Shown here in pieces: positions 1-64,000 of a stretch of 64,000 nucleotides of DNA (the stretch's first letter is position 1; every line of letters starts with the position of its first letter). Position numbers and translations under genes: made by a program. Origin of the DNA: Heligmosomoides polygyrus polygyrus (taxonomy: Eukaryota > Nematoda > Chromadorea > Rhabditida > Heligmosomidae); contig OX377202.1 in assembly GCA_947396885.1 (NCBI GenBank), forward strand, positions 68,234,643 through 68,298,642. The letters run 5' to 3'. The notes beneath the pieces are model-generated. The model did no database searches and was not told the DNA's origin. It worked only from the letters and a program-made list of their open reading frames with translations.

Positions 1-1214
1 TCTTCAAAAATTGCATCTGAAACGACGTCAGAAGCGGCTTCTATGTATTGCACCTTTTCTTGCTCAGAACTTTGCGAACAGCAAAATCTTCCACATATTA
101 ATGCTCATCCTCATCATAACATGACATAACGAAGCATGAATTCATAATATTGCTATGATAACCTTTCAGCTATGGCAGAGCAATAAACGAAAATAAATTC
201 AGGATCTTATCTCACCATTCTCACTATTTTAGCATGCAATCGTTCCATATCTAGTTTCTGCGACGTTCTTCGCTGACTTATTTGTTGCTGATATTTCTTG
301 AACAGTAGATTTAACCGACTCAACCAATTGAGGTTCCTTACAGACTTGCATAAAAAAACTAACTCGAGTGAAGTCTAAAACTGGAGTAGCCACTTAGTTC
401 TGACCAGGAAAGAGATCCCTCTCAACACTTCTAGAAACCTGTGGCATCATGGACGGCGTGATGACTGCACAGATATCTGCATATTCAAAATTAGCAGTTA
501 CATTGTAGTCGCCAAAACTATAATAGTACTGAGAATGCATTCTGGGATCTAAGATGATAACTGGATGACTGATTAGTCATGGTGGGTCCACACTTCCACA
601 GGAATATTCAGTCTGTGCCAGCCAAGAAACCCAGCGCGGCTCAGCTGGACAGTTCCGAGATGGTTCTTGAAGCAACGCTTTTGTGTCAGAACTCCATAAG
701 TCACCATAGTCAATCAAAATAACATCTCCTGGTAGATATTCGTGACACTTCATTGAAAAATGAATAGCATAACTCCATATGGATGAATATCACTATGCAT
801 ATCGTAACGAAATTAAAAAATTGAAATTTGCACCTTTGATCAGGAACACTGATGTAATCTTGAAGCAGACGACCGCATGCCACAACCTTTACTGAACCCC
901 TTCTTTCATGATACTGCTCTCTATGCTTACCAAGCTTTGTAGCTATTTGCAACTAGTGGATCAAGGATTTTATGATCATTCAAATGCTGACTACATTTTC
1001 TTAGCCTATAGTGCATAAAGAGCCTTTGTAGCACATCAATTTTGCCCTTCACCCGGCCGTTGCCATTTCTTAGTGTTTTTTTTAGTAGTTTTACCAATTT
1101 AAAGATCATTAGTACTAGAGTTGTCAAACAGCATCACAATTATATGAAGGAGACATTTTTTTAACTGATACACTGATTGTGTTCAATAGAAAACTAGTGT
1201 GGAACAGTGCTCAT
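1..1214. other. AT-rich non-coding DNA
   Basis: Only short frames without recognisable domains. No repeat or RNA gene seen. Confidence 0.5.
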
Positions 1215-1274
1215 TTCCGTTTCCGTTTTCCGGCGCAAAAAATGGCCGGAAACCGGAATTCGGAACACGGAAAC
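1215..1274. repeat. Imperfect hairpin of TTCCG/CGGAA motifs
   Basis: A run of TTTCCG motifs (1215-1234) faces GGAAAC/GGAA motifs (1244-1274). The outer CGTTTCCGT and ACGGAAACG are exact complements. Confidence 0.6.
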
Positions 1275-1293
1275 GAAAATTCCGCCCATCCCT

Positions 1294-1374
1294 GGTTAGC
1301 ACCCTTTCCTGAAAGCAGACGGTGCGGGTCTAGTCCCACCTGGCGTAAGACTTCTGATCGCAAGAAAACGCTCT
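1294..1374 (+). mobile_element. tRNA-derived SINE, family 2, partial
   Basis: GGTGCGGGTCTAGTCCCACC, then TGGCGTAAGACTTCTGATCG and CAAGAAAACG, follow the copy at 6761-6866 in order (there GGTGCGGCTTCGACTCCCGC, then TGGCGCTAGAAGTTTTGATC). The 5' part is poorly kept. Confidence 0.5.
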
Positions 1375-2062
1375 ATATCTGCACATGCCGGCCGGATTAG
1401 GCGATAAGGCACCGCTTTGAGTGAAACGAACCGACATCATTTTTGTTCCCGGTAGAGGAGACCTTCAAATTCGCGGCAGCTTCAATTCGCTACCGAGTGT
1501 TATTTTGCACTGTGCTCAACGTACATATTGCCCACTGTGAGCGGCTTTGGGCACCGCACACGCACGGAACGCCACACACATCTAACACGATGTCACAAAA
1601 GTGGCGCTCCCTGCTCTTAACGAAGCAGAAGAAACGTAGGTCTGATCACAGACGCAGTCAGCATCTTGCCAGCCCACAATTTCTATGCGGCACCGGAAAT
1701 CCTCGTTATATAAAGGGAGTCGTTTTCAGCGCAGAATTCCTCTTAGAACCGCGCTATAACAGGAGCAGCGTTGCAGTCGATGCGTCTTGTGTAATGTGAA
1801 GAGATTATTTGTTTTCTACAACCACTATATATTGTCTTAATGTAGGAATTTCAAAGGCAGGAGAGACGGCAACATAAAGATAAATATGCAATTTTAGGTT
1901 GGTGGAAAAACGGTATTCACAGATCAAGTGAACATCGCAGTATGACACGAGTACACGGGACCTTTCTGTTAAAGCACTCTCTTCTATGGTTTTAAATTTA
2001 ATTTGACATTTTTTAAAACGGAGTTAAGCATTCTACGATCGCTTGGAAAGTTTTTGTCAAAG

Positions 2063-2089
2063 AGTCATTTTTTGTCTTAAAAAATGACT
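2063..2089. repeat. Perfect 11-bp-arm hairpin
   Basis: AGTCATTTTTT, loop GTCTT, AAAAAATGACT. It lies in AT-rich non-coding DNA. Confidence 0.85.
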
Positions 2090-2343
2090 TTTTGGCGAAA
2101 ACTGGCATCCTGTACTCTTGCCTAACGAGTTACCCTTGGATCGTAGCGCTTAGCTTTTCTTCTAATATTCGGAGCCGTGCTTCCAAAACTATGAGAAGTC
2201 AGTGTGGTTGTCCTCTTTTTATGAAATTCCTTTTATGGAAACTCAAGTTCCGTAGCTGGTTTGGGGTAAAGGTAAGCTGGCCGGTTGCCCTAAAAATCCG
2301 TCTTGAATCGCGAGTCGCGTCTCATTCGGAGGTGCTATAGCGA

Positions 2344-2353
2344 GGGGGGGGGG
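2344..2353. repeat. Poly-G tract (10)
   Basis: Run of ten G, a likely site of length error in sequencing. Confidence 0.9.
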
Positions 2354-4499
2354 CAGTATAAGGTCATTTGGGTTCACCCATTAGACTTTCGCCTCCTTCT
2401 ATTTTCTCTTAAAACTGCTGAGACCTGCACTAATTCTTCGACGAATAGCTTCACCAACCGCTGCTATCCTCTCCAGGCTTTAAGCCTAACAACCTCGTTA
2501 CCATAGCTCGAAGTCAGCTGTCGCTAAGGAGCATTTCTCCGCTTCAGTGACAGCTACTACCACCCTCTGATGGTTGGTAGAAGCTGCCAGCGTCATCAAA
2601 TTTGGTTCGATTGCGCCCTTGTCACTTGGGCCTTCGCCTCTCCTGGGTGTGTGACTCGATTGCTCGAATTTGTTGTCTGGGTGCATGTGATCGTTCTGCA
2701 CTAATATCCTCCCAATATCCTTCCTTTCGTAAACCAAGACAAATAGCCAGCCAGCGCATTAAGAGAACCCGAAGAAAGATCGGTTGAGTCCCTCATCCCA
2801 CAGCCTTGTCCAGGAGTATTACCTAGGACGAGCATGTAAGCATAACCTGCGAAACAAGGAATTCACAGATGGTGTTTTACACATAGTGAGTGATTCCTCC
2901 ACTTTTACCCTAATGGGGCTGTACCTGTGGCCAGTCCAATAGAGAATTTTAGGCAATCCTCAGTGGCAACGAAGCTGTATGGATGCTTGTCCACTGCTAT
3001 GTAGTACGTAGTTCCCATGTTTTCCAAATTTGGGCTCCAATTCGTATTCTCCAAGTGGAACAGAAAGTGTTCTACTGGATAAGTCTTAGAAAATCTCACT
3101 CCTAGCTCTAGGAAAATGCACAAGTTTTCGCGAGCACATTTCATCTTCTTTTCTTCAATGATTTTTTGAAATTTTCTTCAAAAAAGTTACTTTGAACTCA
3201 CATCTCCACTCGTCTTTGACTATACATATTACACCTTCTGAACTATTTCTGTGCAGAGTAAACGGCTACTATTGGTGTCCCCGTTGTGGAGAAGATTTCA
3301 TGTCATTGTGTGCTCAAATTGGGAGCATAAAGATGCTGCGTACTCTTTTGAAGACGTTTTTGCCCACTTCTTCACCAACTCCTTCCTATCTGGCGTCAAA
3401 CCTTAAGAACAACCTTAGTGGCCCTCTCTTCATCTGGCAAATGGGTTACGCGATTTTCTCTACCGTTGACGCTCGTAATTAAGAGTTTCATTTCTGAAGC
3501 TCACTATTGCTAGACGATTATGCTTAAACAAGTTCAACTCTGTTCTACTCATCTACTGAGGCTTAAAGCAGTAGGCGTTGTTGCGTTATTCACGTGTTTA
3601 TCCCCGATTTAATGCCTTTTTGTTACAGGCCTAATTTTTAACATAAAATTTTCACAAAAATCACCGCAGATCGGCGAAGAAGTTGTTTCACGAAAACGTG
3701 ATTCATTCCTAAAGCTATCATTGCAGTTTTCTAACCTTCTTTGGTAGATCCTCCATCACACCGCGTAAAACGAACGATTTGGAGTCCCTTCTCAAAAAGT
3801 GGCTGCTGGATGAAAAAATACGAAATAATACACTGCTGGACAGAGAAATTAACAGGAAGCATAGAAATTTTTTTCACCAGAAATTGCATAAAAACTTCCA
3901 AAAATTTGAAGGGAAGTCCATCTATGTGTAGTGTAGTAAGGACGAAGGGATGTTCTAGCAACATGTAAGAAACAAGCGTCGATGCTTTGTCTTGCGCGAG
4001 TAACGTTCAATAGCTCCTTCGCGAAAGGCGCAGAGGAAAAGATAATAGTCAAAATGTTTTCGAAGCGTTCTGTTGATCCTCTAAAAATATCCAACCCACA
4101 ACTTTAGAAAGCTCTTGCTATTCATTCAGCAGAGCGAGTGTAATCTTGGGACACCTGCAGAGTGCAGCGAGGATGAGACACTGGGAGGGACACTATAGTG
4201 CTTTGGAAATGATAAAGCGCTGACAGGCCTATCCGTTGCCAGCGCTAACCATTGCATTACATACCACATGCGAGAATACGAATTAGTCCCAGAATACGTG
4301 CACGTTCATGATGCAAATATTCAAATAAATATAACCTACTAACCGCCTTGTGCTGCTTTGCCATTTAAAGTGGGAGTAGGAGTACGCACTTCGAAATAAT
4401 ATTTACAAGAGGATGTATAAGGAGAATGACACAACATTTGGTTCAAATCACTTCAAGCAACTGAAAGGCTAGAAGATGTTAAAAAAAGGATAAATGACG

Positions 4500-4751
4500 G
4501 CGTTACTCAATCCCTTCTGGGATGCGCCAGCGCATTCTACTTCTACGGGATGTCGTGGAGGCGACATGAATGCGTATTTGGCCATACAATGAACAAGTCA
4601 GCGCTTTATCCTTCCCAGACACGTCTGGTGCCAATTCACCGACCCCGGAGGGATGGAAGGCTTGGTTGGCCTGGGCGGGAAATCCGAACCAGGAACGGTA
4701 TCGGGTGCACGGGCCAGTCGCGCCTCCTCCGACCGCGCTACACCCGCCCAT
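4500..4751 (-). mobile_element. tRNA-derived SINE, family 1, near full length
   Basis: On the minus strand the head starts at 4751 with an A box (GTGTAGCGCGGTCGGAGG) and has a B box about 45 bases on (CTGGTTCGGATTTCCC). Then come a conserved body (AGCCTTCCATCCCTCCGG, GAATTGGCACCAGACG) and a tail containing GTATGGCCAAATACGC. Related copies are at 9480-9745 and 25600-25860 and a head fragment at 20100-20178. The pol III boxes and separate conserved body are the hallmark of a SINE. Confidence 0.75.
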
Positions 4752-6760
4752 ACGAGAGATTACACTTAAAAATTATGAAGAAGCAAATATACTGACCGGA
4801 CCCTCACCTCCAAATGTATTCAAACCGATTTGAGACCTTGCTCATTTTTTCAAGGCATCGCAAAAAGTTTCGCCTCACTGGGACCACTTCTGCAGTGCTA
4901 TGTACATACCCAGATCTTTTTAGAGTAAAATAATGAAGGCAATCAGAAAAATCTCTGCTGCATTTTTGATGGGAAGGCCGAGTGCTGTATCAAACCACCG
5001 GGAACTGATTTATTTTTGAGTATTTACACAGCTATCAGTTCACTGTGTAATGCTTGCATATTGCTAATGAGTGACGAGCTGAGGGTGAATACAGGAAACA
5101 GCATATCCGCGATTTCCGCGCGATTGTGTCATCTCTACACAAACAAGGCCGTTGTGCAAGCCTTTCTCTAATCCCACGCCGTTTCTTAAGGAAGCGTTTC
5201 GGCACGATCGCGTACAAATCCGCTATTAGGAAAGCTAAGAGCATCGTTGTCATGGCTGTAGCACACTTGCGAGAAAAGCAGCAGCACGTCAGTTCAAATC
5301 TTGCCGAAGCTTCCAGCTTTGCTGAACCGTCAGCCTCATACTCTCCTATAACCTAGCTAGTTCATGCAAGACAATGCCCCTAACGGGGCGGGCAAGAGAT
5401 GAGAGAAGACCGTGAGAGGCTGCCATTCATCGGAAGCCTCTCGGAATTTGCAGGGCGGCTCTGAAACAAAGCAGGCGACTCATCTGCATCAGCGAGGGTG
5501 TTGCTACTTGCTTTCGGCATTGTTTACGCTGCTCACCACAGCTGCATTTGTCCGAGCACCGTAGGCGAAATGAAAAACAGCCGCCGCTGCACCCGCACAA
5601 GGCGACGTAGCACGCGTGCCGAAGACATGGCGACATCGTCCCACAGTGCTGTGCAGGCCGCCGAGAAGGCTGATTCTCAATGGGTCCTGTCTCAGAATTG
5701 GGCCATACCAGCTAACGGTGTGACTTTTGGTGCGGACAACGATCAGGCTTTGTAGAAATAGGAAAACAAGGCGGTGGCAGTGCCATTAAATGCCATTCAA
5801 GAGGTGATCCAAACGTTTCTTTTCCTTAGTTGGCGCTTTCTGGTATGCAAACGTAGCTTGCTCCCGATTACTGTTGTATAAGGAACGGCGTCTCAAAAAT
5901 GTATTCATTGTTTGCAGTGTCCTGAAAAGCGTGTTTTAGACGCAGTATAGTTTTGTATCGAGCTTACATACTTCAAGGATCAAGAAAGCGGAAATCCTTC
6001 GGTGTGCTGGCTGCACGTACTCATCCGGCGTTTCGCGAACTTTACTTGTTTGACTATCACCGAGTACGGCGATGCTCGTACGGTAGATAAGGTGCGGACT
6101 CACTGCGTCTAAGCGAGGTGCGCTTGGAACCGGGGATCGAGCGGTCTACCTCCTCGCCCCCCTGGTCCGCACACCCCGAACCCCATGGGCTTGCTTGAGA
6201 GCAAGCTCAAGCTTGAGGTGAGAGAATCGCAGGGGAGTCGTACTCTGGCTCAAGATGGGGGGTCGTACTTCGACATAGTTCCGAAGGGAGGAATTTCTGG
6301 GAGGGATGCCTCATTCGCAAGTATTGTAAGCAGAGGTCTGCAAATAAAAATAATAATTGTTCTTATTCAATTATTAAAGTTTAAAGCAAATAGATCGATT
6401 AAATGCAGATTTTCAGGCATTGAAACGACATGGCAACACCCTGAGCACCACATTTTCTACGGATAGAAGACGTCATTTCTATTTGAATTTATCTAATAAA
6501 AATTCAAACAGTTGTTGCATTAGTTGTTGTATATGGATCAACCAAAAGTTGAGCTTTGTAGCAGGAAAAAAATCAGGGCCTGTCTTAAGCAACCTTTCGT
6601 CTTCCGATCAAGTGGAGTGATTTTCCTGGAATTTTTCTTGAAATTTTTCAAAAGCAAAATGTATCCTGAATAAGGGTACAACTGGAGCTGAAAATAGAGT
6701 TCACAACAGCACAGATTTTATTTAGCACAGATTTCGATTGGATGTTGCGTTCGATCAAAC
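4752..6760. other. Unrecognised DNA
   Basis: Frames around 5030-5750 on both strands overlap and show no known domain. 6080-6180 is GC-rich and may belong to a repeat, not identified. Confidence 0.4.
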
Positions 6761-6866
6761 GGCGCCGGTGGTGTAAAGGCGTAGAGCATTCCCGCACGGT
6801 CAGAGGGAGGTGCGGCTTCGACTCCCGCCTGGCGCTAGAAGTTTTGATCGCAACAAAACAGCGTTA
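6761..6866 (+). mobile_element. tRNA-derived SINE or tRNA pseudogene, family 2
   Basis: GGCGCC at 6761 can pair with GGCGCT at 6831-6836, like an acceptor stem. A B-box-like GCTTCGACTCCC lies between. The sequence continues into GTTTTGATCGCAACAAAAC, and the same 3' part recurs at 1294-1374. A normal anticodon arm is not evident, so a working tRNA is unlikely. Confidence 0.5.
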
Positions 6867-9479
6867 TGACAGCTTACAACATACTTGAAGACTTCACAAT
6901 TGCGTTCTGTGTTTACCTAAACGTATTTTCAATTTTCCTAAAATTCTGGGAATGAGTGACCAGTACTTTTAGTGGAAGCGTTTCCCTTAGGCCAAGTGAA
7001 AGGTCGTAGACACGTTAATTATTGATTAAGAAATAAGATTTTTGAGTGAAACAGTTTTCAATTTCTTGAGAAATAGGCTAGGCAACAACCTACACAAAAA
7101 CCGCCAGCCGAATCTTTCTTCCTACGCTGACGTGCTTTCAGTTCAAGACGCCCACTGGTGATGGATGACCGCGCCAGTAAAGAGTTGTAGCGTAATTCGC
7201 GGCAATCCACTGTCAGAACATGGAGGCTGTTTCAGCAAGGATGAGAAATAGTAGCGCAACCCAATTTTCACCTCAGAGAACTAGTTTTGGATAAAAGTCT
7301 TATAATGAAAATCAATAAGGCTTAACGAAGGGACATACACGTTCACGGGTTTTTCACTAATTAAATTTTGAGCAACGCACTTTCACTCATGTATACATCC
7401 CCAAACGCTGAACAAGTGCACAACGCGATCTCTGTTTTTAAAGTTTTAGAATGTACTCGCCCTAGTGCTCTTGAAGAGCAAGAACATTTACTTTCTTCCA
7501 AGCCACGCACAGAAATGTGTGATATACGTTATAGTAAGAATTTCTACGTAGCAGGATCTGAATCTCAAGAAGAATGCGTGGAAAAGAAATGGCACCTTTA
7601 TTCGGCTTGTTCTTCGGCATTGTTGTATACCGCAGAACATGAAAGTATCGACGAACAATCCATAAATGCTCCCTCATGAACTGCTTCGTCCCACGGGAGG
7701 TGAATTCTCAGAGAAACATTCTCAGGTCAATTGTCGACACCACAGAAAATCAACAAACGTCCGTTCTCTCCAAACACTGTTCCGAACCTGGGGCGCTCTA
7801 ACGGCGTCGATAACGCAGGATCGCAAGAAGGGAGAAGGCATTTTACGAATTCTATTGACCACCTGTGAAACGGCTTGACTAACGACGTCACCCTCACGTT
7901 CTATGACACAGTAGGACGTGGACCGTCAAATGGATTTCACAGCTCCAGAACTATTCCTTTATTTGTGTGACCTTATTCCACTTCCATGCCAGGATCTTAT
8001 AAGTTCGCTGCAAATCATCCTCACACTCGCCTCGAATTGTGAACTTTCTCTCCGCCAGGCAAGGATGTTCTGTGAGAACTATTGGGGTTGCTTAATGGAC
8101 TCTAATCAAGGCGAAGAGCGGAACTCGGCTAAGTAATTCTGGAGCTTACCAATCCAGAGAGCTTTTCGTCGGAGCGCCGAGGCAAACGAATACGTGTACA
8201 GAACTATTCTGACCAAACATATCATTGATATAATGAGGTCCAATTGTTTACAAACTCCGTTGAATAGAATAATGGGACTATCGCTCCACAAGATGTAGAG
8301 AGCTGTGGGACGGAACAGTCGAGTACAGATGGATATTAGTCTACAGTTAATAGCGAGTAACAGATTTGTTTTAAGACAAGGCATGGCCTCCGAAAGACAC
8401 AGAAGACCATCTTCAAGAGAAGCTTATTTTAAATGTACTTTCACAAAGGAATGTAGAAGACCAATAAGTAGACTATTTGGCACGTCTTCAAGCCGCAACC
8501 TTTGCCATTTTTGTCATATGGAATAGTCAGACCGGTTTCAACAAATCTTTTTTCCTCGTAAGAAAAAATATTGTGCACATTTGAAAAGGTTTTGACACCT
8601 CTGAAGAAAGCGTTTTCCTTGTCTTCACTACTTCTCTAGTAATGCGTACAGGAGGAAAACGTCTAATACATAGGATCACCTCATGCATAGGGTGAACCTC
8701 ACAATACAATAATACCGAATGTTTAAACGGCGCGACTGAGTCCCAAAAATATGGTGTTATATTTTTGTGTCCTCGAACAAAAAATTTTACTGATCTTCCC
8801 TCTTTTTTTCACAAAGACCTAGGAAGTGAGGGGAGAAAATGTTGGATAATTGTGTACAACGAACAACTGCCATGCTTAGCCATTGTTGGCATATCATCTC
8901 TTCTTCCCCAGAGGTAGTGTTGAACGCACTATTCCTTTGACCTTTCTGGGATTGTTCAGCTTCGAGAAAATTTTCATCAAATGAAGCGGGGTTGAATACC
9001 CAGCGACGCGCTCCAACTGCGCTTACAACTTTTTCTTTCTACTCCCTTCTCCTCACAGCTGAGTCTTCGCCTTACTCGTGGACTTGTAGGGCTTTCCTTG
9101 TGGTTTTCTAAAAACCACATATTGCGTAATAACAGATTTACACACACGGCTGAACATCGCATTTCCTCCTGCGCCTTGCTGCCTCGTGTATCATCACAAA
9201 ATGAATAGCGTTTTTTATTGCTGTTCAGCTCCATTCATTTGAAGTTCACATACCGACCACCAACCTTCAGAAATTCGGCCACATCGGAATGAGAGTGCTC
9301 CACCGCGGACCAGGGGAAGTTTTTTGGTAGTTTTAAGCGAGAGTGCACTACTTCCTAATAGGAGTAGCTATAACCATGATACTTGCGAAGAGTGTAGCAC
9401 CAAAAAACGTAACAGTTCAATCAATGATGGCTTCTGCTTACTTCGTGTCTACAGTCGTAGCATAAAAACCTACAACTCT
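6867..9479. other. Unrecognised DNA
   Basis: Short frames only, the longest 103 codons at 7368-7679 overlapped by a frame on the other strand. Nothing identified. Confidence 0.4.
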
Positions 9480-9745
9480 GATAACATGGAGCAACGCCTA
9501 CGAGCGACTATGTTTACAGGCTGTAGTGAAGATAACGTAAATTCGTATTTGGCCTATGCAATGGTATGTGGGAGTAGCTGGAATGAGCTGAAAGAATGGC
9601 TCAACGCTGCACGTCCCCGAACACTGTTGGTACCATTTCATTGGCCTCAGAGAGATAGAAGGCTCGGTTGTCCTGTGCAAGGCTCGGGATTTGAATCGGT
9701 TCCTACTGCATGCGAAAGCGAATCGAAAACCGACATGTACGACTG
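9480..9745 (-). mobile_element. tRNA-derived SINE, family 1, head eroded
   Basis: Minus strand: a B-box-like GATTCAAATCCCGAGC, then AGCCTTCTATCTCTCTG, GAAATGGTACCAACAG and CATAGGCCAAATACGA, matching the body of the copy at 4500-4751 in the same order. The A box is not recognisable. Confidence 0.6.
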
Positions 9746-10246
9746 CGCGCTATAGGGGTCCTATAACATCGTGTGCTGTGAATCATCTAAGGAACTCTGT
9801 CTTTGTGGCACCGATCTCTTGGAGCAGAATTGTTGGTTTCCTTCTGTAGTGAACTCCTTCCGAGAGGAATGACGGACTCCTGGTTGTTGACTTCCATATC
9901 AGAGCTGATGTTGCTGAATGTGAGGACATATAAGCAATAAGACAAAGGGCAAGCAGAGAACAGCGTGATGTCAGGGCCCTCATAGCCTTCCATCAGTAAT
10001 TGTAGAAGAATTGCGGCTCTGCCCTCTCACCCCGCCCCTCGACGTATTCGCTCATGTGGAAGCTCACGGAACATTGGGCATCAACGGTGCACGGGGCCAT
10101 CCGGTTGGAATGCCGCTCCATCAAAAGGGTACTCTATAAGGATTGTGGGTGACAGGAATATGAATCGTCTCTCTGGTGACAAGTCTGAGGACCCGAAAAC
10201 TGGATTAGCTATTGGGAATTGAAGGAATAACTATGCAGCTAAAAGG
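9746..10246. other. Unrecognised DNA
   Basis: No gene, RNA or clear repeat seen. Confidence 0.4.
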
Positions 10247-10623
10247 AGGTTGTTCTCCCTGTGGAGCCGAAACGGCAGCGCTTCCAGTCGGAGGCCCATC
10301 TTCTGGATTACTCACAATTCCAGGTTTTCCACTATCAACGTGGTCAATCTCTTGAAGCGTTGCTTTCGGACGACTTTATGCGGGGAGACCCGTATACCGT
10401 GGAGCAGCGAATTTTCACGGAGCCAAGCTCACCGGTTGCCTTTCAAGTGTTGGAGCTCTGTTCTTTACGCGCTCTTCATCCACCTCGATATGCCGCCTCT
10501 CTCGCAGAAGCAGGAAACCATCGAATCAGAATATTAGGTGTAGTGGCTCGAAACTTGACTCACTCAGGAGACCAGAGAGACGCCACCCAGCAATTCGTTG
10601 ACGATCCGGCCCTTCTTCCCTGA
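10247..10623 (+). CDS. Open frame of unknown nature, possibly a coding exon or element remnant
   Basis: A frame open from a TAA at 10241-10243 to TGA at 10621-10623, about 125 codons, with no ATG near its beginning. The composition looks more protein-like than the other flank frames: an acidic, aromatic-rich stretch (HLLDYSQFQVFHYQRGQSLE), then LLSDDFMRGDPYTVEQRIF, then a leucine-rich segment. I recognise no family. A GT follows a possible exon end near 10535, but I see no convincing nematode acceptor (TTTCAG) before it. It could be a transposon relic or chance. Confidence 0.2.
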
Positions 10624-11204
10624 CAATCTTTGGGGGCGCTACTCAGCCTCCTTCCATTCGTGGTGGCCCAGCCGTTGAGCCGCCTCAACAGAAATTACCT
10701 GGTCAGTGAGCGAGGCGAGGTCCAAAGAGAATTTTAAAGGCGAATTTCCACAGGTGAACTACTTCTGTTTCCCAACACCTGCATGCTGCATTTTTGATGT
10801 CTTCACGAGAGGCCATATAGAGCCTACACTGGATATTTCCATCAAATAATGTCTCATAACCAAAAAGCAAATTTGGCACAGCATTGAGAGGCAGTAACCC
10901 ATGGCATCGGCGCTTCATCAAAAAACTGCCTGATGTGGTACGGTACTCGTTTTAGAATTTTCTCTCAGTTTCGCCCAGGGGCATTTTGAAAGCACCCCAG
11001 TTACTCACATTGGGTAAACAGCGCTTTGTGCTTCGTGAAGTGTTCATAGGTAATCAGAAAAATGAGGGTTTTCATTAGGACATGAGGAATGAATTGTTTC
11101 TGAAGGCGCAGGATAGAAGTTGCTTAATTGCGCAATTTTTCGTGGAAAGCAGGGCTATAGTAGGGCAAAGGACGTGTAAATGATAGATTGTGCAGTTGCC
11201 CCAA
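10624..11204. other. Unrecognised DNA next to the RTE 3' end
   Basis: No gene seen. The RTE element's 3' tail lies at its right border. Confidence 0.4.
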
Positions 11205-11344
11205 AATACTTACTTACTTTGATACTTTGTCGGCTGGATGTCTTCTCAGCGGGGACCACAACCCTTCCAGACCGTTCGATCTCTGGCTGCTTGCATCCAG
11301 TGAAGCAGACTCCGCTCTCTGAAAGATCTTGAGAATGAGTCTGC

Positions 11345-12028
11345 TCATCGCGTTGGCGGTCGTCCCAGTGGTCTCTTATGGTCTCTCGGGAGCCATTCTG
11401 TGACATGGAGACTCCATCTATCGTCCTTTCGTCGAAGCAGGTGTCCGGCCCAGCGATATTTGGACTTCTTCATGTACTGCAGCGGGTCTGCGAATTGCAA
11501 CTTAGCTCCGAGCTTCGTAGGCCTTCTTGCCATTGCTGAGGGCTTGGCCTCAGAAGACATCTCTCCAGTGCACGATGCGTAGTTTGCATCGCTCTGGCGA
11601 TTGTCTTGTTGTCGGGCCAGGTTTCCGTCACGTAACACATCGCAGGCAGTACAGAGGTGTTGAATATCGAGGCCCTGAGGCCGGGATCCTTGACCTGATC
11701 GGTGACTTCGCGAATCGAACTGAAGGCTGCCTATGCTGCTCGTCTCCTGCGGGCGATTTCAGGAGCGAGGTCGTTATCCATGTTCGGCTGTCTTACCAGA
11801 TAGACGTAGAGCGACTCCATTTAACCTTACGAGTCCCGTGTCACACCACTGGTTGACCATAAACTGCGTTTTGGACATATTCATGTCCAATCCAATCATC
11901 ATACCTGCCACATTGAGCTCGTTCAGCATTTCCTCGACTTCTGCCGTGCTAGTAGAGATGAGAACAATATCGTCGGCGAAGCGAAGGTTGTTGATCCGTT
12001 TACCGTCGACAAGGTAGCCTTTATCGTC
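11345..12028 (-). pseudogene. RTE fragment: RT catalytic block and C-terminal region
   Basis: The frame continues past the TAG with RFADDIVLIS near 11956-11985 (the FADD catalytic motif), then GLDMNMSKTQ. It later resumes in an open stretch (11345-11638) with YRWAGHLLRRKDDRW and a proline/arginine-rich end typical of RTE C termini. At least one further frame change lies between 11640 and 11860. Confidence 0.8.
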
Positions 12029-12451
12029 CTAGTTCAAGTCCTTCATGGCATCCTGGAGTGCCGCTGTGAATAGCTTGGGAGAAATCGTGTCTCCCTGCCG
12101 TACTCCTTTTCCGATAGGAATTTTAAGCTTTCGATCGAACAACTGGATGGTGGTCGATGTGTTCGAGAAGCATTCTTCGAGAAGTCGGATGTAGGGCGAT
12201 GGTATACCAGCATGCACAAGCGCGTTCAGAATAACGTTGATTTCCACAGAGTCGAACGCTTTCCGATAATCCACGAAGACAAGGACAAGTGGGAGGTGGT
12301 ATTCGCGGCTCCTCTCGATGAGCTGTGAGACAGTCTGAATATGGTCCATGCAGGAGAAATCCTTGCGAAACCCTGCTTGCTCCACTGGCTGATATTCATC
12401 CAAGCAACGCTCCATGCGGTTAAGCAGTATCTTGGTGAAGATCTTGTACAC
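12029..12451 (-). pseudogene. RTE fragment: reverse transcriptase core
   Basis: 140 codons with RT motifs in order: EQAGFRKDFSCMDHI (fingers), FVDYRKAFDS with the first catalytic aspartate, and VRQGDTISPKLF. A TAG at 12029-12031 stops the frame just before the segment that carries the second catalytic block. The flanks belong to the same protein, so this is one internal slice of the polymerase. Confidence 0.88.
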
Positions 12452-12513
12452 AACCGAGAGAAGACTGATGAGTCGATAGTTGTTGATATCCTCCTGCTGA
12501 CCTTTTTTGAAGA

Positions 12514-13332
12514 TTAAAACTGTTTTCGACTCCTTTCATGAGTCCGGAATCCTACCAAGTCGAAGGAGTGGTTGAAGTGCTTGGCAAGAAGTGAGCAGAG
12601 GGCACTGCCACCCGCACGAAGGAGGTCAGCAGAAATGCCGTCCGGTCCGCAAGCAGTGCCTGACTTCATCCTTCTGACGGCATGAGCAACTTCTGATTCC
12701 AGAATGGGAGGTACTTCCTCAGCTGGTGGCATCAAGCATTTGGGGACAGTGCTGGAAGAACGAAACAGATCTGTGTAGAATTCCTGAACGATGGTCTCAA
12801 TCGCTCTTCGAGACGTTTGCGTTGTTCCATCCTTATCCACAAGGGCTGACATTATTGCCTTCTGGTCGCCGAGATCTCGTTTGCAGCGCTTTATGCTTGA
12901 ACCTTTCCCAGCGGCTTCTAACAGCTTCAATCTTCTGTAGGCTTGAATGGACTCCTTCACTCCAATTCGACAGGCCTTCGAGATGATGACTTTTTCCAGA
13001 TGGGAAGCATTAGGATCCAGTTTGACAGCTCTTCTTTGCTCCAAGAGTTTATTCGCATGTGCGTTGAGTCTAGAAGCAGACGGTGATGTGGCTCCGCAAG
13101 AGCTGCTAGCACATTTCAACAGTCCTTTGGAGAGAAGGTCGTAGTCTTCCGATGGATCTTCAAGAAGATTCCAATCATACGACTTTATTGCATATTCCAA
13201 CTCCTCAGACGTGAATGTGGGGATCCTCACCGGTGCCGGTTTATGAGTGTCACGCTTGAACATCCTCTTTTTGAGAGTCAGCTTCGCACGGACAAGACGG
13301 TGATCCGAGCCGGTGTCAAGTGAAGGCAGCAC
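12514..13332 (-). pseudogene. RTE fragment: endonuclease end, linker and RT N-terminal part
   Basis: Open stretch of 272 codons with no ATG at its start (it follows the stop at 13351-13353). It begins with the last endonuclease motif (GSDHRLV), runs through a charged linker, and reaches the reverse transcriptase entry MKSGTACGPDGISADLL, where GPDGI is the conserved early RT motif. It leaves the RT frame near 12550 and ends at 12514, where the family's conserved sequence continues in another frame (IFKKGQQEDINNYRLISLL near 12450-12510). Confidence 0.85.
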
Positions 13333-13787
13333 GGAGACGTCGAACAGACTTCAGCGTCTGTTTGTAAGAACATGGTCGATGTCGGAGACCGGCCATGTTC
13401 GACCGGGCCCCAAAATGTTTGATGAAAAACGCCACTAGAGCAGCTCTCGCAGCTCCTCGGATAAAAGCTTCCAATGTCGCGATGAGCGTAAAGTGGGGCC
13501 GCAGGGAAAGTTTGAAAATCGTCATGATTCACGCTACCTCTTTACATCCCGCAAGCATAAAACGTAGCATCGCGAAAGTCATGCTCCAGACCGCGAAGAT
13601 GGACAGGTGAAAAGGAGCGGTGAGAATATAGCCACTCAAAATAGTTATGTGTCTTCAAGACGTCAAGCAGAGCCCGTGCTAGCTGCCAGAATATGTGGAC
13701 GAAATAACAAGGTATCCCATGCACAGAAGTTCATCTTTGGTAAAGTTAATGGTAAGCTTCAAAGAATCATAATAGAAGCATAATCTG

Positions 13788-14075
13788 GTGGAAAACGATG
13801 TTGTTTCGTTCAATTTTCGAAACGACAACATAAAACTTCACCTGGTCAGGAATAGGCTCTACGAAAACCAACCCTTATCACGCGTGTCATGCCCGTGCGG
13901 CAAGAAAGGAGATTGTACCAGAGAGGAAGCACTCTATCAGAACGAATGTCCAACAGGTAACTCATATACATATGGGTAAAACAGAGAGAAAACCAGTCCA
14001 TCAGGTGAAAAAACACCTGGCTGGTGAACATCGTGACAGAATCAGAGCACTTTTTGGAATAGGCAGATCCGATCA
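13788..14075 (+). pseudogene. Penelope-like element fragment (GIY-YIG endonuclease region)
   Basis: A cysteine-containing run (SCPCGKKGDCTREEALYQNE, then CPTGNSYTYG, ending at 13977) has the spacing of the Cys block and the first GIY-YIG strand of Penelope-type retrotransposons. The match continues one frame over from 13972 as GKTERKPVHQVKKHLAGEH, where family members have a G-x-T-x-R ... EHL segment. The frame change makes it a remnant. No reverse transcriptase part is visible upstream; the RTE remnant ends about 250 bp away on the other strand. The call rests on motif spacing from memory. Confidence 0.5.
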
Positions 14076-14739
14076 GCATAATAGTAACGGTTTCAGGATT
14101 AAGTGCTGGAGGGGAAGACAGAAGTTTCGACAAGACAGGCGCGAAAATTGTTCTGAATCTTCGCCAGGTATTCCCATTTTCACAAAATACGAAGCCTTTC
14201 CAGACGCCTTGTCTCGGATTCTTAGCTTAGTGAGTGCCATATGAAAGCTCCGTTTCGCGGCTATATTTCTAGCAATCTAAAAAGGTTACTCAATACTAAG
14301 AAACGCTTACGTTGCCTGACCCAGTTGGAACAGATCCTCTTAGAACTTCTATTTCCTTCAATTTTCAAACAGTGATGATAAATTTTAACGAAAAATGTTG
14401 ACATGAATTGTATTTTTTTAGCTCTGTAAGATCTAGGGATGGATTGTTCGGAATATCTGACATCCGAAAATCCGACCTTAAGATTCTCTACGTATGCGCT
14501 AGAGAGTGGTGGTAAATTGACGTAACTTAATTATTCTAAATTCCAGCATTTTCTCTCGCAGGTTTGTCTATTATACGTTGTCCATGAAAAATCTGTAGCA
14601 AATACAAAGTATCGCATACAGGGAGGGCGCATGATAAAAAGCTCTTACTGAACACGCACTTGGCAACCTAGTGGAATACATGCTTAGGAAAAGTTGGAAA
14701 GGTGATAGATACCAAGCGAGGAATAAACATTGAAAATGC
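14076..14739. other. Unrecognised DNA
   Basis: May include more of the Penelope-like remnant to about 14200, where a frame stays open (to 14244) without clear motifs. The rest is AT-rich. Confidence 0.35.
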
Positions 14740-14825
14740 AAAGCGACAAGGCGCTGGAATCGAGCACCTAACTCTGCACCTGTGAACCACCACCCTGGCT
14801 GAGCCACCGAGCTGTCTTTCACTAC
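14740..14825 (-). mobile_element. tRNA-derived SINE head, family 3 (tentative)
   Basis: Minus strand: CTCGGTGGCTCAGCCAGGG, GGTGGTTCAC, then GGTGCTCGATTCCAGCGCC as a B-box-like end. A similar order is at 22868-22930 (CGGTGGCCTAGGTGGTGGG ... GGGCTTGAATCCG). Confidence 0.4.
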
Positions 14826-14997
14826 CTCCCTATCTCCACGTGAGGCGCTCACAGGCGTGTCAGTTGCGTGCTGGCAGTCCAATACTGGGCTTTCACGGAC
14901 CCCTAACCCCTTGGATTCAAGGACTTTGCTAAAGACGAAACACAACTCCCTACTATAAGAGGGGTGGAGGTCCGCGTGGTGGTATTCATTCCCACCA

Positions 14998-15017
14998 TTC
15001 AGACATACGCCTGAGAC
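14998..15017 (+). repeat. 20-bp dispersed repeat, copy 1
   Basis: TTCAGACATACGCCTGAGAC, identical to 18828-18847. The flanks do not obviously match beyond a few bases. Confidence 0.7.
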
Positions 15018-15269
15018 AGTTCCCTGGGTAGTAAGTGATGCAGAGAGGTGCAGAAATACATATCCGATAACCGATATACCGTCATCGACCGGTAAGCGGT
15101 TGATGAATGTGGCCCCTGTCTACGTCACCGATTAGCATGTCATTCAGTCGTATCAGATGTGGACGTAGAACAAAATGCCACCAACTCTTTTTCAATTTTC
15201 GCCCTAAACGTCGTTAGTTTTCAAACATCTGCTTGGGAAATTGCACTTGCAAAAAAATGCATTGCACTT

Positions 15270-16200
15270 TTAAAATCAAATTATACATCCTCCAACTCGA
15301 AACGAACTTCTTGCGCAATAAAATAGAGCACCTTCGAGACGGTTAAAATAATTTTTTTAGTTAATTCACAGGGTGGCCCATAGGTATCGTAACAGAGTTA
15401 GTCCGCCTTATTAGGGGAATTTTTCGACCATTCTTATCGTTATTGTACGATTAAGTTTTTGTTGCGTTACTTATGGGCCACCCATTAGTGGGACTTTCTT
15501 CATGACTATTATTTTTTACTTTCTTTATGACAATTGTTTAACTCACATGCCATAATGAGTGAAGACAATAATGGAAATTTTATAAAGATTTTTTTCGAGG
15601 AAAGAAGTGAACTTAAATTTAGTTTAAAGCGCAGAAAAGCTAGACTAGCTATTCGCGAACTTATTTAGTTGACAGTGTAACTGCTGGTTATTTGAAACGG
15701 CGACGTGTGGTCATATTTTTTTGAACAATAGTTTTTGTAATATGTGCCATTCACATCTGTGTTACTCCACGCGAACAAAATGTTTGCAATCAGCCCAATG
15801 ATAATCGCGACAAGCTTGTCGAATGCATGGTGCGATAACTCATCTTAATGCAGTAAATAATCGCTGCCTTTCTGCTCTTTGGTACATTCTTGAATTTAAT
15901 ATCTTTTTCTGAAAAGAAATTATTACAAAGTTTCAAATACTATGTTCCCTTTTTAGGGCATGTGAATTGAAAAAGTTGAAAGAAAGTAATATTAAATTTT
16001 CCTTGAAATAAAATTATCCCAACTTTTTTTGAGAGTCTCTATTTGATTGTCGAAGAGGATTTTTACTTTGTTGCTCGCTTAGATATGGAAGATGTTCAGC
16101 TTGATTTCAAAAGCGTCACGCTTTGTTAGAAGAGTGTCCAGTTTGGTTAGAAAATTGTCCAATTTGTTTCGAAGGGCGCCCAGTTAAAGGTGAAAATGGT
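15270..16200. mobile_element. Non-autonomous element with modular terminal inverted repeats, copy 1
   Basis: The left end (15270-15350) and right end (about 16040-16190) are inverted relatives. Both are made of degenerate modules of roughly 30 bp; the right end reads GGAAGATGTTCAGCTTGATT, then GAAGAGTGTCCAGTTTGG, then GAAAATTGTCCAATTTG. A second copy lies at 23330-24125 and shares ends and some interior (TTAAAGCGCAGAAAAGC against TTAAAGAGCAGAAAGGC). No open frame of note, so it would depend on another element's transposase. The superfamily is unknown to me. A 113-bp MITE sits inside this copy but not the other. Confidence 0.6.
15371..15483. mobile_element. 113-bp MITE with terminal inverted repeats
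   Basis: The ends are GGGTGGCCCATAGGTATCGT (15371-15390) and the inverse of GGGTGGCCCATAAGTAACGC (ending 15483), 23-bp arms with three mismatches. The core is AT-rich and non-coding. The GGGTGGCCCATA-type end resembles mariner-like ends, but I see no clear target-site duplication. It interrupts the left part of the larger element at 15270-16200. Confidence 0.75.
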
Positions 16201-16270
16201 ATACATGGTGTGATGAAAGTAAAATTTATGTTTTTGAAGCAAACTTATTGCAATCATCCATCCACTTTAT

Positions 16271-16915
16271 GAAGGAAGGTCAAAGAGGTGACCGTGGAGT
16301 TTCTTAAAGCGAGCTATATACGTAGGGTAGTAGGGCGTTGTCTGGGAAGCACCATAGTGGTTCCCAAATTTCCTGTGAACCTCTGGGTAGGTCAAAATGA
16401 CAGGAAACTGTAGCGCTTGAGTTCGGGACATAACGCAAAACTGACGCCTAGAATACCCTTGTGGTGCTGAGAAATAGTCCTGCAGAAGGTTTGGAACCTC
16501 AATCATTGCTAGAACGTGAGACTTGGCAAGTTTCCTAGAAACGAGAAGTCACATTCGGAGAAGGCATCCACCAGGAAAGCAGCACTGGTCGGATGGTGGA
16601 GTGGATAGCGCGGTGAGCTTGTGTGTCTCGTAGCGGCCTCATTTGACCGTTTCTTCTTACTCTCGTGGGCAGCAAGGGAGATACAGATATGGGCAATCGT
16701 ACTCTAGTCACTTCAAAGGCTGAAAAAATCCTTCGTGTATACCTAGTTTGGAGGGTTATTTGGGGTACTTATCACGAGTCTGGCATCTGATTTCAGTTTT
16801 ATGTCATTTTGACCTACCCAGAGGTCCGCAAGAAATTCGGAAACCACTATGGTGCCCTACAACCCTATTTAAGTCGCCTTAAGAAACTGCACGGCCACCT
16901 CTTTGACCTTCCTCG
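16271..16915. mobile_element. Element with about 115-130 bp inverted terminal arms
   Basis: 16271-16402 and 16803-16915 are inverted copies (GGTCAAAGAGGTGACCGTGG against GGTCAAAGAGGTGGCCGTGC at the outer ends; CTCTGGGTAGGTCAAAATGA shared at the inner ends). The right arm is shorter by about 20 bases. The interior of about 400 bp has no long frame. It includes a tRNA-like stretch (GTGGATAGCGCGGTGAGC, 16609-16626). GAAGAGTGTCC modules like those of the neighbouring element lie on both sides (16120 and 16920), so it may have inserted into that element's right end. Confidence 0.6.
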
Positions 16916-16919
16916 TTAG

Positions 16920-17470
16920 AAGAGTGTCCTAAAAAAATCACTGCTTGAAGTTGCAGAAAAGCAGGACAAATTAGAACATTGCCTAAAATAAAACCCCTTC
17001 CAATAAAATCGAGGTCAAAGTGCGTTCGACTTCCGTTTTATTCCAACACGTAATAGGCGCATGTTGCTGTGTATGTCTCTCTGAATCCTGAAATTCTGTC
17101 TCTTTGAAATATGGAAGCACGAGTAAGTATTGACAAATAATTGGTGAAGCTTGGTGATTACTCTCATGATACGACATTTCTGCTTAATCATTTACAAAAA
17201 CGATGCACTTTAGGCATGCATGTAGCGAGAAATTAACCAGCCCTTGGATGAAAAATGCTTCTTAGAAGGGTCGTGGGTTTTTATAACCGTCATTCGAAGC
17301 TAATTAGAGTCAAGACGATTCGTCAGCAACCAGTAAAAGCTTCGCTTAGGCTTAGAAATACAAATGACTTCGTGAGGGCTGCAGCCTCCAGTCTCCAAAC
17401 TCTTATTCACTGAGATGCTACTCATCAAAAGATGCCACTGACAAGTGAGAATAAATGGCATGCCAAACGT
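16920..17470. other. Non-coding, modular start
   Basis: To about 17000 the sequence continues with the GAAGAGTGTCC-type modules and looks like the displaced end of the neighbouring element. The rest is AT-rich without a recognisable gene. Confidence 0.4.
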
Positions 17471-17495
17471 AGAAACGAAACGACTCTCTGCAGAA

Positions 17496-17543
17496 TGCTC
17501 CTGAAATCATTCTGCATCGACTTGTAGAGTGATTTCAGGAGCA
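17496..17543. repeat. 18-bp-arm hairpin
   Basis: TGCTCCTGAAATCATTCT (17496-17513) pairs with AGAGTGATTTCAGGAGCA (17526-17543), one mismatch, with a 12-base loop. Confidence 0.9.
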
Positions 17544-17927
17544 CGTCTAGAACCGCGTCGATTATGCTAGCGATATTATAATGCATTACGACACCCGTTT
17601 TTATACAATGTGTTATGTAGATTGTTTTTTAGTGTTTTCACATTTGCTTTCAAGATTCTGTTTAGTCTGAGAAAAGCCATTTCCCCTCTTTTCTGTTATT
17701 CAGCATGTCGAACGAAAGTTGTCCAGTTGTGTCCCTTAGTTACATTCCGATACACGAAGACATCTACACATCCACAGTCGTATGATGCAATTCGCTGGAT
17801 ACCGTATAACAAGTTGGATGGCAAAAACGACCAGGCAAAAAACATTTTGAAAACTTTCGTCACTCTACGAATTCCTGTGGTGTTATGGCCGACCAGTCTG
17901 TAGAGCAACAAAGGCGGTCGCTGAAAG

Positions 17928-17989
17928 AAGCAATGCCTCACCTGAGTTCGAAAGGCGTCTTCCTTTCGAACTCAGGTGAGGCATTGCTT
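17928..17989. repeat. Perfect 28-bp-arm hairpin
   Basis: 17928-17955 and 17962-17989 are exact reverse complements around the 6-base loop CGTCTT. The arm starts AAGCAATGCCTCACCTGAG. There is no mismatch in 28 pairs. Confidence 0.95.
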
Positions 17990-18027
17990 AGGTGTGACCT
18001 GCCACGAATTTTGCTCGAGAGTGGTGC

Positions 18028-18043
18028 GAAATTAATTAATTTC
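18028..18043. repeat. 16-bp perfect palindrome
   Basis: GAAATTAATTAATTTC reads the same on both strands. In AT-rich DNA this may be chance. Confidence 0.7.
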
Positions 18044-18197
18044 ATACAAACCACACTATAACTCGGTTGGTTATCACAAAGCCGTTCATTTTGTTCAACA
18101 CTTTTATGACATGCTTTCATTTGCCCTCTAACAACTCGTTCGGACACAGTCAAATCGTAGTTAGACTGAGTATGAATTAGAAAGATAACACTTTTAC

Positions 18198-18240
18198 TTT
18201 TTTTATATTTATATTTATATTTTATATGAAATTTTATATC
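18198..18240. repeat. TATATTTA-type AT-rich simple repeat
   Basis: Imperfect repeats of TATATTTA / TTTATAT. Confidence 0.7.
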
Positions 18241-18827
18241 GAAATGACCTTAATGGGATCAGCGTTTAAAGGGATGAAGAGTTTATGTACACAGTGAGCA
18301 ATATTGACCAAACGAATTTAATTGGTGCTATACATAAATCTAAATAATGGGTTCTTCTCAGCTAACAGGTTTTTTTAGAAATAGTATGCCCTCCTTCCTT
18401 GTTTTACAGCCAATCGTAGAGTTGTCATGTTTTTTTCCTAATTGATTTTGTCGCATTGTTATTGTCCTAAATAAATTAGCAAATAGTAAATAGAAATGTG
18501 CTACAGAACATCACCGCGTCATCGAGCTTACGTGCCGTTGTTTAGGGCGCCTCAGTGCTTTTATAGAAAAAGCCTTTTTCGGGCTGACTATTTTGAATCC
18601 GCACATTCACCAAGAAATGGTTCCAGGCGTATACCGGAAAGCGAGAACGAATACCATGCGAGTATCTGCTCTACTGCAAACAGTAGAAAAGCATGTTTCA
18701 TTAAGCTGAGCCTTGAACCGAAGGAATTGGTCCCCCAACGTTTTCTGTGTGATGGCAGAGCGAACTCACTGGCCACGCCGCGTTTGTTGATTTTTTAAGA
18801 TTCTTGCAATGCTATAAACTTTCGCCG

Positions 18828-18847
18828 TTCAGACATACGCCTGAGAC
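18828..18847 (+). repeat. 20-bp dispersed repeat, copy 2
   Basis: Exact copy of 14998-15017 in the same orientation. Probably the remnant of a longer interspersed repeat. Confidence 0.7.
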
Positions 18848-20099
18848 CTTTCACTGGCTGGATTTTAATTTCTTCAATATAAGGGCAAGACGGAGATATT
18901 CAGAAGTGTCGCTGATGGGCGGGCAATTCTCAAGTAGGGACCCATCTGCCTTTAACTGTAATTCAGTTGTGTTTTTCTCGCTTCGACTCCATTACAGAAG
19001 ACAAATAGTTTAGCTCAATTGACGTGCTGCTCCTCGTCTTTTGCCCACGAGGCGAGGGAAACCATCTGAGGTCGGAGGTGGACTCAATCATGCAGGACAG
19101 TTCTAGGTAAAGTCTTCTGTCCAATACTGATTCCGAAGCCATTGTGAGAATAAGGATTAAACAACTCTTCACGATATGGTGAACTCTTCACTTCTATGTA
19201 ATATCATGGATGCCATCTCCCTTTGAGATTGTGTCCTGGTCCAAAAATGATTCCGAGACTAGTCGGTGGAGGACAGAGAGAGCTGGCGACACAATGAGTG
19301 GTAGGCATCGGCATAAACAGATTTCAAAGTCGGTTCGCAGCATGTCAAACCCTTGCGCCGCATGCACTCATATCCCTCGTATTTGTGGTTAAAGTATATA
19401 GGTGGGCATTCAATTCAGGCGTGCACGCACTCTGCTCCTACCGGATATGACACATGCAGCTTGATGCACATGCAGCGCTTCTTTACTTCATAAGGGAAGC
19501 GGCGGCAGTCAGTAGAATTAATTCTATCGCTCCGATACATGTTGGGTGCCAGCCTAACGACCCTGCTTAGTTGTCGCATGGTTTCCTAATTAAAGTGGTA
19601 CCCCAGAGTGACAAAACGCTATAGGATAGGATGCTAACGTTTAGGAGTTAATGATGTTCAGCCTCTATAGAGCTGCGGCACATATCCGTCCTAATTCACA
19701 TACACTCCTCTTATCGACAATCCCTAGTGCATTGTGTTTAGGGGAGGAAGAACGTAGATGAAGAGCGGGCATGCCTCTAGAAGGTCACCGCTTCCAGAAG
19801 TCTTGAGCTCGAACCGATGACCTGCTCCACCGTTACATCGGTCCATGCAGGCCTTCTACAACTTCAACAAGAAGACTATTTCCCTTAACTATACCATCAT
19901 GTAATAAATTCCTCTTCTCACTAAATATATGTTTACCAACAAAAAGCAGCACACCCAGCAAGAGAGGATAAGCATCAAGGAAAGATTTAAGTTTTGCTAA
20001 GAGTCGCTTTGGAGGACAAATGAAGGCGTTAGTTATTTTCGTCAGTGGACACCTCAGTACTTTAAATCTCCCAGTAAGTCTGCTACAAATTTAACGACT

Positions 20100-20178
20100 C
20101 CAAGGTTCGCGTGGAGCGGGCAAAGCCTAAACCGAGCACGCGGCGCTTCCTCTGATTGCGCTACAGTGCGCCCAAGAG
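20100..20178 (-). mobile_element. tRNA-derived SINE, family 1, head fragment
   Basis: Minus strand: GGGCGCACTGTAGCGCAATC followed by AGAGGAAGCGCCGCGTGC, matching the A-box head of the copies at 4.7 and 25.8 kb. The body is missing. Confidence 0.5.
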
Positions 20179-20858
20179 CCTTTCGTTACCACAAAATCAT
20201 TCACAATGTTTCACGTGAGGAAGATTGAGCAGTACAACATGACTTTGCTCTCGAAAGCAGCGCTATCAACACAAGTTTTCAAGAACTTCGGAATCATATT
20301 GGCTAGAGTAGTTTCCCGGCGAAGTGCCATTCGCAGGTGCAAACCAAATGGATAAACTCGCGTTTACTACAGAGCTTAGCTGGATTAAGCGTTGTACAAA
20401 ATTTGATAATTGAGTTTGCTCGGATTTCGGTGGATTTCAATTGCTGCCTCGGACGCAATTAAGTCATTACTGTACGGGAAATGTGTCCCACTTTCGACGA
20501 ATCTCACACATACCTCCTGGGAAAGAGGGAGATTTGCGCTGGATTCCTGCATGGTAAGGATGAGAAGCCGAAAAACGGTAGACTACAACCAGGGAATTGT
20601 TTGACATTTGGAGCCCTCGGTGCTGATATTGAATCTTCACAAGCTGTGAGTGAAACATAAGGGCTATTGAGGATAACAGCAAATTTTATATTGTGATAGA
20701 TTATCAACTTTACCGATAAACGCTCACCTTCTTAAATGACTACTCCCTGGACAACACAACAACTTTATTAAAACTTCACTATAAATAATAATTATGTATG
20801 AACTTTATATATTATTTATTTAAATACAAGCAATAATGCAAGCATAATCAAGCAAGAT
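20179..20858. other. Unrecognised DNA
   Basis: Short frames only. 20760-20830 is very AT-rich. Confidence 0.4.
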
Positions 20859-21640
20859 CTCGGGCTTCTCATCCATGCAAATTTGACTTTAGATGCGCAT
20901 TGCAAATAAATTACAAACGAAGCATTGGCCGTAGCTTACAATCTGTTTAGAAGCCTTTCCACAAAAAAAGCCCTCTGTCCTTGTCCTTGCCTATAAGACT
21001 TACGTTAGGTCGATACTTGAGTATGGAACAACAACAGTTTAACCAGTTAAGAAGAAAACATACTTAGACCTGAAAAAGCGCAAAATAGCTTCACTAGGAA
21101 ACTATTTATAAGGAAATGTGGCCTTGATTACCGTGCTATTCTCAATAGTGAAGTAAAAAACAAACAATTTTGACTAAGACACATCATATAGGCGAAGAAT
21201 ATACGACCTTGTAATGGTTCATAAAATTCTCCATGGTTTCTGTGGAGTTGAAAAACACGACTTCTTCATCTAGAACCCGAAGTGGAGGACACGAACTTTG
21301 ATTAAATACTACAAAATCTTGAATTTGGCATCATTTTTTGTTGCTAATAGAACAGCTTCGGATTACATGAAACTAGACAAAAACACAGTGATTCCATACA
21401 AGAAGCTGAAACCATTTATTGAGAATGAGTGTCGACTCAAAAATAATTCTTGGACGTAACAGGATCTTGTGGGAGGGCCCTCTTGGTTTGTTCCTCCTTC
21501 TGTTCTCCATTTATTTCTGGATGTTTGTTATTGCATGTCCTCTCTGATTATCATACTTTGCCCTAGAACGCTAGCCAATGTTATTTTATACCGTTTCCGA
21601 TTGCGTTGTTTTTCAGATGGACTTTAACCATGTAATAAAT
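20859..21640 (+). pseudogene. CR1/Jockey-like non-LTR retrotransposon tail, decayed
   Basis: From 20859 the plus strand reads LGLLIHANLTLDAHCK, an in-frame TAA (20907-20909), then ITNEALAVAYNLFRSL, matching the post-catalytic region of CR1-like reverse transcriptases. A frame change leads to LAYKTYVRSILEYG (20985-21027), the conserved 'YKTYVRPILEYG' segment, followed by more stops. Scattered weaker similarity continues to about 21450. An A/T-rich repeat near 21630-21660 may be the 3' tail. Only the last third of a polymerase is present. Confidence 0.7.
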
Positions 21641-22115
21641 AATAACAAGAATAAATTTGTTGCTATTTTCGTCAGTGGTCCCTTAGTTCAGCAATAGTGA
21701 ATGACCGTATTTATGTCTACCAACTGACATCGGATCACATGAATAGCGAACCTATATACTGCGCACCGCTAAACATTGAAAAGGAAGGCAAGAACAGTAA
21801 ATCATTAAGGAAGGCCATAAAGAAGTGTTGTGAGTTAACAGCCTCTGTTTGATATCCTCTGGAGTGAGCAGCAATGTGCGGCACACATAAAATAGGTCGT
21901 AAGCGCTGCACATGGCTGAAAAACAAGAGCGTGACATGGAGTTGTGCGAAACTCAGACAATCCTAGATGCCCATACGAGTAGTGTGTAAAATGTGGGACG
22001 TCCCCTAGATCCGCAGAGTGTAAGAGATCTGCCTTACTAGAGGGTGGGGTCAAACACCCATGGTCCTCCAAACTTCAAAATGCGCCGATTTGCTGCACGT
22101 AAGGGGTGGAAATGG
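21641..22115. other. Unrecognised DNA
   Basis: Overlapping short frames without domains. Confidence 0.4.
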
Positions 22116-22297
22116 GTACTTATGAAGCAGAGGGCCCGTGGTGCCGTGGGGCTGCCGGGAAGCATGTTAACGCGGCAACCCACGGCACTCGAGTACGGAT
22201 GCCTCATAAGTACCGGCCCCGCGGTGCCGTGGGGTTGCCGCGTTAACATGTTTCCCGGCAATCCCACGGCACCACGGGCCCTTTGCTTCACAAGTAC
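22116..22297. repeat. Nested imperfect palindrome, arms about 73 bp
   Basis: 22116-22188 is the imperfect reverse complement of 22224-22297 around a 35-base centre. Each arm is itself a hairpin: GTGCCGTGGG at 22141-22150 pairs with CCCACGGCAC at 22179-22188, and the right arm repeats this. The centre holds a further partial copy of the arm start (CTCATAAGTACCGG). The symmetry makes both strands encode nearly the same peptide (KQRARGAVGLPG), which is a by-product. Confidence 0.9.
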
Positions 22298-22867
22298 CGA
22301 AGTAGCATATCTTGCTATGCTGAGTGTTTTAAAGTTGACCTCTGAACGAACAGCATGCAGTAGAATCATACCACGTTTTCATTGAGAACGAGGTGAGGGA
22401 TGTGACAATGGGCTATAATTCAGAGTAGTATGAAACCACAACCAAAGAACTGCTCTTTGGTGTGAACTCCCGCAGTGCTCCACTTCATTTCGATTGACAC
22501 CCGAACAATAAATAGATGTGAGAAAGAAAGCGGAAGACAGGCCCAGAAGTATGCATTAGGCTCACTAACGAAATGCCAGGACCTGCGTCGAATTGCAAAA
22601 ACCTAGGTGCTCCTTGGAAAACACTGCGAGCGAATAATTAGAAAGAGAAGGAAATGGACGGGATGTTGTTCGAATTTCCTCGTCCATACAAATTTGCCTT
22701 CGTACAAATAAGGGTTTGCAGAAGCCGCATGATGACAGAGCTTAACTCTTCCGATTTTAATACGGCTGGCTTAAGCCACACAGCGAGTGTTTCGTGACTC
22801 GAAATGCACGCATGGTCGGGTCAGCAACGATTACGGCTTACCAACCCACACAAAGTGGTCATCGCGA
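22298..22867. other. Unrecognised DNA
   Basis: No gene or RNA seen. Confidence 0.4.
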
Positions 22868-22930
22868 ACGGATTCAAGCCCTCGGCCTCTTTCCTATGAA
22901 ATCGTCACCCACCACCTAGGCCACCGATCG
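22868..22930 (-). mobile_element. tRNA-derived SINE head, family 3 (tentative)
   Basis: Minus strand: ATCGGTGGCCTAGGTGGTGG, then a B-box-like GGGCTTGAATCCG about 30 bases on. Resembles the head at 14740-14825. Confidence 0.4.
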
Positions 22931-23329
22931 TGGCGCTGAGGGCAAAGCGAACCTGTAACTGCGAGAAGCACTGCACCCAAACATTAGCTGAAATTCCGTC
23001 CATTGCGCGACTCGGGTCGGGCTGCTTGCATTTTCGTATTTCTGAGGAGCTGCATCGGTCCGCCGTTCACAGCTACCGTTGCGATAGGCTCCTGGTTAGA
23101 CTATCAGCACATTCCTCAATTCCGGTGGGGTACGGGAACATTTACCCACTTCGCCGCTGCCCGTGGCAATCCCGCGATGACGCGATAAAAGCGCGAAGAG
23201 TTTGAAGGCTCCATGAGCGTGGGCTCCGCACCGACTAGCGACGGCTGGCAAATTGCCAATCCTCGCCCCGCCCTTGCTGATTGTTTGCTGTTGAACCGTG
23301 TTTCATTCTACGTATACGCTTTTCACGCC
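22931..23329. other. Unrecognised DNA
   Basis: Short overlapping frames only, left of the modular element. Confidence 0.4.
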
Positions 23330-24125
23330 AATTGGACACTCTTCTAAACAGAGCTAGCGGTTTGAAATCAAACTGAGCATCTTCCAAATCAAAACGAGCT
23401 CCTTCCGCATTAAACTGGGGACTCTCCAAAAAGGTTAGAATAATCTTTGTTCAAGTTAAGTTTTCAGAATGATTTCTTTGAAGATTTAATTTCCTACTCT
23501 ACAAGTGAAGATATTGTTTGAAACTATATAAAATTCTAATTTTTGAGGAAAACATTGGATTAAAGCTTGTTTTAAAGAGCAGAAAGGCGGCCATTTTTTG
23601 TGTCATGAAAAGAGATTGCGCCATGCTCTCTTCTAAGACCACGCGATGTTTGGTTGATTGACAGCGAAATTTCTGCCTGCATGCAGTTTCACATCTGTAA
23701 GCGGCACAACAAAGCAATTGTAGAGAACACACATATCTTCACTTTGATGTTTCATGTAAGCGTCATTCAAATTATCAATCAAATAAAAAATGCGATGAGC
23801 TAGTTGAATGACTTTTTTGTGTAAACATGACTGCTGCCTTATTGCGATTTAAAACAAAATTTTTATCTTTTCTAAAAAGATAAAATGGTTAGAAATAATT
23901 ATGGCACTCATTCGGACATGTTAACGGAAAACTTTCAAAGAAAATTATTGCAAAATTTCCTCGAATAAAAGTTATTCTACTCTCTTTGGAGATCCTTCAT
24001 TTTGACCGGAAAGGTAGGTTTTGATTTGGAAGGCGTTCACTTTTATTTCAAAATCATCATGTTTGTTTAAAATAATGTCCAATTCGACGTGAGAAGTGTC
24101 AAATTTGACGTGAAATAAGCTTTCT
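23330..24125. mobile_element. Non-autonomous element with modular terminal inverted repeats, copy 2
   Basis: Left end 23330-23430 in minus sense reads GATTTGGAAGATGCTCAG and TTTAGAAGAGTGTCC, as in the right end of copy 1. The right end (about 24000-24120) has the same modules in plus sense (GATTTGGAAGGCGTTCAC, AATAATGTCCAATTCGAC). The interior is AT-rich and non-coding. Both copies have a GGTTARAATAATYTTT segment just inside the left end (23433-23451; 15339-15356). Confidence 0.6.
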
Positions 24126-25599
24126 ATTATTGATCTTACTAGTGGCTAGACTGTCAGATACACTATTATAACATGCTTCCTACTAATAGCAAGAAACTTA
24201 TCACAATAGTAGTTGCAATAATAGTCAGGCGTTGGTCAACAGCAAGGATTCGTAGTAGCCAATTCCCGTTCGCAACTTTATGCAATACTAGACAGCCAGA
24301 AGTCTGCTGATGGAATTGGGGGGGGGGGCGGTCAGGAGGTACAAAATATGGCCACGCCCCTCGACGAGGGGAATGCGATCTTCCTCTCATCCCCCCTTGC
24401 TCACCCAACCCCTAGGCTTCACTGAGAGTCTAACGGCTGTCTCATGAAGCCTTTGAGACCCAGAACAAGATTCCCAGGTCGGATCAGCGGATGTACCTCC
24501 TGAAGCCACGCCCCCAGTAGGAGGCGGGTGTACCCCTGACGCGCTGCCGCATGCCCGGCGACGTCGCAAAGGCGGCGTGCGCACGCGATGCTACGCCGAC
24601 GAAATGAGTAAACGCCCCGCCTCCCATTATGGACATTTGCAACGCCTCTGCTTAAATGGCGGTGGGAAGAACGCCACTCCGCCAATGCCCTTGGATGCTC
24701 CAAAAAATGGCAGAAGACCGTAGCTGTTCAGTAATATTAGTACGTTGACGTTGACAAATTTCTGGGAGATACGAAAAGGCACATTCAGGAGAGACATCCA
24801 CCAAGATGACGGCGGCGGTGTGGCGGTCGAGAGGAAAGCGTTGAGTTCTTGCACGATTCGTCAGGAGATCTGTTCCGTTGGTGGAGTTCGTGCATTGCTA
24901 GACGTGATTCTTGCGTCTCTTTCGTTATAGAGTGCATTTTGGCCTCGCTAAGCCACCACGTCCGCTTTCTAAGCTCGTCTTCAGTCCCTGTCAGGTGTGA
25001 AAAAGGCTAGTTTCCGTAGCGTCAAGATACACTCGCATGGAAAGCTCTCGTTACATGATGTTCGTAAAAGGCTCCTGCTTCTGCAATGTGCTGCATTAGT
25101 TTTGGAAGTGTCTCTCGTTGCAACTTCATTGGCGAATACGATCGACAACTACTCTTACGCCCATTCCCTTCTGAGGGCGCTTCCTCAGGCAATGCCGTCT
25201 TTTTGAATTTATGACAACCGGTCCCTACCTCTTATAATTAACAGTGAAGTTCACTTTTGGGAATAAGGGTAATCTATCTTACCAGTACTGTGCTTTATAA
25301 AAATTTGTAGCTCGTTAAATTGTCTGAAAAATACACATTTCTCGCAGTAACCTACTAGACGAGTGAAGAGTTGTCCACTAGTTTTTCTGCGACTGCTGTC
25401 GCCTATCCCGTAAAGCGAACCCATCTTGCCACATTTTAGTTTCCGCTATTCGTGATATACTCAAGTCCTTATTTCTGCAGAAGGAGTAGTGAGAAGCGAA
25501 GTAATTGAAAGAAGAGGTCCCAAGGAAAGGGAGAACAATTAAAAAGTGTAGAGTGCCTGGATGGTGTTCATTCCTTATAAAGAAAAATTAATGATGGAA
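24126..25599. other. Unrecognised DNA with a GC-rich patch
   Basis: 24340-24720 is GC- and CpG-rich compared with its surroundings (GGCGACGTCGCAAAGGCGGC and similar). No splice-bounded gene can be seen. A frame of 69 codons at 24997-25206 has no known domain. Confidence 0.35.
24318..24328. repeat. Poly-G tract (11)
   Basis: Run of eleven G followed by CGG. Confidence 0.9.
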
Positions 25600-25860
25600 C
25601 AGCACCAATCAGTCCCTCTGTGGAATGCGGCATGCGCTCTAGTTCAATTGAATATCGCGGAGGTTGCTGCGTATTTAGACAGTACAATGAATTGCGGTGT
25701 CCAACCGTTGAATAAGTAATGGTTTCATCTTTCTCGGGCAAGTCTGTTACCAATGCATCGACATCGGTGGGATGCAAGGCGAGACGCGAACTAATGGTAA
25801 GAAACTCATATCGGGTACACGCGACAGCCGGCGCTTTCTCCGACTGCGCTACCTCGCCCC
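25600..25860 (-). mobile_element. tRNA-derived SINE, family 1
   Basis: Minus strand: head GGGGCGAGGTAGCGCAGTCG from 25860 with a clear A box, the body TGCATCCCACCGATGTCG then TTGGTAACAGACTTGCC, and the tail CTAAATACGCAGCAACC. Same order as the copy at 4500-4751. The B box has decayed. Confidence 0.6.
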
Positions 25861-27057
25861 TTTGCTCATTACATAGAAGTTTCATCTTTTAAAGTTCAAT
25901 TTTAATAACCAGGTTTTGGTAACATCAGATTGGACGTCCTGGAGCAAATTAATGCGACGACAGCGTAGGAGACGGAATCCACAGAAAGCGAGTGATATGC
26001 TGAGCAGGGTTGGGTATGCTGTTTTCTGCGACCGAACCCACGGAGAAGTCGCCTGTTTCAAAATGGCGCCGTCGAAGGATAATTTATGTGAGAGTGGGTG
26101 ACCTTTTGCTGCTGGAATTAATGGCAGCCATTAGCGAAAGAGGAAAATAGGTGACGAGTTAGTCGACGTCCTCAACAGCGCGGAAACACTGAGCAGCAGC
26201 TCACTTCCTCTGAGGGGCGGGGAGGAAGGAAAGCAAGGTTTATTTATTTGTAAGTTTGTTTATTTTATATTCCATTTAAAGTGAGTAAACACAACTGAAA
26301 CAAGGTGTAGTATTCCGTTCAGAAAATGTGCTACTCACCATTGAACTGATAGCGGTTACCGATCGCAACAGGAAGCACAGGCAACCAACGCTCCTTATAC
26401 GTGTATAGAGATTTCGAAGTATTTCTGTTATCGAAGAGAAGTTACAATTGAGAAAGTGTACCACCTCTGTTCCCCTCCCCCCCCCCCACCCCCCCCTCCC
26501 CATGGACGAACATGGGGCGGCGGTTGCCTGTGCACAGCTTCACGTAGATATAGTCAATAATTGGGATATCGGCCGTTTACAGCCGTATCACAACGGGGAG
26601 GAAGTGCAGATGGAACGCAAAGAGGTGGAGAGGTGTCAAGCAAGAAGGGATGCGAATCCTGCCGAATCATCACTTACCACAGCAGCCGACAAGCGTTCTG
26701 GAGCAGAACCGGGAAGGTGTCGAGAAGTGAGCAAAGCCTTGCGTGGGCCTGCTTTCGCACGTATGGATTTTTGTATGGCGTGCAGTATTCAGCAGGCACA
26801 CTGCGAAAAATTTGTTGTGATTTTCGTCAACGCCCCTCGTTTAGCTGGAGACGGAAGTTCCAGCACATAATAAAACACGAACAAGTATCAGAGAAGGATC
26901 AAGAACCCAAACCGTCATCCGTTCTAGTTACAAATGTACTACCGTCCTAATGTTATTGCTTCCACTTTGGCGCACTCAGAAAAGTGACATGATGTCTGTT
27001 GCACCAAATAAGAGGCACTTGTTACCATATGCCAGCCGGTTTTTTTATGCTTAACCA
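25861..27057. other. Unique DNA left of the U1 array
   Basis: Overlapping frames at 26448-26950 show no domain. A C-rich tract lies at 26472-26501. The last bases before the array are a T run and ATGCTTAACCA, with no relation to the array unit. Confidence 0.4.
26472..26501. repeat. C-rich tract
   Basis: Thirty bases of almost only C, broken by single T and A. Confidence 0.9.
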
Positions 27058-27495
27058 TGGGGGGCTGCGTTCGCGCGGCCCTGAAAAGTCTTCAAACGAA
27101 GCCGGTGAGTGAGCTCCAACTCAATCACACCCGCTCAACTCATTCGCCACACCATGCACTTAACACCTTACTTTCGCCTACATGGCGCAATCCATGACTG
27201 AGTTCGAGTGGTGTGGTATCGAGTCCACCGCGAGGGATTTTTGCCCTGCCGCTTCTCGATCGTGTTTCGCTGATGCCCTGTGCGCATCGAGCGTCCTCTC
27301 GGGGCGGGGTGGGGCTCATGTTCGTGGCCCTTTCCCCATGTGAGCACCTCCCAACCCTCTTCCTGGACTCTTCTACCCACCGCCGTCCCTCGCCCGCCAC
27401 ATTCTTCCGGACAAATCCGACCGCTAGCCCCAACAATCAACCCCGCTCCAGATACGGAGTGGGCCGCCAATCGCTGGCGAGCCCCAACCGCTCGT
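27058..27495 (+). repeat. Truncated first array unit: U1 3' end plus spacer
   Basis: The homology to the array begins at the G run before U1 stem-loop IV. Stem IV (27065-27072 with 27077-27084 around UUCG) is kept, but the Sm site and everything 5' of it are missing, so this U1 is a 3' fragment. Upstream is unrelated sequence with a short T run (27041-27047). This spacer differs from all later ones at 27146 (G for A), 27318 (A for G) and 27319 (T for G). Divergence of the outermost unit is typical of tandem arrays, because it pairs less often with its neighbours. Confidence 0.9.
27420..27495 (+). promoter_or_regulatory. Candidate snRNA promoter region upstream of U1 copy 1
   Basis: snRNA genes use a proximal sequence element roughly 40-70 bases upstream of the start. 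The interval here (GCTCCAGATACGGAGTGG and its left flank) is kept in every unit. It ends with a perfect dyad CGCCA-ATCGC-TGGCG at 27465-27479, which is -31 to -17. No TATA box is visible, which fits RNA polymerase II transcription of U1. Conservation is not proof of function, since the whole unit is homogenised. The placement rests on distance alone. Confidence 0.35.
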
Positions 27496-27656
27496 AAACT
27501 TACCTGGCTGGGAGGCTCTCGCGATCAAGAAGGCGGGACCTCCATGGCGAGGCCTGCGCATTGCACTTTGGCGCAGGCTGACCCGTGTGGCAGCTTCGAA
27601 TTGAGGTTAGCCAACAGCTAAATTTTTGTGTGGGGGGCTGCGTTCGCGCGGCCCTG
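27496..27656 (+). ncRNA. U1: U1 spliceosomal snRNA, copy 1 (reference copy)
   Basis: U1 snRNA pairs with the 5' splice site at the first step of spliceosome assembly in the nucleus. The 5' end carries ACUUACCUG (RNA positions 3-11), the reverse complement of the 5' splice-site consensus. Stem-loop I pairs 16-20 with 44-48 and 22-27 with 38-43, leaving the loop GAUCAAGAAG (28-37) bound by U1-70K in other species. Stem-loop II is a perfect 7-bp stem (58-64 with 76-82) with the U1A-type motif AUUGCAC at 65-71. Stem-loop III spans about 91-121. The Sm site AAAUUUUUGUG is at 125-135. Stem-loop IV is 8 bp (140-147 with 152-159) capped by UUCG. The 161-nt length is close to the usual 164. The start is set by the family's conserved 5' end and the 3' end by GGCCCUG after stem IV; either may be off by a base or two. 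Confidence 0.96.
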
Positions 27657-27680
27657 AAAAGTCTTCAAACGAAGCCGGTG
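27657..27680 (+). promoter_or_regulatory. Candidate 3'-end (3' box-like) region of U1 copy 1
   Basis: Directly after stem-loop IV come AAAA and then a small perfect dyad CTTC-AAAC-GAAG (27663-27674). snRNA genes end with a 3' box a few bases downstream that directs Integrator cleavage. This block has the right position but I cannot match it to a known consensus. Confidence 0.25.
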
Positions 27681-28068
27681 AGTGAGCTCCAACTCAATCA
27701 CACCCGCTCAACTCATTCACCACACCATGCACTTAACACCTTACTTTCGCCTACATGGCGCAATCCATGACTGAGTTCGAGTGGTGTGGTATCGAGTCCA
27801 CCGCGAGGGATTTTTGCCCTGCCGCTTCTCGATCGTGTTTCGCTGATGCCCTGTGCGCATCGAGCGTCCTCTCGGGGCGGGGTGGGGCTCGGGTTCGTGG
27901 CCCTTTCCCCATGTGAGCACCTCCCAACCCTCTTCCTGGACTCTTCTACCCACCGCCGTCCCTCGCCCGCCACATTCTTCCGGACAAATCCGACCGCTAG
28001 CCCCAACAATCAACCCCGCTCCAGATACGGAGTGGGCCGCCAATCGCTGGCGAGCCCCAACCGCTCGT
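27681..28068. other. Array spacer, first complete example
   Basis: GC-rich non-coding spacer. Short open frames on both strands recur every 573 bp, but they overlap one another and run into the U1 RNA, so they look like by-products. An oligo-T tract (GGATTTTTG, near 27808-27816) lies mid-spacer. A weak tRNA-like pair of boxes precedes it but has an extra base in the B box. No second RNA gene is supported. Confidence 0.7.
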
Positions 28069-28229
28069 AAACTTACCTGGCTGGGAGGCTCTCGCGATCA
28101 AGAAGGCGGGACCTCCATGGCGAGGCCTGCGCATTGCACTTTGGCGCAGGCTGACCCGTGTGGCAGCTTCGAATTGAGGTTAGCCAACAGCTAAATTTTT
28201 GTGTGGGGGGCTGCGTTCGCGCGGCCCTG
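28069..28229 (+). ncRNA. U1: U1 snRNA, copy 2
   Basis: No difference from copy 1 noticed. Its spacer lacks the three changes of the left-edge unit and represents the majority form. Confidence 0.95.
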
Positions 28230-28641
28230 AAAAGTCTTCAAACGAAGCCGGTGAGTGAGCTCCAACTCAATCACACCCGCTCAACTCATTCACCACACCA
28301 TGCACTTAACACCTTACTTTCGCCTACATGGCGCAATCCATGACTGAGTTCGAGTGGTGTGGTATCGAGTCCACCGCGAGGGATTTTTGCCCTGCCGCTT
28401 CTCGATCGTGTTTCGCTGATGCCCTGTGCGCATCGAGCGTCCTCTCGGGGCGGGGTGGGGCTCGGGTTCGTGGCCCTTTCCCCATGTGAGCACCTCCCAA
28501 CCCTCTTCCTGGACTCTTCTACCCACCGCCGTCCCTCGCCCGCCACATTCTTCCGGACAAATCCGACCGCTAGCCCCAACAATCAACCCCGCTCCAGATA
28601 CGGAGTGGGCCGCCAATCGCTGGCGAGCCCCAACCGCTCGT

Positions 28642-28802
28642 AAACTTACCTGGCTGGGAGGCTCTCGCGATCAAGAAGGCGGGACCTCCATGGCGAGGCC
28701 TGCGCATTGCACTTTGGCGCAGGCTGACCCGTGTGGCAGCTTCGAATTGAGGTTAGCCAACAGCTAAATTTTTGTGTGGGGGGCTGCGTTCGCGCGGCCC
28801 TG
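28642..28802 (+). ncRNA. U1: U1 snRNA, copy 3
   Basis: No difference from copy 1 noticed. Confidence 0.95.
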
Positions 28803-29214
28803 AAAAGTCTTCAAACGAAGCCGGTGAGTGAGCTCCAACTCAATCACACCCGCTCAACTCATTCACCACACCATGCACTTAACACCTTACTTTCGCCTAC
28901 ATGGCGCAATCCATGACTGAGTTCGAGTGGTGTGGTATCGAGTCCACCGCGAGGGATTTTTGCCCTGCCGCTTCTCGATCGTGTTTCGCTGATGCCCTGT
29001 GCGCATCGAGCGTCCTCTCGGGGCGGGGTGGGGCTCGGGTTCGTGGCCCTTTCCCCATGCGAGCACCTCCCAACCCTCTTCCTGGACTCTTCTACCCACC
29101 GCCGTCCCTCGCCCGCCACATTCTTCCGGACAAATCCGACCGCTAGCCCCAACAATCAACCCCGCTCCAGATACGGAGTGGGCCGCCAATCGCTGGCGAG
29201 CCCCAACCGCTCGT

Positions 29215-29375
29215 AAACTTACCTGGCTGGGAGGCTCTCGCGATCAAGAAGGCGGGACCTCCATGGCGAGGCCTGCGCATTGCACTTTGGCGCAGGCTGA
29301 CCCGTGTGGCAGCTTCGAATTGAGGTTAGCCAACAGCTAAATTTTTGTGTGGGGGGCTGCGTTCGCGCGGCCCTG
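29215..29375 (+). ncRNA. U1: U1 snRNA, copy 4
   Basis: RNA as copy 1. The spacer upstream has a private T to C at 29060. Confidence 0.95.
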
Positions 29376-29787
29376 AAAAGTCTTCAAACGAAGCCGGTGA
29401 GTGAGCTCCAACTCAATCACACCCGCTCAACTCATTCACCACACCATGCACTTAACACCTTACTTTCGCCTACATGGCGCAATCCATGACTGAGTTCGAG
29501 TGGTGTGGTATCGAGTCCACCGCGAGGGATTTTTGCCCTGCCGCTTCTCGATCGTGTTTCGCTGATGCCCTGTGCGCATCGAGCGTCCTCTCGGGGCGGG
29601 GTGGGGCTCGGGTTCGTGGCCCTTTCCCCATGTGAGCACCTCCCAACCCTCTTCCTGGACTCTTCTACCCACCGCCGTCCCTCGCCCGCCACATTCTTCC
29701 GGACAAATCCGACCGCTAGCCCCAACAATCAACCCCGCTCCAGATACGGAGTGGGCCGCCAATCGCTGGCGAGCCCCAACCGCTCGT

Positions 29788-29948
29788 AAACTTACCTGGC
29801 TGGGAGGCTCTCGCGATCAAGAAGGCGGGACCTCCATGGCGAGGCCTGCGCATTGCACTTTGGCGCAGGCTGACCCGTGTGGCAGCTTCGAATTGAGGTT
29901 AGCCAACAGCTAAATTTTTGTGTGGGGGGCTGCGTTCGCGCGGCCCTG
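29788..29948 (+). ncRNA. U1: U1 snRNA, copy 5
   Basis: No difference from copy 1 noticed. Confidence 0.95.
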
Positions 29949-30360
29949 AAAAGTCTTCAAACGAAGCCGGTGAGTGAGCTCCAACTCAATCACACCCGCT
30001 CAACTCATTCACCACACCATGCACTTAACACCTTACTTTCGCCTACATGGCGCAATCCATGACTGAGTTCGAGTGGTGTGGTATCGAGTCCACCGCGAGG
30101 GATTTTTGCCCTGCCGCTTCTCGATCGTGTTTCGCTGATGCCCTGTGCGCATCGAGCGTCCTCTCGGGGCGGGGTGGGGCTCGGGTTCGTGGCCCTTTCC
30201 CCATGTGAGCACCTCCCAACCCTCTTCCTGGACTCTTCTACCCACCGCCGTCCCTCGCCCGCCACATTCTTCCGGACAAATCCGACCGCTAGCCCCAACA
30301 ATCAACCCCGCTCCAGATACGGAGTGGGCCGCCAATCGCTGGCGAGCCCCAACCGCTCGT

Positions 30361-30521
30361 AAACTTACCTGGCTGGGAGGCTCTCGCGATCAAGAAGGCG
30401 GGACCTCCATGGCGAGGCCTGCGCATTGCACTTTGGCGCAGGCTGACCCGTGTGGCAGCTTCGAATTGAGGTTAGCCAACAGCTAAATTTTTGTGTGGGG
30501 GGCTGCGTTCGCGCGGCCCTG
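30361..30521 (+). ncRNA. U1: U1 snRNA, copy 6
   Basis: No difference from copy 1 noticed. Confidence 0.95.
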
Positions 30522-30933
30522 AAAAGTCTTCAAACGAAGCCGGTGAGTGAGCTCCAACTCAATCACACCCGCTCAACTCATTCACCACACCATGCACTTA
30601 ACACCTTACTTTCGCCTACATGGCGCAATCCATGACTGAGTTCGAGTGGTGTGGTATCGAGTCCACCGCGAGGGATTTTTGCCCTGCCGCTTCTCGATCG
30701 TGTTTCGCTGATGCCCTGTGCGCATCGAGCGTCCTCTCGGGGCGGGGTGGGGCTCGGGTTCGTGGCCCTTTCCCCATGTGAGCACCTCCCAACCCTCTTC
30801 CTGGACTCTTCTACCCACCGCCGTCCCTCGCCCGCCACATTCTTCCGGACAAATCCGACCGCTAGCCCCAACAATCAACCCCGCTCCAGATACGGAGTGG
30901 GCCGCCAATCGCTGGCGAGCCCCAACCGCTCGT

Positions 30934-31094
30934 AAACTTACCTGGCTGGGAGGCTCTCGCGATCAAGAAGGCGGGACCTCCATGGCGAGGCCTGCGCATT
31001 GCACTTTGGCGCAGGCTGACCCGTGTGGCAGCTTCGAATTGAGGTTAGCCAACAGCTAAATTTTTGTGTGGGGGGCTGCGTTCGCGCGGCCCTG
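30934..31094 (+). ncRNA. U1: U1 snRNA, copy 7
   Basis: No difference from copy 1 noticed. Confidence 0.95.
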
Positions 31095-31506
31095 AAAAGT
31101 CTTCAAACGAAGCCGGTGAGTGAGCTCCAACTCAATCACACCCGCTCAACTCATTCACCACACCATGCACTTAACACCTTACTTTCGCCTACATGGCGCA
31201 ATCCATGACTGAGTTCGAGTGGTGTGGTATCGAGTCCACCGCGAGGGATTTTTGCCCTGCCGCTTCTCGATCGTGTTTCGCTGATGCCCTGTGCGCATCG
31301 AGCGTCCTCTCGGGGCGGGGTGGGGCTCGGGTTCGTGGCCCTTTCCCCATGTGAGCACCTCCCAACCCTCTTCCTGGACTCTTCTACCCACCGCCGTCCC
31401 TCGCCCGCCACATTCTTCCGGACAAATCCGACCGCTAGCCCCAACAATCAACCCCGCTCCAGATACGGAGTGGGCCGCCAATCGCTGGCGAGCCCCAACC
31501 GCTCGT

Positions 31507-31667
31507 AAACTTACCTGGCTGGGAGGCTCTCGCGATCAAGAAGGCGGGACCTCCATGGCGAGGCCTGCGCATTGCACTTTGGCGCAGGCTGACCCGTGTG
31601 GCAGCTTCGAATTGAGGTTAGCCAACAGCTAAATTTTTGTGTGGGGGGCTGCGTTCGCGCGGCCCTG
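31507..31667 (+). ncRNA. U1: U1 snRNA, copy 8
   Basis: No difference from copy 1 noticed. Confidence 0.95.
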
Positions 31668-32079
31668 AAAAGTCTTCAAACGAAGCCGGTGAGTGAGCTC
31701 CAACTCAATCACACCCGCTCAACTCATTCACCACACCATGCACTTAACACCTTACTTTCGCCTACATGGCGCAATCCATGACTGAGTTCGAGTGGTGTGG
31801 TATCGAGTCCACCGCGAGGGATTTTTGCCCTGCCGCTTCTCGATCGTGTTTCGCTGATGCCCTGTGCGCATCGAGCGTCCTCTCGGGGCGGGGTGGGGCT
31901 CGGGTTCGTGGCCCTTTCCCCATGTGAGCACCTCCCAACCCTCTTCCTGGACTCTTCTACCCACCGCCGTCCCTCGCCCGCCACATTCTTCCGGACAAAT
32001 CCGACCGCTAGCCCCAACAATCAACCCCGCTCCAGATACGGAGTGGGCCGCCAATCGCTGGCGAGCCCCAACCGCTCGT

Positions 32080-32240
32080 AAACTTACCTGGCTGGGAGGC
32101 TCTCGCGATCAAGAAGGCGGGACCTCCATGGCGAGGCCTGCGCATTGCACTTTGGCGCAGGCTGACCCGTGTGGCAGCTTCGAATTGAGGTTAGCCAACA
32201 GCTAAATTTTTGTGTGGGGGGCTGCGTTCGCGCGGCCCTG
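32080..32240 (+). ncRNA. U1: U1 snRNA, copy 9
   Basis: No difference from copy 1 noticed. Confidence 0.95.
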
Positions 32241-32652
32241 AAAAGTCTTCAAACGAAGCCGGTGAGTGAGCTCCAACTCAATCACACCCGCTCAACTCAT
32301 TCACCACACCATGCACTTAACACCTTACTTTCGCCTACATGGCGCAATCCATGACTGAGTTCGAGTGGTGTGGTATCGAGTCCACCGCGAGGGATTTTTG
32401 CCGTGCCGCTTCTCGATCGTGTTTCGCTGATGCCCTGTGCGCATCGAGCGTCCTCTCGGGGCGGGGTGGGGCTCGGGTTCGTGGCCCTTTCCCCATGTGA
32501 GCACCTCCCAACCCTCTTCCTGGACTCTTCTACCCACCGCCGTCCCTCGCCCGCCACATTCTTCCGGACAAATCCGACCGCTAGCCCCAACAATCAACCC
32601 CGCTCCAGATACGGAGTGGGCCGCCAATCGCTGGCGAGCCCCAACCGCTCGT

Positions 32653-32813
32653 AAACTTACCTGGCTGGGAGGCTCTCGCGATCAAGAAGGCGGGACCTCC
32701 ATGGCGAGGCCTGCGCATTGCACTTTGGCGCAGGCTGACCCGTGTGGCAGCTTCGAATTGAGGTTAGCCAACAGCTAAATTTTTGTGTGGGGGGCTGCGT
32801 TCGCGCGGCCCTG
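32653..32813 (+). ncRNA. U1: U1 snRNA, copy 10
   Basis: RNA as copy 1. The upstream spacer carries the G form of the C/G marker (32403). Confidence 0.95.
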
Positions 32814-33225
32814 AAAAGTCTTCAAACGAAGCCGGTGAGTGAGCTCCAACTCAATCACACCCGCTCAACTCATTCACCACACCATGCACTTAACACCTTA
32901 CTTTCGCCTACATGGCGCAATCCATGACTGAGTTCGAGTGGTGTGGTATCGAGTCCACCGCGAGGGATTTTTGCCCTGCCGCTTCTCGATCGTGTTTCGC
33001 TGATGCCCTGTGCGCATCGAGCGTCCTCTCGGGGCGGGGTGGGGCTCGGGTTCGTGGCCCTTTCCCCATGTGAGCACCTCCCAACCCTCTTCCTGGACTC
33101 TTCTACCCACCGCCGTCCCTCGCCCGCCACATTCTTCCGGACAAATCCGACCGCTAGCCCCAACAATCAACCCCGCTCCAGATACGGAGTGGGCCGCCAA
33201 TCGCTGGCGAGCCCCAACCGCTCGT

Positions 33226-33386
33226 AAACTTACCTGGCTGGGAGGCTCTCGCGATCAAGAAGGCGGGACCTCCATGGCGAGGCCTGCGCATTGCACTTTG
33301 GCGCAGGCTGACCCGTGTGGCAGCTTCGAATTGAGGTTAGCCAACAGCTAAATTTTTGTGTGGGGGGCTGCGTTCGCGCGGCCCTG
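33226..33386 (+). ncRNA. U1: U1 snRNA, copy 11
   Basis: No difference from copy 1 noticed. Confidence 0.95.
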
Positions 33387-33798
33387 AAAAGTCTTCAAAC
33401 GAAGCCGGTGAGTGAGCTCCAACTCAATCACACCCGCTCAACTCATTCACCACACCATGCACTTAACACCTTACTTTCGCCTACATGGCGCAATCCATGA
33501 CTGAGTTCGAGTGGTGTGGTATCGAGTCCACCGCGAGGGATTTTTGCCCTGCCGCTTCTCGATCGTGTTTCGCTGATGCCCTGTGCGCATCGAGCGTCCT
33601 CTCGGGGCGGGGTGGGGCTCGGGTTCGTGGCCCTTTCCCCATGTGAGCACCTCCCAACCCTCTTCCTGGACTCTTCTACCCACCGCCGTCCCTCGCCCGC
33701 CACATTCTTCCGGACAAATCCGACCGCTAGCCCCAACAATCAACCCCGCTCCAGATACGGAGTGGGCCGCCAATCGCTGGCGAGCCCCAACCGCTCGT

Positions 33799-33959
33799 AA
33801 ACTTACCTGGCTGGGAGGCTCTCGCGATCAAGAAGGCGGGACCTCCATGGCGAGGCCTGCGCATTGCACTTTGGCGCAGGCTGACCCGTGTGGCAGCTTC
33901 GAATTGAGGTTAGCCAACAGCTAAATTTTTGTGTGGGGGGCTGCGTTCGCGCGGCCCTG
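33799..33959 (+). ncRNA. U1: U1 snRNA, copy 12
   Basis: No difference from copy 1 noticed. Confidence 0.95.
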
Positions 33960-34371
33960 AAAAGTCTTCAAACGAAGCCGGTGAGTGAGCTCCAACTCAA
34001 TCACACCCGCTCAACTCATTCACCACACCATGCACTTAACACCTTACTTTCGCCTACATGGCGCAATCCATGACTGAGTTCGAGTGGTGTGGTATCGAGT
34101 CCACCGCGAGGGATTTTTGCCGTGCCGCTTCTCGATCGTGTTTCGCTGATGCCCTGTGCGCATCGAGCGTCCTCTCGGGGCGGGGTGGGGCTCGGGTTCG
34201 TGGCCCTTTCCCCATGTGAGCACCTCCCAACCCTCTTCCTGGACTCTTCTACCCACCGCCGTCCCTCGCCCGCCACATTCTTCCGGACAAATCCGACCGC
34301 TAGCCCCAACAATCAACCCCGCTCCAGATACGGAGTGGGCCGCCAATCGCTGGCGAGCCCCAACCGCTCGT

Positions 34372-34532
34372 AAACTTACCTGGCTGGGAGGCTCTCGCGA
34401 TCAAGAAGGCGGGACCTCCATGGCGAGGCCTGCGCATTGCACTTTGGCGCAGGCTGACCCGTGTGGCAGCTTCGAATTGAGGTTAGCCAACAGCTAAATT
34501 TTTGTGTGGGGGGCTGCGTTCGCGCGGCCCTG
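34372..34532 (+). ncRNA. U1: U1 snRNA, copy 13
   Basis: RNA as copy 1. Spacer marker G at 34122. Confidence 0.95.
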
Positions 34533-34944
34533 AAAAGTCTTCAAACGAAGCCGGTGAGTGAGCTCCAACTCAATCACACCCGCTCAACTCATTCACCACA
34601 CCATGCACTTAACACCTTACTTTCGCCTACATGGCGCAATCCATGACTGAGTTCGAGTGGTGTGGTATCGAGTCCACCGCGAGGGATTTTTGCCCTGCCG
34701 CTTCTCGATCGTGTTTCGCTGATGCCCTGTGCGCATCGAGCGTCCTCTCGGGGCGGGGTGGGGCTCGGGTTCGTGGCCCTTTCCCCATGTGAGCACCTCC
34801 CAACCCTCTTCCTGGACTCTTCTACCCACCGCCGTCCCTCGCCCGCCACATTCTTCCGGACAAATCCGACCGCTAGCCCCAACAATCAACCCCGCTCCAG
34901 ATACGGAGTGGGCCGCCAATCGCTGGCGAGCCCCAACCGCTCGT

Positions 34945-35105
34945 AAACTTACCTGGCTGGGAGGCTCTCGCGATCAAGAAGGCGGGACCTCCATGGCGAG
35001 GCCTGCGCATTGCACTTTGGCGCAGGCTGACCCGTGTGGCAGCTTCGAATTGAGGTTAGCCAACAGCTAAATTTTTGTGTGGGGGGCTGCGTTCGCGCGG
35101 CCCTG
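34945..35105 (+). ncRNA. U1: U1 snRNA, copy 14
   Basis: No difference from copy 1 noticed. Confidence 0.95.
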
Positions 35106-35517
35106 AAAAGTCTTCAAACGAAGCCGGTGAGTGAGCTCCAACTCAATCACACCCGCTCAACTCATTCACCACACCATGCACTTAACACCTTACTTTCGCC
35201 TACATGGCGCAATCCATGACTGAGTTCGAGTGGTGTGGTATCGAGTCCACCGCGAGGGATTTTTGCCGTGCCGCTTCTCGATCGTGTTTCGCTGATGCCC
35301 TGTGCGCATCGAGCGTCCTCTCGGGGCGGGGTGGGGCTCGGGTTCGTGGCCCTTTCCCCATGTGAGCACCTCCCAACCCTCTTCCTGGACTCTTCTACCC
35401 ACCGCCGTCCCTCGCCCGCCACATTCTTCCGGACAAATCCGACCGCTAGCCCCAACAATCAACCCCGCTCCAGATACGGAGTGGGCCGCCAATCGCTGGC
35501 GAGCCCCAACCGCTCGT

Positions 35518-35678
35518 AAACTTACCTGGCTGGGAGGCTCTCGCGATCAAGAAGGCGGGACCTCCATGGCGAGGCCTGCGCATTGCACTTTGGCGCAGGC
35601 TGACCCGTGTGGCAGCTTCGAATTGAGGTTAGCCAACAGCTAAATTTTTGTGTGGGGGGCTGCGTTCGCGCGGCCCTG
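35518..35678 (+). ncRNA. U1: U1 snRNA, copy 15
   Basis: RNA as copy 1. Spacer marker G at 35268. Confidence 0.95.
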
Positions 35679-36090
35679 AAAAGTCTTCAAACGAAGCCGG
35701 TGAGTGAGCTCCAACTCAATCACACCCGCTCAACTCATTCACCACACCATGCACTTAACACCTTACTTTCGCCTACATGGCGCAATCCATGACTGAGTTC
35801 GAGTGGTGTGGTATCGAGTCCACCGCGAGGGATTTTTGCCGTGCCGCTTCTCGATCGTGTTTCGCTGATGCCCTGTGCGCATCGAGCGTCCTCTCGGGGC
35901 GGGGTGGGGCTCGGGTTCGTGGCCCTTTCCCCATGTGAGCACCTCCCAACCCTCTTCCTGGACTCTTCTACCCACCGCCGTCCCTCGCCCGCCACATTCT
36001 TCCGGACAAATCCGACCGCTAGCCCCAACAATCAACCCCGCTCCAGATACGGAGTGGGCCGCCAATCGCTGGCGAGCCCCAACCGCTCGT

Positions 36091-36251
36091 AAACTTACCT
36101 GGCTGGGAGGCTCTCGCGATCAAGAAGGCGGGACCTCCATGGCGAGGCCTGCGCATTGCACTTTGGCGCAGGCTGACCCGTGTGGCAGCTTCGAATTGAG
36201 GTTAGCCAACAGCTAAATTTTTGTGTGGGGGGCTGCGTTCGCGCGGCCCTG
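36091..36251 (+). ncRNA. U1: U1 snRNA, copy 16
   Basis: RNA as copy 1. Spacer marker G at 35841. Confidence 0.95.
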
Positions 36252-36663
36252 AAAAGTCTTCAAACGAAGCCGGTGAGTGAGCTCCAACTCAATCACACCC
36301 GCTCAACTCATTCACCACACCATGCACTTAACACCTTACTTTCGCCTACATGGCGCAATCCATGACTGAGTTCGAGTGGTGTGGTATCGAGTCCACCGCG
36401 AGGGATTTTTGCCCTGCCGCTTCTCGATCGTGTTTCGCTGATGCCCTGTGCGCATCGAGCGTCCTCTCGGGGCGGGGTGGGGCTCGGGTTCGTGGCCCTT
36501 TCCCCATGTGAGCACCTCCCAACCCTCTTCCTGGACTCTTCTACCCACCGCCGTCCCTCGCCCGCCACATTCTTCCGGACAAATCCGACCGCTAGCCCCA
36601 ACAATCAACCCCGCTCCAGATACGGAGTGGGCCGCCAATCGCTGGCGAGCCCCAACCGCTCGT

Positions 36664-36824
36664 AAACTTACCTGGCTGGGAGGCTCTCGCGATCAAGAAG
36701 GCGGGACCTCCATGGCGAGGCCTGCGCATTGCACTTTGGCGCAGGCTGACCCGTGTGGCAGCTTCGAATTGAGGTTAGCCAACAGCTAAATTTTTGTGTG
36801 GGGGGCTGCGTTCGCGCGGCCCTG
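36664..36824 (+). ncRNA. U1: U1 snRNA, copy 17
   Basis: No difference from copy 1 noticed. Confidence 0.95.
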
Positions 36825-37236
36825 AAAAGTCTTCAAACGAAGCCGGTGAGTGAGCTCCAACTCAATCACACCCGCTCAACTCATTCACCACACCATGCAC
36901 TTAACACCTTACTTTCGCCTACATGGCGCAATCCATGACTGAGTTCGAGTGGTGTGGTATCGAGTCCACCGCGAGGGATTTTTGCCCTGCCGCTTCTCGA
37001 TCGTGTTTCGCTGATGCCCTGTGCGCATCGAGCGTCCTCTCGGGGCGGGGTGGGGCTCGGGTTCGTGGCCCTTTCCCCATGTGAGCACCTCCCAACCCTC
37101 TTCCTGGACTCTTCTACCCACCGCCGTCCCTCGCCCGCCACATTCTTCCGGACAAATCCGACCGCTAGCCCCAACAATCAACCCCGCTCCAGATACGGAG
37201 TGGGCCGCCAATCGCTGGCGAGCCCCAACCGCTCGT

Positions 37237-37397
37237 AAACTTACCTGGCTGGGAGGCTCTCGCGATCAAGAAGGCGGGACCTCCATGGCGAGGCCTGCGC
37301 ATTGCACGTTGGCGCAGGCTGACCCATGTGGCAGCTTCGAATTGAGGTTAGCCAACAGCTAAATTTTTTTGTGGGGGGCTGCGTTCGCGCGGCCCTG
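37237..37397 (+). ncRNA. U1: U1 snRNA, copy 18 (three-base variant)
   Basis: Three linked changes: U72G in loop II just after AUUGCAC (37308), G90A in the linker before stem III (37326), and G133U (37369), which turns the Sm-site end UUUUUGUG into UUUUUUUG. Stems I, II and IV and the 5' end are intact, so the RNA could still fold. Whether it assembles Sm proteins normally is open. Confidence 0.94.
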
Positions 37398-37809
37398 AAA
37401 AGTCTTCAAACGAAGCCGGTGAGTGAGCTCCAACTCAATCACACCCGCTCAACTCATTCACCACACCATGCACTTAACACCTTACTTTCGCCTACATGGC
37501 GCAATCCATGACTGAGTTCGAGTGGTGTGGTATCGAGTCCACCGCGAGGGATTTTTGCCCTGCCGCTTCTCGATCGTGTTTCGCTGATGCCCTGTGCGCA
37601 TCGAGCGTCCTCTCGGGGCGGGGTGGGGCTCGGGTTCGTGGCCCTTTCCCCATGTGAGCACCTCCCAACCCTCTTCCTGGACTCTTCTACCCACCGCCGT
37701 CCCTCGCCCGCCACATTCTTCCGGACAAATCCGACCGCTAGCCCCAACAATCAACCCCGCTCCAGATACGGAGTGGGCCGCCAATCGCTGGCGAGCCCCA
37801 ACCGCTCGT

Positions 37810-37970
37810 AAACTTACCTGGCTGGGAGGCTCTCGCGATCAAGAAGGCGGGACCTCCATGGCGAGGCCTGCGCATTGCACTTTGGCGCAGGCTGACCCGT
37901 GTGGCAGCTTCGAATTGAGGTTAGCCAACAGCTAAATTTTTGTGTGGGGGGCTGCGTTCGCGCGGCCCTG
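37810..37970 (+). ncRNA. U1: U1 snRNA, copy 19
   Basis: No difference from copy 1 noticed. Confidence 0.95.
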
Positions 37971-38382
37971 AAAAGTCTTCAAACGAAGCCGGTGAGTGAG
38001 CTCCAACTCAATCACACCCGCTCAACTCATTCACCACACCATGCACTTAACACCTTACTTTCGCCTACATGGCGCAATCCATGACTGAGTTCGAGTGGTG
38101 TGGTATCGAGTCCACCGCGAGGGATTTTTGCCCTGCCGCTTCTCGATCGTGTTTCGCTGATGCCCTGTGCGCATCGAGCGTCCTCTCGGGGCGGGGTGGG
38201 GCTCGGGTTCGTGGCCCTTTCCCCATGTGAGCACCTCCCAACCCTCTTCCTGGACTCTTCTACCCACCGCCGTCCCTCGCCCGCCACATTCTTCCGGACA
38301 AATCCGACCGCTAGCCCCAACAATCAACCCCGCTCCAGATACGGAGTGGGCCGCCAATCGCTGGCGAGCCCCAACCGCTCGT

Positions 38383-38543
38383 AAACTTACCTGGCTGGGA
38401 GGCTCTCGCGATCAAGAAGGCGGGACCTCCATGGCGAGGCCTGCGCATTGCACTTTGGCGCAGGCTGACCCGTGTGGCAGCTTCGAATTGAGGTTAGCCA
38501 ACAGCTAAATTTTTGTGTGGGGGGCTGCGTTCGCGCGGCCCTG
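38383..38543 (+). ncRNA. U1: U1 snRNA, copy 20
   Basis: No difference from copy 1 noticed. Confidence 0.95.
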
Positions 38544-38955
38544 AAAAGTCTTCAAACGAAGCCGGTGAGTGAGCTCCAACTCAATCACACCCGCTCAACT
38601 CATTCACCACACCATGCACTTAACACCTTACTTTCGCCTACATGGCGCAATCCATGACTGAGTTCGAGTGGTGTGGTATCGAGTCCACCGCGAGGGATTT
38701 TTGCCCTGCCGCTTCTCGATCGTGTTTCGCTGATGCCCTGTGCGCATCGAGCGTCCTCTCGGGGCGGGGTGGGGCTCGGGTTCGTGGCCCTTTCCCCATG
38801 TGAGCACCTCCCAACCCTCTTCCTGGACTCTTCTACCCACCGCCGTCCCTCGCCCGCCACATTCTTCCGGACAAATCCGACCGCTAGCCCCAACAATCAA
38901 CCCCGCTCCAGATACGGAGTGGGCCGCCAATCGCTGGCGAGCCCCAACCGCTCGT

Positions 38956-39116
38956 AAACTTACCTGGCTGGGAGGCTCTCGCGATCAAGAAGGCGGGACC
39001 TCCATGGCGAGGCCTGCGCATTGCACTTTGGCGCAGGCTGACCCGTGTGGCAGCTTCGAATTGAGGTTAGCCAACAGCTAAATTTTTGTGTGGGGGGCTG
39101 CGTTCGCGCGGCCCTG
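38956..39116 (+). ncRNA. U1: U1 snRNA, copy 21
   Basis: No difference from copy 1 noticed. Confidence 0.95.
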
Positions 39117-39528
39117 AAAAGTCTTCAAACGAAGCCGGTGAGTGAGCTCCAACTCAATCACACCCGCTCAACTCATTCACCACACCATGCACTTAACACC
39201 TTACTTTCGCCTACATGGCGCAATCCATGACTGAGTTCGAGTGGTGTGGTATCGAGTCCACCGCGAGGGATTTTTGCCCTGCCGCTTCTCGATCGTGTTT
39301 CGCTGATGCCCTGTGCGCATCGAGCGTCCTCTCGGGGCGGGGTGGGGCTCGGGTTCGTGGCCCTTTCCCCATGTGAGCACCTCCCAACCCTCTTCCTGGA
39401 CTCTTCTACCCACCGCCGTCCCTCGCCCGCCACATTCTTCCGGACAAATCCGACCGCTAGCCCCAACAATCAACCCCGCTCCAGATACGGAGTGGGCCGC
39501 CAATCGCTGGCGAGCCCCAACCGCTCGT

Positions 39529-39689
39529 AAACTTACCTGGCTGGGAGGCTCTCGCGATCAAGAAGGCGGGACCTCCATGGCGAGGCCTGCGCATTGCACT
39601 TTGGCGCAGGCTGACCCGTGTGGCAGCTTCGAATTGAGGTTAGCCAACAGCTAAATTTTTGTGTGGGGGGCTGCGTTCGCGCGGCCCTG
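39529..39689 (+). ncRNA. U1: U1 snRNA, copy 22
   Basis: No difference from copy 1 noticed. Confidence 0.95.
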
Positions 39690-40101
39690 AAAAGTCTTCA
39701 AACGAAGCCGGTGAGTGAGCTCCAACTCAATCACACCCGCTCAACTCATTCACCACACCATGCACTTAACACCTTACTTTCGCCTACATGGCGCAATCCA
39801 TGACTGAGTTCGAGTGGTGTGGTATCGAGTCCACCGCGAGGGATTTTTGCCCTGCCGCTTCTCGATCGTGTTTCGCTGATGCCCTGTGCGCATCGAGCGT
39901 CCTCTCGGGGCGGGGTGGGGCTCGGGTTCGTGGCCCTTTCCCCATGTGAGCACCTCCCAACCCTCTTCCTGGACTCTTCTACCCACCGCCGTCCCTCGCC
40001 CGCCACATTCTTCCGGACAAATCCGACCGCTAGCCCCAACAATCAACCCCGCTCCAGATACGGAGTGGGCCGCCAATCGCTGGCGAGCCCCAACCGCTCG
40101 T

Positions 40102-40262
40102 AAACTTACCTGGCTGGGAGGCTCTCGCGATCAAGAAGGCGGGACCTCCATGGCGAGGCCTGCGCATTGCACTTTGGCGCAGGCTGACCCGTGTGGCAGC
40201 TTCGAATTGAGGTTAGCCAACAGCTAAATTTTTGTGTGGGGGGCTGCGTTCGCGCGGCCCTG
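40102..40262 (+). ncRNA. U1: U1 snRNA, copy 23
   Basis: No difference from copy 1 noticed. Confidence 0.95.
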
Positions 40263-40674
40263 AAAAGTCTTCAAACGAAGCCGGTGAGTGAGCTCCAACT
40301 CAATCACACCCGCTCAACTCATTCACCACACCATGCACTTAACACCTTACTTTCGCCTACATGGCGCAATCCATGACTGAGTTCGAGTGGTGTGGTATCG
40401 AGTCCACCGCGAGGGATTTTTGCCCTGCCGCTTCTCGATCGTGTTTCGCTGATGCCCTGTGCGCATCGAGCGTCCTCTCGGGGCGGGGTGGGGCTCGGGT
40501 TCGTGGCCCTTTCCCCATGTGAGCACCTCCCAACCCTCTTCCTGGACTCTTCTACCCACCGCCGTCCCTCGCCCGCCACATTCTTCCGGACAAATCCGAC
40601 CGCTAGCCCCAACAATCAACCCCGCTCCAGATACGGAGTGGGCCGCCAATCGCTGGCGAGCCCCAACCGCTCGT

Positions 40675-40835
40675 AAACTTACCTGGCTGGGAGGCTCTCG
40701 CGATCAAGAAGGCGGGACCTCCATGGCGAGGCCTGCGCATTGCACTTTGGCGCAGGCTGACCCGTGTGGCAGCTTCGAATTGAGGTTAGCCAACAGCTAA
40801 ATTTTTGTGTGGGGGGCTGCGTTCGCGCGGCCCTG
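40675..40835 (+). ncRNA. U1: U1 snRNA, copy 24
   Basis: No difference from copy 1 noticed. Confidence 0.95.
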
Positions 40836-41247
40836 AAAAGTCTTCAAACGAAGCCGGTGAGTGAGCTCCAACTCAATCACACCCGCTCAACTCATTCACC
40901 ACACCATGCACTTAACACCTTACTTTCGCCTACATGGCGCAATCCATGACTGAGTTCGAGTGGTGTGGTATCGAGTCCACCGCGAGGGATTTTTGCCCTG
41001 CCGCTTCTCGATCGTGTTTCGCTGATGCCCTGTGCGCATCGAGCGTCCTCTCGGGGCGGGGTGGGGCTCGGGTTCGTGGCCCTTTCCCCATGTGAGCACC
41101 TCCCAACCCTCTTCCTGGACTCTTCTACCCACCGCCGTCCCTCGCCCGCCACATTCTTCCGGACAAATCCGACCGCTAGCCCCAACAATCAACCCCGCTC
41201 CATATACGGAGTGGGCCGCCAATCGCTGGCGAGCCCCAACCGCTCGT

Positions 41248-41408
41248 AAACTTACCTGGCTGGGAGGCTCTCGCGATCAAGAAGGCGGGACCTCCATGGC
41301 GAGGCCTGCGCATTGCACTTTGGCGCAGGCTGACCCGTGTGGCAGCTTCGAATTGAGGTTAGCCAACAGCTAAATTTTTGTGTGGGGGGCTGCGTTCGCG
41401 CGGCCCTG
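41248..41408 (+). ncRNA. U1: U1 snRNA, copy 25
   Basis: RNA as copy 1. The upstream region has a private G to T at 41203 (-45, CCATATACGG for CCAGATACGG), inside the interval where a proximal sequence element is expected. Confidence 0.95.
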
Positions 41409-41820
41409 AAAAGTCTTCAAACGAAGCCGGTGAGTGAGCTCCAACTCAATCACACCCGCTCAACTCATTCACCACACCATGCACTTAACACCTTACTTTC
41501 GCCTACATGGCGCAATCCATGACTGAGTTCGAGTGGTGTGGTATCGAGTCCACCGCGAGGGATTTTTGCCCTGCCGCTTCTCGATCGTGTTTCGCTGATG
41601 CCCTGTGCGCATCGAGCGTCCTCTCGGGGCGGGGTGGGGCTCGGGTTCGTGGCCCTTTCCCCATGTGAGCACCTCCCAACCCTCTTCCTGGACTCTTCTA
41701 CCCACCGCCGTCCCTCGCCCGCCACATTCTTCCGGACAAATCCGACCGCTAGCCCCAACAATCAACCCCGCTCCAGATACGGAGTGGGCCGCCAATCGCT
41801 GGCGAGCCCCAACCGCTCGT

Positions 41821-41981
41821 AAACTTACCTGGCTGGGAGGCTCTCGCGATCAAGAAGGCGGGACCTCCATGGCGAGGCCTGCGCATTGCACTTTGGCGCA
41901 GGCTGACCCGTGTGGCAGCTTCGAATTGAGGTTAGCCAACAGCTAAATTTTTGTGTGGGGGGCTGCGTTCGCGCGGCCCTG
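41821..41981 (+). ncRNA. U1: U1 snRNA, copy 26
   Basis: No difference from copy 1 noticed. Confidence 0.95.
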
Positions 41982-42393
41982 AAAAGTCTTCAAACGAAGC
42001 CGGTGAGTGAGCTCCAACTCAATCACACCCGCTCAACTCATTCACCACACCATGCACTTAACACCTTACTTTCGCCTACATGGCGCAATCCATGACTGAG
42101 TTCGAGTGGTGTGGTATCGAGTCCACCGCGAGGGATTTTTGCCCTGCCGCTTCTCGATCGTGTTTCGCTGATGCCCTGTGCGCATCGAGCGTCCTCTCGG
42201 GGCGGGGTGGGGCTCGGGTTCGTGGCCCTTTCCCCATGTGAGCACCTCCCAACCCTCTTCCTGGACTCTTCTACCCACCGCCGTCCCTCGCCCGCCACAT
42301 TCTTCCGGACAAATCCGACCGCTAGCCCCAACAATCAACCCCGCTCCAGATACGGAGTGGGCCGCCAATCGCTGGCGAGCCCCAACCGCTCGT

Positions 42394-42554
42394 AAACTTA
42401 CCTGGCTGGGAGGCTCTCGCGATCAAGAAGGCGGGACCTCCATGGCGAGGCCTGCGCATTGCACTTTGGCGCAGGCTGACCCGTGTGGCAGCTTCGAATT
42501 GAGGTTAGCCAACAGCTAAATTTTTGTGTGGGGGGCTGCGTTCGCGCGGCCCTG
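42394..42554 (+). ncRNA. U1: U1 snRNA, copy 27
   Basis: No difference from copy 1 noticed. Confidence 0.95.
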
Positions 42555-42966
42555 AAAAGTCTTCAAACGAAGCCGGTGAGTGAGCTCCAACTCAATCACA
42601 CCCGCTCAACTCATTCACCACACCATGCACTTAACACCTTACTTTCGCCTACATGGCGCAATCCATGACTGAGTTCGAGTGGTGTGGTATCGAGTCCACC
42701 GCGAGGGATTTTTGCCCTGCCGCTTCTCGATCGTGTTTCGCTGATGCCCTGTGCGCATCGAGCGTCCTCTCGGGGCGGGGTGGGGCTCGGGTTCGTGGCC
42801 CTTTCCCCATGTGAGCACCTCCCAACCCTCTTCCTGGACTCTTCTACCCACCGCCGTCCCTCGCCCGCCACATTCTTCCGGACAAATCCGACCGCTAGCC
42901 CCAACAATCAACCCCGCTCCAGATACGGAGTGGGCCGCCAATCGCTGGCGAGCCCCAACCGCTCGT

Positions 42967-43127
42967 AAACTTACCTGGCTGGGAGGCTCTCGCGATCAAG
43001 AAGGCGGGACCTCCATGGCGAGGCCTGCGCATTGCACTTTGGCGCAGGCTGACCCGTGTGGCAGCTTCGAATTGAGGTTAGCCAACAGCTAAATTTTTGT
43101 GTGGGGGGCTGCGTTCGCGCGGCCCTG
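42967..43127 (+). ncRNA. U1: U1 snRNA, copy 28
   Basis: No difference from copy 1 noticed. Confidence 0.95.
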
Positions 43128-43539
43128 AAAAGTCTTCAAACGAAGCCGGTGAGTGAGCTCCAACTCAATCACACCCGCTCAACTCATTCACCACACCATG
43201 CACTTAACACCTTACTTTCGCCTACATGGCGCAATCCATGACTGAGTTCGAGTGGTGTGGTATCGAGTCCACCGCGAGGGATTTTTGCCCTGCCGCTTCT
43301 CGATCGTGTTTCGCTGATGCCCTGTGCGCATCGAGCGTCCTCTCGGGGCGGGGTGGGGCTCGGGTTCGTGGCCCTTTCCCCATGTGAGCACCTCCCAACC
43401 CTCTTCCTGGACTCTTCTACCCACCGCCGTCCCTCGCCCGCCACATTCTTCCGGACAAATCCGACCGCTAGCCCCAACAATCAACCCCGCTCCAGATACG
43501 GAGTGGGCCGCCAATCGCTGGCGAGCCCCAACCGCTCGT

Positions 43540-43700
43540 AAACTTACCTGGCTGGGAGGCTCTCGCGATCAAGAAGGCGGGACCTCCATGGCGAGGCCTG
43601 CGCATTGCACTTTGGCGCAGGCTGACCCGTGTGGCAGCTTCGAATTGAGGTTAGCCAACAGCTAAATTTTTGTGTGGGGGGCTGCCTTCGCGCGGCCCTG
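43540..43700 (+). ncRNA. U1: U1 snRNA, copy 29 (stem-IV variant)
   Basis: G147C at 43686 replaces the G-C pair that closes the UUCG loop of stem-loop IV by C opposite C. The other seven pairs of the stem remain. Confidence 0.94.
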
Positions 43701-44112
43701 AAAAGTCTTCAAACGAAGCCGGTGAGTGAGCTCCAACTCAATCACACCCGCTCAACTCATTCACCACACCATGCACTTAACACCTTACTTTCGCCTACAT
43801 GGCGCAATCCATGACTGAGTTCGAGTGGTGTGGTATCGAGTCCACCGCGAGGGATTTTTGCCCTGCCGCTTCTCGATCGTGTTTCGCTGATGCCCTGTGC
43901 GCATCGAGCGTCCTCTCGGGGCGGGGTGGGGCTCGGGTTCGTGGCCCTTTCCCCATGTGAGCACCTCCCAACCCTCTTCCTGGACTCTTCTACCCACCGC
44001 CGTCCCTCGCCCGCCACATTCTTCCGGACAAATCCGACCGCTAGCCCCAACAATCAACCCCGCTCCAGATACGGAGTGGGCCGCCAATCGCTGGCGAGCC
44101 CCAACCGCTCGT

Positions 44113-44273
44113 AAACTTACCTGGCTGGGAGGCTCTCGCGATCAAGAAGGCGGGACCTCCATGGCGAGGCCTGCGCATTGCACTTTGGCGCAGGCTGACC
44201 CGTGTGGCAGCTTCGAATTGAGGTTAGCCAACAGCTAAATTTTTGTGTGGGGGGCTGCGTTCGCGCGGCCCTG
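44113..44273 (+). ncRNA. U1: U1 snRNA, copy 30
   Basis: No difference from copy 1 noticed. Confidence 0.95.
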
Positions 44274-44685
44274 AAAAGTCTTCAAACGAAGCCGGTGAGT
44301 GAGCTCCAACTCAATCACACCCGCTCAACTCATTCACCACACCATGCACTTAACACCTTACTTTCGCCTACATGGCGCAATCCATGACTGAGTTCGAGTG
44401 GTGTGGTATCGAGTCCACCGCGAGGGATTTTTGCCCTGCCGCTTCTCGATCGTGTTTCGCTGATGCCCTGTGCGCATCGAGCGTCCTCTCGGGGCGGGGT
44501 GGGGCTCGGGTTCGTGGCCCTTTCCCCATGTGAGCACCTCCCAACCCTCTTCCTGGACTCTTCTACCCACCGCCGTCCCTCGCCCGCCACATTCTTCCGG
44601 ACAAATCCGACCGCTAGCCCCAACAATCAACCCCGCTCCAGATACGGAGTGGGCCGCCAATCGCTGGCGAGCCCCAACCGCTCGT

Positions 44686-44846
44686 AAACTTACCTGGCTG
44701 GGAGGCTCTCGCGATCAAGAAGGCGGGACCTCCATGGCGAGGCCTGCGCATTGCACTTTGGCGCAGGCTGACCCGTGTGGCAGCTTCGAATTGAGGTTAG
44801 CCAACAGCTAAATTTTTGTGTGGGGGGCTGCGTTCGCGCGGCCCTG
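44686..44846 (+). ncRNA. U1: U1 snRNA, copy 31
   Basis: No difference from copy 1 noticed. Confidence 0.95.
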
Positions 44847-45258
44847 AAAAGTCTTCAAACGAAGCCGGTGAGTGAGCTCCAACTCAATCACACCCGCTCA
44901 ACTCATTCACCACACCATGCACTTAACACCTTACTTTCGCCTACATGGCGCAATCCATGACTGAGTTCGAGTGGTGTGGTATCGAGTCCACCGCGAGGGA
45001 TTTTTGCCCTGCCGCTTCTCGATCGTGTTTCGCTGATGCCCTGTGCGCATCGAGCGTCCTCTCGGGGCGGGGTGGGGCTCGGGTTCGTGGCCCTTTCCCC
45101 ATGTGAGCACCTCCCAACCCTCTTCCTGGACTCTTCTACCCACCGCCGTCCCTCGCCCGCCACATTCTTCCGGACAAATCCGACCGCTAGCCCCAACAAT
45201 CAACCCCGCTCCAGATACGGAGTGGGCCGCCAATCGCTGGCGAGCCCCAACCGCTCGT

Positions 45259-45419
45259 AAACTTACCTGGCTGGGAGGCTCTCGCGATCAAGAAGGCGGG
45301 ACCTCCATGGCGAGGCCTGCGCATTGCACTTTGGCGCAGGCTGACCCGTGTGGCAGCTTCGAATTGAGGTTAGCCAACAGCTAAATTTTTGTGTGGGGGG
45401 CTGCGTTCGCGCGGCCCTG
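45259..45419 (+). ncRNA. U1: U1 snRNA, copy 32
   Basis: No difference from copy 1 noticed. Confidence 0.95.
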
Positions 45420-45831
45420 AAAAGTCTTCAAACGAAGCCGGTGAGTGAGCTCCAACTCAATCACACCCGCTCAACTCATTCACCACACCATGCACTTAAC
45501 ACCTTACTTTCGCCTACATGGCGCAATCCATGACTGAGTTCGAGTGGTGTGGTATCGAGTCCACCGCGAGGGATTTTTGCCCTGCCGCTTCTCGATCGTG
45601 TTTCGCTGATGCCCTGTGCGCATCGAGCGTCCTCTCGGGGCGGGGTGGGGCTCGGGTTCGTGGCCCTTTCCCCATGTGAGCACCTCCCAACCCTCTTCCT
45701 GGACTCTTCTACCCACCGCCGTCCCTCGCCCGCCACATTCTTCCGGACAAATCCGACCGCTAGCCCCAACAATCAACCCCGCTCCAGATACGGAGTGGGC
45801 CGCCAATCGCTGGCGAGCCCCAACCGCTCGT

Positions 45832-45992
45832 AAACTTACCTGGCTGGGAGGCTCTCGCGATCAAGAAGGCGGGACCTCCATGGCGAGGCCTGCGCATTGC
45901 ACTTTGGCGCAGGCTGACCCGTGTGGCAGCTTCGAATTGAGGTTAGCCAACAGCTAAATTTTTGTGTGGGGGGCTGCGTTCGCGCGGCCCTG
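45832..45992 (+). ncRNA. U1: U1 snRNA, copy 33
   Basis: No difference from copy 1 noticed. Confidence 0.95.
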
Positions 45993-46404
45993 AAAAGTCT
46001 TCAAACGAAGCCGGTGAGTGAGCTCCAACTCAATCACACCCGCTCAACTCATTCACCACACCATGCACTTAACACCTTACTTTCGCCTACATGGCGCAAT
46101 CCATGACTGAGTTCGAGTGGTGTGGTATCGAGTCCACCGCGAGGGATTTTTGCCCTGCCGCTTCTCGATCGTGTTTCGCTGATGCCCTGTGCGCATCGAG
46201 CGTCCTCTCGGGGCGGGGTGGGGCTCGGGTTCGTGGCCCTTTCCCCATGTGAGCACCTCCCAACCCTCTTCCTGGACTCTTCTACCCACCGCCGTCCCTC
46301 GCCCGCCACATTCTTCCGGACAAATCCGACCGCTAGCCCCAACAATCAACCCCGCTCCAGATACGGAGTGGGCCGCCAATCGCTGGCGAGCCCCAACCGC
46401 TCGT

Positions 46405-46565
46405 AAACTTACCTGGCTGGGAGGCTCTCGCGATCAAGAAGGCGGGACCTCCATGGCGAGGCCTGCGCATTGCACGTTGGCGCAGGCTGACCCATGTGGC
46501 AGCTTCGAATTGAGGTTAGCCAACAGCTAAATTTTTTTGTGGGGGGCTGCGTTCGCGCGGCCCTG
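46405..46565 (+). ncRNA. U1: U1 snRNA, copy 34 (three-base variant)
   Basis: Same linked haplotype as copy 18: U72G (46476), G90A (46494), G133U in the Sm site (46537). Confidence 0.94.
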
Positions 46566-46977
46566 AAAAGTCTTCAAACGAAGCCGGTGAGTGAGCTCCA
46601 ACTCAATCACACCCGCTCAACTCATTCACCACACCATGCACTTAACACCTTACTTTCGCCTACATGGCGCAATCCATGACTGAGTTCGAGTGGTGTGGTA
46701 TCGAGTCCACCGCGAGGGATTTTTGCCCTGCCGCTTCTCGATCGTGTTTCGCTGATGCCCTGTGCGCATCGAGCGTCCTCTCGGGGCGGGGTGGGGCTCG
46801 GGTTCGTGGCCCTTTCCCCATGTGAGCACCTCCCAACCCTCTTCCTGGACTCTTCTACCCACCGCCGTCCCTCGCCCGCCACATTCTTCCGGACAAATCC
46901 GACCGCTAGCCCCAACAATCAACCCCGCTCCAGATACGGAGTGGGCCGCCAATCGCTGGCGAGCCCCAACCGCTCGT

Positions 46978-47138
46978 AAACTTACCTGGCTGGGAGGCTC
47001 TCGCGATCAAGAAGGCGGGACCTCCATGGCGAGGCCTGCGCATTGCACTTTGGCGCAGGCTGACCCGTGTGGCAGCTTCGAATTGAGGTTAGCCAACAGC
47101 TAAATTTTTGTGTGGGGGGCTGCGTTCGCGCGGCCCTG
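46978..47138 (+). ncRNA. U1: U1 snRNA, copy 35
   Basis: No difference from copy 1 noticed. Confidence 0.95.
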
Positions 47139-47550
47139 AAAAGTCTTCAAACGAAGCCGGTGAGTGAGCTCCAACTCAATCACACCCGCTCAACTCATTC
47201 ACCACACCATGCACTTAACACCTTACTTTCGCCTACATGGCGCAATCCATGACTGAGTTCGAGTGGTGTGGTATCGAGTCCACCGCGAGGGATTTTTGCC
47301 CTGCCGCTTCTCGATCGTGTTTCGCTGATGCCCTGTGCGCATCGAGCGTCCTCTCGGGGCGGGGTGGGGCTCGGGTTCGTGGCCCTTTCCCCATGTGAGC
47401 ACCTCCCAACCCTCTTCCTGGACTCTTCTACCCACCGCCGTCCCTCGCCCGCCACATTCTTCCGGACAAATCCGACCGCTAGCCCCAACAATCAACCCCG
47501 CTCCAGATACGGAGTGGGCCGCCAATCGCTGGCGAGCCCCAACCGCTCGT

Positions 47551-47711
47551 AAACTTACCTGGCTGGGAGGCTCTCGCGATCAAGAAGGCGGGACCTCCAT
47601 GGCGAGGCCTGCGCATTGCACTTTGGCGCAGGCTGACCCGTGTGGCAGCTTCGAATTGAGGTTAGCCAACAGCTAAATTTTTGTGTGGGGGGCTGCGTTC
47701 GCGCGGCCCTG
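47551..47711 (+). ncRNA. U1: U1 snRNA, copy 36
   Basis: No difference from copy 1 noticed. Confidence 0.95.
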
Positions 47712-48123
47712 AAAAGTCTTCAAACGAAGCCGGTGAGTGAGCTCCAACTCAATCACACCCGCTCAACTCATTCACCACACCATGCACTTAACACCTTACT
47801 TTCGCCTACATGGCGCAATCCATGACTGAGTTCGAGTGGTGTGGTATCGAGTCCACCGCGAGGGATTTTTGCCCTGCCGCTTCTCGATCGTGTTTCGCTG
47901 ATGCCCTGTGCGCATCGAGCGTCCTCTCGGGGCGGGGTGGGGCTCGGGTTCGTGGCCCTTTCCCCATGTGAGCACCTCCCAACCCTCTTCCTGGACTCTT
48001 CTACCCACCGCCGTCCCTCGCCCGCCACATTCTTCCGGACAAATCCGACCGCTAGCCCCAACAATCAACCCCGCTCCAGATACGGAGTGGGCCGCCAATC
48101 GCTGGCGAGCCCCAACCGCTCGT

Positions 48124-48284
48124 AAACTTACCTGGCTGGGAGGCTCTCGCGATCAAGAAGGCGGGACCTCCATGGCGAGGCCTGCGCATTGCACTTTGGC
48201 GCAGGCTGACCCGTGTGGCAGCTTCGAATTGAGGTTAGCCAACAGCTAAATTTTTGTGTGGGGGGCTGCGTTCGCGCGGCCCTG
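48124..48284 (+). ncRNA. U1: U1 snRNA, copy 37
   Basis: No difference from copy 1 noticed. Confidence 0.95.
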
Positions 48285-48696
48285 AAAAGTCTTCAAACGA
48301 AGCCGGTGAGTGAGCTCCAACTCAATCACACCCGCTCAACTCATTCACCACACCATGCACTTAACACCTTACTTTCGCCTACATGGCGCAATCCATGACT
48401 GAGTTCGAGTGGTGTGGTATCGAGTCCACCGCGAGGGATTTTTGCCCTGCCGCTTCTCGATCGTGTTTCGCTGATGCCCTGTGCGCATCGAGCGTCCTCT
48501 CGGGGCGGGGTGGGGCTCGGGTTCGTGGCCCTTTCCCCATGTGAGCACCTCCCAACCCTCTTCCTGGACTCTTCTACCCACCGCCGTCCCTCGCCCGCCA
48601 CATTCTTCCGGACAAATCCGACCGCTAGCCCCAACAATCAACCCCGCTCCAGATACGGAGTGGGCCGCCAATCGCTGGCGAGCCCCAACCGCTCGT

Positions 48697-48857
48697 AAAC
48701 TTACCTGGCTGGGAGGCTCTCGCGATCAAGAAGGCGGGACCTCCATGGCGAGGCCTGCGCATTGCACTTTGGCGCAGGCTGACCCGTGTGGCAGCTTCGA
48801 ATTGAGGTTAGCCAACAGCTAAATTTTTGTGTGGGGGGCTGCCTTCGCGCGGCCCTG
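48697..48857 (+). ncRNA. U1: U1 snRNA, copy 38 (stem-IV variant)
   Basis: G147C at 48843, as in copy 29. Confidence 0.94.
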
Positions 48858-49269
48858 AAAAGTCTTCAAACGAAGCCGGTGAGTGAGCTCCAACTCAATC
48901 ACACCCGCTCAACTCATTCACCACACCATGCACTTAACACCTTACTTTCGCCTACATGGCGCAATCCATGACTGAGTTCGAGTGGTGTGGTATCGAGTCC
49001 ACCGCGAGGGATTTTTGCCCTGCCGCTTCTCGATCGTGTTTCGCTGATGCCCTGTGCGCATCGAGCGTCCTCTCGGGGCGGGGTGGGGCTCGGGTTCGTG
49101 GCCCTTTCCCCATGTGAGCACCTCCCAACCCTCTTCCTGGACTCTTCTACCCACCGCCGTCCCTCGCCCGCCACATTCTTCCGGACAAATCCGACCGCTA
49201 GCCCCAACAATCAACCCCGCTCCAGATACGGAGTGGGCCGCCAATCGCTGGCGAGCCCCAACCGCTCGT

Positions 49270-49430
49270 AAACTTACCTGGCTGGGAGGCTCTCGCGATC
49301 AAGAAGGCGGGACCTCCATGGCGAGGCCTGCGCATTGCACTTTGGCGCAGGCTGACCCGTGTGGCAGCTTCGAATTGAGGTTAGCCAACAGCTAAATTTT
49401 TGTGTGGGGGGCTGCGTTCGCGCGGCCCTG
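49270..49430 (+). ncRNA. U1: U1 snRNA, copy 39
   Basis: No difference from copy 1 noticed. Confidence 0.95.
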
Positions 49431-49842
49431 AAAAGTCTTCAAACGAAGCCGGTGAGTGAGCTCCAACTCAATCACACCCGCTCAACTCATTCACCACACC
49501 ATGCACTTAACACCTTACTTTCGCCTACATGGCGCAATCCATGACTGAGTTCGAGTGGTGTGGTATCGAGTCCACCGCGAGGGATTTTTGCCCTGCCGCT
49601 TCTCGATCGTGTTTCGCTGATGCCCTGTGCGCATCGAGCGTCCTCTCGGGGCGGGGTGGGGCTCGGGTTCGTGGCCCTTTCCCCATGTGAGCACCTCCCA
49701 ACCCTCTTCCTGGACTCTTCTACCCACCGCCGTCCCTCGCCCGCCACATTCTTCCGGACAAATCCGACCGCTAGCCCCAACAATCAACCCCGCTCCAGAT
49801 ACGGAGTGGGCCGCCAATCGCTGGCGAGCCCCAACCGCTCGT

Positions 49843-50003
49843 AAACTTACCTGGCTGGGAGGCTCTCGCGATCAAGAAGGCGGGACCTCCATGGCGAGGC
49901 CTGCGCATTGCACTTTGGCGCAGGCTGACCCGTGTGGCAGCTTCGAATTGAGGTTAGCCAACAGCTAAATTTTTGTGTGGGGGGCTGCGTTCGCGCGGCC
50001 CTG
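49843..50003 (+). ncRNA. U1: U1 snRNA, copy 40
   Basis: No difference from copy 1 noticed. Confidence 0.95.
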
Positions 50004-50415
50004 AAAAGTCTTCAAACGAAGCCGGTGAGTGAGCTCCAACTCAATCACACCCGCTCAACTCATTCACCACACCATGCACTTAACACCTTACTTTCGCCTA
50101 CATGGCGCAATCCATGACTGAGTTCGAGTGGTGTGGTATCGAGTCCACCGCGAGGGATTTTTGCCCTGCCGCTTCTCGATCGTGTTTCGCTGATGCCCTG
50201 TGCGCATCGAGCGTCCTCTCGGGGCGGGGTGGGGCTCGGGTTCGTGGCCCTTTCCCCATGTGAGCACCTCCCAACCCTCTTCCTGGACTCTTCTACCCAC
50301 CGCCGTCCCTCGCCCGCCACATTCTTCCGGACAAATCCGACCGCTAGCCCCAACAATCAACCCCGCTCCAGATACGGAGTGGGCCGCCAATCGCTGGCGA
50401 GCCCCAACCGCTCGT

Positions 50416-50576
50416 AAACTTACCTGGCTGGGAGGCTCTCGCGATCAAGAAGGCGGGACCTCCATGGCGAGGCCTGCGCATTGCACTTTGGCGCAGGCTG
50501 ACCCGTGTGGCAGCTTCGAATTGAGGTTAGCCAACAGCTAAATTTTTGTGTGGGGGGCTGCGTTCGCGCGGCCCTG
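50416..50576 (+). ncRNA. U1: U1 snRNA, copy 41
   Basis: No difference from copy 1 noticed. Confidence 0.95.
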
Positions 50577-50988
50577 AAAAGTCTTCAAACGAAGCCGGTG
50601 AGTGAGCTCCAACTCAATCACACCCGCTCAACTCATTCACCACACCATGCACTTAACACCTTACTTTCGCCTACATGGCGCAATCCATGACTGAGTTCGA
50701 GTGGTGTGGTATCGAGTCCACCGCGAGGGATTTTTGCCCTGCCGCTTCTCGATCGTGTTTCGCTGATGCCCTGTGCGCATCGAGCGTCCTCTCGGGGCGG
50801 GGTGGGGCTCGGGTTCGTGGCCCTTTCCCCATGTGAGCACCTCCCAACCCTCTTCCTGGACTCTTCTACCCACCGCCGTCCCTCGCCCGCCACATTCTTC
50901 CGGACAAATCCGACCGCTAGCCCCAACAATCAACCCCGCTCCAGATACGGAGTGGGCCGCCAATCGCTGGCGAGCCCCAACCGCTCGT

Positions 50989-51149
50989 AAACTTACCTGG
51001 CTGGGAGGCTCTCGCGATCAAGAAGGCGGGACCTCCATGGCGAGGCCTGCGCATTGCACTTTGGCGCAGGCTGACCCGTGTGGCAGCTTCGAATTGAGGT
51101 TAGCCAACAGCTAAATTTTTGTGTGGGGGGCTGCGTTCGCGCGGCCCTG
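50989..51149 (+). ncRNA. U1: U1 snRNA, copy 42
   Basis: No difference from copy 1 noticed. The spacer after it has one extra T (run of six at 51304-51309). Confidence 0.95.
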
Positions 51150-51562
51150 AAAAGTCTTCAAACGAAGCCGGTGAGTGAGCTCCAACTCAATCACACCCGC
51201 TCAACTCATTCACCACACCATGCACTTAACACCTTACTTTCGCCTACATGGCGCAATCCATGACTGAGTTCGAGTGGTGTGGTATCGAGTCCACCGCGAG
51301 GGATTTTTTGCCCTGCCGCTTCTCGATCGTGTTTCGCTGATGCCCTGTGCGCATCGAGCGTCCTCTCGGGGCGGGGTGGGGCTCGGGTTCGTGGCCCTTT
51401 CCCCATGTGAGCACCTCCCAACCCTCTTCCTGGACTCTTCTACCCACCGCCGTCCCTCGCCCGCCACATTCTTCCGGACAAATCCGACCGCTAGCCCCAA
51501 CAATCAACCCCGCTCCAGATACGGAGTGGGCCGCCAATCGCTGGCGAGCCCCAACCGCTCGT

Positions 51563-51722
51563 AAACTTACCTGGCTGGGAGGCTCTCGCGATCAAGAAGG
51601 CGGGACCTCCATGGCGAGGCCTGCGCATTGCACTTTGGCGCAGGCTGACCCGTGTGGCAGCTTCGAATTGAGGTTAGCCAACAGCTAAATTTTTGTGTGG
51701 GGGCTGCGTTCGCGCGGCCCTG
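51563..51722 (+). ncRNA. U1: U1 snRNA, copy 43 (one base short)
   Basis: 160 nt: the G run before stem-loop IV has five G instead of six. The stem itself (GGG at 140-142 in the reference) can still form from the remaining G residues. The unit is flanked by the only spacer indels seen in the array. Confidence 0.92.
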
Positions 51723-52132
51723 AAAAGTCTTCAAACGAAGCCGGTGAGTGAGCTCCAACTCAATCACACCCGCTCAACTCATTCACCACACCATGCACTT
51801 AACACCTTACTTTCGCCTACATGGCGCAATCCATGACTGAGTTCGAGTGGTGTGGTATCGAGTCCACCGCGAGGGATTTTTGCCCTGCCGCTTCTCGATC
51901 GTGTTTCTGATGCCCTGTGCGCATCGAGCGTCCTCTCGGGGCGGGGTGGGGCTCGGGTTCGTGGCCCTTTCCCCATGTGAGCACCTCCCAACCCTCTTCC
52001 TGGACTCTTCTACCCACCGCCGTCCCTCGCCCGCCACATTCTTCCGGACAAATCCGACCGCTAGCCCCAACAATCAACCCCGCTCCAGATACGGAGTGGG
52101 CCGCCAATCGCTGGCGAGCCCCAACCGCTCGT

Positions 52133-52293
52133 AAACTTACCTGGCTGGGAGGCTCTCGCGATCAAGAAGGCGGGACCTCCATGGCGAGGCCTGCGCATTG
52201 CACTTTGGCGCAGGCTGACCCGTGTGGCAGCTTCGAATTGAGGTTAGCCAACAGCTAAATTTTTGTGTGGGGGGCTGCGTTCGCGCGGCCCTG
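52133..52293 (+). ncRNA. U1: U1 snRNA, copy 44
   Basis: RNA as copy 1. Its upstream spacer lacks GC near 51907 (GTGTTTCTGATG for GTGTTTCGCTGATG). Confidence 0.95.
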
Positions 52294-52705
52294 AAAAGTC
52301 TTCAAACGAAGCCGGTGAGTGAGCTCCAACTCAATCACACCCGCTCAACTCATTCACCACACCATGCACTTAACACCTTACTTTCGCCTACATGGCGCAA
52401 TCCATGACTGAGTTCGAGTGGTGTGGTATCGAGTCCACCGCGAGGGATTTTTGCCCTGCCGCTTCTCGATCGTGTTTCGCTGATGCCCTGTGCGCATCGA
52501 GCGTCCTCTCGGGGCGGGGTGGGGCTCGGGTTCGTGGCCCTTTCCCCATGTGAGCACCTCCCAACCCTCTTCCTGGACTCTTCTACCCACCGCCGTCCCT
52601 CGCCCGCCACATTCTTCCGGACAAATCCGACCGCTAGCCCCAACAATCAACCCCGCTCCAGATACGGAGTGGGCCGCCAATCGCTGGCGAGCCCCAACCG
52701 CTCGT

Positions 52706-52866
52706 AAACTTACCTGGCTGGGAGGCTCTCGCGATCAAGAAGGCGGGACCTCCATGGCGAGGCCTGCGCATTGCACTTTGGCGCAGGCTGACCCGTGTGG
52801 CAGCTTCGAATTGAGGTTAGCCAACAGCTAAATTTTTGTGTGGGGGGCTGCGTTCGCGCGGCCCTG
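52706..52866 (+). ncRNA. U1: U1 snRNA, copy 45
   Basis: No difference from copy 1 noticed. Confidence 0.95.
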
Positions 52867-53278
52867 AAAAGTCTTCAAACGAAGCCGGTGAGTGAGCTCC
52901 AACTCAATCACACCCGCTCAACTCATTCACCACACCATGCACTTAACACCTTACTTTCGCCTACATGGCGCAATCCATGACTGAGTTCGAGTGGTGTGGT
53001 ATCGAGTCCACCGCGAGGGATTTTTGCCCTGCCGCTTCTCGATCGTGTTTCGCTGATGCCCTGTGCGCATCGAGCGTCCTCTCGGGGCGGGGTGGGGCTC
53101 GGGTTCGTGGCCCTTTCCCCATGTGAGCACCTCCCAACCCTCTTCCTGGACTCTTCTACCCACCGCCGTCCCTCGCCCGCCACATTCTTCCGGACAAATC
53201 CGACCGCTAGCCCCAACAATCAACCCCGCTCCAGATACGGAGTGGGCCGCCAATCGCTGGCGAGCCCCAACCGCTCGT

Positions 53279-53439
53279 AAACTTACCTGGCTGGGAGGCT
53301 CTCGCGATCAAGAAGGCGGGACCTCCATGGCGAGGCCTGCGCATTGCACTTTGGCGCAGGCTGACCCGTGTGGCAGCTTCGAATTGAGGTTAGCCAACAG
53401 CTAAATTTTTGTGTGGGGGGCTGCGTTCGCGCGGCCCTG
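53279..53439 (+). ncRNA. U1: U1 snRNA, copy 46
   Basis: No difference from copy 1 noticed. Confidence 0.95.
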
Positions 53440-53851
53440 AAAAGTCTTCAAACGAAGCCGGTGAGTGAGCTCCAACTCAATCACACCCGCTCAACTCATT
53501 CACCACACCATGCACTTAACACCTTACTTTCGCCTACATGGCGCAATCCATGACTGAGTTCGAGTGGTGTGGTATCGAGTCCACCGCGAGGGATTTTTGC
53601 CCTGCCGCTTCTCGATCGTGTTTCGCTGATGCCCTGTGCGCATCGAGCGTCCTCTCGGGGCGGGGTGGGGCTCGGGTTCGTGGCCCTTTCCCCATGTGAG
53701 CACCTCCCAACCCTCTTCCTGGACTCTTCTACCCACCGCCGTCCCTCGCCCGCCACATTCTTCCGGACAAATCCGACCGCTAGCCCCAACAATCAACCCC
53801 GCTCCAGATACGGAGTGGGCCGCCAATCGCTGGCGAGCCCCAACCGCTCGT

Positions 53852-54012
53852 AAACTTACCTGGCTGGGAGGCTCTCGCGATCAAGAAGGCGGGACCTCCA
53901 TGGCGAGGCCTGCGCATTGCACTTTGGCGCAGGCTGACCCGTGTGGCAGCTTCGAATTGAGGTTAGCCAACAGCTAAATTTTTGTGTGGGGGGCTGCGTT
54001 CGCGCGGCCCTG
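53852..54012 (+). ncRNA. U1: U1 snRNA, copy 47
   Basis: No difference from copy 1 noticed. Confidence 0.95.
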
Positions 54013-54424
54013 AAAAGTCTTCAAACGAAGCCGGTGAGTGAGCTCCAACTCAATCACACCCGCTCAACTCATTCACCACACCATGCACTTAACACCTTAC
54101 TTTCGCCTACATGGCGCAATCCATGACTGAGTTCGAGTGGTGTGGTATCGAGTCCACCGCGAGGGATTTTTGCCCTGCCGCTTCTCGATCGTGTTTCGCT
54201 GATGCCCTGTGCGCATCGAGCGTCCTCTCGGGGCGGGGTGGGGCTCGGGTTCGTGGCCCTTTCCCCATGTGAGCACCTCCCAACCCTCTTCCTGGACTCT
54301 TCTACCCACCGCCGTCCCTCGCCCGCCACATTCTTCCGGACAAATCCGACCGCTAGCCCCAACAATCAACCCCGCTCCAGATACGGAGTGGGCCGCCAAT
54401 CGCTGGCGAGCCCCAACCGCTCGT

Positions 54425-54585
54425 AAACTTACCTGGCTGGGAGGCTCTCGCGATCAAGAAGGCGGGACCTCCATGGCGAGGCCTGCGCATTGCACTTTGG
54501 CGCAGGCTGACCCGTGTGGCAGCTTCGAATTGAGGTTAGCCAACAGCTAAATTTTTGTGTGGGGGGCTGCGTTCGCGCGGCCCTG
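54425..54585 (+). ncRNA. U1: U1 snRNA, copy 48
   Basis: No difference from copy 1 noticed. Confidence 0.95.
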
Positions 54586-54997
54586 AAAAGTCTTCAAACG
54601 AAGCCGGTGAGTGAGCTCCAACTCAATCACACCCGCTCAACTCATTCACCACACCATGCACTTAACACCTTACTTTCGCCTACATGGCGCAATCCATGAC
54701 TGAGTTCGAGTGGTGTGGTATCGAGTCCACCGCGAGGGATTTTTGCCGTGCCGCTTCTCGATCGTGTTTCGCTGATGCCCTGTGCGCATCGAGCGTCCTC
54801 TCGGGGCGGGGTGGGGCTCGGGTTCGTGGCCCTTTCCCCATGTGAGCACCTCCCAACCCTCTTCCTGGACTCTTCTACCCACCGCCGTCCCTCGCCCGCC
54901 ACATTCTTCCGGACAAATCCGACCGCTAGCCCCAACAATCAACCCCGCTCCAGATACGGAGTGGGCCGCCAATCGCTGGCGAGCCCCAACCGCTCGT

Positions 54998-55158
54998 AAA
55001 CTTACCTGGCTGGGAGGCTCTCGCGATCAAGAAGGCGGGACCTCCATGGCGAGGCCTGCGCATTGCACTTTGGCGCAGGCTGACCCGTGTGGCAGCTTCG
55101 AATTGAGGTTAGCCAACAGCTAAATTTTTGTGTGGGGGGCTGCCTTCGCGCGGCCCTG
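54998..55158 (+). ncRNA. U1: U1 snRNA, copy 49 (stem-IV variant)
   Basis: G147C at 55144. Unlike copies 29 and 38, its upstream spacer also carries the G marker (54748). Confidence 0.94.
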
Positions 55159-55570
55159 AAAAGTCTTCAAACGAAGCCGGTGAGTGAGCTCCAACTCAAT
55201 CACACCCGCTCAACTCATTCACCACACCATGCACTTAACACCTTACTTTCGCCTACATGGCGCAATCCATGACTGAGTTCGAGTGGTGTGGTATCGAGTC
55301 CACCGCGAGGGATTTTTGCCCTGCCGCTTCTCGATCGTGTTTCGCTGATGCCCTGTGCGCATCGAGCGTCCTCTCGGGGCGGGGTGGGGCTCGGGTTCGT
55401 GGCCCTTTCCCCATGTGAGCACCTCCCAACCCTCTTCCTGGACTCTTCTACCCACCGCCGTCCCTCGCCCGCCACATTCTTCCGGACAAATCCGACCGCT
55501 AGCCCCAACAATCAACCCCGCTCCAGATACGGAGTGGGCCGCCAATCGCTGGCGAGCCCCAACCGCTCGT

Positions 55571-55731
55571 AAACTTACCTGGCTGGGAGGCTCTCGCGAT
55601 CAAGAAGGCGGGACCTCCATGGCGAGGCCTGCGCATTGCACTTTGGCGCAGGCTGACCCGTGTGGCAGCTTCGAATTGAGGTTAGCCAACAGCTAAATTT
55701 TTGTGTGGGGGGCTGCGTTCGCGCGGCCCTG
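55571..55731 (+). ncRNA. U1: U1 snRNA, copy 50
   Basis: No difference from copy 1 noticed. Confidence 0.95.
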
Positions 55732-56143
55732 AAAAGTCTTCAAACGAAGCCGGTGAGTGAGCTCCAACTCAATCACACCCGCTCAACTCATTCACCACAC
55801 CATGCACTTAACACCTTACTTTCGCCTACATGGCGCAATCCATGACTGAGTTCGAGTGGTGTGGTATCGAGTCCACCGCGAGGGATTTTTGCCCTGCCGC
55901 TTCTCGATCGTGTTTCGCTGATGCCCTGTGCGCATCGAGCGTCCTCTCGGGGCGGGGTGGGGCTCGGGTTCGTGGCCCTTTCCCCATGTGAGCACCTCCC
56001 AACCCTCTTCCTGGACTCTTCTACCCACCGCCGTCCCTCGCCCGCCACATTCTTCCGGACAAATCCGACCGCTAGCCCCAACAATCAACCCCGCTCCAGA
56101 TACGGAGTGGGCCGCCAATCGCTGGCGAGCCCCAACCGCTCGT

Positions 56144-56304
56144 AAACTTACCTGGCTGGGAGGCTCTCGCGATCAAGAAGGCGGGACCTCCATGGCGAGG
56201 CCTGCGCATTGCACTTTGGCGCAGGCTGACCCGTGTGGCAGCTTCGAATTGAGGTTAGCCAACAGCTAAATTTTTGTGTGGGGGGCTGCGTTCGCGCGGC
56301 CCTG
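56144..56304 (+). ncRNA. U1: U1 snRNA, copy 51
   Basis: No difference from copy 1 noticed. Confidence 0.95.
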
Positions 56305-56716
56305 AAAAGTCTTCAAACGAAGCCGGTGAGTGAGCTCCAACTCAATCACACCCGCTCAACTCATTCACCACACCATGCACTTAACACCTTACTTTCGCCT
56401 ACATGGCGCAATCCATGACTGAGTTCGAGTGGTGTGGTATCGAGTCCACCGCGAGGGATTTTTGCCCTGCCGCTTCTCGATCGTGTTTCGCTGATGCCCT
56501 GTGCGCATCGAGCGTCCTCTCGGGGCGGGGTGGGGCTCGGGTTCGTGGCCCTTTCCCCATGTGAGCACCTCCCAACCCTCTTCCTGGACTCTTCTACCCA
56601 CCGCCGTCCCTCGCCCGCCACATTCTTCCGGACAAATCCGACCGCTAGCCCCAACAATCAACCCCGCTCCAGATACGGAGTGGGCCGCCAATCGCTGGCG
56701 AGCCCCAACCGCTCGT

Positions 56717-56877
56717 AAACTTACCTGGCTGGGAGGCTCTCGCGATCAAGAAGGCGGGACCTCCATGGCGAGGCCTGCGCATTGCACTTTGGCGCAGGCT
56801 GACCCGTGTGGCAGCTTCGAATTGAGGTTAGCCAACAGCTAAATTTTTGTGTGGGGGGCTGCGTTCGCGCGGCCCTG
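56717..56877 (+). ncRNA. U1: U1 snRNA, copy 52
   Basis: No difference from copy 1 noticed. Confidence 0.95.
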
Positions 56878-57289
56878 AAAAGTCTTCAAACGAAGCCGGT
56901 GAGTGAGCTCCAACTCAATCACACCCGCTCAACTCATTCACCACACCATGCACTTAACACCTTACTTTCGCCTACATGGCGCAATCCATGACTGAGTTCG
57001 AGTGGTGTGGTATCGAGTCCACCGCGAGGGATTTTTGCCGTGCCGCTTCTCGATCGTGTTTCGCTGATGCCCTGTGCGCATCGAGCGTCCTCTCGGGGCG
57101 GGGTGGGGCTCGGGTTCGTGGCCCTTTCCCCATGTGAGCACCTCCCAACCCTCTTCCTGGACTCTTCTACCCACCGCCGTCCCTCGCCCGCCACATTCTT
57201 CCGGACAAATCCGACCGCTAGCCCCAACAATCAACCCCGCTCCAGATACGGAGTGGGCCGCCAATCGCTGGCGAGCCCCAACCGCTCGT

Positions 57290-57450
57290 AAACTTACCTG
57301 GCTGGGAGGCTCTCGCGATCAAGAAGGCGGGACCTCCATGGCGAGGCCTGCGCATTGCACTTTGGCGCAGGCTGACCCGTGTGGCAGCTTCGAATTGAGG
57401 TTAGCCAACAGCTAAATTTTTGTGTGGGGGGCTGCGTTCGCGCGGCCCTG
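57290..57450 (+). ncRNA. U1: U1 snRNA, copy 53
   Basis: RNA as copy 1. Spacer marker G at 57040. Confidence 0.95.
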
Positions 57451-57862
57451 AAAAGTCTTCAAACGAAGCCGGTGAGTGAGCTCCAACTCAATCACACCCG
57501 CTCAACTCATTCACCACACCATGCACTTAACACCTTACTTTCGCCTACATGGCGCAATCCATGACTGAGTTCGAGTGGTGTGGTATCGAGTCCACCGCGA
57601 GGGATTTTTGCCCTGCCGCTTCTCGATCGTGTTTCGCTGATGCCCTGTGCGCATCGAGCGTCCTCTCGGGGCGGGGTGGGGCTCGGGTTCGTGGCCCTTT
57701 CCCCATGTGAGCACCTCCCAACCCTCTTCCTGGACTCTTCTACCCACCGCCGTCCCTCGCCCGCCACATTCTTCCGGACAAATCCGACCGCTAGCCCCAA
57801 CAATCAACCCCGCTCCAGATACGGAGTGGGCCGCCAATCGCTGGCGAGCCCCAACCGCTCGT

Positions 57863-58023
57863 AAACTTACCTGGCTGGGAGGCTCTCGCGATCAAGAAGG
57901 CGGGACCTCCATGGCGAGGCCTGCGCATTGCACTTTGGCGCAGGCTGACCCGTGTGGCAGCTTCGAATTGAGGTTAGCCAACAGCTAAATTTTTGTGTGG
58001 GGGGCTGCGTTCGCGCGGCCCTG
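57863..58023 (+). ncRNA. U1: U1 snRNA, copy 54
   Basis: No difference from copy 1 noticed. Confidence 0.95.
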
Positions 58024-58435
58024 AAAAGTCTTCAAACGAAGCCGGTGAGTGAGCTCCAACTCAATCACACCCGCTCAACTCATTCACCACACCATGCACT
58101 TAACACCTTACTTTCGCCTACATGGCGCAATCCATGACTGAGTTCGAGTGGTGTGGTATCGAGTCCACCGCGAGGGATTTTTGCCGTGCCGCTTCTCGAT
58201 CGTGTTTCGCTGATGCCCTGTGCGCATCGAGCGTCCTCTCGGGGCGGGGTGGGGCTCGGGTTCGTGGCCCTTTCCCCATGTGAGCACCTCCCAACCCTCT
58301 TCCTGGACTCTTCTACCCACCGCCGTCCCTCGCCCGCCACATTCTTCCGGACAAATCCGACCGCTAGCCCCAACAATCAACCCCGCTCCAGATACGGAGT
58401 GGGCCGCCAATCGCTGGCGAGCCCCAACCGCTCGT

Positions 58436-58596
58436 AAACTTACCTGGCTGGGAGGCTCTCGCGATCAAGAAGGCGGGACCTCCATGGCGAGGCCTGCGCA
58501 TTGCACTTTGGCGCAGGCTGACCCGTGTGGCAGCTTCGAATTGAGGTTAGCCAACAGCTAAATTTTTGTGTGGGGGGCTGCGTTCGCGCGGCCCTG
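58436..58596 (+). ncRNA. U1: U1 snRNA, copy 55
   Basis: RNA as copy 1. Spacer marker G at 58186. Confidence 0.95.
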
Positions 58597-59008
58597 AAAA
58601 GTCTTCAAACGAAGCCGGTGAGTGAGCTCCAACTCAATCACACCCGCTCAACTCATTCACCACACCATGCACTTAACACCTTACTTTCGCCTACATGGCG
58701 CAATCCATGACTGAGTTCGAGTGGTGTGGTATCGAGTCCACCGCGAGGGATTTTTGCCCTGCCGCTTCTCGATCGTGTTTCGCTGATGCCCTGTGCGCAT
58801 CGAGCGTCCTCTCGGGGCGGGGTGGGGCTCGGGTTCGTGGCCCTTTCCCCATGTGAGCACCTCCCAACCCTCTTCCTGGACTCTTCTACCCACCGCCGTC
58901 CCTCGCCCGCCACATTCTTCCGGACAAATCCGACCGCTAGCCCCAACAATCAACCCCGCTCCAGATACGGAGTGGGCCGCCAATCGCTGGCGAGCCCCAA
59001 CCGCTCGT

Positions 59009-59169
59009 AAACTTACCTGGCTGGGAGGCTCTCGCGATCAAGAAGGCGGGACCTCCATGGCGAGGCCTGCGCATTGCACTTTGGCGCAGGCTGACCCGTG
59101 TGGCAGCTTCGAATTGAGGTTAGCCAACAGCTAAATTTTTGTGTGGGGGGCTGCGTTCGCGCGGCCCTG
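59009..59169 (+). ncRNA. U1: U1 snRNA, copy 56
   Basis: No difference from copy 1 noticed. Confidence 0.95.
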
Positions 59170-59581
59170 AAAAGTCTTCAAACGAAGCCGGTGAGTGAGC
59201 TCCAACTCAATCACACCCGCTCAACTCATTCACCACACCATGCACTTAACACCTTACTTTCGCCTACATGGCGCAATCCATGACTGAGTTCGAGTGGTGT
59301 GGTATCGAGTCCACCGCGAGGGATTTTTGCCGTGCCGCTTCTCGATCGTGTTTCGCTGATGCCCTGTGCGCATCGAGCGTCCTCTCGGGGCGGGGTGGGG
59401 CTCGGGTTCGTGGCCCTTTCCCCATGTGAGCACCTCCCAACCCTCTTCCTGGACTCTTCTACCCACCGCCGTCCCTCGCCCGCCACATTCTTCCGGACAA
59501 ATCCGACCGCTAGCCCCAACAATCAACCCCGCTCCAGATACGGAGTGGGCCGCCAATCGCTGGCGAGCCCCAACCGCTCGT

Positions 59582-59742
59582 AAACTTACCTGGCTGGGAG
59601 GCTCTCGCGATCAAGAAGGCGGGACCTCCATGGCGAGGCCTGCGCATTGCACTTTGGCGCAGGCTGACCCGTGTGGCAGCTTCGAATTGAGGTTAGCCAA
59701 CAGCTAAATTTTTGTGTGGGGGGCTGCGTTCGCGCGGCCCTG
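59582..59742 (+). ncRNA. U1: U1 snRNA, copy 57
   Basis: RNA as copy 1. Spacer marker G at 59332. Confidence 0.95.
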
Positions 59743-60154
59743 AAAAGTCTTCAAACGAAGCCGGTGAGTGAGCTCCAACTCAATCACACCCGCTCAACTC
59801 ATTCACCACACCATGCACTTAACACCTTACTTTCGCCTACATGGCGCAATCCATGACTGAGTTCGAGTGGTGTGGTATCGAGTCCACCGCGAGGGATTTT
59901 TGCCGTGCCGCTTCTCGATCGTGTTTCGCTGATGCCCTGTGCGCATCGAGCGTCCTCTCGGGGCGGGGTGGGGCTCGGGTTCGTGGCCCTTTCCCCATGT
60001 GAGCACCTCCCAACCCTCTTCCTGGACTCTTCTACCCACCGCCGTCCCTCGCCCGCCACATTCTTCCGGACAAATCCGACCGCTAGCCCCAACAATCAAC
60101 CCCGCTCCAGATACGGAGTGGGCCGCCAATCGCTGGCGAGCCCCAACCGCTCGT

Positions 60155-60315
60155 AAACTTACCTGGCTGGGAGGCTCTCGCGATCAAGAAGGCGGGACCT
60201 CCATGGCGAGGCCTGCGCATTGCACTTTGGCGCAGGCTGACCCGTGTGGCAGCTTCGAATTGAGGTTAGCCAACAGCTAAATTTTTGTGTGGGGGGCTGC
60301 GTTCGCGCGGCCCTG
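60155..60315 (+). ncRNA. U1: U1 snRNA, copy 58
   Basis: RNA as copy 1. Spacer marker G at 59905. Confidence 0.95.
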
Positions 60316-60727
60316 AAAAGTCTTCAAACGAAGCCGGTGAGTGAGCTCCAACTCAATCACACCCGCTCAACTCATTCACCACACCATGCACTTAACACCT
60401 TACTTTCGCCTACATGGCGCAATCCATGACTGAGTTCGAGTGGTGTGGTATCGAGTCCACCGCGAGGGATTTTTGCCGTGCCGCTTCTCGATCGTGTTTC
60501 GCTGATGCCCTGTGCGCATCGAGCGTCCTCTCGGGGCGGGGTGGGGCTCGGGTTCGTGGCCCTTTCCCCATGTGAGCACCTCCCAACCCTCTTCCTGGAC
60601 TCTTCTACCCACCGCCGTCCCTCGCCCGCCACATTCTTCCGGACAAATCCGACCGCTAGCCCCAACAATCAACCCCGCTCCAGATACGGAGTGGGCCGCC
60701 AATCGCTGGCGAGCCCCAACCGCTCGT

Positions 60728-60888
60728 AAACTTACCTGGCTGGGAGGCTCTCGCGATCAAGAAGGCGGGACCTCCATGGCGAGGCCTGCGCATTGCACTT
60801 TGGCGCAGGCTGACCCGTGTGGCAGCTTCGAATTGAGGTTAGCCAACAGCTAAATTTTTGTGTGGGGGGCTGCGTTCGCGCGGCCCTG
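60728..60888 (+). ncRNA. U1: U1 snRNA, copy 59
   Basis: RNA as copy 1. Spacer marker G at 60478. Confidence 0.95.
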
Positions 60889-61300
60889 AAAAGTCTTCAA
60901 ACGAAGCCGGTGAGTGAGCTCCAACTCAATCACACCCGCTCAACTCATTCACCACACCATGCACTTAACACCTTACTTTCGCCTACATGGCGCAATCCAT
61001 GACTGAGTTCGAGTGGTGTGGTATCGAGTCCACCGCGAGGGATTTTTGCCGTGCCGCTTCTCGATCGTGTTTCGCTGATGCCCTGTGCGCATCGAGCGTC
61101 CTCTCGGGGCGGGGTGGGGCTCGGGTTCGTGGCCCTTTCCCCATGTGAGCACCTCCCAACCCTCTTCCTGGACTCTTCTACCCACCGCCGTCCCTCGCCC
61201 GCCACATTCTTCCGAACAAATCCGACCGCTAGCCCCAACAATCAACCCCGCTCCAGATACGGAGTGGGCCGCCAATCGCTGGCGAGCCCCAACCGCTCGT

Positions 61301-61461
61301 AAACTTACCTGGCTGGGAGGCTCTCGCGATCAAGAAGGCGGGACCTCCATGGCGAGGCCTGCGCATTGCACTTTGGCGCAGGCTGACCCGTGTGGCAGCT
61401 TCGAATTGAGGTTAGCCAACAGCTAAATTTTTGTGTGGGGGGCTGCGTTCGCGCGGCCCTG
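61301..61461 (+). ncRNA. U1: U1 snRNA, copy 60
   Basis: RNA as copy 1. Spacer marker G at 61051 and a private G to A at 61215 (-86). Confidence 0.95.
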
Positions 61462-61873
61462 AAAAGTCTTCAAACGAAGCCGGTGAGTGAGCTCCAACTC
61501 AATCACACCCGCTCAACTCATTCACCACACCATGCACTTAACACCTTACTTTCGCCTACATGGCGCAATCCATGACTGAGTTCGAGTGGTGTGGTATCGA
61601 GTCCACCGCGAGGGATTTTTGCCCTGCCGCTTCTCGATCGTGTTTCGCTGATGCCCTGTGCGCATCGAGCGTCCTCTCGGGGCGGGGTGGGGCTCGGGTT
61701 CGTGGCCCTTTCCCCATGTGAGCACCTCCCAACCCTCTTCCTGGACTCTTCTACCCACCGCCGTCCCTCGCCCGCCACATTCTTCCGGACAAATCCGACC
61801 GCTAGCCCCAACAATCAACCCCGCTCCAGATACGGAGTGGGCCGCCAATCGCTGGCGAGCCCCAACCGCTCGT

Positions 61874-62034
61874 AAACTTACCTGGCTGGGAGGCTCTCGC
61901 GATCAAGAAGGCGGGACCTCCATGGCGAGGCCTGCGCATTGCACTTTGGCGCAGGCTGACCCGTGTGGCAGCTTCGAATTGAGGTTAGCCAACAGCTAAA
62001 TTTTTGTGTGGGGGGCTGCGTTCGCGCGGCCCTG
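61874..62034 (+). ncRNA. U1: U1 snRNA, copy 61
   Basis: No difference from copy 1 noticed. Confidence 0.95.
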
Positions 62035-62446
62035 AAAAGTCTTCAAACGAAGCCGGTGAGTGAGCTCCAACTCAATCACACCCGCTCAACTCATTCACCA
62101 CACCATGCACTTAACACCTTACTTTCGCCTACATGGCGCAATCCATGACTGAGTTCGAGTGGTGTGGTATCGAGTCCACCGCGAGGGATTTTTGCCCTGC
62201 CGCTTCTCGATCGTGTTTCGCTGATGCCCTGTGCGCATCGAGCGTCCTCTCGGGGCGGGGTGGGGCTCGGGTTCGTGGCCCTTTCCCCATGTGAGCACCT
62301 CCCAACCCTCTTCCTGGACTCTTCTACCCACCGCCGTCCCTCGCCCGCCACATTCTTCCGGACAAATCCGACCGCTAGCCCCAACAATCAACCCCGCTCC
62401 AGATACGGAGTGGGCCGCCAATCGCTGGCGAGCCCCAACCGCTCGT

Positions 62447-62607
62447 AAACTTACCTGGCTGGGAGGCTCTCGCGATCAAGAAGGCGGGACCTCCATGGCG
62501 AGGCCTGCGCATTGCACGTTGGCGCAGGCTGACCCGTGTGGCAGCTTCGAATTGAGGTTAGCCAACAGCTAAATTTTTGTGTGGGGGGCTGCGTTCGCGC
62601 GGCCCTG
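62447..62607 (+). ncRNA. U1: U1 snRNA, copy 62 (loop-II variant)
   Basis: U72G only (62518), without G90A or G133U. Confidence 0.94.
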
Positions 62608-63019
62608 AAAAGTCTTCAAACGAAGCCGGTGAGTGAGCTCCAACTCAATCACACCCGCTCAACTCATTCACCACACCATGCACTTAACACCTTACTTTCG
62701 CCTACATGGCGCAATCCATGACTGAGTTCGAGTGGTGTGGTATCGAGTCCACCGCGAGGGATTTTTGCCCTGCCGCTTCTCGATCGTGTTTCGCTGATGC
62801 CCTGTGCGCATCGAGCGTCCTCTCGGGGCGGGGTGGGGCTCGGGTTCGTGGCCCTTTCCCCATGTGAGCACCTCCCAACCCTCTTCCTGGACTCTTCTAC
62901 CCACCGCCGTCCCTCGCCCGCCACATTCTTCCGGACAAATCCGACCGCTAGCCCCAACAATCAACCCCGCTCCAGATACGGAGTGGGCCGCCAATCGCTG
63001 GCGAGCCCCAACCGCTCGT

Positions 63020-63180
63020 AAACTTACCTGGCTGGGAGGCTCTCGCGATCAAGAAGGCGGGACCTCCATGGCGAGGCCTGCGCATTGCACGTTGGCGCAG
63101 GCTGACCCGTGTGGCAGCTTCGAATTGAGGTTAGCCAACAGCTAAATTTTTGTGTGGGGGGCTGCGTTCGCGCGGCCCTG
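63020..63180 (+). ncRNA. U1: U1 snRNA, copy 63 (loop-II variant)
   Basis: U72G only (63091). Confidence 0.94.
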
Positions 63181-63592
63181 AAAAGTCTTCAAACGAAGCC
63201 GGTGAGTGAGCTCCAACTCAATCACACCCGCTCAACTCATTCACCACACCATGCACTTAACACCTTACTTTCGCCTACATGGCGCAATCCATGACTGAGT
63301 TCGAGTGGTGTGGTATCGAGTCCACCGCGAGGGATTTTTGCCCTGCCGCTTCTCGATCGTGTTTCGCTGATGCCCTGTGCGCATCGAGCGTCCTCTCGGG
63401 GCGGGGTGGGGCTCGGGTTCGTGGCCCTTTCCCCATGTGAGCACCTCCCAACCCTCTTCCTGGACTCTTCTACCCACCGCCGTCCCTCGCCCGCCACATT
63501 CTTCCGGACAAATCCGACCGCTAGCCCCAACAATCAACCCCGCTCCAGATACGGAGTGGGCCGCCAATCGCTGGCGAGCCCCAACCGCTCGT

Positions 63593-63753
63593 AAACTTAC
63601 CTGGCTGGGAGGCTCTCGCGATCAAGAAGGCGGGACCTCCATGGCGAGGCCTGCGCATTGCACGTTGGCGCAGGCTGACCCATGTGGCAGCTTCGAATTG
63701 AGGTTAGCCAACAGCTAAATTTTTTTGTGGGGGGCTGCGTTCGCGCGGCCCTG
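63593..63753 (+). ncRNA. U1: U1 snRNA, copy 64 (three-base variant)
   Basis: U72G (63664), G90A (63682) and G133U in the Sm site (63725), as in copies 18 and 34. The spacer after it has the G marker (63916) and is cut by the window edge before the next U1. Confidence 0.94.
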
Positions 63754-64000
63754 AAAAGTCTTCAAACGAAGCCGGTGAGTGAGCTCCAACTCAATCACAC
63801 CCGCTCAACTCATTCACCACACCATGCACTTAACACCTTACTTTCGCCTACATGGCGCAATCCATGACTGAGTTCGAGTGGTGTGGTATCGAGTCCACCG
63901 CGAGGGATTTTTGCCGTGCCGCTTCTCGATCGTGTTTCGCTGATGCCCTGTGCGCATCGAGCGTCCTCTCGGGGCGGGGTGGGGCTCGGGTTCGTGGCCC

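What the first reader, a model, noticed from the sequence alone, without database searches (positions are those of the whole stretch)
27058..64000. rDNA-like tandem array of at least 64 U1 snRNA genes in a nematode-like genome
Each 573-bp unit contains a complete, well-folding U1 snRNA (5' splice-site-pairing end, U1-70K loop, U1A motif, Sm site, UUCG stem IV). The array is unbroken over 36.9 kb and open at the right. In Caenorhabditis, as I recall, U1 genes are dispersed, and 5S/SL1 RNA is what occurs in tandem. Large U1 arrays are known from sea urchin and frog. A hookworm-type array with a single U1 per short unit is not one I know of. It may serve very high U1 dosage, for example for rapid embryonic transcription or for competition with trans-splicing; that role is inference.
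Basis: partly seen in the sequence, partly recalled or inferred. Interest (0 to 1): 0.9.

Follow-up and report, generated by a model that had tools for sequence, protein, structure and literature searches.

The report
Hundred-copy U1 snRNA gene array
A roundworm genome (likely that of the rodent gut parasite Heligmosomoides polygyrus) carries 101 nearly identical genes for U1, the RNA that recognises where splicing starts, packed head to tail in one unbroken 58-kb stretch, each with its own predicted promoter, so the stretch likely works like ribosomal DNA as a bulk source of one standard RNA.

Summary
Confirmed and extended. All 64 units in the window hit Rfam U1 at 120.8-127.8 bits (cut-off 69.5). 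In the window's own assembly the array is closed on both sides by gap-free ordinary DNA: 58,220 bp, 101 complete U1 genes, one orientation, unit 573 bp in 98 of 100 intervals. U1 is identical in 91 of 101 copies. The spacer is as uniform as the gene, which points to homogenisation by recombination, not to selection on the gene alone. A promoter matrix trained only on the genome's U2 and U5 genes finds one strong site in the U1 unit, at -56 and without a TATA box, identical in 100 of 101 units. Each unit is thus a predicted self-contained Pol II snRNA gene. U5 (309-bp units) and 5S/SL1 (about 1,117 bp) are arrayed too; U2 is loosely clustered; U4 and U6 are mostly dispersed. A late search overturned my inference that this is the only U1 locus: about 228 further U1-like 5' ends exist, 99 of them seen in ~575-bp arrays on another chromosome that I could not read. 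Tandem U1 arrays are known elsewhere; I found none reported in a nematode. Expression, true copy number and any dosage role are untested.

The parts
27058..64000 (+). The part of the array that lies in the window: a 438-bp partial unit, 63 full units and the start of the 64th; the array goes on for 21,277 bp beyond the window (to C13:68319919)
27058..27495 (+). Left-edge partial unit, beginning inside U1 (unit position 136); 3 mismatches to the consensus (unit positions 224, 396, 397)
27440..27463 (+). Predicted PSE (SNAPc-type promoter element) of the first complete U1, at -56 to -33; the same 24-mer lies before 100 of 101 U1 genes
   Evidence: matrix trained on U2 and U5 only, 16.8 bits, next site in the unit 8.5; whole genome with up to 3 mismatches: 101 forward, 0 reverse, 0 control
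27496..27657 (+). First complete U1 snRNA gene (162 nt); the further 63 of the window follow about every 573 bp, last start 63593
   Evidence: RF00003, 127.8 bits
27658..28068 (+). Spacer of the first full unit (411 bp), with the PSE of the next U1; no other RNA family found in two units up to E 5
37237..37398 (+). U1 with the minor three-change haplotype 72T>G, 90G>A, 133G>T (Sm-site U run 5 to 7); the same at 46405 and 63593
   Evidence: 122.8 bits
43540..43701 (+). U1 with 147G>C, which breaks a stem IV pair; also at 48697 and 54998, and once beyond the window
   Evidence: 120.8 bits
51563..51723 (+). U1 of 161 nt with a 1-nt deletion in the G run after the Sm site; its spacer also lacks 2 nt (unit 570 bp)

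Best explanation
This is a 58,220-bp head-to-tail array of 101 complete U1 snRNA genes, each with a predicted RNA polymerase II snRNA promoter, that likely serves as a bulk source of U1 snRNA and is likely kept uniform by unequal crossing-over and gene conversion. Shown by the sequence: U1 anatomy, spacing, orientation, closed ends, near-identity of gene and spacer alike, shared minor variants and repeated blocks. Predicted: SNAPc binding at the -56 element and Pol II transcription of single units. Inferred: most copies are active, the arrangement serves dosage plus uniformity, and the species is Heligmosomoides polygyrus. It is not the only U1-like locus of this genome, so how supply is shared among loci is open.
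For: 64 of 64 window units score 120.8-127.8 bits with the U1 model; 101 complete genes, 91 with the same 162 nt. All U1 classes keep the 5' end, loop II AUUGCAC and an Sm-like site. A matrix trained on 5 U2 and 2 U5 upstream regions, U1 left out, picks one site in the unit at -56 (16.8 bits; next 8.5); 0 of 53,952 left-flank positions reach it. It is identical in 100 of 101 units. ATA[AC]G stands at -44 to -46 in U1, the five U2, the two U5 and the SL1 locus compared. No TATA in the 60 nt upstream. Diversity 0.0018 in U1 and 0.0014 in spacer (98 full units); 324C>G clustered along the array (p 0.007); a 4,771-bp block repeated exactly. U5 and SL1/5S are arrayed in the same genome.
Against: No expression data. 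About 228 further U1-like 5' ends lie elsewhere, so this array may not be the main source. 11 of 2,000 shuffles of the spacer reach the promoter score. Variation is not lower in U1 than in spacer (4 of 162 against 6 of 411 sites, p 0.48), so selection on single copies is not shown. 10 of 101 U1 copies carry changes, some of which break a stem IV pair or lengthen the Sm site. The likely source reads were PCR-amplified with N50 9.6-11.1 kb, so 101 is an assembly figure.
Confidence: 0.8

Rival explanations
1. A silent U1-derived satellite: the array spread by recombination as repeat DNA, while working U1 comes from the other U1-like copies (C1 and elsewhere).
For: About 228 further U1-like 5' ends; spacer as uniform as gene; G+C 0.60 against 0.44 in the left flank marks it as distinct DNA.
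Against: 91 of 101 U1 copies intact and identical and the predicted promoter kept in 100 of 101. The C1 copies, not these, lack at least one motif of the strict U1 patterns.
Confidence: 0.08
2. An assembly artefact in size: a short real array, expanded or partly collapsed by the assembler.
For: Near-identical units, PCR-amplified HiFi reads in the likely source assembly (PMC10682056, passages).
Against: Longest exact repeat 4,771 bp against read N50 of 9.6-11.1 kb; both edges join ordinary DNA with no N in 93,958 bp; strict U1 matches are on C13 only, none on unplaced contigs.
Confidence: 0.07
3. One reading: extra U1 dosage to balance cis-splicing against SL trans-splicing, or to feed rapid early transcription.
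For: SL1 genes are arrayed in the same genome, so both kinds of splice donor are high-copy.
Against: No call tests expression or splicing. U5, which both kinds of splicing use (recalled), is arrayed too, so arraying is not special to the cis-splicing factor.
Confidence: 0.1

Closest known systems
Tandem U1 arrays of sea urchin and Xenopus (recalled; two titles on Xenopus U1 in development seen in a reference list)
   Same: One U1 gene per short unit, head to tail, many copies
   Different: Other phyla; units of about 1-2 kb as I recall; stage control known there, untested here
U1 repeat ClatSat13-761 of the tapeworm Caryophyllaeus laticeps (PMC12274263, passages)
   Same: Repetitive U1 DNA that maps to a single chromosomal locus in a parasitic worm
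   Different: Flatworm; repeat name gives 761, amplified piece 546 bp; array not assembled in the passages seen
5S/SL1 tandem repeats of C. elegans (PMC12803116, passages) and N. brasiliensis (PMC5765664, passages)
   Same: Nematode small-RNA genes in head-to-tail units; Pol II snRNA-type gene in each; this genome has them too
   Different: Two genes per unit, SL1 in place of U1
Drosophila U1 genes (PMC4291461, passages) and C. elegans snRNA loci (PMC6390993, passages)
   Same: Orthologous RNA; C. elegans is in the same phylum
   Different: Five U1 genes in Drosophila; C. [quoted passage not shown]
Primate RNU2 (U2) array, the classic of snRNA concerted evolution (titles in the reference list)
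   Same: Tandem snRNA genes homogenised in place
   Different: U2, much longer unit (recalled)

Membership tests
U1 spliceosomal snRNA (RF00003) | Scores above the curated cut-off over the full model | tested here: met
   64 of 64 window copies, 120.8-127.8 against 69.5 bits; copies beyond the window matched by pattern only
U1 spliceosomal snRNA (RF00003) | 5' end complementary to the 5' splice site, loop I for U1-70K, loop II AUUGCAC for U1A, Sm site, stem IV (roles recalled) | tested here: met
   5' end and loop I by pattern in 101 of 101; AUUGCAC and an A-U run-G Sm-like site in all five U1 classes; 3 copies have U7 in place of U5, 4 lose a stem IV pair
U1 spliceosomal snRNA (RF00003) | Transcribed, capped, in U1 snRNP | not testable with these tools
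   no RNA data
Nematode Pol II snRNA gene | SNAPc-type proximal element at a fixed distance, no TATA box | tested here: met
   the motif was derived here from U2 and U5, not compared with published logos
Nematode Pol II snRNA gene | 3' end formed by Integrator | not tested
   no 3' element was analysed
Homogenised tandem snRNA array | Head-to-tail units with constant spacing | tested here: met
   98 of 100 intervals 573 bp, one orientation
Homogenised tandem snRNA array | Spacer as uniform as the gene within the species | tested here: met
   0.0014 against 0.0018
Homogenised tandem snRNA array | Units differ between species (concerted evolution proper) | not testable with these tools
   no relative's genome is held
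Sole U1 locus of the genome (my own earlier view) | No U1-like gene elsewhere | tested here: not met
   about 228 further matches to the loose U1 5'-end pattern

The most novel reading that the evidence does not exclude
This nematode keeps about 330 U1 genes in at least two separate array systems of different U1 sequence class: the 101-copy array described here, and about 228 copies elsewhere, at least 99 of them in ~575-bp arrays on another chromosome with a different loop region, promoter and spacer. The two would be a dual U1 supply, for example early or germline against somatic, as in frog and sea urchin.
Probability: 0.3. Interest if true: 0.75.

Novelty: new member of a known kind. Interest (0 to 1): 0.5.

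Why it matters
Tandem snRNA arrays are a classic case of concerted evolution, but I found none described for U1 in a nematode (searches; listings, plus passages of the papers I opened). If true, the rDNA mode extends in one worm to U1, U5 and SL1/5S while U4 and U6 stay mostly dispersed, so array birth and homogenisation can be compared within one genome. The predicted promoter makes activity testable in a laboratory species, H. bakeri. If the C1 copies are a second U1 class, the worm would be a new system for asking why some animals keep two U1 sets.

Tried and rejected
Sole-locus claim: strict patterns found U1 only here and the Rfam genome search listed only array copies (42 of 9,556 first-look candidates scored). 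I held that view until the looser pattern refuted it. Of the three matches outside the array, one was listed and looks like chance; the two on the other strand were never listed, also not in the reverse-complement search; the control gives 3.

Comparison of upstream regions at exactly the same distance gave only weak windows for most loci (best 9-16 of 24 identical); the shared element shows once a 1-2 nt shift is allowed. Tandem Repeats Finder found nothing because its longest period is 500. No tRNA in the window. Pfam on 10 of the 30 ORFs of at least 100 aa in the left flank found one reverse transcriptase piece. No second RNA in two units up to E 5. Lower variation in U1 than in spacer, expected if selection kept each copy, was sought and not found (substitutions only, the two units with indels left out).
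Full report
Observation. Rfam finds 64 U1 genes in the window, all on the + strand, 120.8-127.8 bits against a cut-off of 69.5. Intervals are 573 bp in 61 of 63 cases. The array begins at 27058, inside a U1, after ordinary DNA. The window is C13:68234643-68298642 of a 656,174,362-bp assembly in 1,130 contigs. C13 has 111,625,236 bp, and the array runs to C13:68319919, where other DNA follows directly. In all: 58,220 bp, 101 complete U1 genes, 98 of 100 intervals of 573 bp, no N in the 93,958 bp that I joined.

The genome. SL1 genes lie in units of about 1,117 bp (42 matches of 50 scored, all on C13); the one unit I read has a 5S gene on the other strand. The SL1 matches stay below Rfam's cut-off (42.9-46.1 against 75 bits), but the letters equal the consensus over the first 25 nt. 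This is a nematode. Six large contigs recur in my searches (C1, C13, C27, C39, C52, C60); this and 656.2 Mb fit the H. polygyrus reference (656.6 Mb, six chromosomes, 1,278 scaffolds; PMC10682056, passages). The scaffold number differs from the 1,130 contigs here and no marker gene was compared, so the species is inferred. The related H. mixtum assembly is larger, 741.91 Mb (PMC13173282, passages).

The gene. 91 of 101 U1 sequences are identical. The other ten form four classes: 72G alone in 2 copies; 72G/90A/133T in 3, where the Sm-site U run grows from 5 to 7 and, on the Rfam structure, a G-U pair becomes A-U; 147C in 4, where a stem IV pair is lost; and a 1-nt deletion in the G run after the Sm site in 1. 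All keep AUUGCAC.

The promoter. I took the upstream regions of five U2 and two U5 loci, aligned them at ATA[AC]G, and built a weighted matrix without U1. In the U1 unit it has one strong site, 16.8 bits at -56; the next is 8.5. None of 53,952 positions of the left flank, both strands, reaches it (best 8.9); 11 of 2,000 shuffles of the G+C-rich spacer do. The SL1 unit, also left out of training, has its best site at -58 (6.5 bits; the next is negative). There is no TATA in the 60 nt upstream. That nematode snRNA genes share a SNAPc motif, and that a TATA box marks the Pol III ones, is from PMC6436959 (section 9). My motif was not compared with their logos.

Homogenisation. Mean pairwise diversity is 0.0018 in U1 and 0.0014 in the spacer over 98 full units; sites with substitutions are 4 of 162 against 6 of 411, p 0.48 (the two units with indels are left out). 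The uniformity is thus not explained by selection on the gene. Variant 324C>G occurs in 28 of 101 copies, 23 of them in the right half, and is clustered (p 0.007). A 4,771-bp block recurs exactly 5,157 bp, that is nine units, further on. Unequal crossing-over and conversion are the likely causes; recent amplification would look similar.

Other snRNA genes. U5: 46 of 47 scored matches in one head-to-tail array of mostly 309-bp steps on C60. U2: 44 matches of 46 scored, 39 over the cut-off, mostly in clusters on C52, C27 and C39, with about 9-20 kb between most neighbours on C52 and C39. U6: 48 of 48 scored, over many contigs. U4: 27 matches of 41 scored, 25 over the cut-off, dispersed or in small groups. 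These are lower bounds, as only the best candidates are scored.

The result against my reading. Strict patterns found U1 only in this array. The loose pattern ACTTACCTGGN{3,22}GATCA gives 153 + 187 matches, control 5 + 6. 101 are this array. Of the 100 places listed, 85 lie on C1:12410854-12459115 (-) and 14 on C1 from 12502445 (+), spaced 572-576 bp within each group, with the 30-nt span that this U1 has; one is a lone match of another span. So about 228 further U1-like 5' ends exist, 99 of them seen in array; 139 matches, chance ones included, are unplaced. The C1 copies lack at least one motif of each strict pattern. The spacer search raised 103 first-look candidates in all, of which 40 were scored, all in this array, which leaves no room for the C1 units; and none of them matches this PSE at up to 3 mismatches. 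I could not read them. They may be a second class of U1 genes, decayed copies or, less likely given span and period, a chance satellite.

Literature. Known: a U1 repeat at one locus in a tapeworm (PMC12274263, passages) and a microsatellite in U1 snRNA genes of Echinococcus (PMC12714974, passages); 297 intact U1 genes in zebrafish (PMC3706591, passages); five U1 genes in Drosophila (PMC4291461, passages); tandem 5S/SL in N. brasiliensis, with massive tandem tRNA repeats (PMC5765664, passages), and in C. elegans (PMC12803116, passages). Sea urchin and frog U1 arrays are recalled. I found no nematode U1 array in the searches, which cover open-licence papers only; most listed papers were not opened.

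Verdict. A real U1 array, complete in the assembly, a new member of the known kind of tandem snRNA arrays, in a phylum where I found none reported. Its working as a bulk, self-homogenising U1 source is likely; activity, exact number and role are untested.

Noticed in passing
G000:C1:12410854-12459115 (-) and from C1:12502445 (+): Second array system with U1-like 5' ends, at least 85 + 14 copies about every 575 bp in opposite orientations, not matched by the strict U1 patterns.
   Followed up: partly
G000:C60:79207403-79222956 (-), L068-L086: Head-to-tail U5 snRNA array, mostly 309-bp steps, 46 scored copies.
   Followed up: partly
G000:C13:83947888-83994797 and beyond; L087: 5S/SL1 array, units of about 1,117 bp, 5S and SL1 on opposite strands; on the same contig as the U1 array, about 15.6 Mb away.
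   Followed up: partly
G000:C52:9750364-9984024, C39:84.48-84.53 Mb, C27:92.34-92.88 Mb: Loose U2 clusters with long intervals, some with degraded U2 copies nearby.
   Followed up: no
window 12029-12535 (-): Reverse-transcriptase ORF piece (PF00078, E 1.4e-20) in the left flank.
   Followed up: no
L011:2290-2850: Right flank has what looks by eye like a foldback (inverted) repeat about 1 kb after the array end.
   Followed up: no
window 37237, 46405, 63593: Minor U1 haplotype of three linked changes that recurs along the array; a possible variant or decaying U1.
   Followed up: partly
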